From positions 7,580,727-7,644,726 of the forward strand of contig OY987245.1 in assembly GCA_963920765.1 (NCBI GenBank): 64,000 bases of DNA. Reading direction: 5' to 3'. This document shows positions 1-64,000 of this stretch, piece by piece (within the stretch, counting starts at the first letter, position 1; each line of letters opens with the position of its first letter). This DNA comes from Ulota crispa. Taxonomy: Eukaryota > Streptophyta > Bryopsida > Orthotrichales > Orthotrichaceae. The position numbers and the translations under genes are program-made. The notes beneath the pieces were generated by a model. The model was not told the origin of the DNA. It did no database searches and was given only the letters and a program-made list of their open reading frames with translations.

Positions 1-6
1 AGTAAG

Positions 7-118
7 TTCTAGAACATTCTTGGGAGTGATTTCCAGTGCTAGTAGTATGTTCTAGAACATTCCTAGGAATGATTTTCAGTGCCAGTAGAATTAGGTTCTG
101 GAACATTCTTAGGAATGG
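7..118. promoter_or_regulatory. Triple heat-shock-element array
   Basis: Three copies of a TTCnnGAAnnTTC core lie at 7-19, 50-62 and 106-118, inside loosely repeated units of about 43-56 bp. This alternating TTC/GAA layout is the consensus heat-shock factor site. No gene start follows within the window on the + side, so the array may serve a gene to the left of the window, or be a decayed repeat. The match is seen directly; the function is inferred. Confidence 0.5.
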
Positions 119-476
119 ATGTTCAATGCCACGTCGATAGCTGAGCCAGTCCTGTGTTGTGGTGGTTTTTCTTACAGCCTTGTCAACTGTACAGCAAACA
201 TTGTTATTTTCCTTTTCCCTCACGACTCTGGCTTTTTTGTTGTGTGATCTTGGTTTTATTTGTATGTGAAGGGGCGGATCATACTGCCTCAACTCTGCAA
301 GCGCAATGTTGCCAACTTTGTTGGTTGTAAACGGAGGGATAAACTGAAAATCTTTTCAGTAGGGGTAGCCACTGTGACCTTCTCCCCCATTTTCAATCTT
401 CACAGAATGAGGTAGTGGCACTCTCTCCTTGATTTGCAAAGGTTTGATTCTTTTGAGATTGAGAATTTTTTTTCTC

Positions 477-844
477 TTAACCCGCAAACGTCGAGGAGGA
501 CGAAAAATGTCCTCCAGCTTTGAAAAAAGATTTTGTGATTCAGAAAAAAAGTTGTTTTTCATCTGATTTTTTTTTTCAGAAGTGACCATAAACATATGGT
601 CCATCTTGGAAGACAAAAAATTACAACTTGAAATGCATTCATTTTTTTGTAACCCAAATTGTGATAAGATTCAGAAACATGGTGTTGACTCGCAAGTTGC
701 TCTTCTTGCAATTTTCATGGGGTACCATGCATTGTTGACTTTTCCAACTTTTTGAAGCAATACTATTGGTGCACATGTGCAAAACACTGTAGATTGCTAC
801 AGGCAGGGCAAGCCACGGTGATCCATACGTCCTTTAAGGGTTAA
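477..844 (+). mobile_element. TTAA-flanked MITE, copy 1 (piggyBac-like ends)
   Basis: The element begins TTAACCCGCAAACGTC and ends ACGTCCTTTAAGGGTTAA, so TTAA sits at both ends (477-480 and 841-844). A 7-bp stem (GGAGGAC/GTCCTCC, 495-501 with 509-515) lies just inside the left end. A second copy of the same subfamily is at 62473-62827, alike over most of its length. There is no coding capacity. TTAA target sites with CCC termini are typical of piggyBac-type elements. Confidence 0.75.
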
Positions 845-1052
845 TCTCCAAAGGAGAAGAATGGGTAAGAAGGAGACTTAGCACTTGAATTGTGTGTTTC
901 TTTTGCATTTTGCTCTTCTTGCTTTCACCTTGTAGTTGGAGACCTTGGTTTAGTGTGTGAATGCAACTTGCTTTCTTATTGCATCACCATTTTTTAGGTC
1001 AACTCATTTTCCATTCTCCTCCGCCCACGAAAGGAGAATTACACTTTTGTCA

Positions 1053-1510
1053 TAAGGTAGGAGCACCTTAAATGGACACGATTTGTTTACAGACACCTAT
1101 AAAACAACCTGTATCGGATCCAGAAGTTGGGCAAATAGGACACGATCCTCGGGTATGAGATCCAATAGTTGGGCAAATGGGACACAAACCATGGGTATGA
1201 GTAGTCCTAGTGACCATTTTAAGCATTAAAGTGATCTATTCTTGGACTCTTTTGTCCACTCATTTGGTCTTCTCTATGTTTGTTTTCCCAAGGTTTATGA
1301 CCGATGTACAACATGTCTAGGGTTCACAATAGGTGTATCTACAACCTTGTTTTCAAAAATTCATATTTTATTCATAAAACTACAAAATAATATGAGGACA
1401 ATTTGATGCCCATCTGTGCCCCATTTCCTAATAGAAATTGTATTCAAAATCTCAATGCACCTTCTTGAATTGATTTAACAAAAATGTCCATTTAAGGTGC
1501 TCTTACCTTA
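1053..1510. mobile_element. TA-flanked AAGGTAG MITE, copy T1
   Basis: The ends are TAAGGTAGGAGCACCTTAAA and its near-exact reverse complement, with TA at both borders. The AAGGTAG terminus is shared with nine other elements in the window (T2-T10). The interior is AT-rich and non-coding. A TA target fits Tc1/mariner-type MITEs, but the superfamily is inferred from the target only. Confidence 0.7.
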
Positions 1511-3468
1511 GAGAAGTGCTCCAACTGACTCCTATTTCCACTCCACAACCTCTCATTCTTCATAGAAATTTCACTCTCAGAGAAGGTGTAGCTACCCCTA
1601 ATGTTCTTTGTAAATTCTTTTTATGGGGCTTGGCTCCCAAGTTGTTTCTCCATCTTTAAGGGGTTGTCCACATTACGTCTCAATGAAATCAAAGAATGTG
1701 ATTGATTGTTAGTCAAATCAAAGTTAGAATTTGGCAATTCACATTGTGTCTCAAGTTCCATGTCTTGGTTTGTTGCATGTTGCCTCCATGGTAGAACTAT
1801 ATGGAAGTTTTGGCGCTAAAGGTATGTTCACACTTTGATGTTAGGAGGGATATTAGCAATATGAATGCACTCTAAAAGTGTGTCCAAATGCATCTAATTT
1901 TCCTTTACTACTACCACTCTTAACACCAAGTGTGAACATACCCCAAATAGGTGAGATATTGGTCAAAATTTGAATTTATCAGTTTGCTTGTCCCAACTTT
2001 TATTTCATATTTTTTTTATAAAATTTTCATGGCTTTCTTCAAGATTCCTTTTTGCCCTTAATTACCCAAAATTAGAATCTTGTGTTGAGGTGGGACTTGT
2101 ACACTTGGTACATGGGATGCAGCGTGCATAGTTCCTAAGTCGCCCTATTTTTCAGTAATATCCCACTTTGTTGATGCCAAAACTTCCAAAAAATGATACC
2201 ATGTAGACATTTTCAAATAAAATGGGACTCGAGGCAAAATGCGAAACTACAAGTCTTTAGTTTAATATTTTACCAATCAGATTCTGGAATTTAATGGGGC
2301 TTGAGACATAGTGAGAAGCATTTTGGAAGGCCTAACTATAAATTAGTTTTCCGTTTCTTTTCGTAATATTTTCCTTCCTATGGTCTTTATTGGGCTTGAC
2401 TATTATTATTTAAACGCTTACTAGTAATTTCATTGCAACAAAAAATGTGAAAGCGGCAAGGCTGAAATTGAAATTTTAGTAAATTTTGCAATGTTTTTAG
2501 CCACTTGCTCTGATTATGAAGAACATTCGGGATTGTTTGGGGACCATGCCAAGAGGACAATGGCATTTGAATGGTCAACCTGTTTCAAGTTCGTTTGAAA
2601 ACTGGATGATTGGTTTCTATCCAATTTTGTTGTGAACAATTTTGTTCGTGATACACATGCATCATTGAACTAAATTCAAGTTATGATAAATTTTAAACAC
2701 AGTATTATATAGTGTATTTTAGTAATTTTGGCTTTTTGTTCAAACTCTTAAATGTCCAAGGCACATTATTTTGGTGTTGGAATTTTTTTGAAGTTAAATA
2801 AATCTTGTTAGTATTTGAGTTCCTAATTTGTATTTACAAAAAGAAAAAAGTGAAGAGGTTAGGAGGTGGTGTTATGTTATCAACACTAGAATTTTCCTAA
2901 AGCAAAGGTTGTGTCTCAGGCATATTAATCTCCTGTCACAAATCCTAAAAATACACCAAATTCAATAAAGAAAAGAAGTTAGGCAAAAAGAAAGGATGTC
3001 AACTTTTGGTATTTAAAAAAAAAATGCCATGTCACAAAATAGCAAATGCAACTTGCTTCATTTGGTGAATTGAAAGTCGCTGAACTGAATCATTGGAAGT
3101 CCAACGAAGATTTTGTTTTCAAGAGAGGTTGTTTTTCTTGACTCTTGTCCTCGTAGCAATCTTTGGCTTTTCTCTCATATTTAAAGAATATCGTTTAGGT
3201 TGCCCCACACTAATTTCTCAACATTTCACACTATATAAATATTTACTGCTGCTACAATATTTTTCATCAAAAATCATTACAATAAATCATTTTTAGAAAG
3301 CCTATGAACAACAATGAAGCAACAACAAGACAAACTAGTGGCTTCCAAGTCACAAACCATGTGAAATCTAAATATTTAGTGAGTTGCATGTGCCTCCAAG
3401 TGACCAAGTGATGACTCATGAGGTAACTTACTGGGGTAAGGCAACCTAAATGCAATATTCAATGTAGT
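1511..3468. other. No gene seen; one small TIR element
   Basis: AT-rich sequence with no supported exon. A 122-bp element at 1821-1942 has terminal inverted repeats starting GGTATGTTCACACTT and matching over about 20 bp. Nothing else is recognised. Confidence 0.5.
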
Positions 3469-4037
3469 TTAACCCTTGAACGCCTATAGGGCATAGTATA
3501 TATGATGACGTATAATTTTCATTTATTACCAATAAGAAATTTTAATTTGGGATCTCAAGTAGCTCACTAGAACCACCATTAGGAAAAATATGGGACCCCA
3601 ATAAGGCCCTAAGTTTGGGGGGTCCCTAGCTATGGGAACCCGGTTCCCAATAAAATCATGCGCAGACTGATGTGGCATCATTGATGTCATGTCAGCTTTT
3701 TTGATTTTTAATTTAATAAATAAATAAATAATCAAAAAAATCAAAAAGTTTTGTGTTTTTTTCTAAGATTTTTTTGTTTTGATTTTTCTGATTTTTTTAA
3801 TTAATTTTTTTTGGCCATCGGCAAGAGCTGGTTCCCCACATCAAGAACCAAAAAAATGGAGTGCTGGAATTGTTTATAAAGGCCTTCTTGAGGCCCCATA
3901 TTTTTCCTAATGATTGATCTATTCTCCACTTCTTTGTTGGTCTTAAATGTAGTACAGGTGTGAATCCATTCCAAATACAAGGAAAATATGTTGTATTGTA
4001 CTGGCCGCAAAGGGCCTTCCCGTTGTTCAAGGGTTAA
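3469..4037. mobile_element. TTAA-flanked MITE, copy 2
   Basis: It starts TTAACCCTTGAACGCC and ends GTTGTTCAAGGGTTAA. Its interior is related to the elements at 12936-13148 and 53241-53486, sharing a stretch about a 'gggatctcaagtagctca' block. Its right-hand TTAA at 4034-4037 is also the left-hand TTAA of the next element. Non-coding. Confidence 0.7.
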
Positions 4038-4585
4038 CCCCTAAACGCCCAATCGACCATTTTTTGGTCGTTACCCTTTTTTGCAGGCTGCCCAAAAAGA
4101 AAAAAAAAATATATATTTTTTGAAAAAATTAAAAATACCTCATATAGGGAATCAAGTCTACTTTCCAACCCAATTTGAATCATGTCAATCCAAGTTAAAC
4201 TCCACCAAGGAGAATTTTTCAAAGAAAACACTTCAATATTTGCTAGTGTTATAAAATTTACTATTTTGGGAAACTAATTATATTCTCTCCATCAAAAATA
4301 CTGCATTTTTTAACTTTCAAATAGAATGTCTATTTTCAACCAATCATACCAACTTTCAAGTTGTATGAATAAAATTTGTAATTTTGATGAATATTAAATG
4401 GTAAATGCTTCTAAATTCATTAAACAAGAGTTCAAAACTTTTTTTGAATGTTTGACTGTATGAATAATTACTAAACATCATGACTCTTGTTTTCTCTTTT
4501 AAAACAAACTTCTTCAAGCTTACAAAAGTATCATTTTAGAACGCATTTATGTTTTGCCCTTACCCCTTGGGCGTATAGGGGTTAA
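4034..4585. mobile_element. TTAA-flanked MITE, copy 3
   Basis: It starts TTAACCCCTAAACGCCC and ends GGGCGTATAGGGGTTAA. A subterminal hairpin CGACCA/TGGTCG occupies 4054-4070. The element at 5183-5711 is the same subfamily in the opposite orientation, including this hairpin. Non-coding. It shares its TTAA with copy 2, so one element landed exactly at the border of the other. Confidence 0.75.
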
Positions 4586-5182
4586 GGAAGCTCACAAATC
4601 ATTCTCAACATTGAGAACCATTTGTTAGTACATTTGAACCCAAAAATTTCAAATGCATAATTTTGGAATCACCACCAAAAAAATTTGGTCATTCTTTACT
4701 AAATCTAGCACATTCGTGAATTTTGTTATAGATAACTGATTCAATCTTTTTGGCTTCTAAACATTTGACTCTTCGTTACAAAAACCAATTTTTTCAAAAG
4801 ATTCCAAACACGCAAAGATAGAAGCTACCAAAGTAATTGGATGGATGCATATCTTTCTTCATGATTTGGAGGTTTGATGCCAATATGCAATGAGTAAAGG
4901 CTGCACATCCATGCATTTGTTACAAAGAGGAATTCCATGATCTTGTAGAAGAGTTGCTGCCTTCATCCACCTCTTCACTCCAATCAACAAATTCACAAGG
5001 TTGAGTGTTAAGATTGGTTTAAATGTGGTTCCAAACAATGAGAAATTGGTAACCTTACCTGAATCCTTCAAGTAACCTAAAATGTGGTTTCCTTGCATTG
5101 ACCACCGTGGTTTGATGCATTGTTACTCATTGCCAACTTATGACAAACAAACACAACCCCAAACTAAATTGGTCATCTCTTT
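4586..5182. other. No gene or repeat recognised
   Basis: About 600 bp of AT-rich sequence between two TTAA elements. A 79-codon open frame on the minus strand has no recognisable family and no splice context I trust. Confidence 0.4.
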
Positions 5183-5711
5183 TTAACCCCTAAACGCCCG
5201 AGGGGTAAGGGCAAAACATAAATGCATTCAAAAAAATATTCTTGTAACTTCAATGAAGTTTATTTCAAAAGAGAAAATAAGAATCATGATGTTTACCAAT
5301 TATCCATGTGGTCAAATATTCAAAAAAAGTTTTGGACTCTTCTTTAATGAATTTAGAAGCGTTTACCATTTAATATTCACCAAAATTACAAATTTTACTC
5401 ATAGATTTCAAAATTTGGTATGATTGGTTAAAAATAGACATTCTATCCTAAACTTCAAAAATGCTATTTTTTGAAAGGAGGGAACATCATTAGTTTCCCA
5501 AAATAGTAAATTCTACAACACTAGCAAATATTGAAATGTTTGTCTTTGAAAAATTCTTCTTGGAGGAGTTTAACTTGGATTGACATGATTCAAGTTAGGT
5601 TGGAGAGTAGACTTGATTTTCTATTACAATTTTTTTTTTTTTTTTTGTCTTGGGCAGCCCAAAAAAACAAGCAACGACCAGAAAATGGTCAATTGGGTGC
5701 TTCGGGGTTAA
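5183..5711 (-). mobile_element. TTAA-flanked MITE, copy 4 (inverted relative to copy 3)
   Basis: It starts TTAACCCCTAAACGCCC and ends with a diverged GTGCTTCGGGGTTAA. The interior matches 4034-4585 in reverse orientation, including the GACCA/TGGTC hairpin at 5676-5690. Non-coding. Confidence 0.75.
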
Positions 5712-5726
5712 GGTAGTTTAGATATT

Positions 5727-6030
5727 AGGGAAAATTTCATGGATATTCCTAAAGTTTGTCATATTTGTATAAATACCCTTGATTTTTCAGAAATTGCACA
5801 AATACCCTTGGACCCTAATTTTCAAGTGTTTGTTTGCACCTTCATGACAAATGCTAAAGCAAACAATGCAATCAAAAAGAAGTAGCCTACGCACAAGGGA
5901 GAAAAAATTAGCATGCACAACATAACAAATGCCTGAAAATGATGGCCCAAGGATATTTGTGCAATTTCTGTAAAGCCAAGGGCACCTATACAAATATGGC
6001 AAACTTTAGGGATATCCATAAAATTTCCCT
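5727..6030. mobile_element. Foldback MITE F1 (AGGGAAAATTTCAT ends)
   Basis: A long palindromic element starting AGGGAAAATTTCATGG and ending CCATAAAATTTCCCT. The two arms pair over most of the length. Five copies are present in the window (F1-F5). Open frames in these elements are by-products of the palindrome and should not be read as genes. Confidence 0.7.
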
Positions 6031-6181
6031 AGATTTTATACCATTTTTAAAATTGGATTGAAACAGCTTTCCTACTTCTTTTATTGCCATCTCCTCCTCT
6101 GTGAAGTACAAGTTAGGGATTCCGCATCAGGGATAATTCTAGAATAATTATATTAGCAAGCAATATTTTGCTCATATTTCA

Positions 6182-6492
6182 AGGGAAAATTTCATGGATA
6201 TCCTTGAAGTATTCCATATTTGTATGGATGCCCTTGGATTTACAAAAATTGCACAAATATTCTTAGACCATAATTTTTAAACAATTGTTCTATTGTGTAT
6301 GCCACTTCCCTTCTTCCTTTGTACACATGTTACTTCTTTTTTGTTCATTGCATTCCCTTCATCAACATTGGTCATGAAGGAAGTAGCGTGCACAACAAAT
6401 AAATGCCTAAAGGATATTTGTGTAATTTCTGAAAAAGCAGGGGTATCTATATAAATATTGCAAACTTCAAGAGCATCCATGAAATTTTCCCT
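6182..6492. mobile_element. Foldback MITE F2
   Basis: Second copy of the AGGGAAAATTTCATGG palindromic family, about 150 bp from F1 and ending in the mirrored sequence at 6492. It lies upstream of MED31. Non-coding. Confidence 0.7.
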
Positions 6493-6943
6493 ATTTTCAA
6501 ATACTTCCACCACAGTACATACACAAATACGTATGTAAATATGCACAGGGATACCTACATGAATACGTACTACAGTAGTATAAGACAAAAGATTCTCGGA
6601 CCGATCGTAAAAGATTTTTTTTTAACTCTCGATCCCAACATCTCAGCTTTGTGCAGTTCTTCAGCTGATGTTGTCTCCGTCATAGGAATCTTAAGGGATT
6701 TCCATCTCACGTGGTTGCCGCGATTCCTTTCGCCCTGCACCGTGCCATAAACCCTGCTTTCAACAAACCTCTCCTTGTTTGCCCCCCTGCTTGCCTTCAC
6801 TTGCTGCCAAAATTGCCTCTCAAAGCTTGCAATTCTTGCAAATGACTACCTAGCTCCACTTGGAAACAGGAATTTGCGTGTATCGTTTCAACGTTTTTTC
6901 ACACCAAGATGGCATTCACGACCAGCTCTCCGATCTGATAAAA

Positions 6944-6952
6944 AAACCCTAA
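6944..6952 (+). promoter_or_regulatory. Telo-box in the putative MED31 leader
   Basis: AAACCCTAA occurs about 290 bp before the MED31 start codon, next to sequence that looks like a 5' leader. A CACAG/GTATTT junction near 6980 could be the donor of a leader intron ending just before 7224. Telo-boxes are common near plant transcription starts. The placement is an inference. Confidence 0.4.
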
Positions 6953-7238
6953 CGCCTGCCAGCACGGTCTCTGATGTTGCACAGGTATTTGTACTACACA
7001 TAAAACAAGTCTTAGAAAAGTGCTGAATTATTTAAGCTCGAAGAGTATTGAGTTTGTTATCTTTGTACATTCTGGTTTAGGGTTTGAGATGATGTGCTTT
7101 GAATGTTGACCGGCGTTTATCGTTTACTTATATAAGTTTTCTTGTGTAATGCCTGATTTTAGCTCACCCGCTTTCGTCTAATTTGCAATTGCTGGTGATT
7201 AGACAGCTTCTACTTTGAGGACACTTGAGCGAGCGACC

Positions 7239-10200
7239 ATGGTCGCCAATGGCGATGCTGCTGGCGGTTACGAGTCCCAGCCACTACATGGTATCACGCT
7301 CTAAGGATTTCTTTTTCTTCCTTTGTATCATAATAGGCTATGTTTCAAGTCCCAGCCACTTCATGGTATTATGCTCTAAGGATTTTTTTCTCCCTTTATG
7401 TATTATAATGAACTATGTTTCAAGTGAGAGCAGATCGAAGTATCATCTCTTGAAGCTGCCAGTGTTTTAATAGTGTGCAGCTCGTGCTTAGTTATTGCCG
7501 TGATTTCTGCAGTAACTGTGTTTTTTTAATTTTGCCTGTGAGATGAGGGTTTTGGGACTTAGGGTTTAGGATTTAGGATTTAGGGTTTTTTGGTTTAGCC
7601 AGTGAGATGGTCCCGTTCTTTACCCTCCCTGGTCTCGCTCTCTTTGTATTGGCCACAGCTTTGTTGTTGAAGGACTTGATTATCGTCTTGGAGTTTTTGT
7701 CATGGTCACACCATGTCTCTTCTCTTTGTTAGGTCATCCCCCTCCTTCTCCTCCTTGGCATCAAAAGTTTCAAGACCCCCTCTCTTTGCATCATAACAGG
7801 CTATGTTTCTAGTGAGAGCACATCGAAGTATCGTCTCTTGAAGCTGCCAGTGTCTTAGTAGTGTGCAGCTAATGCTTAGTCATTGCCGTAATCTTTGCAG
7901 TAACTGTGTTTTGTTGATTCTGCGAGGGTTTTGGGATTTAGGATTTAGGATTAGGGTTTATTGGTTCAGGCAGTGAGATGGTCCCGCTCTTTACTTTCCC
8001 TGGTTTCACTGTCTCTCTGTACTAGCCACGGTTTTGATGTTGAAGGACTTGGCTAAGTTTAGGGGAAATTATAAATAGGGGCACAAAAATGAAAATATTA
8101 CAGATAGGGGCGGAAGTCCAAAATAATTACAAATAGGGGCATAGTTTCAGGATCCCTTTACTAAAATTTTCTTATTTAGGCTTGATATGGAGAGGCCTCT
8201 TAGTTTTTTGGAAGTTAACTACATTTAGTGTGATGTATCTAAACAAACCAAAATTTTACAGGAATTTACAATTTTTTTTGAAATTGTGCCCCTTTTTGTA
8301 ATTACTCTGAAACTATGCCCCTTTTTGTAATGTTTTTCATTTTTGTGCCCCTATTTGTAATTTTTAAGTGTTTGTTAGTCACACCGTGTCTTTTCTCTTT
8401 CTTAGGTCACCCCCCTCCTTCTCCTACTATGCCCCTATTTGTAAGATTTTTCATTTTTGTGCCCCTATTTGTAATTTCCCCTTAAGTTTTTGGTATAATC
8501 ACACCGTGTCTCTTCTCTTTGTTAGGTCACCCTCCTCCTTCTCCTCCTTGGCATCAAAAGTTTCAAGACCCCGACGATGGTCGACAGCGTTTTCTGCTCG
8601 AACTTGAGTTTGTACAGCTTCTCGCGAATCCTACGTACATCCATCGTGAGTCCTAACTCACTTTTCTCTCACTTTTCTCATACTATTAAACAGGCACACA
8701 CAAAAAGCGTGAGTTGTGCATGTATGGGTAATGCAACATTCAACTTTACAAAAAAACAGCATCTCACATATCAATTGATCTAGAATCGAATCCTAATGTG
8801 CGTTGTAGAAAATCAACATCTCATAACTGGTTCAAAAGCTAACCTTGATGCACTGTCATCTTGCTCTTTTTTTGAAACCAAAAATAGCAATTGCCTTCAT
8901 CACAATGCTACTCTTTAATACTCCCTCTGTCCTATTATAAAACTCCAAATAACATCTCCATGAGGGATTAACTGTATTTTTAGTCATTATGCTAGTGACA
9001 AATGCATTCTAGAATCAATATACCACCTACTAAACACCTACAAAATCTCAAGTTTTGATGTTGATGTTTAGACACCCAAATTCCATGCAAAAAGTATCAT
9101 ACTTGTGCATAGTTTGTGAAGGTTGTTGCCTCCTCATTATTTTAGTCTTTGTACTAATGACACATGCATTCTAGAATTAATTTACCATCTACCAAATGTG
9201 TGCAAAATCTCTAGCTTTGATGTTGCCGTTTGGGCACCCAAATTCCATGCTAAAAATACCATATTTGTACATGTTGCTAGCTCCTCATTATTGCTGATTT
9301 AAAGATGAGTAGCAACAAGGGTACCTCATATGGGCAAGGCCAAGCTTGTTAAGAGAGGAATGCTCTTTAATTGCTTAACTTGCCCCCATGAGATCATTGG
9401 ACATGACAAATGCTTTCTCAGCAATTGAAATTAGCAAAAAGAAGCTTTTTAGTGGGACAAGAACTATGCCTAATTTGGAGTTTTATATTGGGACATAGGG
9501 AGTATCTTTTTAGGGGGCTCTTGTCGTTTTGTTGATTTTCTAGCACATGATTGAATGGCATTTGGTGTTTTATATTTAGGACATCCTTTATTGCTTCAAC
9601 TTCCACCATTAAGTTCTAGAAGATTTTGAAAAAGGACATGATTGGAAGGTGCTTGGTGTTCTATATCTAGGGCATCTTTTATTGCTTCCCCTTCACGAAA
9701 AAGTTCTAGAAGGATCACGGAGACAGAGAGGGTTAGGCTCCCGGTTAGGCTCCCACGTATTCGTATAGATTAGTATAGATAGATAGATTGTAGTTCCTCA
9801 CTATGACTATGTTTCGCTTTCTTACGTTGGGCGCATTGTATTCACAGATTTGGCACAGAATCGGTACTTCGATGATGAGGCATTTGTAGGATATCTCAAG
9901 TACCTCTTGTACTGGAAACAGCCCGAGTATGCGAAGTTCATCATGTGAGTTTCTATACTAACCTCACTAGATGTCTTTTAGAATTTTGTCTGATTCTGTA
10001 CATACTTTTGTGTATTGTGTTTTTCTTTTGGTTAATTTTGTTTTGTTTGGGATCTAGGAAGTTTTTAACACGAGTAACTCCACATTGTTGTTCCTGACGT
10101 TGAGGCCAATGTTCACAAACGTAGGCAAGTTTAGCAAAAACTCTACCAAACATTTTCAATGGGAAATATCAGTGTCAGATTTGGGTTTTTCGTTTGTTTA

Positions 10201-11535
10201 ACAATGTCTACCAACTTGAACTAATTCTGCATATCACGTTGGGAATCACTGGTCGAAACTTTGATTCAGTTGTAAATGGACATCAACGTTGTGGAAGTTC
10301 CATGTGTTCCTTTTAAAATAAATCATTTGTTTGTTACAGGTACCCTCACGCATTTTTTTTCCTGGATATGCTTCAAAGCGCAAATTTTCGTGCTGCCATG
10401 GCCCATCCTGCAAACAAAGTAAGGCTGAGTTTCTATTACCTTCGTAGGTGCAGTATATTAAATATGTTTAACCTCCAGTGTTCCTACACATGCTTCCAGA
10501 TGCAGTGTATTTTGATGTTCAATTTTTCAAATAGGTGATATATGCTTAAATTATTGAAAATATGTTTAATTTAAACTTGCATTGAGTACTTGGACCCATC
10601 CTTCAGCTGATCATTCTAGATAGGCTTACCTTAAGAACCAACCATTATGCAGAAGAAACACATCGCAACTAATTAATACATGGGAAAGAATACTCGAAGT
10701 ATTGCACAACACTTCAGTGAGTCTGTCTTGCTGTTTTTAGTTGACTACTAAACTCTCCTTTGTAAACATCTCATGAACTACGTACATCGATAAGTTTCAA
10801 TATCTGGAGGTGGGTTAATGAAGAAGACATCCAGATTTATAGGAATTACGTTTGGTCAAGTCTTTAAGGTAGCATCACCCATAACCGTCAAATTAAGGGT
10901 TTTGAACATGAATAAACATCTAGCAAATTATAGGATCCTATTAGCAAGAGAAAAATGATGAGTTTGCACTTTCAAATGTATTATTTGGATACTGTGAGAA
11001 TAAGTTGTGAATTTTTAAAGAGCCAACTGCAATTGCACCTAATATCAACACTAAAATTTCATGTTCACATGTTGTACATCCTTGTAATTACATCTCTTCA
11101 CTTCCACAGATTCTCCAAGATTTTAGAGGTGATGGTTATGGGGACAGACAGTGGCACTTATGGGTGCTGCTACCTTAGATTGTTTTGCAAGCTCACATCT
11201 GGGTCTAATGAAGTGATGATGTCTCTTTCAATTGTTCCCATTGCTTTAATGATTTTTTTTGCAATTGGATCAAACTCTTAGGTCTCACGAGTTGGTTTTC
11301 ACGACTATTTTTATTGCAGGAGATTGCACATCGTCAGCAATATTATTTCTGGAAAAACTACAGGAACAATCGGTTGAAACAAATACTGCCTCGTCCCTTA
11401 CCTGAGGTGCCTGCTCCACCTCCTCCTCCTCCTCCAGCTCCCACTCCCGTAGTGGCCGTAGCACCTCCGAAGCCCGAAGGATCCACAAGAGCAGGTGCTG
11501 GCGAACGGAGGAAACGAAAGCATGCCAATTCGTAG
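7239..11535 (+). CDS. MED31: Mediator complex subunit 31 (MED31/SOH1), five coding exons
   Basis: Predicted exons are 7239-7290, 8526-8645, 9848-9944, 10340-10418 and 11320-11535; all introns are GT-AG and the joined frame gives 187 aa. MED31 is a small subunit of the Mediator middle module, which links transcription factors to RNA polymerase II in the nucleus. The family core, about residues 30-142, is seen intact: the stretch around RQRFLLELEFVQ, ANPTYIH, LAQNRYFDDEAFVGYLKYL, YWKQPEYAKFIMYPH, FRAAMAHPANK and QQYYFWKNYRNNRL, ending ILPRPLP. The C-terminus is a proline-rich tail followed by a basic RRKRKH stretch. Length and exon content fit plant MED31. Introns 1, 2 and 4 are enlarged by tandem duplications and MITEs, and intron 1 holds two extra copies of the exon 2 acceptor. 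Only the 5' UTR and exact start context are uncertain. Confidence 0.96.
7280..8550 (+). repeat. Tandem duplications across MED31 exon 1 donor and exon 2 acceptor
   Basis: The exon 1 end and donor (about 7275-7310) recur with changes at about 7350-7385. A unit of about 390 bp starting near 7394 recurs from about 7784. The start of exon 2 with its acceptor appears three times, with AG/GTCA junctions at about 7731, 8404 and the real one at 8525. The first copy reaches about 35 bp into exon 2 sequence and then runs on into intron. The middle copy comes from a later duplication of about 120 bp. Only the last copy continues into a full exon. Confidence 0.8.
8061..8482. mobile_element. TIR element in MED31 intron 1, 7-bp target duplication
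   Basis: It starts AGGGGAAATTATAAATAGGG and ends with the near-exact inverse, flanked on both sides by TAAGTTT (8054-8060 and 8483-8489). Its right arm has been tandemly duplicated with part of MED31 exon 2, so an exon-derived acceptor copy now lies inside it. A 7-bp duplication does not point to one superfamily with certainty. Confidence 0.7.
8919..9504. mobile_element. Stowaway-like MITE S1 in MED31 intron 2
   Basis: It is bounded by TACTCCCTCTGTCC and GGGACATAGGGAGTA with TA borders. The CTCCCTCYGTCC terminus is that of plant Stowaway (Tc1/mariner) MITEs. The interior has an imperfect tandem duplication of about 165 bp. A related copy is in the TENA_E gene (32927-33482) and a shorter one at 26758-27120. 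Confidence 0.75.
9549..9724 (+). repeat. 91-bp imperfect tandem duplication in MED31 intron 2
   Basis: Units start at 9549 and 9640 and share a 'ttgcttc' to 'aagttctagaag' block. It lies between the Stowaway-like element and exon 3. Confidence 0.65.
10865..11177. mobile_element. TA-flanked AAGGTAG MITE T2 in MED31 intron 4
   Basis: The ends are TAAGGTAGCATCACCCATAA and its inverse, with TA at both borders. It is the same subfamily as T3, T4, T5 and T6, alike along the whole 310-320 bp. It accounts for about a third of this 901-bp intron. The open frame at 10955-11281 is element sequence, not an exon. Confidence 0.8.
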
Positions 11536-12099
11536 CACCTGAAGTGTTTTCTCTCATCCCAGAATCTAGAGAGATTATTGAATATGGACAAACCCTAAGC
11601 TGCTGAGGTAAATTGACTTCAAAGTATTTTTTTTTTAAACCTTGTACGTTCTGGGAAGTTTGGCTTAGCTGCACAGGTCAATGGTAGCACGTTTGCATAG
11701 GAAAGCAGTTGTAGATAAATTTCAGTGGCCTTTGGTAAGGAAATCTACTGACAGGAGCCATACCGAGCATTTGGCTTGCATTGTAAGGACGAGATCAGCT
11801 GTACATACCTGTACCTGCTGTGTATGTCTCAGTGTATTTGTGCAATATCTGATGGAGTCGGGTCACTTGTCAAACTTTCCTTGCTTTTTTTGTATTCCTG
11901 AAAAGAAATGTCACCTAGGACCCTTGTATCATGTATGGGTACACGAACATCTATCGATTTCAAAAGCCTTTGTAGAGTACAAGGAGAGAGGTATCCACCG
12001 AAGTGCTGTCCTACTTATTCAAGAACTTCAAGTGGAGTGGTAATGAATATCGCAAACATGATGATTATCTACAGCCTATGGAGATGTATTCTACTGCTT

Positions 12100-15000
12100 T
12101 CAGGCCCCTAAGAGACCGAAAAACAGGCTTGATTTTACCATTGGGTTGTTTGCTCTAGGCAAATCGTCCAACTCAGATACTCTATCAGACCCTGCTGGAT
12201 AACCTCTTCTCCCGCTTGTGCCAGGACTACCTGGCGTAGCTGGTGTGCGCATTCCCAGCACCTCTGTAGTACAAAGAAACACCAAGGTCATGACCTTGAG
12301 TATGATAATATATAGATTGAGCGTTGAGTGTGGTCTATTAAGATAGGAGCATCCATAAACGTCAAACTAAGGGTTTTGAACATGATGACTATTAATAAAC
12401 AACTAGCAAATTATAGGATCCTATTATGAGGAACAGAAAAAAAAGAGTTTGCACCTTCAAATGTATTATTTGGATATTGTGAGAATAAACTATGAATTTT
12501 TAAAGAGCAAATTGCCATTGTACCCATAACCATTTTTAAGAATTCATGTTCACATGTTGTACATTCTTGTCATTACATCTATTCACTTTCACAAATTTTC
12601 CAAGATTTCAGAAGTGACGGTTATGAGGACATTGATGCTTATGGGTGCTCCTACTTTACAGCTTGTGGTGGGTGCAAGCTACATCAAGTTCTGGAGCAAC
12701 AAGTGATATGTACGCACCACAAGCTGTTGAACACCCCGTGCAATTCTCAATGTAGCATAGCCAACAGCAAAAGCAGCAACAAAATGTGAACCAAGTGACA
12801 CAAGTTGCTGAGGGCGTGCCACATATGCCTCTGAAATTACGGATTGGCTACGACATGATACCATCCCGAGATTGCCTTGACCATTAAAATGAAGTAGTCA
12901 GTTTTGTTTTGTCTTCTACTTGAAGATTTTTGTCTTTAACCCTTAAACGACCAAAAGTCCCTTTGCAACCAATACAATACGGGATATTTTTCTTGTATTT
13001 GGACACCTATAATAGAGACTAACAAAGAAGTTGGAGAATAGATCAATGCGGTTCTAGTGAGCTACTTGAGATCCCAAATTAATATTTCTCATTGGTAGTT
13101 AAGGGCAATTATACGTCAGTGTATGTACTATTCCCTATGGTCGTTTAACCCGTAAACGACGATGGGAATGAAAATCGTCCCTGGCAAATACACTGAGCCA
13201 ATGTATTTATGGCCATAGGCCCTGGCGCTTAAGGGTTAAGACTCAATGAAAATGTAACAAATCTCGACGTTTGGATAATTTGAGTTAACGAGTCACTGCA
13301 GTCTAACTTCATAATGGGAACTAGTTAATGGCGCATGTTTAAAGCAAATATTACCAGGTCCTCCTTGTTCGTTCTGGAAATAGAATCCCTGCACCTCTCG
13401 CTGTGCCTGATCGACCATTTCGGTGATTGTAGCATCGTCCGCACAACGGAGTTCGTTTAGTGCTCCAGGAGTACCCTGGACACAATTATCAAGATTAGAA
13501 CTTTAGACTTCTCAAAACGGATGTTGCTGACATTGAGCAGGAGTCACATTATTCACATAACACCATATTCGATAATTTGGGAAAAACGGTACATTTTGGG
13601 ACTTTCAATTTTTGAGATGAATGTTTTAGGTGATCAAAAAATGCTGAGCTCGGTCTTAGGTGATCACGTGTCCTCACCTAAAAGAAGGAATTTGCGAGGA
13701 AATTTTTTTTAGTGTCTCAGACTAAATCTGATACCTTTGAATCTGGTTTAAGGTAACTTTTTGGGTTTAAGGTGGAGTACAAAGTGGGATACCTGTTTTT
13801 CCCAAATTAACAAATATGGTATTATATATAAAGTTTTACTTAACATAAAAAGCAACATTTGATCACTTTCGAGTTCTTCTACACGGTTGATGAAGAAGTT
13901 TCAAAGGAAATTTAATGGGTGAGGGGTACCTTTTTCATTCTATCAAGGAATGGCGTGGTATGAGGCCTAAAGGTGCACTCTGCCATCTCCTGTTGCCACT
14001 TTGCCTTCCTCCAATCCTCGACCTTTTGATGCCTCGCTAAAAATTCGGCGATGATAATTTGCCACCATTGCTCATGCGTGCTGCATGCCATGCGTATAGA
14101 TATGTCTATTTTCATGTTCAAAAGTCTTTTCTTTTTCAAAAAATTTATTCAAAATTTACAACAAATGTGTAGAGTCACTACTTCACTACATGAGTAGTGA
14201 AAGGAATTCCGCTATGTCTAGACATGGCATGGTTACAAAACCACTTTGTACGAGCAGAAATTAAAAGTAAAAATATCAGATATTTAAGAAAAAACTTACC
14301 ACCCATTTTCACTGATCTTGAAAACGTACCTAAATTTCCGTCTTCCTTTCGCTAAAGCTCGGGACAGTCGATCCATCTTGAATTGGAATGTGCAGTTTTC
14401 ATCAAAATTGTGCCTCTTGTGCTTAAGAGAAAAATGTACTTGCCGGCCAAGATGGTATTTCATCTGCAGGATTTTCAACATATCAGCATCTTAAATCAAC
14501 AACAGGAATTCATTGCTCGCTGCTCCTAATCCTTCTCAAAGTTTCGAAAATGTTGATTAAGTCGTAGGTCTAAATCGCTACACCTGCTAAATCTAAGTCG
14601 ACAAGCTCCGAGAGAAGCTTAACCGGTACCAACCAGGGCATAACGAGAATGTAAAGGGAACATTTCATGAATTCCCCCGAAGTTTGCAATATTTTCATAG
14701 ATACCTCTACTTTTTCAGAAATATCACAAACACCCTTGGACCAAAATTTTGAGGCATTTTTTTTGTTGTGCATGTCACTTTCATCTCCCTTTGTGCTAAC
14801 ATTACTTCTTTCTTGGTATGCATGCGCACAAAGGAAGAAGGGAAGTGACATGCACAACATGCAAAACAAACGCCTAAATTTTTTTTGGTCCAAGGGTATT
14901 TATAATATTTCTGAAAAAGCAGGGATATCTATGAAAATATTGCAAACTTTAGGGGTATCCATGAAATATTCCCTAATTTAAAAGGATAATCAAGAATTGA

Positions 15001-18000
15001 ACCTCAATCTTCAGCATCAGATCTTCAAAATTATCTAAATCTAATTTTCGAGTGCCTTCTGCCATCTTCATCAATCGTCTGAGGTCTTCTATCACATCCA
15101 GATTCAAACGATCAAAATCTCGATCAAGATTAGCGGTAGTAAGGTCCACATAACCGTCCTGTAAGATCACCAGCAAAAACATGTTTAAGTAATTTTCAAG
15201 CACGTACATTGCAGAGCTTGATAGAACAGTTATTGAGGTTGAATACAACATCAATAACAAGATTGTTTTGCTGAACATGTAAAACACATTGTTACTAATA
15301 CCTAACATGCGTTACTTAACCATCAAATACCCAGTCTAAACAGAGACGCTACAATGTAAGAAAGGCAAAACCTTATCAGTATCCAGGTAATCAAAAACGT
15401 GCTTGAAACCACGGTCTTTAAGACGCTCAAGTAACCTCTGGGAATTCGGCCCAACGTACCGGCCTCGTGCTTGTTCTTTCTTCATTTTGTTATCTCTTGT
15501 GGCTAGGCTCCTAATTTTGCTGTCGAAAGTGTATTTCATTCTGTGCAAGTATTCTCCAATAGGCAAATGCACTGGGTTTCTCTGCGCATAAAAACAAAAA
15601 AAAACACGATATTCATTAAATTGGGAAAAAACGGACATTTCGGGAATTCTGGCCCTTTTTTGTCAAGTGTGCACTTGATTATTTTTCAATGAAATGAGAT
15701 GTATATCTTCCAAAAATACGCTCTTTATTACCCAAGAAGCCAAGAACAAAATCTATTTATTCCACAAAACAACAATATTTCTGAAATTTTGGGCACAAAG
15801 TTCATTAACTACGTTTAGGTTGACCTCCTTAAACATTTAAGTTAACCTCCTTAAACATTTAAGTTGACTTGAGAGGTTTTAGGTGAAATATAGTTTGGGA
15901 ATTTTTTTTTTCCAATTTAATGAATATCGTGTTAAAAACTTTCACTTCAGGTATAAAGATATGCTGCACCGACCAGAACTTCTGAAATAAATAAGAGATT
16001 TTCCTGACATTCACGACGTGATTAGCTTTCTTCAAGCAGAATTCAAAGCTAGAAAAAAAATCTTTTTTTGGAAGAGAAAATGGGAGATTCCCAATATAGC
16101 ATACGTTGTATGGTTTGCGGCCAATGAGGGGTTTGAATAATTCTCGACCAGTGCGCGGATCAAACGGTCTATGAGACAATTGCTGCTGGTTGTGTTTCTT
16201 CTCCATTACCCTCGAAGCATTCTCCACAAGTCTACGAAAGACAGAGGGTTCTGGCTTCCAATCATCAACAATCAATGACGTCCCATGTGGCAGATCTCGG
16301 TTGATAGAGGGCTGGAATGTGACTCTGCACGCCCCATTCGACCTTGTCAGTGAACTTGAAAATTTACCTCCAATCCATATAAACACAATTTTTTCTAAAC
16401 TACTAAACAGCAAAAACATGCCACCTTTCAAGGCACCAAGAAGCAACACTGAATGCATATTTTCAGGTCACCACTTTCCTAATTAACCCATTAACGTCTG
16501 TGGTTGATTCTGGGGTGGGCAATCCTTTGCATGGTTATTTGGGGCAAATTTTAAAACTATTGGATACAAATGTCTACCACAAATATGACTGTACAAATGG
16601 AAGTACATTGCAGGGTTTAATGTTATGTATCATAAATTATGCTCATTCTTTAGTTGCTATGGCCATCTTTTTACATTTATTGGTGTATTTTCAACCGATA
16701 CTCTTTTAGTTTTTTCAACCCGTAACCACATGCCATCTCAGATTGACCTGGTTATTGTCCTAAACTCTGCACTTTCCAATTCCCCAGACCCGTGCCCTTT
16801 GCCACATCATCAAATTCCTTGACATGCTCTCTCTACAAAGAGTCAAAATCGACCTGGAAATGGTCGACCAGACGTTAATGGGTTAAGGCACGATGAATCT
16901 ATCAAACAATGCAGCTATATTTAACAAGAGTAGCAAGATAAGCGCTTCAATGATTTGAAACACAAAAAAACATCAAAAGTCGTGTCTAGTAAAGATCAAA
17001 GTACGAACAAGAAATGGCTAACCCCTCAGGATACCACTGCATGCATTCTACTCGACGGCGCCTGCGACTTTCAGCATCCATAAATAGCTGCTCAAAGCGG
17101 TTATTGTAGTAGTCGGTATCTTTATCTTGGCTGTCATGCTTGCGGTACTGGTTAATCCGCGGCCTGAATGTGCACTCCATAAGCTTGGATTCCCATACCT
17201 GAGACATTCACCTCACAATCATGGGATCATCCATGTAAGTCTCGGTGACAAATTCTACACCTGGACATTTACAAGTTTGTAATTATATGCTAGAATATCT
17301 ACCTCCTGTCTAAGGTCGTGTAACTGATCCTGCTTTGGTCTGTCGTCGCTCTGAAGCCTACTCCAAATCTGACCTTGCACCCTTCTCATATCTCTTGCTC
17401 TTTGGCTTCACAGTTCATGAAAAAAACGGTAAGGTAGCAGCACCCATAACCGTCAAATTAAGGGTTTTGAACATGATGATTATTAATAAACATCTGGCAA
17501 ATTATTGGATCCTATTAGCAAGGGAGAAATGATGAGTTTGCACTTTCAAATGTATTATTTGAACACTATGAGAATAAGTTGTGAATTTTTAAAGAGCTGA
17601 TTGCAATTGCACCTAATACCAACACTAAGGTTTCATGTTCACATGTTGAACATCCTTGTAAACACAACTATTCACTTCCACGGATTTTCCAAGATTTTAG
17701 AGGTGATGGTTATGGGTACAGGGATGGTTATGGGTGTTGCTACCTTAGATGAGAGATAAAGATGCACTTCGAAACATACACTAACGACGAACTAATACTC
17801 ATATGTCCAAGCCACAGAAGAAGAAAAAAGTTGTCACTCTGAGCAAAAACAGGAAGACTTTTAGTCCGAGATCTATGTTTCGGAAGAACAATTCAAAGGA
17901 CTTGAAAAAGAGCTGAAGGCAACATTATAATTGAGGTGCACAAACACTTAAATCTATTATAGGTGGCACGAAATCTGCAAACCTGATCTTGGGCTTCAAA

Positions 18001-21000
18001 GTAACTTCTTCCAGCTCCCACTTTTCAATCTGTTTCTGCCTGTCAGAAACCGCTTTCAGGTGATGCTGTCTCATCATGACACCTTCAGCATATAGCAGTT
18101 CTCCATAATTCTTGTATTGTTTTGCTATCTTTCCACGCACCCGCGTCATCTTCCACGATTTCTAATTCACAATGGCCATGGAAGGAAAGCTCTACTAAAC
18201 CAGAATATTTTCCAAATTCTTTATGAACCTCTCTGAGTCAAAGTAAAGTGGACTGAGTCTAGCCACAGCGTTGTGGATGCAGAACGCAGCTGGATTGATG
18301 TTATAAAGTGACAATGAGGCATATAGATCTAACTGAATGATACCAATCTACTTCCGAAAAGTTGGAAATACATAGACTTACGGTGGAAAGGCCTTGCTTT
18401 CTTCTTACATTCTCGCAGTACACAGCCTTGCAGCGTTTCGCCTCATCTCTAGATCTATGCTCAGCCCTTATCCAATCAGTGTAGAGCCGCATACATACGG
18501 CTTTCTGTTGAGCACCGTAAATATGGTTTTAGTTGCCAAAAATCATGCTATCTTTGAACATTCCAGATCTAGGTATATCAGCTAACTCAAACTTGAAAAA
18601 AACATTGATTTCCTTCATCTTCGGCTCGTCAAACTTCATATCACTTCGCATAACACGATATTCATTAATTTGGGAATTCCAGCACATCCTGGGACTTCTG
18701 GCCACATTTCCATTTCATACCACACCCATTTTATTTCCACCTCTTCGGGACTAATTCGGATCTAGACATCTGTCATCTCTAAAGTATCAGTTGTTTTCTC
18801 ACAGATGTGCCAAACAAGATTAAGATGAGAGTTTCAGATTAAGGAGACATACAAATTGGGAATAGCCGTTTCCCAAATTAATGAATATCATGTTACATGT
18901 GAAAGTGTCATATTTCAACATACCGCCTGTTCAGAAAGAGGCTTAGCACGGGCTCTTCTCAGTTTCTGCTTCTGTTCAAGAGCTCCACATTTAGCTAAGC
19001 TTGTGATCGTTGGAGCAAGTAATCGATCTGAGAAATTCTTCCGTTTTTTACGCCGCCTTAATTTCTTTCTTGGCTTTGGACCTGGAGAACAACAACCACC
19101 GCCTGGGAGTCTGTTCACTTTCTGTGAAGCCTGCAATACTTTCTGTGGTGCATCCATTCTTCGAGACTCGCATCCTGCCAGCAAGGCATTCGATTCACCA
19201 GGCTCGGATAATGAAACAATAGAGCCATTTCCAACAGGGCTGAAAGAAGCAGCACCAAGCGAAGTTGAGTCCGCATCGTCTGACATGCTCTCGTCTTGAG
19301 AATGAAACAAAATGTCACTGTCCTCCTTGCTGCAGATGAGAAATTAGGAATACGTCAGTTAATTAACCAAAATTAATCAGTTATGATGCACGGTGCAATG
19401 CTTAAATAGCAGTGTCCTGAATCCTTGTTTGAATGGAATTGCTGAGATGAAAATACACGTAAGCTTATATAAAGAATGGAAAGGGTTTTCAAGATATTAT
19501 CACAATGAGCATTTCGCTACAATAAAGGTTTCAACGCCATATTCGTTAAATTGGGAAAACGCGATTCCCAAATTGTACTTCACCTTAAACCCAAAAAGTT
19601 AACTTAACTCGTTTAAAAAGCCAGATTTGAAGGTATCAGATTCAGTCTGAGCCACTAAGATTTTGTCCCTCGCAAATTCCTCCTCTCAAGTGAGGGCACT
19701 TGTACCAAAAAAATGCTGCTCAAACCTAGAGCTGGGTTTAAGGTGATTACTTTAAACCTAGTTTATCCCTAGAATGGGCGTTTAGTCCCAAATTAACGAA
19801 TATGGCGTTTTTATGTAACCACGTACCTCAAAGTGATTATGTTGCTGACAATATGCTCTGTAAGTGGTGCAATATATTGCTCTGGAAGAGCATGAGCTTG
19901 ACAGAACTTCACCGCCACTGCTTCAGCAGAATCCCCTTCCTTTAAATGGATATGCTCCACACACCCATCGTCTATCTCCACAGTAACAGCTAGAAGAACT
20001 CTCCGATTATCAGCAAGATTCTCTGTCACATCAACAGTCAAAGAATTGTATATAATCAGACAAAATTTGATGTTGAAATTAATGAGATAGCTATTCTGAC
20101 TTCGTCTTGAACAACTGGTTAAGTTAATTGAGACGCAAAATAATTGGGTACTTGTAGGTTAAAGATTTCGACTTGTATGAAAAGAGCAAACGAGCATAGA
20201 AGTATGTCAATGCGTTACCCTTATCATTATTTCGCTCCACCGAAGCTGCACCGCACTTAAATGTTCCCTACATGAATTTATTCCATGCTGTCAACAAAAT
20301 TGACACCGCCACTTAACTAGGATAATATCATGAAAGGCCTTGCCAACTGTAAAACACCATATTGGTTAAATTGGGGAAAAGAGTACATTTTGGGACTTTC
20401 ACTATTTCTGTCATTATGTAAAATTCAGCATACTAAAAAAAGAAAAAACACGCAATTTCTTGTACAATATTGAAGTCTCAGTGATTGCCTACAAGAATTT
20501 CAAAAAAAATTCTTTGAGCTATAACTATGCAGACATTTATTGTATGTAAGATTAAGGTGGAGTACAAAATGGTACCACTATTTTTCCCAATTTATCTAAT
20601 ATGGTGTTGTAAGCATAAAGTACAATTTCGTGAGTCAGATTATTGACCACAACACACCTGGCTTAGCTTGGAACCGCTGCCATGTTTCACTGCAGCATCG
20701 CAGTCATCACAGTTGTCTGAAATATAGACCTTAATAGCACTGCCTCTAAATCTCCTTGGCTGCAACATTTTATTTGTGCTCAACAAACGGTATTGAGAAG
20801 CTGCCAGAACGTTGAGCTTGATGAATGGCTTGATGCAACTCCTTCCAGATTGCTTAACAGATTAAAGATGCTGAAGAAAATAATATAAAAGCATGTAGAG
20901 CAGACTACTGCAATTGAGGTTCATAGCTGGAATAGAACGCATACATTGAATGCCCTGCTTCTTTTCCCATTCTACGCCCTGTTTAATGGAGCTCATGTAC

Positions 21001-22402
21001 CAATATCAGTCATGGGCGAGCTATGAAACGTGAGTTCTGCAGACAACGAATCATTATTCCTGATACATAAGAGAGCTCTTCAAAAAAATTCGACCTGTCA
21101 TAGAAACACAATACTGAAAAGAATTATGGGATACTCAATAGCTTCATTTTTGCTCAAAGATGTTAGAAAGCATGTTTTGATGATGCAGTGCAAAGTATAC
21201 AATTCAAAACTCCTGATTGACTCACTGCTGCTACCATTTACTGATCCCAGCCCTGAATTTAAATGCCAGAGATACAAACTGATCTCCCCTTCTCTATGAG
21301 AGAGACAATGAAAGAGTGTTTAGTACACTTACCAGAGCTGCAACCCTGCGTTTCAATAACAGTTGCCATGAAAAGAGAGCTCCACTTCTCCGCACTGCAT
21401 CTTCTGCTATTAAACACATATTTAACAAGGGGCAAAGGAACACATTTCGGATTTATCCAGCCCAGCAAGACAAAATGGAAGTTTAGCGCCTTTGAAAATA
21501 AACAGGGAACATCTGACAACTGTAGTAGCAAGACACAATATCTTCGCAGATGAAGCTGCACAGTTTCTCAAATGGTCGCAATTCGTGGTACAACGTTTGT
21601 TACATGTTTATAAATTAGAATCGTTATATAAAAGATTGCAAATAGATCCTACAGTTTGTAATAAAAGCTTTCAGAATGCCGGCATTCACAAACATGGCAA
21701 CTACCAGATGGTTTGTGAAATACCCATGACAAGAGTTTGTCGGATTCATTGCTGGTTACTACCCCATACACCAGAGCAAATGAGAATCACAATGTCATTA
21801 TACACCTGGACATCAAAAGTGAGAGATCCACAATTATTAATATCCACAAGCAAAGTGAACAGATTGGAGAAGATGAGTCTCTCCAAAAAGCCCATGCAGA
21901 AGATCTGCAAGATATTCGTTTTCAAACCCAGATGCAGATAATCTTTACACATAAGACCAACTGCGAACTGTAGATATAATTGTAGGTAAATTAGGAAAAA
22001 TTGCAGGGACCATATTGTACTCCATCTTGATCTTACATATAGTAAATGTAGGCAGAGCTATAGCTCAAAGTTGTAATTATTTGAAATTCTTGGAGGACTT
22101 CACTAATGTATAAAAAATTGCACGCTTGTTATTTTGTAATATGCTGAATTGTACATAATGATAGAAATAGTGAAAGTCCTAGTATGTATTGTTTTTCTCA
22201 AGTTACCTAATATGGTGTTAATGGCAAGCATTCTGCAATCATGATTGAAGAATGGAATGGAACGGAGGAGATGCCAGCCGAAGCAACTGGTGAAAAGAAT
22301 GAAGGATCACTTTCCAATATAAACGTTGATGCAAAGGAGTACGTTTGCATGAAATCTTTCGAGTAATCAAAAGTGTCGAATGAGACTTACAATGATTGTC
22401 AT
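12100..22402 (-). CDS. EF-hand/TFxP-motif protein, probable cilium or basal-body component, 16 coding exons
   Basis: Exons in transcript order: 22391-22402, 20658-20759, 20219-20267, 19827-20022, 18924-19329, 18382-18504, 17983-18161, 17303-17405, 17023-17198, 16105-16324, 15372-15581, 15003-15158, 14330-14463, 13930-14080, 13355-13475, 12100-12263. All introns are GT-AG and phases agree at each junction, giving 833 aa. Residues about 55-118 form a small domain of the kind seen at the ends of protist ciliary proteins (VEIDDG...HLKEGDSAEAVA...FCQAH). A basic stretch (KPRKKLRRRKKRK) follows. TFxP-type motifs recur near residues 347, 400, 451, 669 and 725 (ECTFRPRIN, VTFQPSIN, ECTFRPH). An EF-hand loop DTDKDGYVDLTT (589-600) spans the exon 11/12 junction; loop position 12 is Thr, not Glu, so binding may be weak. 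I do not recognise a named orthologue. The four-codon first exon is the least certain part. Confidence 0.82.
12339..12658. mobile_element. TA-flanked AAGGTAG MITE T3 (intron 15)
   Basis: It starts TAAGATAGGAGCATCCATAA and ends with the inverse, with TA borders. It is the same subfamily as T2, T4, T5 and T6. It lies in the last intron of the EF-hand/TFxP gene. Confidence 0.75.
12936..13239. mobile_element. Composite of two TTAA-flanked MITEs (intron 15)
   Basis: A left end TTAACCCTTAAACGACC begins at 12936. A second TTAA followed by CCCGTAAACGACG begins at 13145, and a right end GGCGCTTAAGGGTTAA closes at 13239. The first part matches the subfamily at 3469-4037 in inverted order. The simplest reading is that a 95-bp element with hairpin GACGAT/ATCGTC inserted at a TTAA near the end of an older one. 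Confidence 0.6.
13559..13823. mobile_element. AACACCATATT-family MITE A1 (intron 14)
   Basis: Terminal repeats AACACCATATTCGATAATTT at the left and the matching inverse ending AAATATGGTATT at the right. Eight copies occur in the window (A1-A8), six of them in introns of this gene. Non-coding. Confidence 0.75.
14655..14974. mobile_element. Foldback MITE F3 (intron 12)
   Basis: Palindromic element of the AGGGAAAATTTCATGG family. Both arms carry the 'caaacttcgggg...tccatgaaat' type end. The open frames on both strands across 14570-14981 are products of the palindrome. Confidence 0.7.
15603..15933. mobile_element. AACACCATATT-family MITE A2 (intron 10)
   Basis: It starts AACACGATATTCATTAAATT and ends AATTTAATGAATATCGTGTT, an exact 20-bp inverted repeat. 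It is the only sizeable insertion in intron 10. Confidence 0.78.
16483..16886. mobile_element. TTAA-flanked MITE, copy 7 (intron 9)
   Basis: It starts TTAACCCATTAACGTCTG and ends CAGACGTTAATGGGTTAA, an exact 18-bp terminal inverted repeat including the TTAA. A GGTCGACC palindrome lies just inside the right end. Non-coding; the small open frames in it have no family. Confidence 0.82.
17430..17747. mobile_element. TA-flanked AAGGTAG MITE T4 (intron 7)
   Basis: It starts TAAGGTAGCAGCACCCATAA and ends TGGGTGTTGCTACCTTA. It lies 24 bp upstream, in transcript direction, of the exon 8 acceptor at 17405, so its end sequence sits next to the 3' splice site. Confidence 0.8.
18652..18894. mobile_element. 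AACACCATATT-family MITE A3 (intron 5)
   Basis: Ends AACACGATATTCATTAATTT and AAATTAATGAATATCATGTT. Its inner end is about 30 bp from the exon 5 donor at 18924. The interior is diverged from the other copies. Confidence 0.75.
19533..19809. mobile_element. AACACCATATT-family MITE A4 (intron 4)
   Basis: Ends AACGCCATATTCGTTAAATT and AATTAACGAATATGGCGTT. The right end stops 17 bp from the exon 4 donor at 19827. Confidence 0.78.
20353..20608. mobile_element. AACACCATATT-family MITE A5 (intron 2)
   Basis: Ends AACACCATATTGGTTAAATT and AATTTATCTAATATGGTGTT. It makes up about two thirds of this 390-bp intron. Confidence 0.78.
21970..22219. mobile_element. AACACCATATT-family MITE A6 (intron 1)
   Basis: The right end AGTTACCTAATATGGTGTT is clear. 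The left end is decayed and its border is approximate. The interior is closest to the copy at 30073-30328. The rest of this 1.6-kb intron (20760-21969) has several open frames on both strands but nothing I recognise. Confidence 0.6.
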
Positions 22403-23119
22403 TTTTGCGCCGTCGTCAATGCAGGGAAGGATTCACTTGTTGAAACCCTCAAACGATGAACCGTTCGTGCAGGGGGGAACACAAATGGGAACCTGAGAAC
22501 AATTCAGTCGAAACCTAACCGAAAGTTGAACATACTCTCGATCGAGACGGGGACACAAAGATCCATTCCCAACTCACAGGCCTCTCACGCTATCAATATT
22601 TCACTAAATTTGAAATTCAAAATTATATATGTTGAAAGTTCTAATTTTAGACTGAGAATGTGTTGATTTTAAATTGATGATGGATATGAAGTGCTTTTAA
22701 AAGCATTTTAATCAAAATTTGATGTTTTCTACAAATGTTTTTTGTTAGAACTTCTCTTAACTTGATTCATGTCAAATTTTAGTACATTGTGTCCCTCATT
22801 CTATCTACAAGAGGCTTGCTTGAACTGAGGCAATTTCAAGCTCTAAAGGTGGTTAAAAGCTAAAAACATTGTTGGTGGAAGATTAAAAGTTGATAAATAT
22901 AGCATATTTGATAAAGCAAAATAGCACTTGGCATGGATTAAGGGTGTGGAGTTGGAATAGTCTACTATTCAAATTTTAATGCATGTTGTCCCCCTTTAGA
23001 GGCTTTGAAATTATGTAATTGGTTTTAGATTTGGTGAAGAATTGATTACATGGGAAGGGTTTGAGTGGGGAATGGATCTTTTTGTCCACATCTCTATATA
23101 AGCATGAAGAGCAACTAAT
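22403..23119. other. Upstream region of the EF-hand/TFxP gene; no further gene seen
   Basis: The 200 bp above the start codon are richer in G and C than the surroundings and probably hold the leader and promoter. No TATA-like box or factor site stands out with confidence. Beyond about 22600 the sequence is AT-rich with no supported feature. Confidence 0.4.
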
Positions 23120-23125
23120 AATTGA

Positions 23126-23490
23126 AGGGAATTGATATATGCACACCGGGGTTGATATTTGCACACCCCGGTTTTAGATTTCTACCATCATAAAGCTGAA
23201 TTTGAGAATTTTAATATAGATTTGGACTTAGAGATGATGATTTTGTTTAGAACCATTAAAAAAGTTGCAATTCAACAATACCCAATGAAAAAGTTTAGCT
23301 AGAGGAAAAAGTATTACTTTTATTTTTGTTTGTAAAAAAAGATAAGCTTTTTCATAAGGTGTTGTTGAACTGCAACTTTGTTTTAATGGTTCTAAACTAA
23401 ATCATGGTCTCCACTTTATGACGGTAAAAATCTTAAACTTACCCCGGGGGTGTGCAAATATCAACCCCGGTGTGCATACATCAATTCCCT
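23126..23490. mobile_element. AGGGAATTGAT-family MITE B1
   Basis: It starts AGGGAATTGATATATGCACA and ends with the inverse, flanked on both sides by AATTGA(A). A second, inner pair of CACACCCCGG-type inverted motifs follows each end. Related copies are at 28077-28490, 35366-35955 and 36751-37174, sharing an interior with 'ccaaatttgaattcaaa' type blocks. Non-coding. Confidence 0.75.
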
Positions 23491-23999
23491 AATTGAATAC
23501 TCTCCAACAATATTAGGGGAAGGAAAATAAAACCTGTTCAAAACTGAGCTCCCCACGCTCACCACCAGTGGAACAAACCGGCCGGCTATTTTACTCACAT
23601 GACGCCAATGGCTCGAAAGGTTGCTCGCCTGCAAACTGACGGTCCACACGGTGCAGTCCAACTGAATCGCAAGAAGGCAAGACAAAAGAATAATCTACAA
23701 ATTTATGCAGACAGAAAACTAAAAAGCATCCATGTAATTTTGTGTAAATCCAATAATAGAAATCATTTCCGTCTCGATGAATGCATTCCAGTCGCACTGT
23801 GCTCGTGTTCATGAGGATATGGTAACTGAATGACTTCTAGGAGACTCTATTTGAAAGAAAATTGTTTAGAAAAATGCCCTTGGATCCTAACATGCTTGCT
23901 ATATGTCTAGTTCTGTGCACATTCTAATTTATCATGAGCTTCCGTTCTGGTGACTGAAATGTAGGCCGTTTTCGATGAAGGCTCTCTCGGTAGGCAGAC

Positions 24000-25750
<1,751 letters not shown>

Positions 25751-25800
25751 AGGGTCTCTTCTCGAAAAAAAAAATTAAGAATGTATCGCCTCTGGTGAAG

Positions 25801-26100
25801 CACAAGTAGAAAATTGAGTTGGAACTCACCTTTTTATGTATGGTAGTTTTTGCTGAGTTTCTTGTTTCCAATACAAAATTTTGCTGGACAACATTCCAGT
25901 GAAGCAGTAATAGAAAACTGCATTGGAACCCACCTTTTTATGTATAGTAGTTTTTGTTGGGTTATTTGTTTTCAACATTGAATTTTGCTGAACAATGCAA
26001 ATTTTTGTGTTATTCAGCAAATTTTTTTGTTGAAAACAAAAAACTCAACAAAAACTACCTTACATAAAGAGATGGGTTCCAACTCAGTTTTCTACCAGTG
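25801..26100. mobile_element. Foldback element with CACTA-like ends
   Basis: It starts CACAAGTAGAAAATTGAG and ends CTCAGTTTTCTACCAGTG, nearly matching inverted ends. The left arm is itself duplicated (two 'cacctttttatgtat' blocks). The CAC...GTG ends followed by GTAGAAAA resemble the element at 27188-29965. No clear target duplication. Confidence 0.55.
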
Positions 26101-26523
26101 AAATGATGATTTTTGGCGTTGTTCAAAGTGGCTTGGCAAAGGCCAGACATACGTTCTGGACTTTAATGGAGCCTATCTGCCCTGTCAAAGAATTTGTATT
26201 CATGGCAAATTTCATAAAGAACTTCTCCACTCCCTAAATTCAAATACCGTACGTCGCACACAAGAGAATGTTGTAGATAATGCCGCCTAGAATTCGATTG
26301 TACACTTTCTAGTTAACGTGTGGTGTCGTACTTTGAGCCTGCAACACATGACACTTTGGCTCCAATATTTCCTTAAAATGTGAAAGCTCAACCTGCCAAA
26401 GGCAGAGAAAACGTCGCCATAATTGGAGCAAACTCCACAAACTGACTTTGGAGTAACCTAACCGATATTACTTCTTCTTTGATCAAGAATTGCAATCAAA
26501 AGCATTCTTCTCAACTATTGCAA

Positions 26524-26648
26524 TACAAGGAAATCATGGTCAAATTTCTAGAATAGTTGACAAAAATTATGACCTAATTTACATTATACTATAGATTAGG
26601 TCACAATTTTTGTCAACTTTTCTATACGTTCAACCATGTTTCCTTGTA
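26524..26648. mobile_element. Short foldback element
   Basis: Arms from TACAAGGAAATCATGGT to its inverse ending CCTTGTA pair over about 55 bp, with 'ttgacaaaaatta' near the centre. 125 bp, non-coding. The surrounding 26101-26757 holds nothing else I recognise. Confidence 0.6.
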
Positions 26649-26757
26649 GTGGTAGCAGAGAGACAATCCAAACTACATGCAAAGACCAAGTCAAATATCT
26701 TGTAATGTGACATGTAAAAGCGTAAGAATGCCAAGAACCGAAAGCATTGTTCACAAA

Positions 26758-27120
26758 TACTCCCTCTGTCCCAAAATAATCTTCATGTTACACAAAATGT
26801 TATAGACAAAGCTAAAAAAGTAACCATTTTCCAAAAAAGAATTGACCTATGAATAGAGTTTGGTGTCCTCCTATTGTTCTAAAATTTTGAGTTTCAAATT
26901 AGTTTTCAAAGTGTGGTTTCAAAATGCTTGAAAATTGAATTTTTGAGGCAATTTTGAAGAGTACCGGTGGCCACTCACTTGATGGCATGGGATTGGTTAG
27001 CATGCCCATGCTTTTGGACTATGCAAGTGTTGCTAGCTCCCTTCCTCCTCCAACAAGAAGATCATTTTGGGACACTAAATAAAGGTCAATAGGAAGATCA
27101 TTTTTGAGACGGAGGGAGTA
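26758..27120. mobile_element. Stowaway-like MITE S2
   Basis: TACTCCCTCTGTCCCAAAAT at the left and GACGGAGGGAGTA at the right with TA borders, the standard plant Stowaway terminus. Non-coding. Confidence 0.8.
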
Positions 27121-27449
27121 CATCAACTAATCAAACAAATTGCACAAAAAATCGCAAAAAACCACTCCAAGTTCACACTCTTTCTTCCACTAGAAGAAAA
27201 TTCAGCACAAAATCAACAGAATTTCAACCAAAAACTATTGATTTTTTCTGTGGATTTGGTCAAATTGATTTGGGTAGTTTTCTATTGATTTTCAGTTAAT
27301 TTTTTGTTGATTATTTACAATTTTTTGTTAATTTTTTGTTGATTTCTGTTACTTTTCACGTATTTTATGCTGTTCAATTCTATTTCTTTTCAATTTTTTT
27401 TTTTTCATAGAATTTTATTTTATTTTATGATAAAAAGTGACCTTTTTAG

Positions 27450-27535
27450 GGGGCACGCAGTTGCCCGAACGCTCGGGCAGATGCCGACAATGTAGTTCAA
27501 ACCCCGCACCTCTATCCTCACACTCCACAACTCTC
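27450..27535 (+). repeat. Possible tRNA-derived SINE head
   Basis: A G/C-rich island in AT-rich DNA with an A-box-like stretch (GCACGCAGTTGCCCG) and, about 50 bp on, a B-box-like AGTTCAAACC. The spacing fits a tRNA-related Pol III promoter. No tail or target repeat was established, so this is tentative; it does not fold as a complete tRNA by eye. Confidence 0.3.
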
Positions 27536-28076
27536 ACATTCTCAAAAACCACTAGAGAGTGTGCAAATACATATGCACACATTGATATCTTGATTCTATT
27601 TGTACATTAAATGTTCATGTCATTAGTAATCCAGTAGACTTTGGAGGCTATTTCCGCCCATTAAAGAACTTTTTTTCCAAAAACTTAGAACTAAGAAAAG
27701 TTGGTAAATGTATTTTATTTTCACCTCCAACAGTTTTTTTTGGATTTCAATTTTTTTATCAAAAGTTATGAGCTAAAATCAGAGAAGGTGTTTAGAAATT
27801 TTAAATAAATTGTTTATTTCCATCCTTTTGATTTTGTTTATAAATTTTTATTGGAATTTGCAAATCTCAAAAGAATTGCTGCAGGCAAAGGTTGGATTCA
27901 TTAATAATTATTACTTAGTGCTAGTTTTTTTTGTAAAATGAACCTTATTTTGTTAAAATAGCATCCATAGTTTGATAGCTTCAAATAACATGATATTGTG
28001 AAAAGTTACGGAATTAAAACCTTGCAATTATAAAATCCAAATTCTATAAACTTTTGAATAGTTTTGGATATTTTTT

Positions 28077-28490
28077 AAGGGCATTAATATGTGAACCACA
28101 CCTTTTGAACTACTGTACCACACCCTCGGGGTAAATTTGAGATTTCTACCATCAAAAATTTGAGTTTGAGAATTTTGAATTCAAATTTGGACTTGAAGAC
28201 CATGATATTGTCTAGGACCATAAAAAAGGTTGCAATTCAACAACACCCAATGAAAAAGCTTATCTTTTTTTACAAACAAGAGTAAAATTAACAATTTTTT
28301 CTCTAACTAAACTTTTTCATTGGGTGTTTTTGAATTGCAACTATTTTTATGGTTCTAGACAATATCATGGTCTCTAAGTCCAAATCTGAATTCAAAATTT
28401 TCAAATTCAGCTTTTTGATGGTAGAAATCTAAAATTTTACTCCATGGTATGGTATAGTAATTGGAAGGGTGTGGTACACATATCAATTCC
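28077..28490. mobile_element. B-family MITE B2, nested in the CACTA-type element
   Basis: The interior is a long palindrome around 'aaaaagcttatctttttt'. The ends 'gggcattaatatgtgaacc' and 'acacatatcaattccc' are diverged from B1. Because it lies within the 27188-29965 element it is the younger insertion. Confidence 0.6.
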
Positions 28491-29394
28491 CATCTTTTAA
28501 AGCTTATAAAAGTATTTTAAAAGATCGTTTTTTTTTAATTCATTTGGTTAGTAATTGAAGGAAAAATACTAAAAATACCCTTTAAGTCCTTCAAAATATC
28601 AAGTTTACTCTAAAAATATGTGAAACATCAAAAATATTCTTTATTTTTTGTAGGAATATCAATTATACTCCTATTATTTTAGAAAATTAATAAAAAAACT
28701 CTTCTATTTTGAAATGTTAAATATATCCTTATGTTATTTGAAATGTTAAATATATCCTTATGTTATTTGAAATGTAAAAATCACCTTTGGTTTCTTGTAA
28801 GAATTTGCATTAAACTATATACTTGGTTATCATATAACACAAAGATATTTTTGGTACTTTTAATCCTTGAGGGACATATATGATTCTTCAAAGAATTGAG
28901 GAGCATCTTTTATATTTGTTTGTAAAGAAATTTTGGTATTTAAAACAACAAAATGTTGTACTTTTTATATAAAATTTTATTGAATTAGAGAAGTTGTGTC
29001 CAAAAGTGTCCAGATCAACAGAAAACTATTGATTTTTTTGTTATTATGGTCATGTTTTTACTTGACTTTAAAGGCTGCTAATTTTAAATCTTAGCAAATT
29101 GTGAAAAGTAAAGAAAATAAAACCAGTCAATGTACACTCAAACTTCTAAAAGATTCTTTTTTTTTTGAAAACTTCTTTTATTTTTTAAAACTTCAAAACT
29201 TTTTAATGAGGTCCAAAAAGGTTTTAGAAAGATTTCAAAAACAAACCTAAACTATTGTAATAGCTTTTTTATTAAAAATATTTTAAAGTATTTTGATGAA
29301 TTACAAATAGATTCCTAAAGGACTCTAATTCAGTCTAAGAGATTCTATTTTTGTAAATATTTTGAAGTACTTTAACAAATTTCATAAAGATTTT

Positions 29395-29815
29395 AAAAAG
29401 ATTCTCAAAGATTCCAAAAAGGTTCTTGAAAATTCTCAGAGATTCTCAATGATTTTTTGAATTTCCAAAAAGATTCTCAAAAGATTTTCAAAGATTCCCA
29501 AAGATTCTCAAAGCTTCTCAAAGATTCTAGGAAGATTCCAAGATTATTCATAAAGATTCTCAAAAATTCTCAAAAAAATTCAAAATTCCTAGAACATTTC
29601 CAAAGATTCTTAAATATTCCAAACTATTCTCAAAGATTCTCAAAAATTCTCAAATATTCTTAAAAGATTCTCAAAGGTTCCAAGAAGGTTCTCAAAGATT
29701 TCAAGAAGATTCCAAAAAAACTTGAAAAGACTCCCAAAGATTTTCAAAGATTCTTGAAGATTCCAAAAAGATTCTCAAAAAATTCCCAAAAGATCCTCAA
29801 AAGATTCCAAAATTT
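29395..29815 (+). repeat. Degenerate AT-rich minisatellite (gattctcaaa units)
   Basis: Roughly 10-15-bp units of the form 'aaagattctcaaa' and 'agattccaaaa' repeat about thirty times with changes. The 68-codon open frame 29457-29663 is simply a translation of this repeat. Confidence 0.8.
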
Positions 29816-30072
29816 TTGTTGATTTAGATAATGATGTCCAAATCAACAGAACGTATTTAGTTTTTTACAGAATTCTGTTAAATTAGTCAATTAGCGTGGG
29901 CAAGTGCCCAAATCAATAAGAAACTGTTCATTTTTTGTTGTTTTGGAAGGAGTTTTCTACTAGTGTTCCTTAATCTACAATCAAAGCCGCATCCAATCAA
30001 TTTACCGCCAATTTCACTATAAACAAGAACTGCAACAAAAGTGGAGTTCCCGTTACTCGTCCTATTATGATC

Positions 30073-30328
30073 AACACCATATTATGTGAATTGGAAAAAT
30101 GGAGATACCATTTTGTACTCCATCTTAATCCTACATACAATATATGTAGGCATAGCTATTGCTCAAAATTGAAATTATTTGAAATTCTTGTAAACAATCA
30201 CTGAGACTTTAATATTGTACAAGCAATTGCATGTTTTTTCTTTTGTAATATGCTGAATTTTACATAATTACAAAAATGGTGAAAGTCCCAGAATGTACTC
30301 TTTTTCCCAATTTACCTAATATGGTGTT
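30073..30328. mobile_element. AACACCATATT-family MITE A7
   Basis: AACACCATATTATGTGAATT at the left and AATTTACCTAATATGGTGTT at the right. The interior resembles A5 and A6. The flanks GATC/GATC are also symmetrical. Confidence 0.78.
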
Positions 30329-31289
30329 GATCCTTCTTAGCAATCAACGTCTTGGTTTTATTGTCATAGTATCAGCCGACGTGTATCATGACGAGAGGCC
30401 CTGCACCACGCTTGACGATGTTGTACATTCTTGCAAGCGTGACATCAATTCGATTCTAATCCTAAATCTTCTCTGCAGTCGTCGCAAAAATACTCAAACC
30501 GAGTTAAAACTACAAATCAAGCCTCTTCCACTTCGTCACTAACGTTACGAAAAATGAAGTACAATCAAGATTCGTGGTTAACAAAAAGCAAGACTGAAGT
30601 CATCAGGAAACAAATTGTAAGATTCATATCCAGGCAGGCAATACTGCCTTGAATTCAAGCAATTCTCCGGATTCGCAACGTCGTCATTCACTCTAGTTGT
30701 AAACATTCAAGAACGTTTAAATACAGTGCAAAGGCGGGAAAAGATGCAGATTAATTATTTCTACATGGAAGCACAGCAACAACAATCAAGCCGAGTAAAA
30801 CCATGAGCCATTGCAGAACTTCTTCTCAACAACAATCAAGCCGAGTAAAACGTTGAGCAACTGCATGCAAAATTTCTTCTACTTCTTCACTGACATGGCA
30901 AAGAAAATCACAAACAAGATTCTTAGAGCAGTACTTAATTCAGTAACAAAGAAGAGCATCAGAATCCAAGCAGGAGTGCTAGGAAAACTGGCCTCAAGAG
31001 TTCCACGACCTTCGCCTTCGATACGAGGAGCTCTCTGAACAAGAGTGCGGGCGGATTGCGAGAGTCCCAATCGCACGCACTCTGGTTGCAAACAACACAA
31101 AAAGAGTGCAAGGCGGGAAAAAGGCAGTTTAAAAGAGTTCCCAAATGAAAGAGCTGTAACTCTCTCAGATCACTTTTGAGGGCGTTGGGCAATTGGAGAG
31201 CGGGAGAGTGATAAAGAATTGTTTCTTGAAGTGTCTAAGCTTAGTCTTGCCAACTCGCAGCTTTGATTGGTTCTGAGCAAACTAGTTCT
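30329..31289. other. Unassigned G/C-richer stretch with two E2F-like sites and short duplications
   Basis: GGCGGGAAAA at 30733-30742 and GGCGGGAAA at 31112-31120 match the plant E2F site. The two lie in related contexts ('actctagttgtaaaca' and 'actctggttgcaaaca'), so a block of about 380 bp seems duplicated. A 50-bp duplication begins at 30777 and 30827. No coding exon is convincing. It may be a promoter or leader of an unrecognised gene, or a gene relic. Confidence 0.35.
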
Positions 31290-31609
31290 TAATAGGAACA
31301 CCCATAAGCATCACTGTCCCCATAACCATCACCTCTCAAAATTTTGGAAAATTAGTAGAAATGAATAGATGTAATTACAAGGATGTACAACATGTGAACA
31401 TGAAACTTTAGTGTTGGTTATGGGTGCAATGGCAATTTGCTCTTCAAAAATTCACAACTTATTCTCACAATATCAAAATAATACATTCGAAAGTGCAAAC
31501 TCATTATTTTTCTATTCCTAATATGATCCTATAATTTGCTAGCTGTTGTTTATTAATACTCATCATGTTCAAAACCCTTAGATTGACGCTTATAGGTGCT
31601 CCTACCTTA
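31290..31609. mobile_element. TA-flanked AAGGTAG MITE T5
   Basis: It is the same subfamily as T2-T4 and T6, in the opposite orientation. The right end ATAGGTGCTCCTACCTTA is good; the left end is worn. It lies about 0.7 kb downstream of the TENA_E stop codon. Confidence 0.72.
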
Positions 31610-32337
31610 AGAGCATCTCCACCGGTTCAAGCTCTTTCAAAGTTTTCCATTTGTTTTGACCGGCCTCCAAACCCCTGGATCTCCACCCATGATTTAAAAA
31701 AAATTGTACCCATAAAAAATGAGTGAATTTGGTTAGGCAAGGTCATTCACGTGATCACACAACTCCAAAGCGTAGTGATTAAGTACAGTGATACTTGGAT
31801 AAGGTCAATGCCTTGAACAAAAAAAAGCATTAACCGCAAACAAACATTCCACATAACCAAGCCTAAACATTAAAAAAAGGTAAGACTTTGACTTGTCCAA
31901 ATGTTTCTCTTACAAAGGCTAACCTTATCCAAGCATCACTATATATAGATCCATTTTAGATCGAACTGTGAGAGCTTCTGCATAACGTTCCGGATGTCAA
32001 TACCATAGCCAGGACTCAGAGAATCAAGACAGGTAAATAAGAATCTTACTGAATTCCCACGAGTTTCTGCATTCAAACTAAGAACTATTCATCAAAAGAT
32101 ATATACAGGTACAGAACCTCTTGCAAGAGAAGGGAAAACTTTGACCGCCTAGATATCCTCGAGGTTTCAAAAGCATGTAACACATTGAATAGGGTTATAC
32201 CCATTCAAACCAAAACCTCGAGTGACCAGTCTAATGCACAAATTATACCACATAAAATTACACCCTCTTGCAACAGAAGTTCCACAAATGTCCTTCTACC
32301 TTTCAAGTACTTGGACTATAATGCAACAGCGTTGCTT
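31610..32337. other. Downstream region of the TENA_E gene
   Basis: It should contain the 3' UTR and poly(A) site of the minus-strand TENA_E gene just below 32338. No other feature is recognised. Confidence 0.35.
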
Positions 32338-34359
32338 TCAACCAGTTTGCATACTAGCCATATCCCAAAATTTGATCTCAAGCTCCAAAATGCGCACACA
32401 AACCTGGAATCAAAAGCCAAATATTGAAAAAGCATCCTTGATAACTGTTTCTCCAAAACAATCACAGGAATCGTAACACATGTTAGATGAAATCAAAGGC
32501 AAGGATGATAGAAAGACATAAGTTAAAAGGTTTACAGTACTGTTTTTTTCTGTTTTTTACCTCTTTGGCTTGCTTCTGCTCAACCTCGGAAGCGGTCTCC
32601 AGAGCTTTGTCAGCCAGCTTCTGCAAGCTCAGTGCATACTCATGGAACTCCGGACTCCCCCATCGCCTGACTGTACTAAGAAGCTCATCTGGCGTTTTGG
32701 AGCCTTCCTCCAAGCATGACATAAAACTGGCGTTGTATACCAATTCTATTAACCAGAAAGCCGCTATTGCAACTGCGTATGGCGTCTCCTCCTTCTCCAG
32801 TTCCTTCAGAAATCTAACAAGAAGCAAAATCAGGGTTAAAAGACCAGAACTAATTCTCCCTTCACTATCTCCAGTTGGTAAAGACGAGATAAAGCGAGAG
32901 AAAGAGACAGACAGCGGATTGCAAAGTACTCCCTCTGTCCCTCTAAAAAGCTCTAAATCAAACACATTTCTTGTACCACTAAAAAGCTCCCTTTTGCTGA
33001 TTTGCCATGTTCAATGATCTCATGGGGGCAAGTTAAGCGATTAGAGAGCATTCCTCTCCTGGCAAGCTTGGCCTTGCCCATATGAGGTACCATTGTTGCT
33101 ACTAAGCTTTTAAATCATCAATAACTAGGAGCTGACAGCAAGCACAAACATGGTACTTTTTGCATGGAATTTGGGTGCCTCAATGGCGACATCAAAACTG
33201 GAGATTTTGCATACATTTGAAAGATGGTATATTGATTCTAGAATGCATGTGTCACTAGCACAAAGACTAAAATAATGAGGAGCTGGCAACATTCACAAAC
33301 TATGCACAAACATGGTACTTTTTGCATGGAATTTAGATGCCTAAACGGCGACATCAAAACTGGAGATTTTGCATACAATTGGTAGATGGTATATTGATTG
33401 TAGAATGCATGTGTCACTATCACAAAAACTAAAAATACAGTTAGATAGCTTTTTGAACGTTTTAAGAAGGACAGATGGAGTATCTTACTTGCAGTAATTT
33501 TTGTTTGGCTCAAGTAACGTGACCTTCTTCAGAAACACTTGCCAGAAGTTCGCCTCTTTCCGAAACCACGCAATCTCGCTCTCTAGAGCTGTAACTCCGC
33601 CCAAGATGACATCCACGTCGTGCTCGGGTGCATCTCGCGGCACCTTGAGTAGCACACTCGCAACGAAGCGGACAAATTCTCTTACGAAGTGGTAATCTTG
33701 TTCCTGAAAAAAGAAAAAAAGAAAAAAACCTAAATATGAATCAAATCGGAACAAATTTAGCCATCATTGCGGTCAGAATTCCACCGCATCTGATTTCAAT
33801 TCGAGAGAAAAACGGAATTTCAGTCGCATGAGAAATTTTCGAAGAAAAAGATTAGTTCAAGGCTCGCCATTCAATGCTCAAAATTGCCGACCAGAAAGCA
33901 AACTTTAATGCCGTATCAAACTAGCCATCGCTGCATTCAGAATCCTCGTCGCCTGATTAGAAATTCGTTTCAAGAGACGATAAATTTCTGTCGTATGAGA
34001 AATTTTCGAAGGAAAGATTAGTTCGAGGCTCGCCATTCAATGCTCAAAATTGATGACCAGAAAGAAAACCTAAGTGCCGCATCAAATGGTGAGCTTAGCG
34101 TTCAGAATCCTCGTCATCTGATCAGGGATTAGGGATTCGTTTTCAAGAGAAGAGGATTTTCAATCGCACAAGAGATTCGAGCAGAAGTGAAAAGATTGTT
34201 TCGGACAGAGCTCACCATCCAGTGCTTGAAATTGATGATATCGATAGAGCCATCTCGAATGCTGGAAATGAAGAGGTGATTCGTGGCCGCTGTCCAAAGG
34301 TCGTGGTTCTTGTGCAGCCAATCTGTTGTGAAGGATGGTTTCTCCGATGTGCCCGACAT
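32338..34359 (-). CDS. TENA_E: TENA_E-type aminopyrimidine aminohydrolase (thiamin salvage), four coding exons
   Basis: Exons in transcript order: 34216-34359, 33489-33703, 32561-32813, 32338-32403, all GT-AG with a continuous frame of 225 aa. TenA-family enzymes hydrolyse amino-pyrimidine thiamin breakdown products so the pyrimidine can be reused; the plant E-type is a cytosolic salvage enzyme. Plant TENA_E features are visible in order: W-x(8)-YTAATRH-like LWTAATNHLFISSIRDGSID, then EQDYHFVREFVRFVASVL, GGVTALESEIAWF, the AAFWLIELVYNASFMSCLEEG block, RWGSPEFHEYA and the C-terminal LELEIKFWDMA, which carries the family's conserved Glu. The last exon of 21 codons is too short to show as an open frame. 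A TTG 15 bp upstream is in frame but ATG at 34359 is the better start. Length agrees with plant homologues. Confidence 0.94.
32927..33482. mobile_element. Stowaway-like MITE S3 in TENA_E intron 2
   Basis: TACTCCCTCTGTCC at the left and GGACAGATGGAGTA at the right with TA borders. The interior matches S1 of MED31, including a tandemly repeated half. Its right TA (33481-33482) is 6 bp from the exon 2 end, so it inserted right after the donor. Confidence 0.75.
33750..34240 (-). repeat. Tandem repeat in TENA_E intron 1 carrying donor-site copies
   Basis: A unit of about 166-182 bp occurs three times. Each contains a 'ggctcgccattcaatgctc' type block (33861, 34027) equivalent to the real exon 1 end plus donor at 34209-34240. 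The two intronic copies read GC where the real donor has GT. The intron therefore grew by duplicating its own 5' splice site with about 20 bp of exon. Confidence 0.7.
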
Positions 34360-34738
34360 GGTTTTTTTTCTCAACTCTTGCCAATTCAGTGAAGAATCCT
34401 GCGATCTCTAGTACGCTATATTAAACAAAAGTATTGTTCTGACCTTGCTAGGAACTGTACTAGTGCCTGATTAAGATGGTTCAGATTCCTTGGTGCGAAT
34501 TCTTCGAAGAATAGTGTGCAAAAACACGGATTAGTGAGCGAGAGTGAAGCTGATGCTCGTGGTCGTCCAACTCAGAGAGCACCAGTGGAAGAAAGCTCAA
34601 GTAAACTGGAAGAACCTGGTGACCGCGACCGTGGGTACCAATGTTCGGGAAGAACCGGTTGTCGGTGTATTGCTAGCCGGTGAAAATCCAAAGTTAACCG
34701 GTTGAGTTCTGAAATCACATGAAAAAAAAGGATTGATA
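34360..34738. other. Upstream region of TENA_E
   Basis: G/C-richer than its surroundings and likely to hold the promoter and leader of the minus-strand TENA_E gene. Several short 'ccggttg' motifs occur near 34660-34705. No second gene is supported. Confidence 0.35.
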
Positions 34739-35059
34739 TAAGGTATGTACACCCATAAGCGTCAAACTAAGGGTTTTGAACATGATGAATATCAATAAAC
34801 AGCTAGCAAATTATAGGATCCTCTTAGGAACAAAAAATAATAATGAGTTTGTGCTTTTGAATGTATTATTTGGATATTGTGAGAATAAGTTGTGAATTTT
34901 TAAAAAGCAAACTACTCATTGCACCAATTACCACTTTTAAGAATTCATATTCACATGTTGTACATCCTTGTCATTACATCTATTCACTTCCACAGATTTT
35001 CCAAGATTTCAGAGGTGACGGTTACGGGGACACTGACGCTTATGGGTGTACATACCTTA
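34739..35059. mobile_element. TA-flanked AAGGTAG MITE T6
   Basis: It starts TAAGGTATGTACACCCATAA and ends TATGGGTGTACATACCTTA with TA borders. It is alike along its length to T2-T5. It lies about 380 bp upstream of the TENA_E start codon. Confidence 0.8.
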
Positions 35060-35365
35060 GCACACCCAAGCAGGGTATAATTTTTGTTTTTGTCAGGGTA
35101 GAGCGACTCACACCCCAAAATGCACGCAGGTAAGGAAAATTTGTCTAAAACTGGAACAAATGAATGATTTACAAAAGTTCACCAAAAAACTACTAATATA
35201 AGCTAGTTTCATCCAAAACTTGGCAAATTGGGGTTTGTTCCAATAAGGATCTAGCAAGTTTGTCTAGATTTTCATATAGATTTCTTAGTGTAATTGTTGC
35301 CAACGGATTTTTGGGGTAAGATTCAAGCAAAAATTTGCCAAGAAATTAAACCCTGCATCCAAGGT

Positions 35366-35955
35366 CTGTTATATGGACACCAAGGAGGTAAGTTTTAGAT
35401 ATTTATCATCACCAAGTTGAATTTGGAAAATTTGAATTTTAAATTTGACTTTAGAGACTTTGATTTAGTCTAGAACCAAAAATGGGTAAAAGTAATAATT
35501 TGCCCCCTAGTTAAGCTTTTTCACTAGGTGTTGTTCAATTGTAACTTGTTTTAACACCATATTCATTAATTTGGGAAAAACAGGTGTCCCATGTTGTACT
35601 CCATTTTAAACCCAAAAAGTTACCTTAAACTAGACTTGAAGGTATTAGATTTAGTTTGAGCCACTAAGATTTTTTACCTTGCAAATTCCTCCTCTCAGGT
35701 GAGGACATGTGTACAAAAAAAAAGATGAGCTCGGTTTTAGGTGATCACCTAAAACTTTCTCCTCAAATTTTGAAAGTCCCAAAATGTACTGTTTTTCCCA
35801 AATCAACAAATATGGTGTTTTTTGTGATTTTAAACTAAATCAAGGTTTTTAAATCCAAATCTAACTTCAAATTTTCCAAATTCAACATGTTGAGGATAAA
35901 CATCTAAAATTTACCCCCCAGTGTCCATATAACAAACCCTAGGTGTGCCAATTCC
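35366..35955. mobile_element. B-family MITE B3, interrupted by an A-family element
   Basis: The outer arms 'ttatatggacac' and 'gtgtccatataa' pair, and the arms match B1 and B4. The middle is split by the insertion at 35553-35819. The outer borders are approximate. Confidence 0.6.
35553..35819. mobile_element. AACACCATATT-family MITE A8, nested in B3
   Basis: It starts AACACCATATTCATTAATTT and ends AAATATGGTGTT. It resembles A1 closely. It sits inside the B-family element, so the A family was active after the B family. Confidence 0.78.
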
Positions 35956-36750
35956 CAAAAAAAACTAGCAGGATTTTCAAAAACGTAATATTAATATAAT
36001 TACAAGCAAACTTCTTGCACTTTTTTAAAATTTTGAATTTAGTATCACCAAAATTTTGATGGTTTTGGAACTTGAGGTATTTGTATCTTCATTGCATTTT
36101 TTTCTTATAGGAATTGAACATCAGTCTCAGTGCAGTAGTGTATTTTGAGTGGATAGTCACACTACTGCCTCTTTTGAAATCCATATATAAAAAACTGATG
36201 TTGGTACACATGTCATTCAGCCAGTGGTGGTTAGACGTTTCCAATAAACCTAAGGGGTATACACGTGTTGTTATCCATTGGTCCAAAAATTGAGACTGCT
36301 CTTTGTGAGTAACGCCCACCCTCTCCATACTTGTATTTGTGTGACATCGGTTTGTCTTACAAACAATTTGGGATATTTGAAATTTGTTTTTTGGATCAAT
36401 GACATGGGAATTTGTTTTCAACCCTAGCATCAACGGTTGGACATCACCGAGATCAACGACTGATGCTTAATCTTCAAAAGACCACATCAATTGCAAAGGC
36501 AGGGATTCTTCTTCATTTAATTTTTGTCCACGGCTGTGGTTTTTCAAGGGGGGATTGAGGAATTGGCAGGATGGTTTATTTTAATTTTTAAAAAGGGCTG
36601 GTTGGGTTTTTTTTTATAATGCTCCCAGTTGGGTGGTTGCCCTTTTTTAGGGGATAGTTTAGAAAGATCCTATGTTGTTAGCTCTTAACCTCAAGCCTCA
36701 AACTTGCTTCAAACCAAACATGGACTCCAATTGTCAACCATGATAATTTT

Positions 36751-37174
36751 AGGGACTTGATATGTGCACACCAAGATTTGATATGTGCACACCTAGGATT
36801 TGACATGTGCACACCCGGGGGTGACTTTTAGATATTTACCATCAACAAGTTGGATTTGAAAATTTTGAATTCAAATTTGGATTTAGAGGTCTTGATTTAG
36901 TCTAGAATCAAAAAGGAGGTTATGATTTAAAAACACCGTTGGAAAAATTAAATTTTTTTTAAACAAGGGTAAAAGTAATAATTTGCTTCCTAACCAAGCT
37001 TTTCTACTAGGCATTGTTCAATTGGAAACTCCTTGGTGGTTCTAGACTTATTCAAGATTTCTAAATCCAACTCTAAATTCAAATTTTCCAAATTCAACTT
37101 GTTGATGGTAAATATCTAAAATTTGCTAACCCCAATGTGCATATATCAAACCTCAAGTGTGCACATGTTCCCTA
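36751..37174. mobile_element. B-family MITE B4
   Basis: It starts AGGGACTTGATATGTGCACA and ends TGTGCACATGTTCCCT, flanked by AATTTT on both sides. Near the left end the 'gatatgtgcacac' motif is repeated three times. The interior matches B1 and B3. Confidence 0.72.
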
Positions 37175-39711
37175 ATTTTATGATTATAACTTGTTGATAC
37201 TAGCATTTATTGAACCAAAGCCAAGTAAAAATCCATTATATTTGGGGCTTCTAGTAATATCTTTCTCCCACAAGTTGATGTCAAGTCCTTTAAGTTGTCT
37301 CATCTATTGTAGGTCCTTTTCATTCAACATCTCATTGGTTATTTTGGCATCTTCACTAGTTCACTTTGTATTGAAAGGCAAGTTGTCAATTTTGCCTAAT
37401 CCCAATTGTCTTAGATTGCAAGAGGGTCAAGATACTCACATGTTGATTTAATATTTAACTAGATTTGAGCTATTTATGCAATTTTGGATTTTGTTTACAA
37501 AACATAGAAAGATTAGCCAATGTTAAGGGACATAAATCTCCCAATTTTTTGATTATGCGGTTCATTATTTCTAATCTTTGTATAGTCTAACACTAGTTAG
37601 ATACTTTATTCAAATTACTTGTATATTTTCAATTGTACATGCAATGTATTGTTTCATGCAATGTGGATCTTCTTTGCTTAGAAACAATGCAATCTAGCTA
37701 AGACATGGAGATAGGCAATTGTATTCATGCCCCTCACATCTCTCAATGCTTGTTGTTGTTATCATTTTGTCTATGTTACATAATACTAAAGAGGTACCAG
37801 AAGATCATCTAATCAAAACTTAATTTTGTTGAATACCAACCTTCATAATGCTTTGAAGCTTTCTAAAGAGCATAGTGTTGCAATTAGAGCTGTTTGTTTG
37901 GTCTAATATACATCAAACTATTAAGTGTTTCTTTAGAAAATAGTTGGTGTATCTTTAGAGCATGTAAATGTTTGCATGTGCATTTTACATTTCATTGAAA
38001 AGTATAAGAAAATAGGAGAGCAAATGGACATATGGATTACTCAAATGTACACACATACAAGTGAAGAAAACAAAATGCTCATCCACAATCTCAATTATAT
38101 ACCCTCCCAATTAACCCTTTTCTTGATGTTAAACCTTCCCTCAAAGCTAACCCTTCTCTCAAGACTAATCAGCTCTTTTTCAACTTTGGCATAGAGTAAC
38201 TCCTGTAGCCATATTTTGAACTTTCAACACATCTTTCATTTGAAGTCAGACCATGAGTGTTAGTATGTGAGTTAATTTTGGTTGGATATTTTCACCTAAT
38301 TTAGTTGTATAGTAGCACATAGCGCACATGCTAAGTACCACACTCTGGTAGCAGATAAAGTAGAGTTTACAAAACAAGTTTGAGGCTTGGTCTCCCCTCT
38401 TACAAGGAACGAGAACGTGTGTGTATGGCCCTAATAATTTCAAATGACATAGCTTATTGGGAGACTGTTCAATGTTCATTCTAAGATAGTGTATGGATAC
38501 AAAAAATCTACCACGATCGATTATGTATGATATAACTATATTCATCCACACTTTCAACAATGATTAGAATGTGCATCCAAAGTGTGTAAACTCCAATTTT
38601 TGTACTCTTTGGAAGAAAACCCAAGAATATATGTAGATGTACTGAAAACCAAATGTATATTGATTAAATTTGCATTTGGATTAAGTGACTTTTGATTAGT
38701 GTGGGAAATTGATAAATGATAAATTTGACTAAAAAATGTTTCTTTACCCTTGGGTCATAATAACTTGCAGCTTGCACACCGACCTCCAACAACTGACCCT
38801 CAAACCTAGGAAAGTTGGTTTGATCATACATTGGGTTAGACAAATTTGCAATTGGTGTAGATCTCAAGGGCCATGATTGAATTGTATAAGTTCACACTTA
38901 GTAATAAGAACTTGATATCAATGGACTGAGCTCTTGTACCCAAACTCTCTTCAGAGCTCTCAACATTTCCCAAAAAACACTCCTACATGTGCCAGTACTA
39001 GATATACTGTTTCATACCAACAGTAGCGATGTATTCACCACACACAGCAAAACTATGTTCCAAGAAAATCGCCAGTTAGAGTATCGTAAGTCAAGAAAAT
39101 GAGATTTAGAATCTGAACTCATAATGTTTTAAAAAAAATTGTTCAAAGACAACTAAATGCTGAAACTATAGGATAAGAAATGATCAAAACATGTAAGCTT
39201 CTCAACAAACTAAATTCATCGTCGTTACCAAATATATATACTACTCATATTTCTACTACAACAAATGGAAGTGGACATTCCACCAAAGGTCTGCCGCCCA
39301 ATGAGACTCCCATTCTTGTCCCATGGCTCATAAGAATCCCAGAATATCCAGAATTCTCAGACCAACTGTGACCAAATGCACATAATGACTGACCCAACCA
39401 CCCAACCACCTACCCAACTCTACAAAACATCCCCTTTGCTAACCTACAAAATACCACCCCCTTTCTCACACTACCTCTCAAAAGATTAATAAATTAATCC
39501 TATAGAATCTACCTCTGCAAGAGGTAATGTCATTGTCCCACAATTCTTGCGTATATGGTGGGTGTAAAAGGAAACGGACTTTTCATCAATGCCGGTTTCA
39601 AACCAAAACCAGAGTTCTTGGTGAATCAATAGTTAGGAGCCTGCCTTTGAAAGGGGGAGATAACCCTTAGTGTTCCTTTCAAAATCCTATAAACCTGGAT
39701 TTTAAACACAC
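37175..39711. other. No gene or known repeat recognised
   Basis: About 2.5 kb of AT-rich DNA. Open frames of up to 104 codons exist on both strands, but none shows a family signature or consistent splice sites. Confidence 0.4.
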
Positions 39712-40115
39712 TAAGGTAAGAATACCATAAACCGTTACCCCCATAAACCGTTACCCCCCAGGAGAGTAGACTGTTCTAAAACCAACAATAGCTGGCTCTA
39801 AAAAGGATTCCAAAAAATTCTAGAAAGATGCTATTTTCTCACATTTGATTGGTTCACACTTGTTTTAGAACAAGGTTCTAGAAGTAACCATTTTAAGGTA
39901 CATCTAAGAAACAAGAATAGGGTCCCAATGAAGAATCCACATTTATATTCCATAAATTATTCATTCTTTGGTATTTTACTTTATTTTATTTTTTAAAATT
40001 ATTTTCCTTCTTCCTTATCCTTGTTTTTGCACAGATTGAGCATTTCTCAAGAGATTCCCCATATCTTATCAAGCTAAGTAGCTTATTTTAACCATTTATG
40101 GTATTTCTATCCTTA
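39712..40115. mobile_element. TA-flanked AAGGTA MITE T7
   Basis: It starts TAAGGTAAGAATACCATAAA and ends TTATGGTATTTCTATCCTTA. The interior matches T8 at 46798-47179, sharing an 'accaacaatagctg' block and 'tttgattggttca' block. Non-coding. Confidence 0.72.
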
Positions 40116-40133
40116 AAACTTGATGCATTTTGG

Positions 40134-40373
40134 TTACCCCCTCAACACCCCAGCACCCCAAATCTAGCCTCTCCATATTCAACAATTTGTTGACTTTAAC
40201 CGTTATAGTCTTTTGATCTGTGCAATGAAAACCTACCAAAATTTTCATACATCTGCAGACCCTAAGCCTTGTACAATATCACCGACTAAACTCTTCTAGA
40301 TGTTGTTTTTTAACTTGCTGTGCCAAGCTTTTTGCAGAGGGAGGTCCAACACGGCATGAATTTGGGGGGTTAA
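40134..40373. mobile_element. TTAA-type MITE in the 3' region of the GIL1-like gene
   Basis: It is alike along its length to the element at 51757-52005. The right end keeps TTAA; the left reads TTAC. Its right border lies 28 bp beyond the GIL1-like stop codon, so it probably forms part of that gene's 3' UTR. Confidence 0.65.
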
Positions 40374-40401
40374 AAGAAGGAACCCACGAACTCACCATTA
40401 G

Positions 40402-43400
40402 TCACTGGAACTTACTGCTACAGAACACCTGGCATTTGATGGTTTGCCGATTCACAATGAACCCCGGGTTCACCATGACGCTGACCTTCGACCGAATGGC
40501 TTCCTCCTCGTACGTGGTCACCTGCAGTGAAAATATTTTGGATGAAGTGGCCTTAGTTTTTTTCTAACCAAAAAATGGTTGAGTAGCAAGAATGGCTACA
40601 TTTTTTTACAGATGTAAAGTTGGATGCTTTCAACCTTTTTATCAAGGTTAGAAATTTCATGATAGTTTTGTGAGACATTAAAATATTGCATGAGTTGGGT
40701 GAGGTGACATCAAGTGGAACCCTGAAAACCATGCTCCTACTCCCAAACTCGTGTATAAAAGTTGGTTAAATATTTTACATTTTTCCAAAAAACACTATAG
40801 AACAATTAGCCACACCAACTTTGCTGTAGCAAAAAAGCGATAATTAAGGTAGTCGCTCTAAAACCGTCACTTTAAGGGCTATTCTGGATTTTCATGGGCT
40901 TTTCAAGACATGAAGATTTTTTGCCTAATTTTTTGTCAAAGAGAAATGGATGCTAAATGTAACCCAATTTTTTTCATTTTTTTTGAAGCATTATTGAATT
41001 GTTGATGAATTTTCAAAGTTTTTTGTAGTAGGCACCTATTTGTGACCCTAGGTCTCCCATAAAGCGTCCCCTTGCAAGTTATAAAGAGATCAAATGAATA
41101 GAGGAGTATGATTGGCTCTTGCAATAAAATACACCTTTTCTTTTAAGAATAAGAAGGGTCCATTCAAGAACCATCTCATGTTCATTCTTGGACTGGCTAG
41201 GGTCGCAATTAGAGCCGACTACCTTAGCACAAAATAATTTCAGTGGTCACCTGCTCCATGTAGCGCGGGTCGAAATCCGCGTGGGCGGGAACTCTGAAGA
41301 TGGAGACATGCAGCTCATGCGCGAACGCCAGGTGGTGCAGCAGCCACACGGACTTGACGGCGTTGAAGAACGCCCCCAGGAGCGACATCGACGTCTCTCT
41401 GTCCGCCACTTTTGTCAGCTGCGACAGAATGAGCTCCATACGGATCACGAAGAAGCGGTGGAACACGGGGTTCACGATCCTTATGGCGCTCTGCACGAGT
41501 CAAGGTACGTTCATCAAATCACACTGTGAATGCCATTTGAGCTGCACTCTTTTTATTTTCAAGCTTTGCAGTTGAGCAAGAGAGAAAAAACGCATCGCAA
41601 CGCAAGTAGAATCGTGTGTTTCAGAGCAAATTTGAATTAGTTCTGCGTTCCTAAGATTCTGCACCTTTGATTAGCCGTTATATTCAGAAATTCTCATTAT
41701 GATAGTAGATTGCAATTAGGTGAGACGTAATCAAACTCAGCGCATTCCAGTGTTTTTAGGAGCACAATTGAGTTAGTTGTGCGTTTCTTAAGGTTCTGAA
41801 CCTTTGATTAGCCGTTATATTTAGAAATTCTCATTATGATAGTAGCTTGCGATTAAGTAAGACGTAATCGAACTCAGCGAATTTAGAGTCAGGTCATTTG
41901 GAGCAACTGAATTGTTTAAGAATTTTAGAAGGTTTTAATTTATCAGATTCAGAAATATTCGTAGATATGTATTTGCTACCAAGCTCAGCAAGAGAAAAGG
42001 ATACGCAACGCAAGAAGAATCTGTGTGTTTCAGAGCAAAATTGAATGAGTTGTGCATTTCTAAAGGTTATGAAGCTTTCCTTAGCCCGTTGTGTTCAGAA
42101 ACTCTTGATATGATAGTAGATTGGGATTAGGTGAGACGTAATCAAACTCAGCGCATTCAGTGTCATTTCATTTGGAACAATAGAATTGATTAAGAAATAT
42201 TTTTCGAAGGTTCTAAACTATCAGGCTCGGCTAGAGAAAAAGATACGCAAACGCAAGTAGAATCGTGTGTTATATAGCAAAATTGCATCAATTATAAAAT
42301 ATTTTAAAGATCCTAAGCCTAAGATGTGCCGTTCAATTCAGAAAATATCATAGTAATTATTTGTTGATTTATTGTAAGTGATACAGGCCAAATCATTACT
42401 CAACAGAAATAAAATCACGTTTCTTAAGGCAAGCTATTGAACTGTTGTGAATTTCTGAACCTGCAGATTGTAATTGTATTCAGAAAAAACGTTATAGTGA
42501 TTCTTTGCTAAGAGTTGAAATAAAACAAAACACAGGAGAATCACGTTTTTGAAATTTCATGCTTGCAATAATTTCATAGATACACCTGCTTTTTCAGAAA
42601 TTTCACAGATATTCTTGGACCAAATTTTTCAAGCTTTTTTATTGTTGTGTATGCCATTCCCCTTCTTCCTTTGTGCGCACGCATAACAAGAAAGAAGTAG
42701 TGTGTGCACAACGGGAGAAAGAAAGTGACATGCACAACAAAAAAAAAGCTTGAAAATTTGGTCCTATCTGTGAAATTTCTGGAAAAGCAGGGGTATCTAT
42801 GAAATCATTGCAAACTTCATGGGTATCCATGAAATTTTCACTTTTGTAAGCAGATATAGATTAGAGGTGACTTCTCGAACCTGTGGTTTGCCGATGTCGA
42901 GGGAGCGTTCAATGGAGGTCCAGTTTTGTCGTTTAAGCTCGTGGTATTCACGGCAGCAAGATTGGCGCAGAAGGTCGGGGTCGTAGATGGCAGTGGCACC
43001 GTTCGGTTCAAATGAGACATTCTCGAAGGACTCGTAGAGAATCGTGTTGAGGAAGGATTCGAAGTAAAGAACAACAACAGAGCGGGGCATGTTCGCAATC
43101 AGTTTCGGGGAAGAATCTTTCTGTTGAGCAAGGAGCGACGTGATGACTTGTGTAGCGGATTCTCCCGAGTTTCGAATGTGGAGACACAGCGCATACGCGA
43201 GCCGTTTCGTACAAAGCTTGGAGTCTTCGAAAGCTTTTTGGAACATCGGCGGAGTGACATCCAACGAGGTAAACCGGTGCGCCTTTGGTGGTGTTGTAGT
43301 GGCAGTATGCGCGCTGGTATGATTATTCTCTCGTTTGTGTTTTTCGATTTCGTAGTCAAGTTCGATGTCTTTCGTTTCAGTCTGACGCACGCCGAGCTGC

Positions 43401-45556
43401 AACTCGAGCTCCTGGCACCGTTGTTGCCATTGCTGGCACTTGCCCTCGGCTGCATCCATGGCGGCTTGTAACGCTTTGAACTCCTCCGCGGTCGTCTGCT
43501 CATTCTTCTTCGCTTGCTCGAGTTTGTAGTGGAGCGTCTTGATGGTGTATTCCATGACTTTGAAAGAGTTGGAGTCTAGCTTTATGCTTCCTTGGTCTAC
43601 AACTTGAAAAAGATCATTTATCTTCGTTCCATTGCTGGGCTTCTTCTTCCCCCAGTGTAAGATGTTGAACACACTGCTGTGTGAGCTGCTTCCCATGCCT
43701 GACTTCGAGCTCTTCATACTTCCGTTCCTTGTGAGCTCAGAGGAGTAGCCGATCTCGGAAGCTGAAACAGATTCAGTGTAAATATAAAACTACAAAACTT
43801 CATATGACACCACCCTAATTGCAACAACGTCCAAAATTCGAGGAATGAATGGGTTCCAAAGTCACCGGTTGTGATAAAAACGCTACAGACGACAGTGTAA
43901 GATGCAGTGGAGGTTGCATTTGGTGAAGCACTGTTGTTTTTAGATATTCTCAACATTGCAGGATATGGCATTTTATGAAACTTTTGTTCATGCACAAGCT
44001 TGGGTACCCCTGAAGTTTGCAATATTTTCATAGATACCTCTGCTTTTTCAGAAATATCACAAATGCCCTTGGACCAAAATTTTCAAGCGTTTTTTTTGGG
44101 TTTCCACGCCACTTCCCTTCTCCCTTTGTGCACACATAACAAGAAAGAAGTAGTATGCACACAAAGGGAGAAGGGAAGTGGCATGCACCCCAAAAAAAAC
44201 GCTTGAAAATTTTGGTCCAGGGGTATCTGAAAAAGCAGGGGTATCTATGAAAATATTGCAAACTTCAGGGGTATCCATGAAGTTTTCCCTTAAATCTAAC
44301 ATGCTTTTGTAAAAAGTGCTTGTTCAGGAGTATGATACCTGCGGTGTCCTTCTCCAGATCGGGGTTAATGATGGAGCTGTCGCCACTCCAATTCGGCATG
44401 CTCACAGCAGCAGGAGTCCTAGCCACATTCGCAGGGCCACGTCGCCGGCTAGTCCCAAGATCTTTACCAATAGCCTTCAAGGCTCCGCCCACTCCATGAT
44501 CCGCCTTGTTGCGGACTCCAAACAAAGGCAAGGTGGACCTCGAAAGATTCTTCCAGGCCTTCGTAGGCAACTTCCCTTCGAGTTTCTCGGCTTTGGACCT
44601 CGCGGGGGAGACGCTTCCAACCGGAGGCTTTTGCCATTTCTTTGCAGATTTCATGTCAAAGGGCACAGTCTCTTCCGGAGGATCCCTCGCTTTCGCAAAT
44701 TCGGGACTCGGTGGCTCTGGAGTGTGTCGCCGTCCCCGGGTAGGGGTCATCCAGCCGAACCTCTTTGGCGGGGAAGGGCTCGGCATCTCCAAGGGTGGGG
44801 GGTTCTTACTCTGGTGAGGACTGGTACTACCGCACGTGCTTGCATGCTGTGGCGAGCTTGCTCCACTTGCACTTGGCTTCCGAGTGTTGTAATTCGCCAT
44901 CTTTGACGTGCTTCGGTTGCTATGCCCATCCACAACAGGTAATTGGTTCAACGGCCCGCTCTGATGCGGTGACCTGTCCGGAGTGAGCAACCTATGGGTG
45001 TCCACGTAAGGGGAGGGGTGCATTTGCTCGAGCTGCGGGGTGTGCGTGGGGATGTCCGTGTGAATCTCCATGATTTCCTTCCACTGCGCCTGTGAAAAGT
45101 CCATCTCCGCATCATGAAAAGTAGTTTCTCCATTTGCGGTCTGGTAACTAATCTCCGTGGTTATGACCTCCTCTACGTTCTTCCCAGACGTGACGGGATC
45201 CTTGAGCCAACTCACCACTGCTGGACACAGAACCTAAACAGAAGCAAAACAGCAACAGGGGAAGTCATTACCACAATCAGAACGCATGAAATGAGAAAGG
45301 TGAGATCCTTCTAACTGACAATGGGTGCATTAAACACTATTCATCTAAAAAGTCAGATGGTTTCCAAGGCAGGGCAATGTGACAGAATACTCACAGGGTT
45401 GACTATGGAATACTCTTCCTGTGAAGGCCTGGCGGCACGAGACTGCCCTTGAGTGCGGTTGTTGGCGCTCATCGTAGTGCCAATCACATGATCCCCGCGT
45501 CCCACCGCAGCCCCCACTGTCATCACTGGACTCGAAATCTTCATCTTGCGTCCCAT
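40402..45556 (-). CDS. GIL1/IRK-interacting-protein-like, DUF641 family, five coding exons
   Basis: Exons in transcript order: 45395-45556, 44339-45233, 42881-43761, 41251-41490, 40402-40521; all GT-AG with phase kept, 765 aa. This plant family includes GRAVITROPIC IN THE LIGHT 1 and the IRK-interacting protein, linked to light and gravity responses and receptor-kinase signalling. About residues 80-350 are rich in Ser/Pro and basic residues, probably disordered. A coiled coil (HYKLEQAKKNEQTTAEEFKA onwards) follows, then the family's C-terminal blocks: YHELKRQNW, NPVFHRFFVIRMELILSQ, AVKSVWLLHHLAFA, IFRVPAHADFDPRYME and, in the last exon, VMVNPGFIVNRQTIKCQVF. The N-terminal half is longer and more diverged than in flowering-plant members. 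The start at 45556 is a choice; an in-frame ATG 12 bp later is possible, and a nearby upstream ATG is out of frame. Confidence 0.88.
40845..41226. mobile_element. TA-flanked AAGGTAG MITE T9 (GIL1-like intron 4)
   Basis: It starts TAAGGTAGTCGCTCTAAAAC and ends GAGCCGACTACCTTA. The interior resembles T10 at 48318-48828. Its right border is 25 bp from the exon 4 donor. It makes up about half of the intron. Confidence 0.75.
41560..42500 (-). repeat. Imperfect tandem repeats in GIL1-like intron 3
   Basis: At least four units of about 135-270 bp. Recognisable starts lie near 41625, 41760, 42032 and 42274 ('gagcaaaattgaat' block followed by a 'gattagccgtta' block). They fill most of the 1.4-kb intron together with the foldback element after them. 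Confidence 0.75.
42550..42840. mobile_element. Foldback MITE F4 (GIL1-like intron 3)
   Basis: Palindromic copy of the F family. The right end is close to consensus; the left border is approximate. It ends about 40 bp from the exon 3 donor. Confidence 0.65.
44010..44290. mobile_element. Foldback MITE F5 (GIL1-like intron 2)
   Basis: Palindromic copy with arms of well over 100 bp. The right end TTTTCCCT is at 44290 and the left border is approximate. Open frames on both strands here come from the palindrome. Confidence 0.7.
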
Positions 45557-46048
45557 TCCACTGCATCCCAAACGACCAAGCCAATTCCTCCAGTCCTCGC
45601 TACTTCATTATCCTTGCCGCATCAACCATCCTCTCGGTCCCTATCAACCCTTCAAATCCTCAGATTCCCAAAACCTGTACACCCTCGGCATATCTTGCCT
45701 CTCTTCCAAAACACAGTGGTCTCTCAAGTCCCTCGACTCGCAGCATCCGTCACTCCCTGCACTAATCCCCGGAACAAAGGCGTCATCGCTGCGCTCCACT
45801 GGAAGCACAACCAACAGAATGCCAAAAACAACAGTATGACGACACAAGCGGGAGGCAGACGCGAGTGCAGGAAAATGAAAAAGAAAGCTCCAGGTTTGAA
45901 ATGGGAGGAGTGGGAGAGGTGCGAGATGAATCTCGCATGTGATTTGACTAGATTTAAGGCACAACGTGAGGAAAGGCCATGCCAGCTGGGCAATATGGAC
46001 CGGGAATTGGCGCGAGAGGGATGAGCGGGGATGAGGAAGAGAGGACTT
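45557..46048. other. Upstream region of the GIL1-like gene
   Basis: A G/C-richer stretch that should hold the promoter and leader. Open frames on both strands (for example 45449-46024 +) overlap the first exon and have no family of their own; I read them as chance frames. Confidence 0.4.
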
Positions 46049-46306
46049 GGTTTACTGCACATCAGGGTGGAAAATCTCAACTTTTTTTACAAACAAAGGT
46101 AAAAATTTGCTTCCTAGTTTGATGTTATTCAGTGGTATCCTCCTCCGTGGTTTTAGCAGAAATTAGGCCCTCGGAATCCAAATGTGGATTCAAATTCCCT
46201 GATTCAATCTCTCGATGGTAAATATCTAAACTCTTATATTTTGTGCCTGGTAAAAAATCTGAACTTTTCCACCCCGATCCCACATAGAGTGATGTGCAGT
46301 AAACCA
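46049..46306. mobile_element. B-family-related fragment with inverted GGTTTACTGCACATCA ends
   Basis: The outer ends GGTTTACTGCACATCA (46049) and TGATGTGCAGTAAACC are exact inverses. The interior matches about half of a B-family element ('ttttttttacaaacaaagg' to 'tggtaaatatctaaa'). Confidence 0.55.
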
Positions 46307-46797
46307 AGCCATGGGAAGGGGGCGATGGGAGAAGATTGGGGCCAGCCCCTTAAGGAGCAGTTTAGACTACGTCCCAAGTCCCATTGAAATTTGATGAAAT
46401 CTAAGAATCTGATTGGCAGAGGGGCAAAAGATGGGACTTCGCGTTTTAAACTATGTCCCAAGTCCCACATCACACTTGCTTAAAGCCATTTTCCATGGAA
46501 GGTTGGAACTGGAGGCCCATCCAGGTTGACCTGAGCAGCGCACAAAAAGTATTTTTGAAATCCCCACACGAAGAAGAGTTTCAAAAAGATCTTTCGGGCA
46601 AGGGTCCAGAGAGAAAGCCGCATAGGTCAACTTCAACTTCACCAGAGCTTGGACCCCTTTGTCAGACCCCTCCAGTCCCCCCATGGAAGCTAGCTCTTAA
46701 CATGGAGCCTACATGGCAGCACTTTTCCAAATTTTGGCGCCAAAAAAAATTGGACTTCACTCCAAGATTGAGTTTAACATTTTGGCTACTCATCTTT

Positions 46798-47179
46798 TAA
46801 GGTAGAAATATTGAAAACAGTTAGTGACCACTACTTGGAGAACTAGATTGCTTTGAAACCAACAATAGCTGCATTCAAAAAAGTTTGCAAAATATTCTAA
46901 GAAGATGCTATTTCCTTGCGTTTGATTGGTTCAAACTTATTTTGGAACAATGTACTAGAGGTAGCCGTTTAAGGTGCACCTATGAAACCAGAATCAGTCT
47001 AAACCCTAAATCCACATTTATATTGCATAAAATATTCATTCTTGAGTAAATTTTCTTTTTCTTTTTTGCAATCTTCCTCATCCTTGTTCCTCCATAGATT
47101 GAGCATAATTTCTCAAGAAACCCCCATATCTTACAGGCTAAAGTGGCTTATTTTAACCGTTTATGGTATTTCTACCTTA
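46798..47179. mobile_element. TA-flanked AAGGTAG MITE T8
   Basis: It starts TAAGGTAGAAATATTG and ends TTATGGTATTTCTACCTTA with TA borders. It is the closest relative of T7, which lies on the other side of the GIL1-like gene. Confidence 0.75.
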
Positions 47180-48317
47180 GCCCAAGTCTCATCTTTTCTA
47201 GCACAAAAAGATGGAATTTCGCACTCCCGTGGGACTTTGTCAGATGGGACGTGGGCCGTACTCTGAACCACCCCTAAGCTTACTGTAGAAGAATACAAGG
47301 ACTGCACAGTTGGACTTGGACTGCCCCGTGACCCCGTCGACCTTTGGCTTTGCAGTTTGCACCAATGAACAGGGAGAGCCGAAAAACATTAGAAAGTCAG
47401 CCAAATGAAATGAGGAAAAAACCGATTGAAAACTATACAAACCGGCTAAAAACCGACTAAACTTTTGAATTTTTTCTAATTATAATGTATGTATACAAGG
47501 AATAGCCGGTGCATGTACTAAAAAAACCGAATGGAAATGAGAAATGTAGGCTTTTTGCCGAAGTAGCTCAAAAACTCCCCGCACACTGCTCTGCACTTCT
47601 GCAGCGCCGGATTTGGCGATTGCGGGAGCTTTGGTTTTTCCTTTTTTTCTTTTTCTTTTTTCCCACGACAGAAAGCGACGGATACGACATGGATGCTGGT
47701 TCGACGTGCTGGGGTTTCAGCCGATTGCGGAGCCGCCACGTGCGTCACCTCAGCTCCCTCAGGCTCCCGTGTCTTGTTCCTGTTTTTTCTTTGCTTTTCC
47801 TTTTATTTCTTTTTATTTCGTTTTACTTGAGCGAGCAATTTAGTTTGAAATATGTGGACTTGTGGAGGTTGTAAAGTTGGCGGAGTTTATAGAATTTGCA
47901 CTTAATTAGGGCCAACTTCCACGGGCGGGCAGAATTAGCCAGGGTGATAGGGTTTTTTCAATATTGGAAAAAAGAGGTCCCAAAATTCTCATGCCTCTCA
48001 TTAGTAATTTGTAAAAATATTTTTTTCAATTTTCAATTTTCTTTAAGCACACTTTTCATGCAAGGTTTTGTAAATCATTTGTTGTTTCTTGGACAAGGTG
48101 AATTGACCTCTCATTGTCCTTTTTGGGATGAATGGGCCTAGGAACTTGGTCAACTGTGAGGTCTCGGAGCTCGGTCAACTGCTCTGTGAGTTTGTGGAGC
48201 CTGGGTAAAAAACATCCACTATTTCACATTTCAAAAATTATGAGAAATTGGGATCTTACCATCAAGAGATTGAGTTTGAAAATTTTGATTTTGCATTTGG
48301 ATTTGAAGACCTTGATA
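47180..48317. other. No gene recognised; G/C-rich patch at about 47580-47760
   Basis: The patch has open frames in several phases and looks like a relic exon or leader, but no family can be named. The remainder is AT-rich. Confidence 0.35.
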
Positions 48318-48828
48318 TAAGGTAGTGTGCTCATAAACCGTCCATCTAATGGCTGAAACTGAATTTTGGGGAGGTGAAACTTCTTGAACTATTTTTCAGT
48401 AAATTTTCCTTGAAAGAAAAGAAGAATTGACATCTAACCCAAGTTGTTTCATATTTTTGGAGCTTTGTAGAATTAGTTATGAAATTTTGAAGAGGAAAGG
48501 CCATAGGTATCTAAACTGCCCACCTCCTCAAATGTGCATCACGTGTACATTAGGGGGTTTCAATTATATCATTCTGCAGCAAAATCGTTCATGTGAATGA
48601 GATTTGTGAAAAACCGGGGTGAACCAGCCATGACGATCTTCAAAGGTTGTGACAGCACGTTCACTGTGGTGAACAAAAACTCATTCACGTCAATTTGTTC
48701 ATGATTTTTTCGAGATATCTAAAACCCTGTATTGTTGAAAGGCTATGAAAAAAAGCATGTACTAGCATACTCCATTTGGTGAGGTGAGCAGTTTTAGAGC
48801 TTGAGCGGAATATGAGCAGACTACCTTA
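48318..48828. mobile_element. TA-flanked AAGGTAG MITE T10
   Basis: It starts TAAGGTAGTGTGCTCATAAA and ends ATGAGCAGACTACCTTA with TA borders. It is related to T9. Non-coding. Confidence 0.75.
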
Positions 48829-50899
48829 GTTTACAACTTTGGAAGATGATATAATTGAGCAACGCCAAATAAGGGACAAATTATTACTTTACCCTTCTTT
48901 GTAAAATTTTGAACCTTTTCCATCATGACCCAAAAACATGGATGTGAAGTGAATAGAGCCCCAAGCTCTTATTCATCCAAGTGGGAGGCAACGAGGTGTT
49001 AGTTCACCTTGGCCTTGTTTCTTGGCTTTTCTGATTTTGATTGCTCATCTAGGTTGGTCCTAACTCTTAATTGTTGAAGTTACCAAAGCCACGAAATGGC
49101 TAAGAGCTAATCGAATTGGGTTTACAAGGGCAAGTGTTTTGTTATTGGGCAATTTTTTGCTCGAATGCAAGACAATCCTTTTTAGAGAACATTTGGCTGT
49201 AAGTTATTCCTTTTTTCAGTAGCCAAAATGCTTCATAATCTTGAGATGGAATAGCTACTTTTGGACAAATATAGACAATTTTTGACTCAAAAACAAGTTT
49301 TTGTTTCGTGTCCATGGATGTAAACAACTACATCATTCTAGCAAAGATTGCTTTTGCATTGGCCAAATTAGGTGAAAAGAAAAAAAAGCACTTGTACAAG
49401 GTGTGTAGCTTGTAGTTTTGAAACTTTCAAGGCAAATTAAATTATGGTCGCAAAGATTTCATAAGCAAGTATTTTTCTTCTTAGGTCTCTAAAAAAATTG
49501 GTTCAAAGCCTTGCACAAAAGTTCCAAGGCAGCCAATGTTAAAATAAGTCACAAGATTGAAAAACATACTAGATTTGCTTTCTAAGCATATTTGAGTATA
49601 CTTCATCCATTTCATGCATCTCCAACAATAATTGTTTGTAGTTATCCACCATCCACATTCTGAAGGCTGACAATCTGCGTATTTCTTTTTGGCAAAAAAA
49701 CAGCCAAATAGCACCAGGTTTTTGGCTTTGGCAATTGGGTCCTTGGAAAAAATTGCTCAAATTTTTTACATTAAGTCAAATTATCTCCCTCCACGACGGA
49801 TTAATCGCCATATAGCTTTGCCTGTCACTCCTATTGTCACCAAAGTTGCCAGTTGGTTTTGCAAACAAGACCGGTGCGTTGTGAGTGGCTTTGCCACTTT
49901 GCACTGGCGCATTGTTGCCTGTTGCTTATTCCTCTTTGGTCGTTGCTTTCAAAGCGCCAATTTGCAAGCTCTTAAGTGTGCTTCCCACCTAAGTTATGGA
50001 TCTATTTATGTCAATGCAATCTTTGCAAATTGCCTTGTTACTCGTGTGATTGCCAATTTTATAGTTGTGCTAGATACGTGCTGCTTCAAGACTTACAACA
50101 ATGGTGATTGGTGGTTGCGCAACGGGAGTGCAAGACAGTCATTATAGTAAAACTTTGAAGTTGTTGTTGTTGATGAGAAGCTTACGAAGTTACAATGTGC
50201 TAGTTTGGGGTTTTATTGTGTGCTAGTTGATGAGAGGCTTACGGAGTTACCATGTGCTAGTTTAGGGTTTCATTGTGTGTTTAATTGCTCATTTTTTCTT
50301 TTTTGTGCAATTGCAATAGTATGTAGAGAGATTGTCATGTTTGTTTTGGGTCTTTGAAGTTCCTTTTTTGTAGGAACTTTGAATTCAAATCCAACCACAA
50401 GTAACAAAAGTATGCTAAAAATTGTATTACTGTAGCCATTAGGAAGCAAAAATACTTTAAAAATTGTGTTATTGTAGGCATTGAAATTATACTCCTCATC
50501 AAGACATTGCGCCTATACTTGTATTCAAAGATTTTACTTTGTCGCTAGAATACTACCTTCACTTTTCACTCGATGCCATACATTTCTCCTTCCGAAACAA
50601 ACAATTACATGTCCAACTTTGTATTTTTCAAACAAGGAGGCATAGTGGCTGACCACCAAAAACAAACAAAAAAAATGCCCTGCTGACAATGTTTGGGTTA
50701 AGAGAGAGTTGTTGGGATTTTTTATTTCATTTCTTAATGTTTTAATCCTGGAATTAGGTGAACCGTTTAGTTCTTGCTCAACACTGTCACAATGCCCTGT
50801 CACAGTGACCTATTTTTCACAATAGTCTTGAAATGGGTACAATACCAGTACCTTATTAGGAAGTTGGCCTATTTGACACATGTAGAAACTTTATTCATT
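48829..50899. other. No gene recognised; one unidentified 152-codon frame
   Basis: The + frame at 49689-50147 (152 codons) covers a moderately G/C-richer stretch but matches no family I know. The rest is AT-rich. A 57-bp duplication lies at 50169-50282. Confidence 0.35.
50169..50282 (+). repeat. 57-bp imperfect tandem duplication
   Basis: Units start at 50169 and 50226 with 'gttgatgaga.gcttacg' and differ at a few positions. Confidence 0.75.
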
Positions 50900-51659
50900 T
50901 TAACCCCTGAGCGTCCCACAGACAATATACTATCTCTAGGGATTAGAAATGTTTATTTGAGGAATTAGATTTATTTTTTTGATCTTGTTATAAACTACAA
51001 TTATGAAGGCATTCAAGTTGTGCATGCTAATGGAGTAATGGTGAGGAAAGTCGAATGTTGTATAAGTGTTGCAAGAGATTTAATTGGGTGAAACACCATA
51101 CAAGGCGTGGTGGCAAGTAGCTTTTTACAGGCTGCAACCGGTCATTATCCCTTGCAAGCTTCCTTTTGTGTGCTTTGTGGTAGCGGGAAAGTTGTTGGCA
51201 AGGGTTCAAGCATGTTCTAAACCCTTATTATGGCAACCGTCACCGACTGTGCCAGTCATTGTTTTACATGCAATAGCAATTTGAAGCCCTAAAACTTAAC
51301 ATAAAAAGAAGTGCAATCTTCAATAATTTACAAGTGTGTGCATTCACATCTAATCTTGGTACTCACAAAATTTGAGATGAATCTAGGGCTTATAGAATTT
51401 TGTAAAAATCATCAAATAGCAATTACCTACCAAAAATGAGATTTTGTCATCACATATTGTTTGATCAAATGTTATAATCTCCCATCTTCCACATTCAATT
51501 GTTCCCAAACTTTGCAAGCCCTTTCCAAGTAGGTGTTCCATTGTTTTCAAATGGTCACTTTTTGTGGATCATCCAATTGATTAAGATATGATGTATCAAA
51601 GTTGTAGGTCTCCGGAAACCCTCGTTTTGGTGAAAAAACTCTGGGCGCCCAAGGGTTAA
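50900..51659. mobile_element. TTAA-flanked element, 760 bp
   Basis: It starts TTAACCCCTGAGCGTCCC and ends CTGGGCGCCCAAGGGTTAA. The interior shows no transposase. It is the second-longest of the TTAA group. Confidence 0.68.
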
Positions 51660-51756
51660 TTTACAATCTTGGAGTCATCATGCTATGTGTCATAATAAAG
51701 TCAATGACCTATTTAATTAGTATTTCTACGGTTCTACCTTTGAATCAATGTTCATC

Positions 51757-52005
51757 TTAACCCTTGAGCGCCCCACGAGCCAGAATGTGGCCTCTCCATA
51801 TTTGACGGTTTGTTGTCTTTGACCGTTATAATCTTTTAATCCATGCAACAAAAACTTACCAATTTTTTCATACATGTGCGGGCTCTAAGCCTTGTGCAAG
51901 ATCAACGGCTAACTCTTTCATATGTTAATTTTGAACTTGTGGTGTCAAATTACTTGCAATAAGGTCTAACATTGCACAAATTTGGGCTGGGCACTCAAGG
52001 GTTAA
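51757..52005. mobile_element. TTAA-flanked MITE, 249 bp
   Basis: It starts TTAACCCTTGAGCGCCCC and ends GGGCACTCAAGGGTTAA. It matches 40134-40373 along its length. Its right TTAA directly abuts the next element. Confidence 0.75.
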
Positions 52006-52551
52006 GGGCCGCTTTACAATAGGAGTCCTTGAGTCAAGGCCATGAAAACTTGGAACCATTTCAGCCAAAATTTCAGCCCTAATGGTCCAAGAGTGGCCCC
52101 AAGTACCCATTTTAATATGAATATAGTGGTGGCTACTCTCTTGTGTTTGAAGGCTTTGAAGCCAAAAAGTTGAGGCCACTAGAGTAAACTTTGAAGATTT
52201 CAAAAGAAAAGGGATAAATAAAGAGATGAAGGAAAGTTGTTGATAATTTTACTCCATCTTATGGTGTCAAATATCTCAAAATTTTTATTTATTCAAATAA
52301 CTATATTTTGATTAAAATCTAACAATGACCTTGTGGCCAAGAATTGGCTTCACATTTTTGAAAGACCTAACTTTTGAGGTTGGAGTTGTGTCAAATTTTG
52401 TCTCTTAAATATTAGAATAGGTTTTAAAAAATTAGCCTTGACTTCTAGTGTTAAGACCTTGAGGCTGTTTTTAGAATATTAGCCAATCAAGTACAAGCAT
52501 TCCAATGTCAATGGCTAGAAACCAACCTTGACTTGTATTCTAAAGCAATCC
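52006..52551. mobile_element. PIF/Harbinger-like (Tourist-type) MITE D1
   Basis: It starts GGGCCGCTTTACAATAGGAG, has a decayed right end, and shows TAA on both sides. It matches D2 at 58003-58554 in the opposite orientation. Confidence 0.6.
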
Positions 52552-53240
52552 TAAGACTGTCAACAATAAAGAGCTAATTGGGATAAGTTCTTTAACCCCA
52601 AAGCTTCATTGGGGACATAAACTGTCCTTGACCAATTTTTGAGGTTAAATTAAACTTGACCAAATTACTATTTTTAGTAGATTATATTTTTTTAAAGTTC
52701 TTTTTGGAGTTTAGTTTTAGCTTCAAAAATCTAATTTTGCAAATGTTTAATTATGATTTTCCTATTCAAGATTTTGTCCTTAGGGGTTCATTGCAATCTT
52801 GACTTTATATAGTGTTGAGGGCTCTTGGGAATGAGCCTCAAATACACTAGATCTTTGAGAAAAAATCACATTAGAAATTCTTTTAAAAATTTGTAGAGTA
52901 GATTTTGAGAAGTCATAAATTGATTGGGGTTATGCATGTTAGGCTCTTTTACCTCATATTTTTTTGGTGACCAACTTTTTTGATTTGACATGTGAAAAGA
53001 AGATTAAAAGACTTCAAGTCACTTTCATAGCTTTAACAGGCTCATGATCAAACATTATAATCTTTCAATCCATAAGAGATATTTTTGTATTTTCTTTTCT
53101 AATGTGATTTCTAACATGTCTAGTTGGGTTTTATACGGTTACAATTCAAAATGAACTGATACAACTTATCAAAATATTGGCTTTTAGTTCAAATTAAAGA
53201 AAATTCCTAGAAACCCTGGAAATGCAATGTCACTTTGGGG

Positions 53241-53486
53241 TTAACCTCCAAAGGTCCTATGGGAATAGTAGATATATACTAGATAAGTTGCCACGTAATT
53301 GACATTTACAACCAACAAGAAACTATAATTGGGGATCTCAAATAGCTCATTAGAATTACATTTATCTACATTCCAACTTCTTCGTTGATCTCAAATGTGA
53401 TAAAGGTGTAGATCCATTTCCAATACAAGAAAAAGATCTTATACTGCATTGCTACAAAGGCATTTTCAAACGTTTCGGGACTATAA
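53241..53486. mobile_element. TTAA-type MITE, decayed right end
   Basis: It starts TTAACCTCCAAAGGTCC. The interior matches 3469-4037 ('ggggatctcaaatagctca', 'gatctcaaatgtgat'). The right terminus is worn and its border approximate. Confidence 0.55.
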
Positions 53487-54699
53487 GAGAAGAAAGAACT
53501 TCACACTTCTGTGGTAGAACCGCTCAAGCTTATTTAATGTCCCACATTGCTTTGAAGTAGACTTTGAGCTTCACAAGTTAAAATATGGCATTTTCCATTT
53601 TAACCGGCTTTTCACAAGTGTGTATATGAAAAATTTCTATACAAATGCAGTAATAAAATACTTTTTAAACTATTGACCAATTTTTATGGTTTTAAATTTA
53701 GACCAATTTTCCTGCCACTTCAACTGGCTCACTTTGTACTGATATACAATTCTCTGTAGTCCCACATCAATGTTCACTAGTGATTTCGATAAATACATTA
53801 CATACTAATATAATTAAAGTAATTGGATACACTTTGGATTGTGCAATTGTTTTTTCTCAAATTTTTATGCAAAGGCAAACAACTACCTTTACTGACAAAT
53901 TTAAGGCACCTTTGAAGACTACCTAAAGGACCAAGCCATTTTTTATGTGAAAAACACAGAAACTACCACTTTTGGGGAAGCAAGTACAAAGGTAAGATAA
54001 CAAGTTTTTTACAAGAATTCAATCGTAAGATCTTACAGTAGACTACAAGTAGACTATAAGAGGTACACGTGGTAAAGAAATTCAGCTCAATCTACATAAA
54101 AATGAGTGAGATATTTACATCTGAAGTGCGGAAAAAAAATATTTTTTGCTACTGCTCAAAAATTTCAAAAGGCGTTGACCACTCTTAGATAAAAAAAATT
54201 ACTCTACCCAAAGTTGAGGTTTATTTTTCTCATGTAGGAGACCAAGTTAGGTATGTGTGGGAGAATTTTCAAATCAATTGGAACTATACAACACATGGGA
54301 TAAAATAGTAAGTAAAAAGAAGTAGAGAATGAATCAAAACACTAAATTGTTAAAAATATAATTATAAAAATGAACAATGCAAATTCCAATGGTTGTAATG
54401 TTGTGATAAACAATCTACATCCTTTGGTTTTGATTTTTTCCAAAATATTGAAAATTGAGTAAAATAAAGGACTTCAAAGTTTATTTTAGAGTAGAGAATC
54501 TAGAACTACCCGCAAACAAAAACTCCTCATAACTTTCATCTCATGTATCAAAATTGAATGATTCAAAGCTCCCCACGTCTACATATGTCTAAAGAACGTA
54601 TTTCAGATTTTTATTACCTAGGGAGCAGCATTTTCCAGATTTTCATGCATAACTTCTTCAATAAATTTTGGAATGAAGAAAAAATTTCATTCCCACATA

Positions 54700-54819
54700 G
54701 ATTTTTGAATTCCTCACCTTCAATAAAAGTTTCAGAAAATCACTCAAAGTAGTTTAGCCATAGGTACATGCCCAAAATCCCAATTATCCCCGAGGGGACA
54801 ATGGTCCTTTATGGATTAA
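54700..54819 (-). mobile_element. End of a TTAA-type element
   Basis: The right end GACAATGGTCCTTTATGGATTAA with an inner 'ccccgagggg' hairpin and a 'gcccaaaatccca' block mirrors the start of the element at 63341. The other end was not located; it may lie a few hundred bases to the left. Confidence 0.5.
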
Positions 54820-57800
54820 TTGTGATTTAGAGGTTGAAATTTAATTTTCATTACATAATTGAATGTATAACAAAGCAATCTAAAGTGTGCAAAGAGTGTA
54901 GCGAGCAGGCTTGTTGTTTTTTGAAAAGCTTTATTCACAAAAAAAACATTGTATGAAAAAATGTAGTATCCATAAGCAAATCCGTATGACTTCATTAAAC
55001 CCGTAAGGGCCGTTGAGATAGATTAAACATCCAAACGTGTGAAAGTGTGTCGTAAGTTGCAACTAACCAAGATAAATGATTGATGACTTTTGAGCAAAAT
55101 TCATGGCTTATTATTTATAGAGGTCACTCCGTTAATTTTGCCATTATGGTCACCAATATTAACCAACAAAATGTATAACCAACTTTTAAATTCCTTTAAA
55201 AATCGATTGTGAATTAAGTTCATAAACCTTCTAGGTAAGGTTAAGGCAGAGGACACCCATGATAAAATTTGGTACGGTAGTTCCACGCTAAAGAGTTCTC
55301 TTGTATCAATAGTCGGTGGACATTATGGACGTGGTTACAGTATATTGGGATTGCCCAACTACACCTACGTTACACCCAAATTGAGAAGCAGGACCAAAAA
55401 TTGTGATGTTTTGATCTCTCATGGTAATTTTCCTCTTTTTACAAGAGTGGAAGAGTTAAAAGGTAAACTGTCCTATTGAGAACATTTCTTTCATTTTGTG
55501 GGTACCGCACAAATACAATCTCATTTTAGTAAAAAAAAAAAAAATGCCCAAAAAAACCTTGAGAAAGGAAAATTGAGGCTCAACTTTAGAGATGTTTCGT
55601 CCGGGAGGAGAATTGTTTTGGCCAGTTAGGTTTCATAATTGCTGCATGTAGGAAATTATATGTTTTAAATTGACATCAATGTTTTTGGGGTTGACATGAT
55701 TGCTTCAAACTAATGCAGTTTTTGTAAAAGGATTTCCATTTGGCCACAATCAGCGTTTTTTTTCCTGGCGAAAAAAAAAAAAAAAAAAGTCAGATTTTGT
55801 TTATGAAAATCCAAGTTCTCTTTGCCCTAAGGAACTAATACAGATTTGTAAAATTTTATTGCCAAAAATTTTGTGGATGAAGTATGTAGACAGTCTGAAA
55901 TCATGACACCATATGGGCTATGTCGGCAAGTGTCGGTTTAGTGATATGAAAAATAATTGTGATTATGTCGCCATGTGACAACAACTAATTACCTTCCAGA
56001 AAAATATAGCGCCAATTATATTATCATATGGTTTGTTGCCTATTGGTTTGTCTTTTTTTTCTCTTGCTTTTATGTTGAGCAACCAAAGAAAATTAGGTGA
56101 AAGTGTATTGAAGAGGCTAATTTTATTTCTGAAAACTTAAAAAGGTTTATTTAATTGCTTATTGATTTCTATGTCATGAGGATAGTGTTGTTAAATGCTT
56201 GATTTTGTTGTACAAGTTCTTTATTGTAAAGTGTTTCAAAGTTATTTCACTTTGCATGTTGTTGTATGGTGCTTAGAAGTTTACCATACATTCAGATTTA
56301 GCTTTGAAATTTTGAATCTTCTATGCTTTGTACAACCGAACTCCTCTAAACTAATATCCCCTAAACTAATATTTGGCATGTCATAACACTACCCACCCCT
56401 TTCTCACACCACTATATGAACTAGTAACTCCTGTCCTAAGTATATTAGTTTAAAAGGAGTTTTACTGTACCCATAATGTGACTTTCTTAACTTAGGGTAT
56501 GTTTAGGTTAGGATGTTGTCAAAATTCATAATGTTTCTTGTGTTATGTAGCTACTTTCAATTAAAATATAATACTTTGTTGTAGGAACATGGTTGAGAAG
56601 AAATTTTTTGTGTCCCCTATATGAAGTTGTTAAATTCATGTTTGGAGCTAGATTTCTTCATCCCCAACAGCCCTCATCGCCTAAGTATTTTGTGATGAAA
56701 AATACTTTAGAAGCCTAAAAATACATGATTTGTGCAAACATGATGCTACCTTGGCTACCGCCATACCTAATACAAAAAAAATGCTGGCCACAATGGTCAA
56801 ACAAAGCAGCCAAGTCAAATTGTTAGAAGGGTTCATGATGGACATTGGTGTTATTCATTATGAGACATTCACAAGATTATTAGAGGTACTTTTATAGTGG
56901 TGATGAGCCACCTAGTGTCCTTCATGGGTCATGGGAGCTTCAATGCTCTCACGATTAGCAAAAAATGTTTTAATGTACATTTACTATTAACTTCATATCA
57001 TTTGCACATTGGATGGGTTTTTCTTGCTATTGTATTCATCTCATGATTTATGCTTCAATTAGAACATGTCAAACCAGTGATTGTGCCCACAAGGGGGTAG
57101 GGTACCTTACTTCTTTTCCACAATACTTTTTCTCAATACTCACTCCTTTCATACTCTTACCTTTTGCATCTCCAGGCTTTTTTCCTTCTTACATAATTTG
57201 GAGTTTTGAGCCCAAAATATAAACAATGATTCTTGCCAAGCATCTTTGCAAGAGAAAATTAAGTCTTTATCATACAAAATCACATTTTTCATGAGAAAAT
57301 ATAGGTTTTCTCTTGCGCATACCAAGGTGCATGGAAGTTTCAAACATGAGCTCTCTTGCATGAGAAATTGAAGAATATGATCAAAAACTAGCCTTGAAAT
57401 CACTTTACAATCATAGGATTCTTCTCTTGCAAAAAGGAGCACAAAAAAACAAATCATTGTTGAGAAAGCTACTAAGTTTTAAACCTCTTCTTGTTGCACT
57501 AGAAATGTATTTTCAAGCTAGGCTTTTCAAAAAAACAAAAATTCCTATAATTATCATAGTACCATCACTTTGAACATGTAGTTAAGCAAAAAGAACTGTG
57601 TAAAGATATCAAAAGTTTGAAAATCACAAAGGGGCTTTTTACATTAGGAACCAAAGCATTATGGAGGTTCCAATCCTCATCTATCATTGGTAGGGTTTTT
57701 AGAATTAGTCCCAAAACCATCATTCTATGATTCTATGCTAGAAGCATTTTACAAAATGCTTTAATGCTCAAAATGTAAAATCAAACACTACCTTAACTCT

Positions 57801-58002
57801 AGAGCCAATTTGTTGCTATAGGGCTATTGTATAAATCTTAGAAAAATTCAGTTATGTCATTTGGTTTGAATTTGGAATGATATAAACTATATCTAAACTC
57901 TTAGCTAATTTTCTTGGTCCCCTTTCTCAATTCTCCTTTCTTGAACTTTGAAAGATTCTTAGTTATAACCTCTATTTTGGTAGCAATTAATTTCTTAGTG
58001 TT
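54820..58002. other. No gene recognised; one small pogo-like MITE
   Basis: AT-rich DNA with only short, unsupported open frames. Apart from the element at 56331-56469 nothing is identified. Confidence 0.4.
56331..56469. mobile_element. Emigrant/pogo-like MITE
   Basis: The right end, read inward, is TACAGTAAAACTCCTTTTAA, which resembles the CAGTAAAACCTC terminus of plant Emigrant (pogo-type) MITEs. The left end is a worn inverse, and TA borders both sides. 139 bp. Confidence 0.6.
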
Positions 58003-58554
58003 AGGGCCACTTTACACTAAAAATCAAGGTTGGTTTCTAGCACCTAACACTCCAAATGTTGGGTTATTGTTGGTTATTTCTTGAAAATGGCCTTAAAGCC
58101 TTCACATTAGGAGTCTAGCTATTTTCTTAAAACATGCTTTTAAAATTAAAACAATTAGATTTGACATGGCTTTGACTTTAGAAATTGGATCTCCCAAAAA
58201 TAGGAAGCCAATTCTTGACCTTAGCGTCATTGCTATATTTTATTAGAATAGGGTTACATAAATAGAAAACATTTTTTTGAGATAATCACCACAGTTGGAT
58301 GGAGTAAAAATAATATGAATGGCTCCCCTTGGTCTCTTATTTACTCCTTTTCTCTTGAAATTCTCAAATTTTGTTCTAGTGACCTCAACTTTTTGGCCTC
58401 AAAGCCTTTACACATAAGAGAGTTAGCCCCGTCATACTCATACTATAATGGGCGCTTGAAACCATTCTTGAGGTGATTTGGCCTGAATTTTTGGTTTAAA
58501 TGTCCCCAAGTTTTCATGTTTTCATGGCCTTCACTCCTAGTGTAAAGTGGCCCT
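58003..58554. mobile_element. PIF/Harbinger-like (Tourist-type) MITE D2
   Basis: AGGGCCACTTTACACTA at the left and its exact 17-bp inverse at the right, with TTA on both sides when GGGCC is taken as the first bases. A 3-bp TWA target fits PIF/Harbinger. It matches D1 at 52006-52551, inverted. Confidence 0.75.
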
Positions 58555-58680
58555 TATTCATTGTAACATGAGTGCTCAATCAAGGCCATTTTTGAGGCCA
58601 TGGGTTAGAATTGGGTTTGAGAAAAGAAGAAAAGGCTTGCTATGGCTTTGAAGCAAAAATAAAACTTAGGGTTAGAAGAA

Positions 58681-58748
58681 GTTTAGGGTTTTGGGTACCC
58701 AAACAAAATTATCTAAGGATTTAGGGATTTTTTAGGGATTTAGGGTTC
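58681..58748 (+). repeat. TTTAGGG-like telomeric motifs
   Basis: TTTAGGG or TTAGGG appears at least four times in under 70 bp, loosely spaced. Similar runs occur in MED31 intron 1 (about 7551-7595). They are too irregular for a telomere remnant and may be chance or interstitial telomeric sequence. Confidence 0.45.
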
Positions 58749-59336
58749 ACGGAGAATCCCTAAATATAAAATTCCAAGTGGATTAGGGTTTAAAGCTTTT
58801 GGGATCCACAAAATGCTAGTGAGACTGACACTATGGAGGCTCAGAACCCTAAAACTTTGACCTAAAATAGTGGTGACTTAGGGGTTCAGATTCAATTAAA
58901 CGCTAAAAAGGAATAAAGCCAAGAACAAAGACCAAAGAGTCACACAACCCCACACTCAGACTCAAAAATAAAATGCATAAATAATCGAACTTGTTTTGCT
59001 CTTAAAATAGAGCTCATTAGTGGATAAAGCAAAGTACAAAGAGTAAGATTTTGGTGTCTAGGTCTAGGCTTAAGTAATTGAAAAGTCACTATAGCCACAA
59101 CAAACCATATGGTTTATATCTCTAACTTACTAATCAAGCTCACTAGTAATAGTGAGCTCTAGCCTCAGACTAGTAAGTACATGAGAGTAGAAGTCAAGCA
59201 ACAAACCTAGATCTAACAAGGAATCATTTGAGATTCCTTGGATTCCTCCAACAAATCATAGGTCTAGGTTGAAAGCGGAGCTCGGGTACATCTTGAAGTA
59301 AGTTGCGGAGCAGAGGTTTTAGGATTGCCCCTAGGT

Positions 59337-59986
59337 TCAAAGCTTGAGTGTATGCAAAATTGTCAAGTTTATAAACCAAGGGGGCATGCATACTGCAAAA
59401 CTAAGCTTACTCTGCAGATGCAGGAGTGTAGACTTCTTATTGAAGGCGATAGAGTGGAAGTGTTTGCGGATGAAAGGGGCTGGATACCCTCGAGCCCGCA
59501 GTTGATCATAAAAGAGTCTCTTAATGTTGTGAAAACCATAAATGGAGCTCTCACGCAAAAGATACCGCCCAAATTCTCCCATAATGGACGCTTTCTTCTG
59601 ATACAGCAAGTGCCAGGAAGCCCACAGCAAGTACTTGTACTTGTTTTGGGGCTTTTGATGGCACCTAGTTGAAAAGGATGTGTTGTAGTAAATTCAAGTC
59701 CCTTGAAGATGTGTATGTCGAGCATGTCTGCGCTGGTGTTGCTGATGCAATGCTTGATTTTAATTTTGGGGTACCATACCCCATAAGTTCCTAGATAATG
59801 TTGGAGCTCATGGAGTGGGCCGGTCCACATGCCAAAAGCATTGTCAATATAATGCTTAAAATGCATCATATGGTTGTAAATGGGACCTACGACATCATCT
59901 AGCTCATTTTCCAAATCGCAAAGAAAAATGCAAGCATGCACCCCTGCAAAATTGCTACCCATTGCTGTACCTAACTTTGGTAGCAA
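59337..59986 (-). mobile_element. Penelope-like reverse transcriptase fragment (broken)
   Basis: The translated minus strand shows GTAMGSNFA, then HFKHYID, then WYPKIKIKH and a LDIHIFK block, followed in another frame by a stretch ending with RARGYPAPFI. This order fits the reverse transcriptase of Penelope-like elements. It is a fossil: only the middle and rear of the domain are seen, and it carries at least one break. No endonuclease domain or terminal repeat was recognised, so the outer borders are unknown. Confidence 0.7.
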
Positions 59987-60569
59987 CGAGCAGCGTAAAC
60001 TTTCTTGGCAAAAATTTGCCTAAATCTTACCTATAAACTAGCTTGGCAATCATAACATGGGAAATAATCTCTGAAAAAATGAATGAATTTGCCCAACCCC
60101 TCCCCAAGTTTGTAGTAGATTTGCCAGATTTTGGATAAAAATTATTAAAATTAGTAAATTTTATAAATAAATAAGCAGACGTCAATGATTCTATCCAATT
60201 CTATCCAAATTTTCCTTACCTGCTCGCATGGTGGGGTGCGTGTCATTCTACTAGCAAAAATAAAAACAAAAACGCTGGCAACGAGCCAACGAGAGGGCCA
60301 AGCTGTCAAGTTTTGAAACAATTGGAGGAGGCATGCAAAGTGCAAAGTTTGAGGAGAGAAAGGCAAGCGCAGCCCCCTCGCTGGGTTCCATTCTTCACTA
60401 CTTGCAATGTCCTCGTCCAACCAATAGGCATAGCCGCCTTTCAAACCCAAATATGGGTCGTTCAAGAAGGGCTTGGTTTTGTGCACAGACGTGTTTATAC
60501 GGCCACAGTGGAAAACCAGAGCTTTTTTTTACGAATACGGGTAAAATTAGTTCTATGTCCCTACTCCTA

Positions 60570-60749
60570 TATAGTAGTGCCTCTTTAAGATGAACCTTTA
60601 TAAGAAAGAACACTTAGCTAAGTTGAAGGAGATGACTGTCCCTAACTGTTGGGGAGTTACAAAAAATGTATTTGGTTACAATGAATACTTTCCTTACACA
60701 AAATGAATATGCTATCCAGATACCTTCATCTTATCAAGACACCACTGTA
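60570..60749. mobile_element. Pogo-like MITE, 180 bp
   Basis: The left end TATAGTAGTGCCTCTTTAAG and the right end CTTATCAAGACACCACTGTA are imperfect inverses with TA borders. The CAGTGGTGYCT type terminus fits pogo-like MITEs. Confidence 0.55.
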
Positions 60750-62472
60750 TAGGAGTTGGTCAATTTCATCCTTTTTTGTGTTTCTAGATTAAATTAGTGT
60801 CTTTGAATGAATTAAAAAATCTAAAATTCAATCTTTGGATTTGACAATAAATATCTACATTCTTACATTACATTGTTTGGTATGTGAAAATCAAAGTTTT
60901 TCATGTTCGCCCCACAAACTCATAAAGCAGCAAATGGAGCCTAGCCCCATTCATCCCAGTGGCCTAATGCTGAATGCTGTTTTTCTTGTTTTTGGAAAGT
61001 AGATTTGAAGATTTTAGCTTCAATTATTGACCAAAAACCATTATCAAGGAAAGAGAATTCCTTGGTGAATGAATTCTAACATGTATAACAAAGACATTCC
61101 AAGTGAAATTAGCCCAAAAACACATTTGGATTTTATTAGATGACAAAATTTCAACAAAAGGCCCTCACTACCCAAGGAAGTGCCCAAGAGAGATCTTCAT
61201 TTTATTCTCAACATGTTGCTTTTTTTTTTCCAGTGTGATAGCTTCTCATAGGCTTTTTTAGTGAAATTCTTCATCACACTATTTGGTGTGCAAGAGGTAT
61301 CCTTGCTGTTTAACTTTTACCAAAAAAAATTGGAACTAATATGAAGGACATTAAAATTGAAAATTGAAGCTTACCTTGGACTACTTCTCTCTAAAAATAA
61401 CTAAAAACTAAAAACAATAACTATTCTATATTCAGCAAGGTTTCAAAATTTACTAAACACTCAAATTTGGTGCCTTGAGCAATTAGGGGTTAATCATTAA
61501 AAGAATTATTTATTTATTTTTTATAATAGGACTTTCCTATAATAACTTTCTTGTTTTAAACCCTTGACTAAGTTTGATTGAATTAGATCCTACCATCAAA
61601 GTAATATTTGGTAACTTGGAAGTAAAACCTTCTGATAAAATAATTCTTTCCATTTCATTTGGTGTGGCATGTTGTTTCTTATTACAAAGCTTTACTTTAA
61701 AGTTACCTAATTTAATCCCAATAACCTCAATATGTACGCTTCTATTGAAACAACATTTTTTTCAAGTTATTTAATTATATAGGCTTCAGGCTATGCATAT
61801 CATTTCTTAGCTCTAGAATCATGATATTTTGAATTTAGAGGTGCGCACATTGTTGTGGCTTAAGCTTGTGATCTCAACAATTTAGTTGTATGTAATTGCT
61901 AAACAAGTAATGTGTGAGGTAATTACATGTGAGGGAGTATCGAGGTATGTCACTCACTACAAGGGATCAGTGTCAGTTTTGACATTTTTTTTTGGTCAAT
62001 TAGGGCATCCTGGTTGGAACAAATTTTTATCAATTTGAACATTTTAGTCAATTTGGATGTGTGGATGCTGACATTTTTTCTTGTTGTATATTGATGTGTT
62101 GTTGTTCTTTGTGACCTTGCTCACTTTGCTATAATGGTAAACATGTCATTGATGTAGAAATTACATACTTCCTTGGGCTTCTTGGTGTGTGATGCAAACT
62201 AAAAACACTGGAGTGTGAACAATGGTTGTTTGGTCATTAAAAAAGACCAATAATTGGCACGTGTGGGTATTGGCATGTTTACAATCCATGATATATTACC
62301 AATGTGCAGCACAATTTTACATTTTTTTATTTGAGTGATTTGAGAATCTCAAATCACTCATTGATCTAATAAAAAACAAAACACAACCTAGGTGTTATTG
62401 TTCTCTGTTGTTAAAAAAAGTTTAATGATAATGTGCACATAATTGAAGCTCATTGTTGAAATTTTAGCATTA
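60750..62472. other. No gene recognised; one perfect hairpin
   Basis: AT-rich DNA. A hairpin with a 14-bp stem and a single central base is at 62332-62360 (TGAGTGATTTGAGA and its inverse). It is not followed by a clear T-tract and I give it no function. Confidence 0.4.
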
Positions 62473-62827
62473 TTAACCCCTAAACATGGGCACGGACAAA
62501 AAAACGTCAATTGCCTTCAAAAAAATTGTGTATCTCAGAAAAAAACCGATTTTGATCTGATTTTTTTTCAGAAGTGATCATAAAAGCGTAGTGCATCATG
62601 GAAGGCAAAAATTTACCTCTTGAGATACATTCATTTTATTTTGTAACCCAAATTGTGATACATGGTGTTAGCTCCTGAGCTGCCCTTCTTCCAATTTTCA
62701 TGAGGGCACCATGCACTATTGACTTTTCCAACTTTTTGAACCAATACTATTGGTGCCCATGTGCAAAACAATGTAAAATGCTACAGGTAGGCAAGTCACG
62801 GTGATCCATCCGTCCTTTAAGGGTTAA
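62473..62827. mobile_element. TTAA-flanked MITE, second copy of the 477-844 subfamily
   Basis: It starts TTAACCCCTAAACATGG and ends CGTCCTTTAAGGGTTAA. It matches 477-844 along most of its length, with the left hairpin region diverged. Confidence 0.75.
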
Positions 62828-63340
62828 TTATAATTTGACCCTAACTCCTTTGCCAATCACAAATTGACATAGTATTTAAATTTTTTTGCATGAAAACAAT
62901 GTGCTTGGTCCTTCTAGCTTAAATCTAAATTCCAATGATCATATTGTTTTGTTGTAGTGGTGGATTCTATAGTACTTGTGCTCATGATAAAGACTCACAA
63001 CAAAGAGGTGGTACTCATTTTTGTTGTTCAACCAAAATTGAGTAGACTTGAGCAATTCAAACCTTAAATCAACCAAGAAAAGTATGAATCTATCTGTATT
63101 GTAGATTATAGAATTTTGGCACCAAAAACATTACATGTTTGAAAAACTCTATAAATTGTTGTTTTAACAAATATGAACATGTTGACTCATTTAATATGTT
63201 AATGCAATGTTGACCACCCACCCTTTCATTGTGGTTAAATTATGATTAGCAATAACCACACTTGTCTAGAATGGTTAGCAACATACCTTGAATAACATTG
63301 TGAACTCAAAATGCCAATATATATTTATCAATAAAATATC

Positions 63341-64000
63341 TTAACCCCTAAAGCCATGTTGTCCCCTCGAGGGACAAATGGGATTTTGGGCAGGTACCTA
63401 CGCCCTCAATTTTTGTCCTGATTTTTTGAAATTTTTTTGGAATATAGAAAAACACATTAGCTTTTGGGAAATCTAATTTTTATTCCAATCTATGCCCAAA
63501 AGCAAAATTTATGCCTAGATAAGCAAAAATGTATGGGGATCAAGCTGCAATTTTTTCTTACAAAAACTTGAATTTACATTATTTATTTTTCTTCTCATAG
63601 GTTATAGTTTTTTTTACATCTAAAGCTTTGATTCATTCCATTTGGACTAGTTATGAGAAAGTTATGGACAATCTTGTTTTTTGGGCAATTCAAACATCTT
63701 CTTGAAAAAATAACTTATATACTTTATTTTTGAATGCAATTTTAATGTTTTTTCAAAAAAAACTATTGGAAAGGGTGAAGTTTGCTTGCTAGAACAATCT
63801 CACCATTGGGATGATTGCATTTCAATTCCATTGCAAGGTTATTAGCAATTTAGGTTTTTGTTCAATCTCATACCTTCTTCTACCAAATGTTTTTTAAAGA
63901 ATGAAAATTAAGTATCTTTTGTTTTGATTTTTTTTGAAGATTCTCAACTCAATTTCCGACCATAAAAAAAGAGACCTCCAAATTTTGTGGTGCAAAAATA
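63341..64000 (+). mobile_element. TTAA-type element running off the window
   Basis: It starts TTAACCCCTAAAGCC, followed by a 7-bp stem TTGTCCC/GGGACAA at 63359-63377. The start mirrors the end at 54819. The right end is outside the window, so its length is unknown. No coding sequence seen. Confidence 0.55.

Follow-up and report, generated by a model that had tools for sequence, protein, structure and literature searches.

A 64,000-nucleotide stretch of the genome of Ulota crispa (contig OY987245.1, positions 7,580,727 to 7,644,726; hereafter the window) carries many sequences that start with TTAACCC or end with GGGTTAA, and several of these have a short palindrome just inside one end. The questions raised by this locus are what kind of element these sequences represent, and why the palindrome continues to pair when its sequence changes from one family to the next.

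TTAACCC occurs 14 times in the window and GGGTTAA 17 times, and these 31 ends compare with a mean of 10.8 and a maximum of 18 in 30 first-order Markov controls. The longer tip, TTAACCC followed by 3 bases and then A-N-C-G, was found 12 times versus 0.03 expected. Across the whole genome the tip motif has 44,145 matches versus 122 for its reversed control, which gives these ends the terminal CCC of the piggyBac superfamily; the tip of T. ni piggyBac is CCC. A chance origin of the ends and palindromes was rejected based on the Markov counts, the reversed-control tip counts, and the scan of palindrome centers described below. Twelve spans in the window were called as elements by eye, with TTAA verified at both ends of each, and some window ends beyond these spans have no partner. 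The original prediction of about fifteen TTAACCC...GGGTTAA elements compares with about a dozen TTAA-bounded elements. Seven open reading frames in the window produced one weak match to Pfam.

TTAA had been proposed as the target, and empty-site comparison agrees for the two elements compared base by base. Within 351 kb, empty paralogous sites turned up for two of the 34 queries built from joined flanks, and the rest had no usable paralog. In L019:8802-9454 and L027:514-1452, the pair of TTAA bordering the element is matched by just one TTAA at the empty site, the counterparts being L007 and L019:8401-8517. Two more window sites have TCAA in place of TTAA at the empty-site position, and contiguous empty paralogous sites were found at 9 places for the element at 477..844.

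This element, A (plus strand), is a MITE of 364 bp plus TTAA, and it contains GGAGGAC-7-GTCCTCC at 495-515, centered on bp 25, with 2/5 pairs at its right end. Element C (4034..4585, plus strand, 548 bp plus TTAA) has CGACC-7-GGTCG at 4054-4070, and its inverted relative, element D (5183..5711, minus strand), has TGACC-7-GGTCG at approximately 5675-5691 with 4/5 pairs, both also centered on bp 25. The same center is found in element F (16483..16886, minus strand, 400 bp plus TTAA; TCGACC-7-GGTCGA at approximately 16849-16867) and in element J (52592..53244, plus strand, 649 bp plus TTAA; GGGACA/TGTCCT at approximately 52612-52628, 4/5 pairs). Element G (24000..25750, minus strand, 1747 bp plus TTAA), whose single tested ORF has no Pfam match, contains ACGGC-9-GCTGT with one G-T pair at approximately 25713-25731, again centered on bp 25; this palindrome was read by eye and the standard arms score 3/5. 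The left end of an element leaving the window (63341..64000, plus strand) has TTGTCCC-5-GGGACAA at 63359-63377, centered on bp 24, and its relatives on contig C1 have centers at 24 (L112, L115, L116, and L121) or 25 (L061, L113, and L117). A base-by-base check confirmed the stems that had been predicted at 495-515, 4054-4070, and 63359-63377. A fourth, GACGAT/ATCGTC in 13145-13239, turned out to be a register artifact: its center falls on bp 20.5, and part of it belongs to the tip that the families have in common.

The stretch at 13145-13239 is a shorter TTAACCC...GGGTTAA unit within the end of a B-like family element (12936..13239, unstranded), and it has a decayed palindrome at bp 17-33 (GGAAT/GTCCC, 3/5 pairs). 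Element I (51757..52005, plus strand, 245 bp plus TTAA) has an imperfect GAGCCA/TGGCCTC near bp 17-33, and a lone left end at 61457..61493 (minus strand) has a decayed GCACC-7-AGTGT, each with 3/5 pairs. In element L (62473..62827, plus strand), a relative of A with an A-like right end sequence, the palindrome has decayed to 1/5 pairs. A palindrome at bp 25 is not clear in element H (50900..51659, unstranded, 756 bp plus TTAA; 0/5 and 3/5 pairs), and neither end of element B (3469..4037, unstranded), which has TTAACCCTTGAAC ends, carries one (1/5 and 2/5 pairs). The expectation of a stem in every subfamily thus fails for B and H by the arm-pair measure.

A scan of 97 ends with centers from 14 to 59.5 flagged a sole peak at bp 25, which places the palindrome at bp 17-33 as in a piggyBac left end with a palindrome for a CRD dimer. 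At least 4/5 arm pairs at bp 25 were found in 28 of 141 tip ends (shuffled mean 3.3, maximum 10 in 200 shuffles); the other 113 ends fall below 4/5 pairs, in a set that has right ends mixed into it. A pattern with 231 gap combinations placed 75 of 100 pairings among the matches listed at a center of 25.0. Many matches of the TTAACCCCTAAAGGACCATTGTCC type were set aside in working out the geometry because their first GGAC is part of the tip. One large family has its palindrome centered on 24 or 25. A second center at bp 27.5 (12/141 versus a shuffled maximum of 11) was discarded, being mainly a T-run/A-run and falling outside the six best family-level centers.

The pair at bp 20/30, which was left free in the pattern, is complementary in 68 of 84 sequences versus 34.8 expected and a maximum of 50 in 10,000 shuffles. 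Complementarity reaches partly into the spacer, since pairs bp 22/28 (58/84 versus 37.6) and bp 23/27 (39/84 versus 26.3) are above expectation, while the pair closest to the center, bp 24/26, is no more often complementary than expected by chance (31/84 versus 36.8). These figures could in principle reflect relatedness rather than constraint, if all families had inherited one ancestral palindrome, and the tips are indeed clearly related across families and the copies are not independent. However, when interior sequences were clustered and a single end was taken from each family, 11 of 59 ends still pair at bp 25 versus 1.7 expected, which 0 of 1000 shuffles reached. The arms are moreover outright different between families (GGAC, GACC, CACC, AACC, GGTC, ATCC, and GGCT), and neutral decay would break pairs instead of exchanging both sides. 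Common descent as the source of the covariation is very unlikely on this evidence, and the predicted maintenance of pairing under base change stands well beyond shuffled controls.

A piggyBac-like transposase had been expected elsewhere in the genome, with a search using the DDE_Tnp_1_7 profile (PF13843) as the check. This search returned 120 matches over the cut-off at approximately 116 places (best 1.3e-73), 110 of them with an internal stop, and 0 in 14 control genomes of unstated identity. Among the transposases, one had matches to 6x67 (T. ni piggyBac, 3.6e-20) and 9c0f (piggyBat, 1.4e-16). TVDE and CDN in L039 and GVDxxDQ in L022, which we take to be the motifs bearing the catalytic residues, align with the T. 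ni piggyBac chain, consistent with a D/D/D transposase. Similar ends flank the gene on both sides in several of 23 loci (e.g., L019, L022, L023, L024, and L037), and no matching end pair was found in others of the 23 read.

The termini of several window elements are like those of the transposase loci. For element F, the palindromic end and the upstream end of L037 share 82% identity across 50 bp (E 2.7e-10), and the opposite end shares 81% identity across 27 bp with a downstream end of L039 (E 0.003). The left end of element C matches an upstream end of L032 (86% over 35 bp), the left end at 61457..61493 matches an upstream end of L032 (80% over 59 bp) and L022 (84% over 37 bp), and an end of element G matches an upstream end of L027 (70% over 80 bp). 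The ends of element B match ends near the transposase loci L038 and L028. A TTAA target by itself is not specific to piggyBac, as Kolobok and Sola3 also use TTAA, and MITEs of this form might have come from such a superfamily. However, the PF13843 transposases are flanked by ends of this kind, and the ends of F, C, and 61493 match the upstream ends of transposase loci across both the tip and the palindrome. An origin from another superfamily is therefore highly improbable and is largely refuted for the palindrome families, while the palindrome-free family B could be another lineage.

The palindrome favors the left, or transposase-upstream, end. In equal windows of 4.5 kb to either side of the transposase, it was found in 13 of 31 upstream ends and 2 of 34 downstream ends (Fisher p 0.0008), where the upstream set includes an L039 end at 1093 bp with a poor tip that may be due to chance, and some ends come from neighboring MITEs. 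The strictest setting (TTAACCC, 3.3 kb) gave 7/13 upstream versus 2/19 downstream (p 0.015). An earlier count of 9/16 upstream versus 2/34 downstream, in which the windows differed in size (3.3 and 4.5 kb), was superseded by the equal-window count.

A C-terminal Cys/His-rich domain was found in 21 of the 23 loci at E<0.001 (L030 and L035 fail), using a profile built from 8 seeds that are themselves among the 21. Seven Cys/His are invariant across the 8 seeds, and in most loci the putative zinc domain shows a single His ahead of seven positions taken by Cys or His. The C-terminal ORF of L022 had no Pfam zinc-domain match. In a Mantel test (n=10), loci with more similar zinc domains also have more similar arms (r 0.51, p 0.0013), a correlation confounded by common descent, and tip similarity also correlates (r 0.35, p 0.022).

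In T. ni piggyBac, bp 17-33 of one left end form a palindrome that is bound as a duplex by a dimer of the C-terminal zinc domains (CRDs) of the transposase (PMC7351741). Since the plant palindrome lies at the position of this duplex grip, it is most likely a docking site for a dimer whose sequence has diversified, rather than a folded hairpin. By analogy, the tip, at about bp 1-16, would be read by the transposase core, while in a transposase dimer each C-terminal zinc domain would take one half-site of the duplex palindrome. The spacing would be fixed because the half-sites have to be separated by about one helical turn and keep their register relative to the tip, and the arms could drift only symmetrically because both are read by identical domains, with every such drift founding another subfamily. 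Compensatory change would then be the signature of a homodimer site and not that of a hairpin.

The original prediction held instead that the fold itself matters, in which case the palindromes would be extruded or single-stranded hairpins and a one-strand fold would be read by the transposase or a host factor. The survival of arm complementarity through sequence change is compatible with this, as are the spacer pairs at bp 22/28 and 23/27, but the pair next to the center is at chance, and the center is mostly fixed where T. ni piggyBac has a known duplex dimer site. A folded single strand is also expected to give an excess of G-T over A-C mismatches, and across three pairs in 84 sequences we counted 12 G-T and 15 A-C, a distribution without wobble bias. 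A small set of ten single-arm-mismatch clusters does show G-T 6 versus A-C 2 (11 versus 3 over copies), but five of the six G-T clusters have the mismatch at bp 17/33, where the G of the tip may intrude. A hairpin is thus a very unlikely explanation, if slightly less so than common descent, and the claim about the fold was not sustained. Our preferred reading, to which we give a probability of roughly 0.83, is that these elements represent the piggyBac superfamily in a land plant, in non-autonomous (MITE-like) and decayed form, and that the left-end palindrome is a dimer docking site.

A more tentative extension, which we put at somewhat under an even chance, is that this one plant genome holds a radiation of at least 10 mutually orthogonal piggyBac systems, each defined by a particular C-terminal zinc domain matched to a left-end palindrome of its own, with almost all of the palindromes at bp 25. 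The palindrome would then act as a barcode deciding which transposase mobilizes which of approximately 20,000 elements, and the set of domain/palindrome pairs would constitute a natural recognition code for zinc domains. The docking-site reading turns the puzzle of stems that change yet still pair into a hypothesis about a homodimer site that can be put to the test, and it places this site in a land plant at the insect piggyBac position. As of 2021 no straightforward correlation was known between piggyBac end organization and CRD fold (PMC8086355), and this genome, with its numerous naturally occurring combinations of domain and palindrome against a single background, offers a chance to seek one. 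Such pairs would also be useful for orthogonal transposon tools and for learning how transposases recognize DNA.

It had been thought that piggyBac is rarely reported from land plants, but earlier plant listings exist: plants are named as hosts (PMC8086355), PiggyBac is included among plant superfamilies (PMC10794571), and a Ceratopteris repeat table gives 1230 PiggyBac copies (PMC6890710). A non-exhaustive literature search found no piggyBac MITE radiation in bryophytes or lycophytes, and no report of tens of thousands of plant piggyBac ends or of diversified palindromes; in a moss genome paper the only text match was "piggybacking". This kind of element is already known; what is unusual is its scale, and the radiation of its palindromes, in a land plant. 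The genome has 25 matches to the NAC domain (PF02365), which we group into about 13 genes, a number that suggests a non-seed land plant. The CMITEs of Acropora coral are likewise short and non-autonomous, with TTAA duplications, terminal inverted repeats with a CC[C/T]T motif, and a piggyBac-like link; in the text of that paper, "palindrom" and "hairpin" are absent and "subterminal" occurs 4 times (PMC2872659).

With T. ni piggyBac, whose left end is known as LE35 and contains a palindromic 19-bp internal repeat, the plant elements share TTAA, PF13843, and the palindrome at bp 17-33. They differ in their half-site sequences, in a C-terminal Cys/His pattern that looks unlike that of T. ni, and in the arrangement of the ends, since in T. 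ni both ends carry this repeat, at differing distances, and the plant downstream ends are rarely palindromic (2/34). The piggyBat element of Myotis lucifugus is described as having palindromes in the left end only, with a sequence unrelated to that of T. ni (PMC11707139; PMC13405395). Its left end has three G+P motifs, with G1 at bp 11-16, G3 at 99-104, and P3 at 107-120 (PMC11707139), whereas the plant ends show one peak among centers 14 to 59.5. From G1, G3, and P3 we calculated P1 to lie at approximately bp 19-32, and the plant palindrome is likewise at the left end. The order of Cys and His in the plant domain, as read from sequence, is the order given for piggyBat and PiggyMac in PMC8086355.

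TTAACCC occurs 14 times and GGGTTAA 17 times in the window (C4:7580727-7644726, 64,000 nt of a 274.8-Mb genome), against a mean of 10.8 and a maximum of 18 for the two summed in 30 Markov controls, and a longer tip of TTAACCC, three bases and A-N-C-G occurs 12 times against 0.03. Twelve elements were delimited by eye, and TTAA was confirmed at both ends of every one. When 34 joined-flank queries were compared with 351 kb of sequence, two returned empty paralogous sites, for the elements at L019:8802-9454 and L027:514-1452 (L-numbers denote genomic loci), and the two flanking TTAA are a single TTAA at the empty sites, in L007 and L019:8401-8517. This is the outcome expected if TTAA is the target, as the original prediction held. 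A third match that looked like an empty site was produced by the end of the element itself. The repeat that the L027 element entered is also present in the window, at 58323-58458 and 52099-52237, as two diverged copies that are unoccupied and have TCAA at the target position. A genome-wide search queried 11 window elements and scored 40 of 6222 candidates; the joined flanks of element A (477-844) are contiguous, in alignments rather than base-level reading, at nine other genomic places with 75-78% identity and without the 364-bp insert.

We scanned 97 TTAACCC ends, taken from the window and L019-L038, for dyad symmetry at successive centres, with arms of five pairs formed by bases 4 to 8 from the centre. 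With numbering that starts at the first C behind TTAA, bp 25.0 was the only centre flagged, and 8 of the ends form all five pairs there against 0.3 expected. A second set comprised 141 ends with a match to the tip TTAACCCNTNANNGNC: the window and L019-L041 supplied 59, and contig C1 supplied the other 82, in short stretches at 80 of 100 listed places (the omitted 20 all have tips ending AAAGGAC). In 28 of these ends at least four of five pairs form at bp 25; across 200 shuffles the mean was 3.3 and the maximum 10. Palindrome-bearing copies are related, hence these counts are not independent events; in the safer test, with one end per interior-sequence cluster, 11 of 59 are paired at bp 25 against 1.7 expected, a count reached by 0 of 1000 shuffles. 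The original prediction of TTAA elements whose stems vary while pairing is kept, with an excess of compensatory changes over shuffled controls, thus stands in the main. Two of the four stems it named are exact with centre bp 25 and one is centred at bp 24; the fourth, in 13145-13239, is a register artefact that takes in bases of the common tip, and we rejected it as a counterpart of the others.

Genome-wide, a GACC/GGTC pattern whose gaps could vary over 21 x 11 combinations gave 1192 matches against 59 for its reversed control. Among 100 pairings counted in 100 printed strings, 75 are centred on bp 25.0, and 68 of those occupy bp 18-21/29-32. GGAC/GTCC gave 5585 matches against 60, some of them using the GGAC of the tip, and a third pattern, of fixed geometry, had 5624 matches against 267. 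In the 86 printed rows of the latter (84 distinct sequences), bp 20/30, an arm pair unconstrained on both sides, is complementary in 68 of 84, versus 34.8 expected and at most 50 over 10,000 shuffles; 31 of these pairs are C-G, 36 A-T and 1 T-A. One large family has its centre at bp 24 or 25.

Longer inverted ends (..CATAGGGCATA.TATATA..) mark another TTAA family, which occurs at window 3469-4037 (element B), from window 12936 onwards and at L003 713-1157. Its window copies lack a palindrome at bp 25, and it may depend on another transposase lineage. The 95-bp TTAACCC...GGGTTAA stretch at 13145-13239 seemingly lies within the end of the 12936 element, at a junction not readable as a simple nested insertion. 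Elsewhere, a repeat search found an array with a period of ~31 bases, in 11 overlapping copies, at 29349-29790. The TENA_THI-4 match of an ORF at 32483-32965 (-) is weak (E 1.9e-4), its 21.7 bits falling slightly short of the curated cut-off of 22; the ORF is possibly a host-gene exon. A 205-aa ORF at 59369-59986 (-), without a match in a Pfam search, may represent part of a reverse transcriptase, which it resembles by eye.

The piggyBac-like transposase that had been predicted is present: the PF13843 (DDE_Tnp_1_7) profile gave 120 above-cut-off matches at ~116 places (best 1.3e-73), with an internal stop in 110 of 120, and no match in 14 control genomes. The translation of one copy alone matches T. 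ni piggyBac chain 6x67 (3.6e-20) and piggyBat 9c0f (1.4e-16), and the D/D/D region is alignable. In 21 of 23 transposase loci (all but L030 and L035), a profile detects a Cys/His-rich domain C-terminal to the catalytic one at E<0.001; the eight loci that seeded the profile are themselves among the 21. Seven Cys/His are invariant across the eight seeds, and in most loci a histidine stands N-terminal of them in the alignment; a Pfam zinc-domain search with one C-terminal ORF of intact Cys/His pattern found no match. The order of His and then Cys/His is like that of piggyBat and PiggyMac as described in PMC8086355. In the same genome NAC-domain (PF02365) matches number 25, which group into ~13 genes and suggest a non-seed land plant. 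Equal or near-equal-scoring matches also occur as opposite-orientation pairs on single contigs (C7:18203169 and 18223004; C10:676128 and 785346; C2:36765124 and 36779670), possibly inverted segmental duplications.

Around the 23 transposase loci, ends pointing at the gene were counted within the same distance limit on either side, including some ends of neighbouring MITEs and one upstream case with a poor tip (L039 at 1093 bp). The palindrome is carried by 13/31 upstream and 2/34 downstream ends within 4.5 kb (Fisher p 0.0008), by 9/16 and 2/24 within 3.3 kb (p 0.0025), and, with a strict TTAACCC tip within 3.3 kb, by 7/13 and 2/19 (p 0.015). Over 50 bp that take in the palindrome, the palindromic end of element F (16483-16886) is similar to the upstream end of L037 (E 2.7e-10); the element's other end is similar over 27 bp to a downstream end of L039 (E 0.003). 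Element C (4034-4585) matches L032, and the window end at 61493 matches L032 and L022. The tip and the palindrome of some window MITEs therefore recur in ends that lie upstream of transposase genes.

These patterns suggest, with a probability of roughly 0.8, that the palindrome is a docking site on duplex DNA for a dimer of the transposase zinc domains. A homodimer would read two half-sites, so that each change in one arm would need a matching change in the other. Across ten loci, picked for a readable left (transposase-upstream) end and zinc domain (that of L038 is partial), zinc-domain similarity correlates with arm similarity (Mantel r 0.51, p 0.0013) and more weakly with tip similarity (r 0.35, p 0.022), which would be compatible with co-diversification but is confounded by descent. 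The hairpin originally proposed, in which a folded single strand is recognised, should tolerate G-T mismatches over A-C on the folding strand. A smaller set does show such an excess, 6 against 2 when clusters are counted and 11 against 3 when copies are, a small point in the hairpin's favour, although in five of the six G-T clusters the mismatch is at bp 17/33, a pair to which the shared tip may add a G, and the 84 sequences have 12 G-T against 15 A-C. Complementarity also extends into the spacer, at bp 22/28 (58/84; 37.6 expected) and bp 23/27 (39/84; 26.3 expected), but bp 24/26 is at chance (31/84; 36.8 expected). The spacer pairs and the equal-window recount of ends slightly lowered our confidence in the docking site and slightly raised that in the hairpin, which is nevertheless improbable and most likely wrong, given the lack of G-T excess in the 84 sequences and a palindrome at the position of the T. 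ni duplex site.

PMC8086355, PMC10794571 and the Ceratopteris paper (PMC6890710) already list piggyBac-like elements in plants, so their presence alone is not new. A literature search, with most subscription papers outside its coverage, returned no account of such a piggyBac palindrome radiation. The window elements are ordinary in kind, being piggyBac and its MITEs; what is unusual is their scale and the diversity of a positionally fixed, putative docking palindrome. The plant palindromes stand at the same position as that of T. ni piggyBac, bound by its zinc-domain dimer at bp 17-33 of the left end (PMC7351741). They are also largely one-ended, like those of piggyBat, which PMC11707139 and PMC13405395 describe as confined to the left end and unrelated in sequence to that of T. 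ni.
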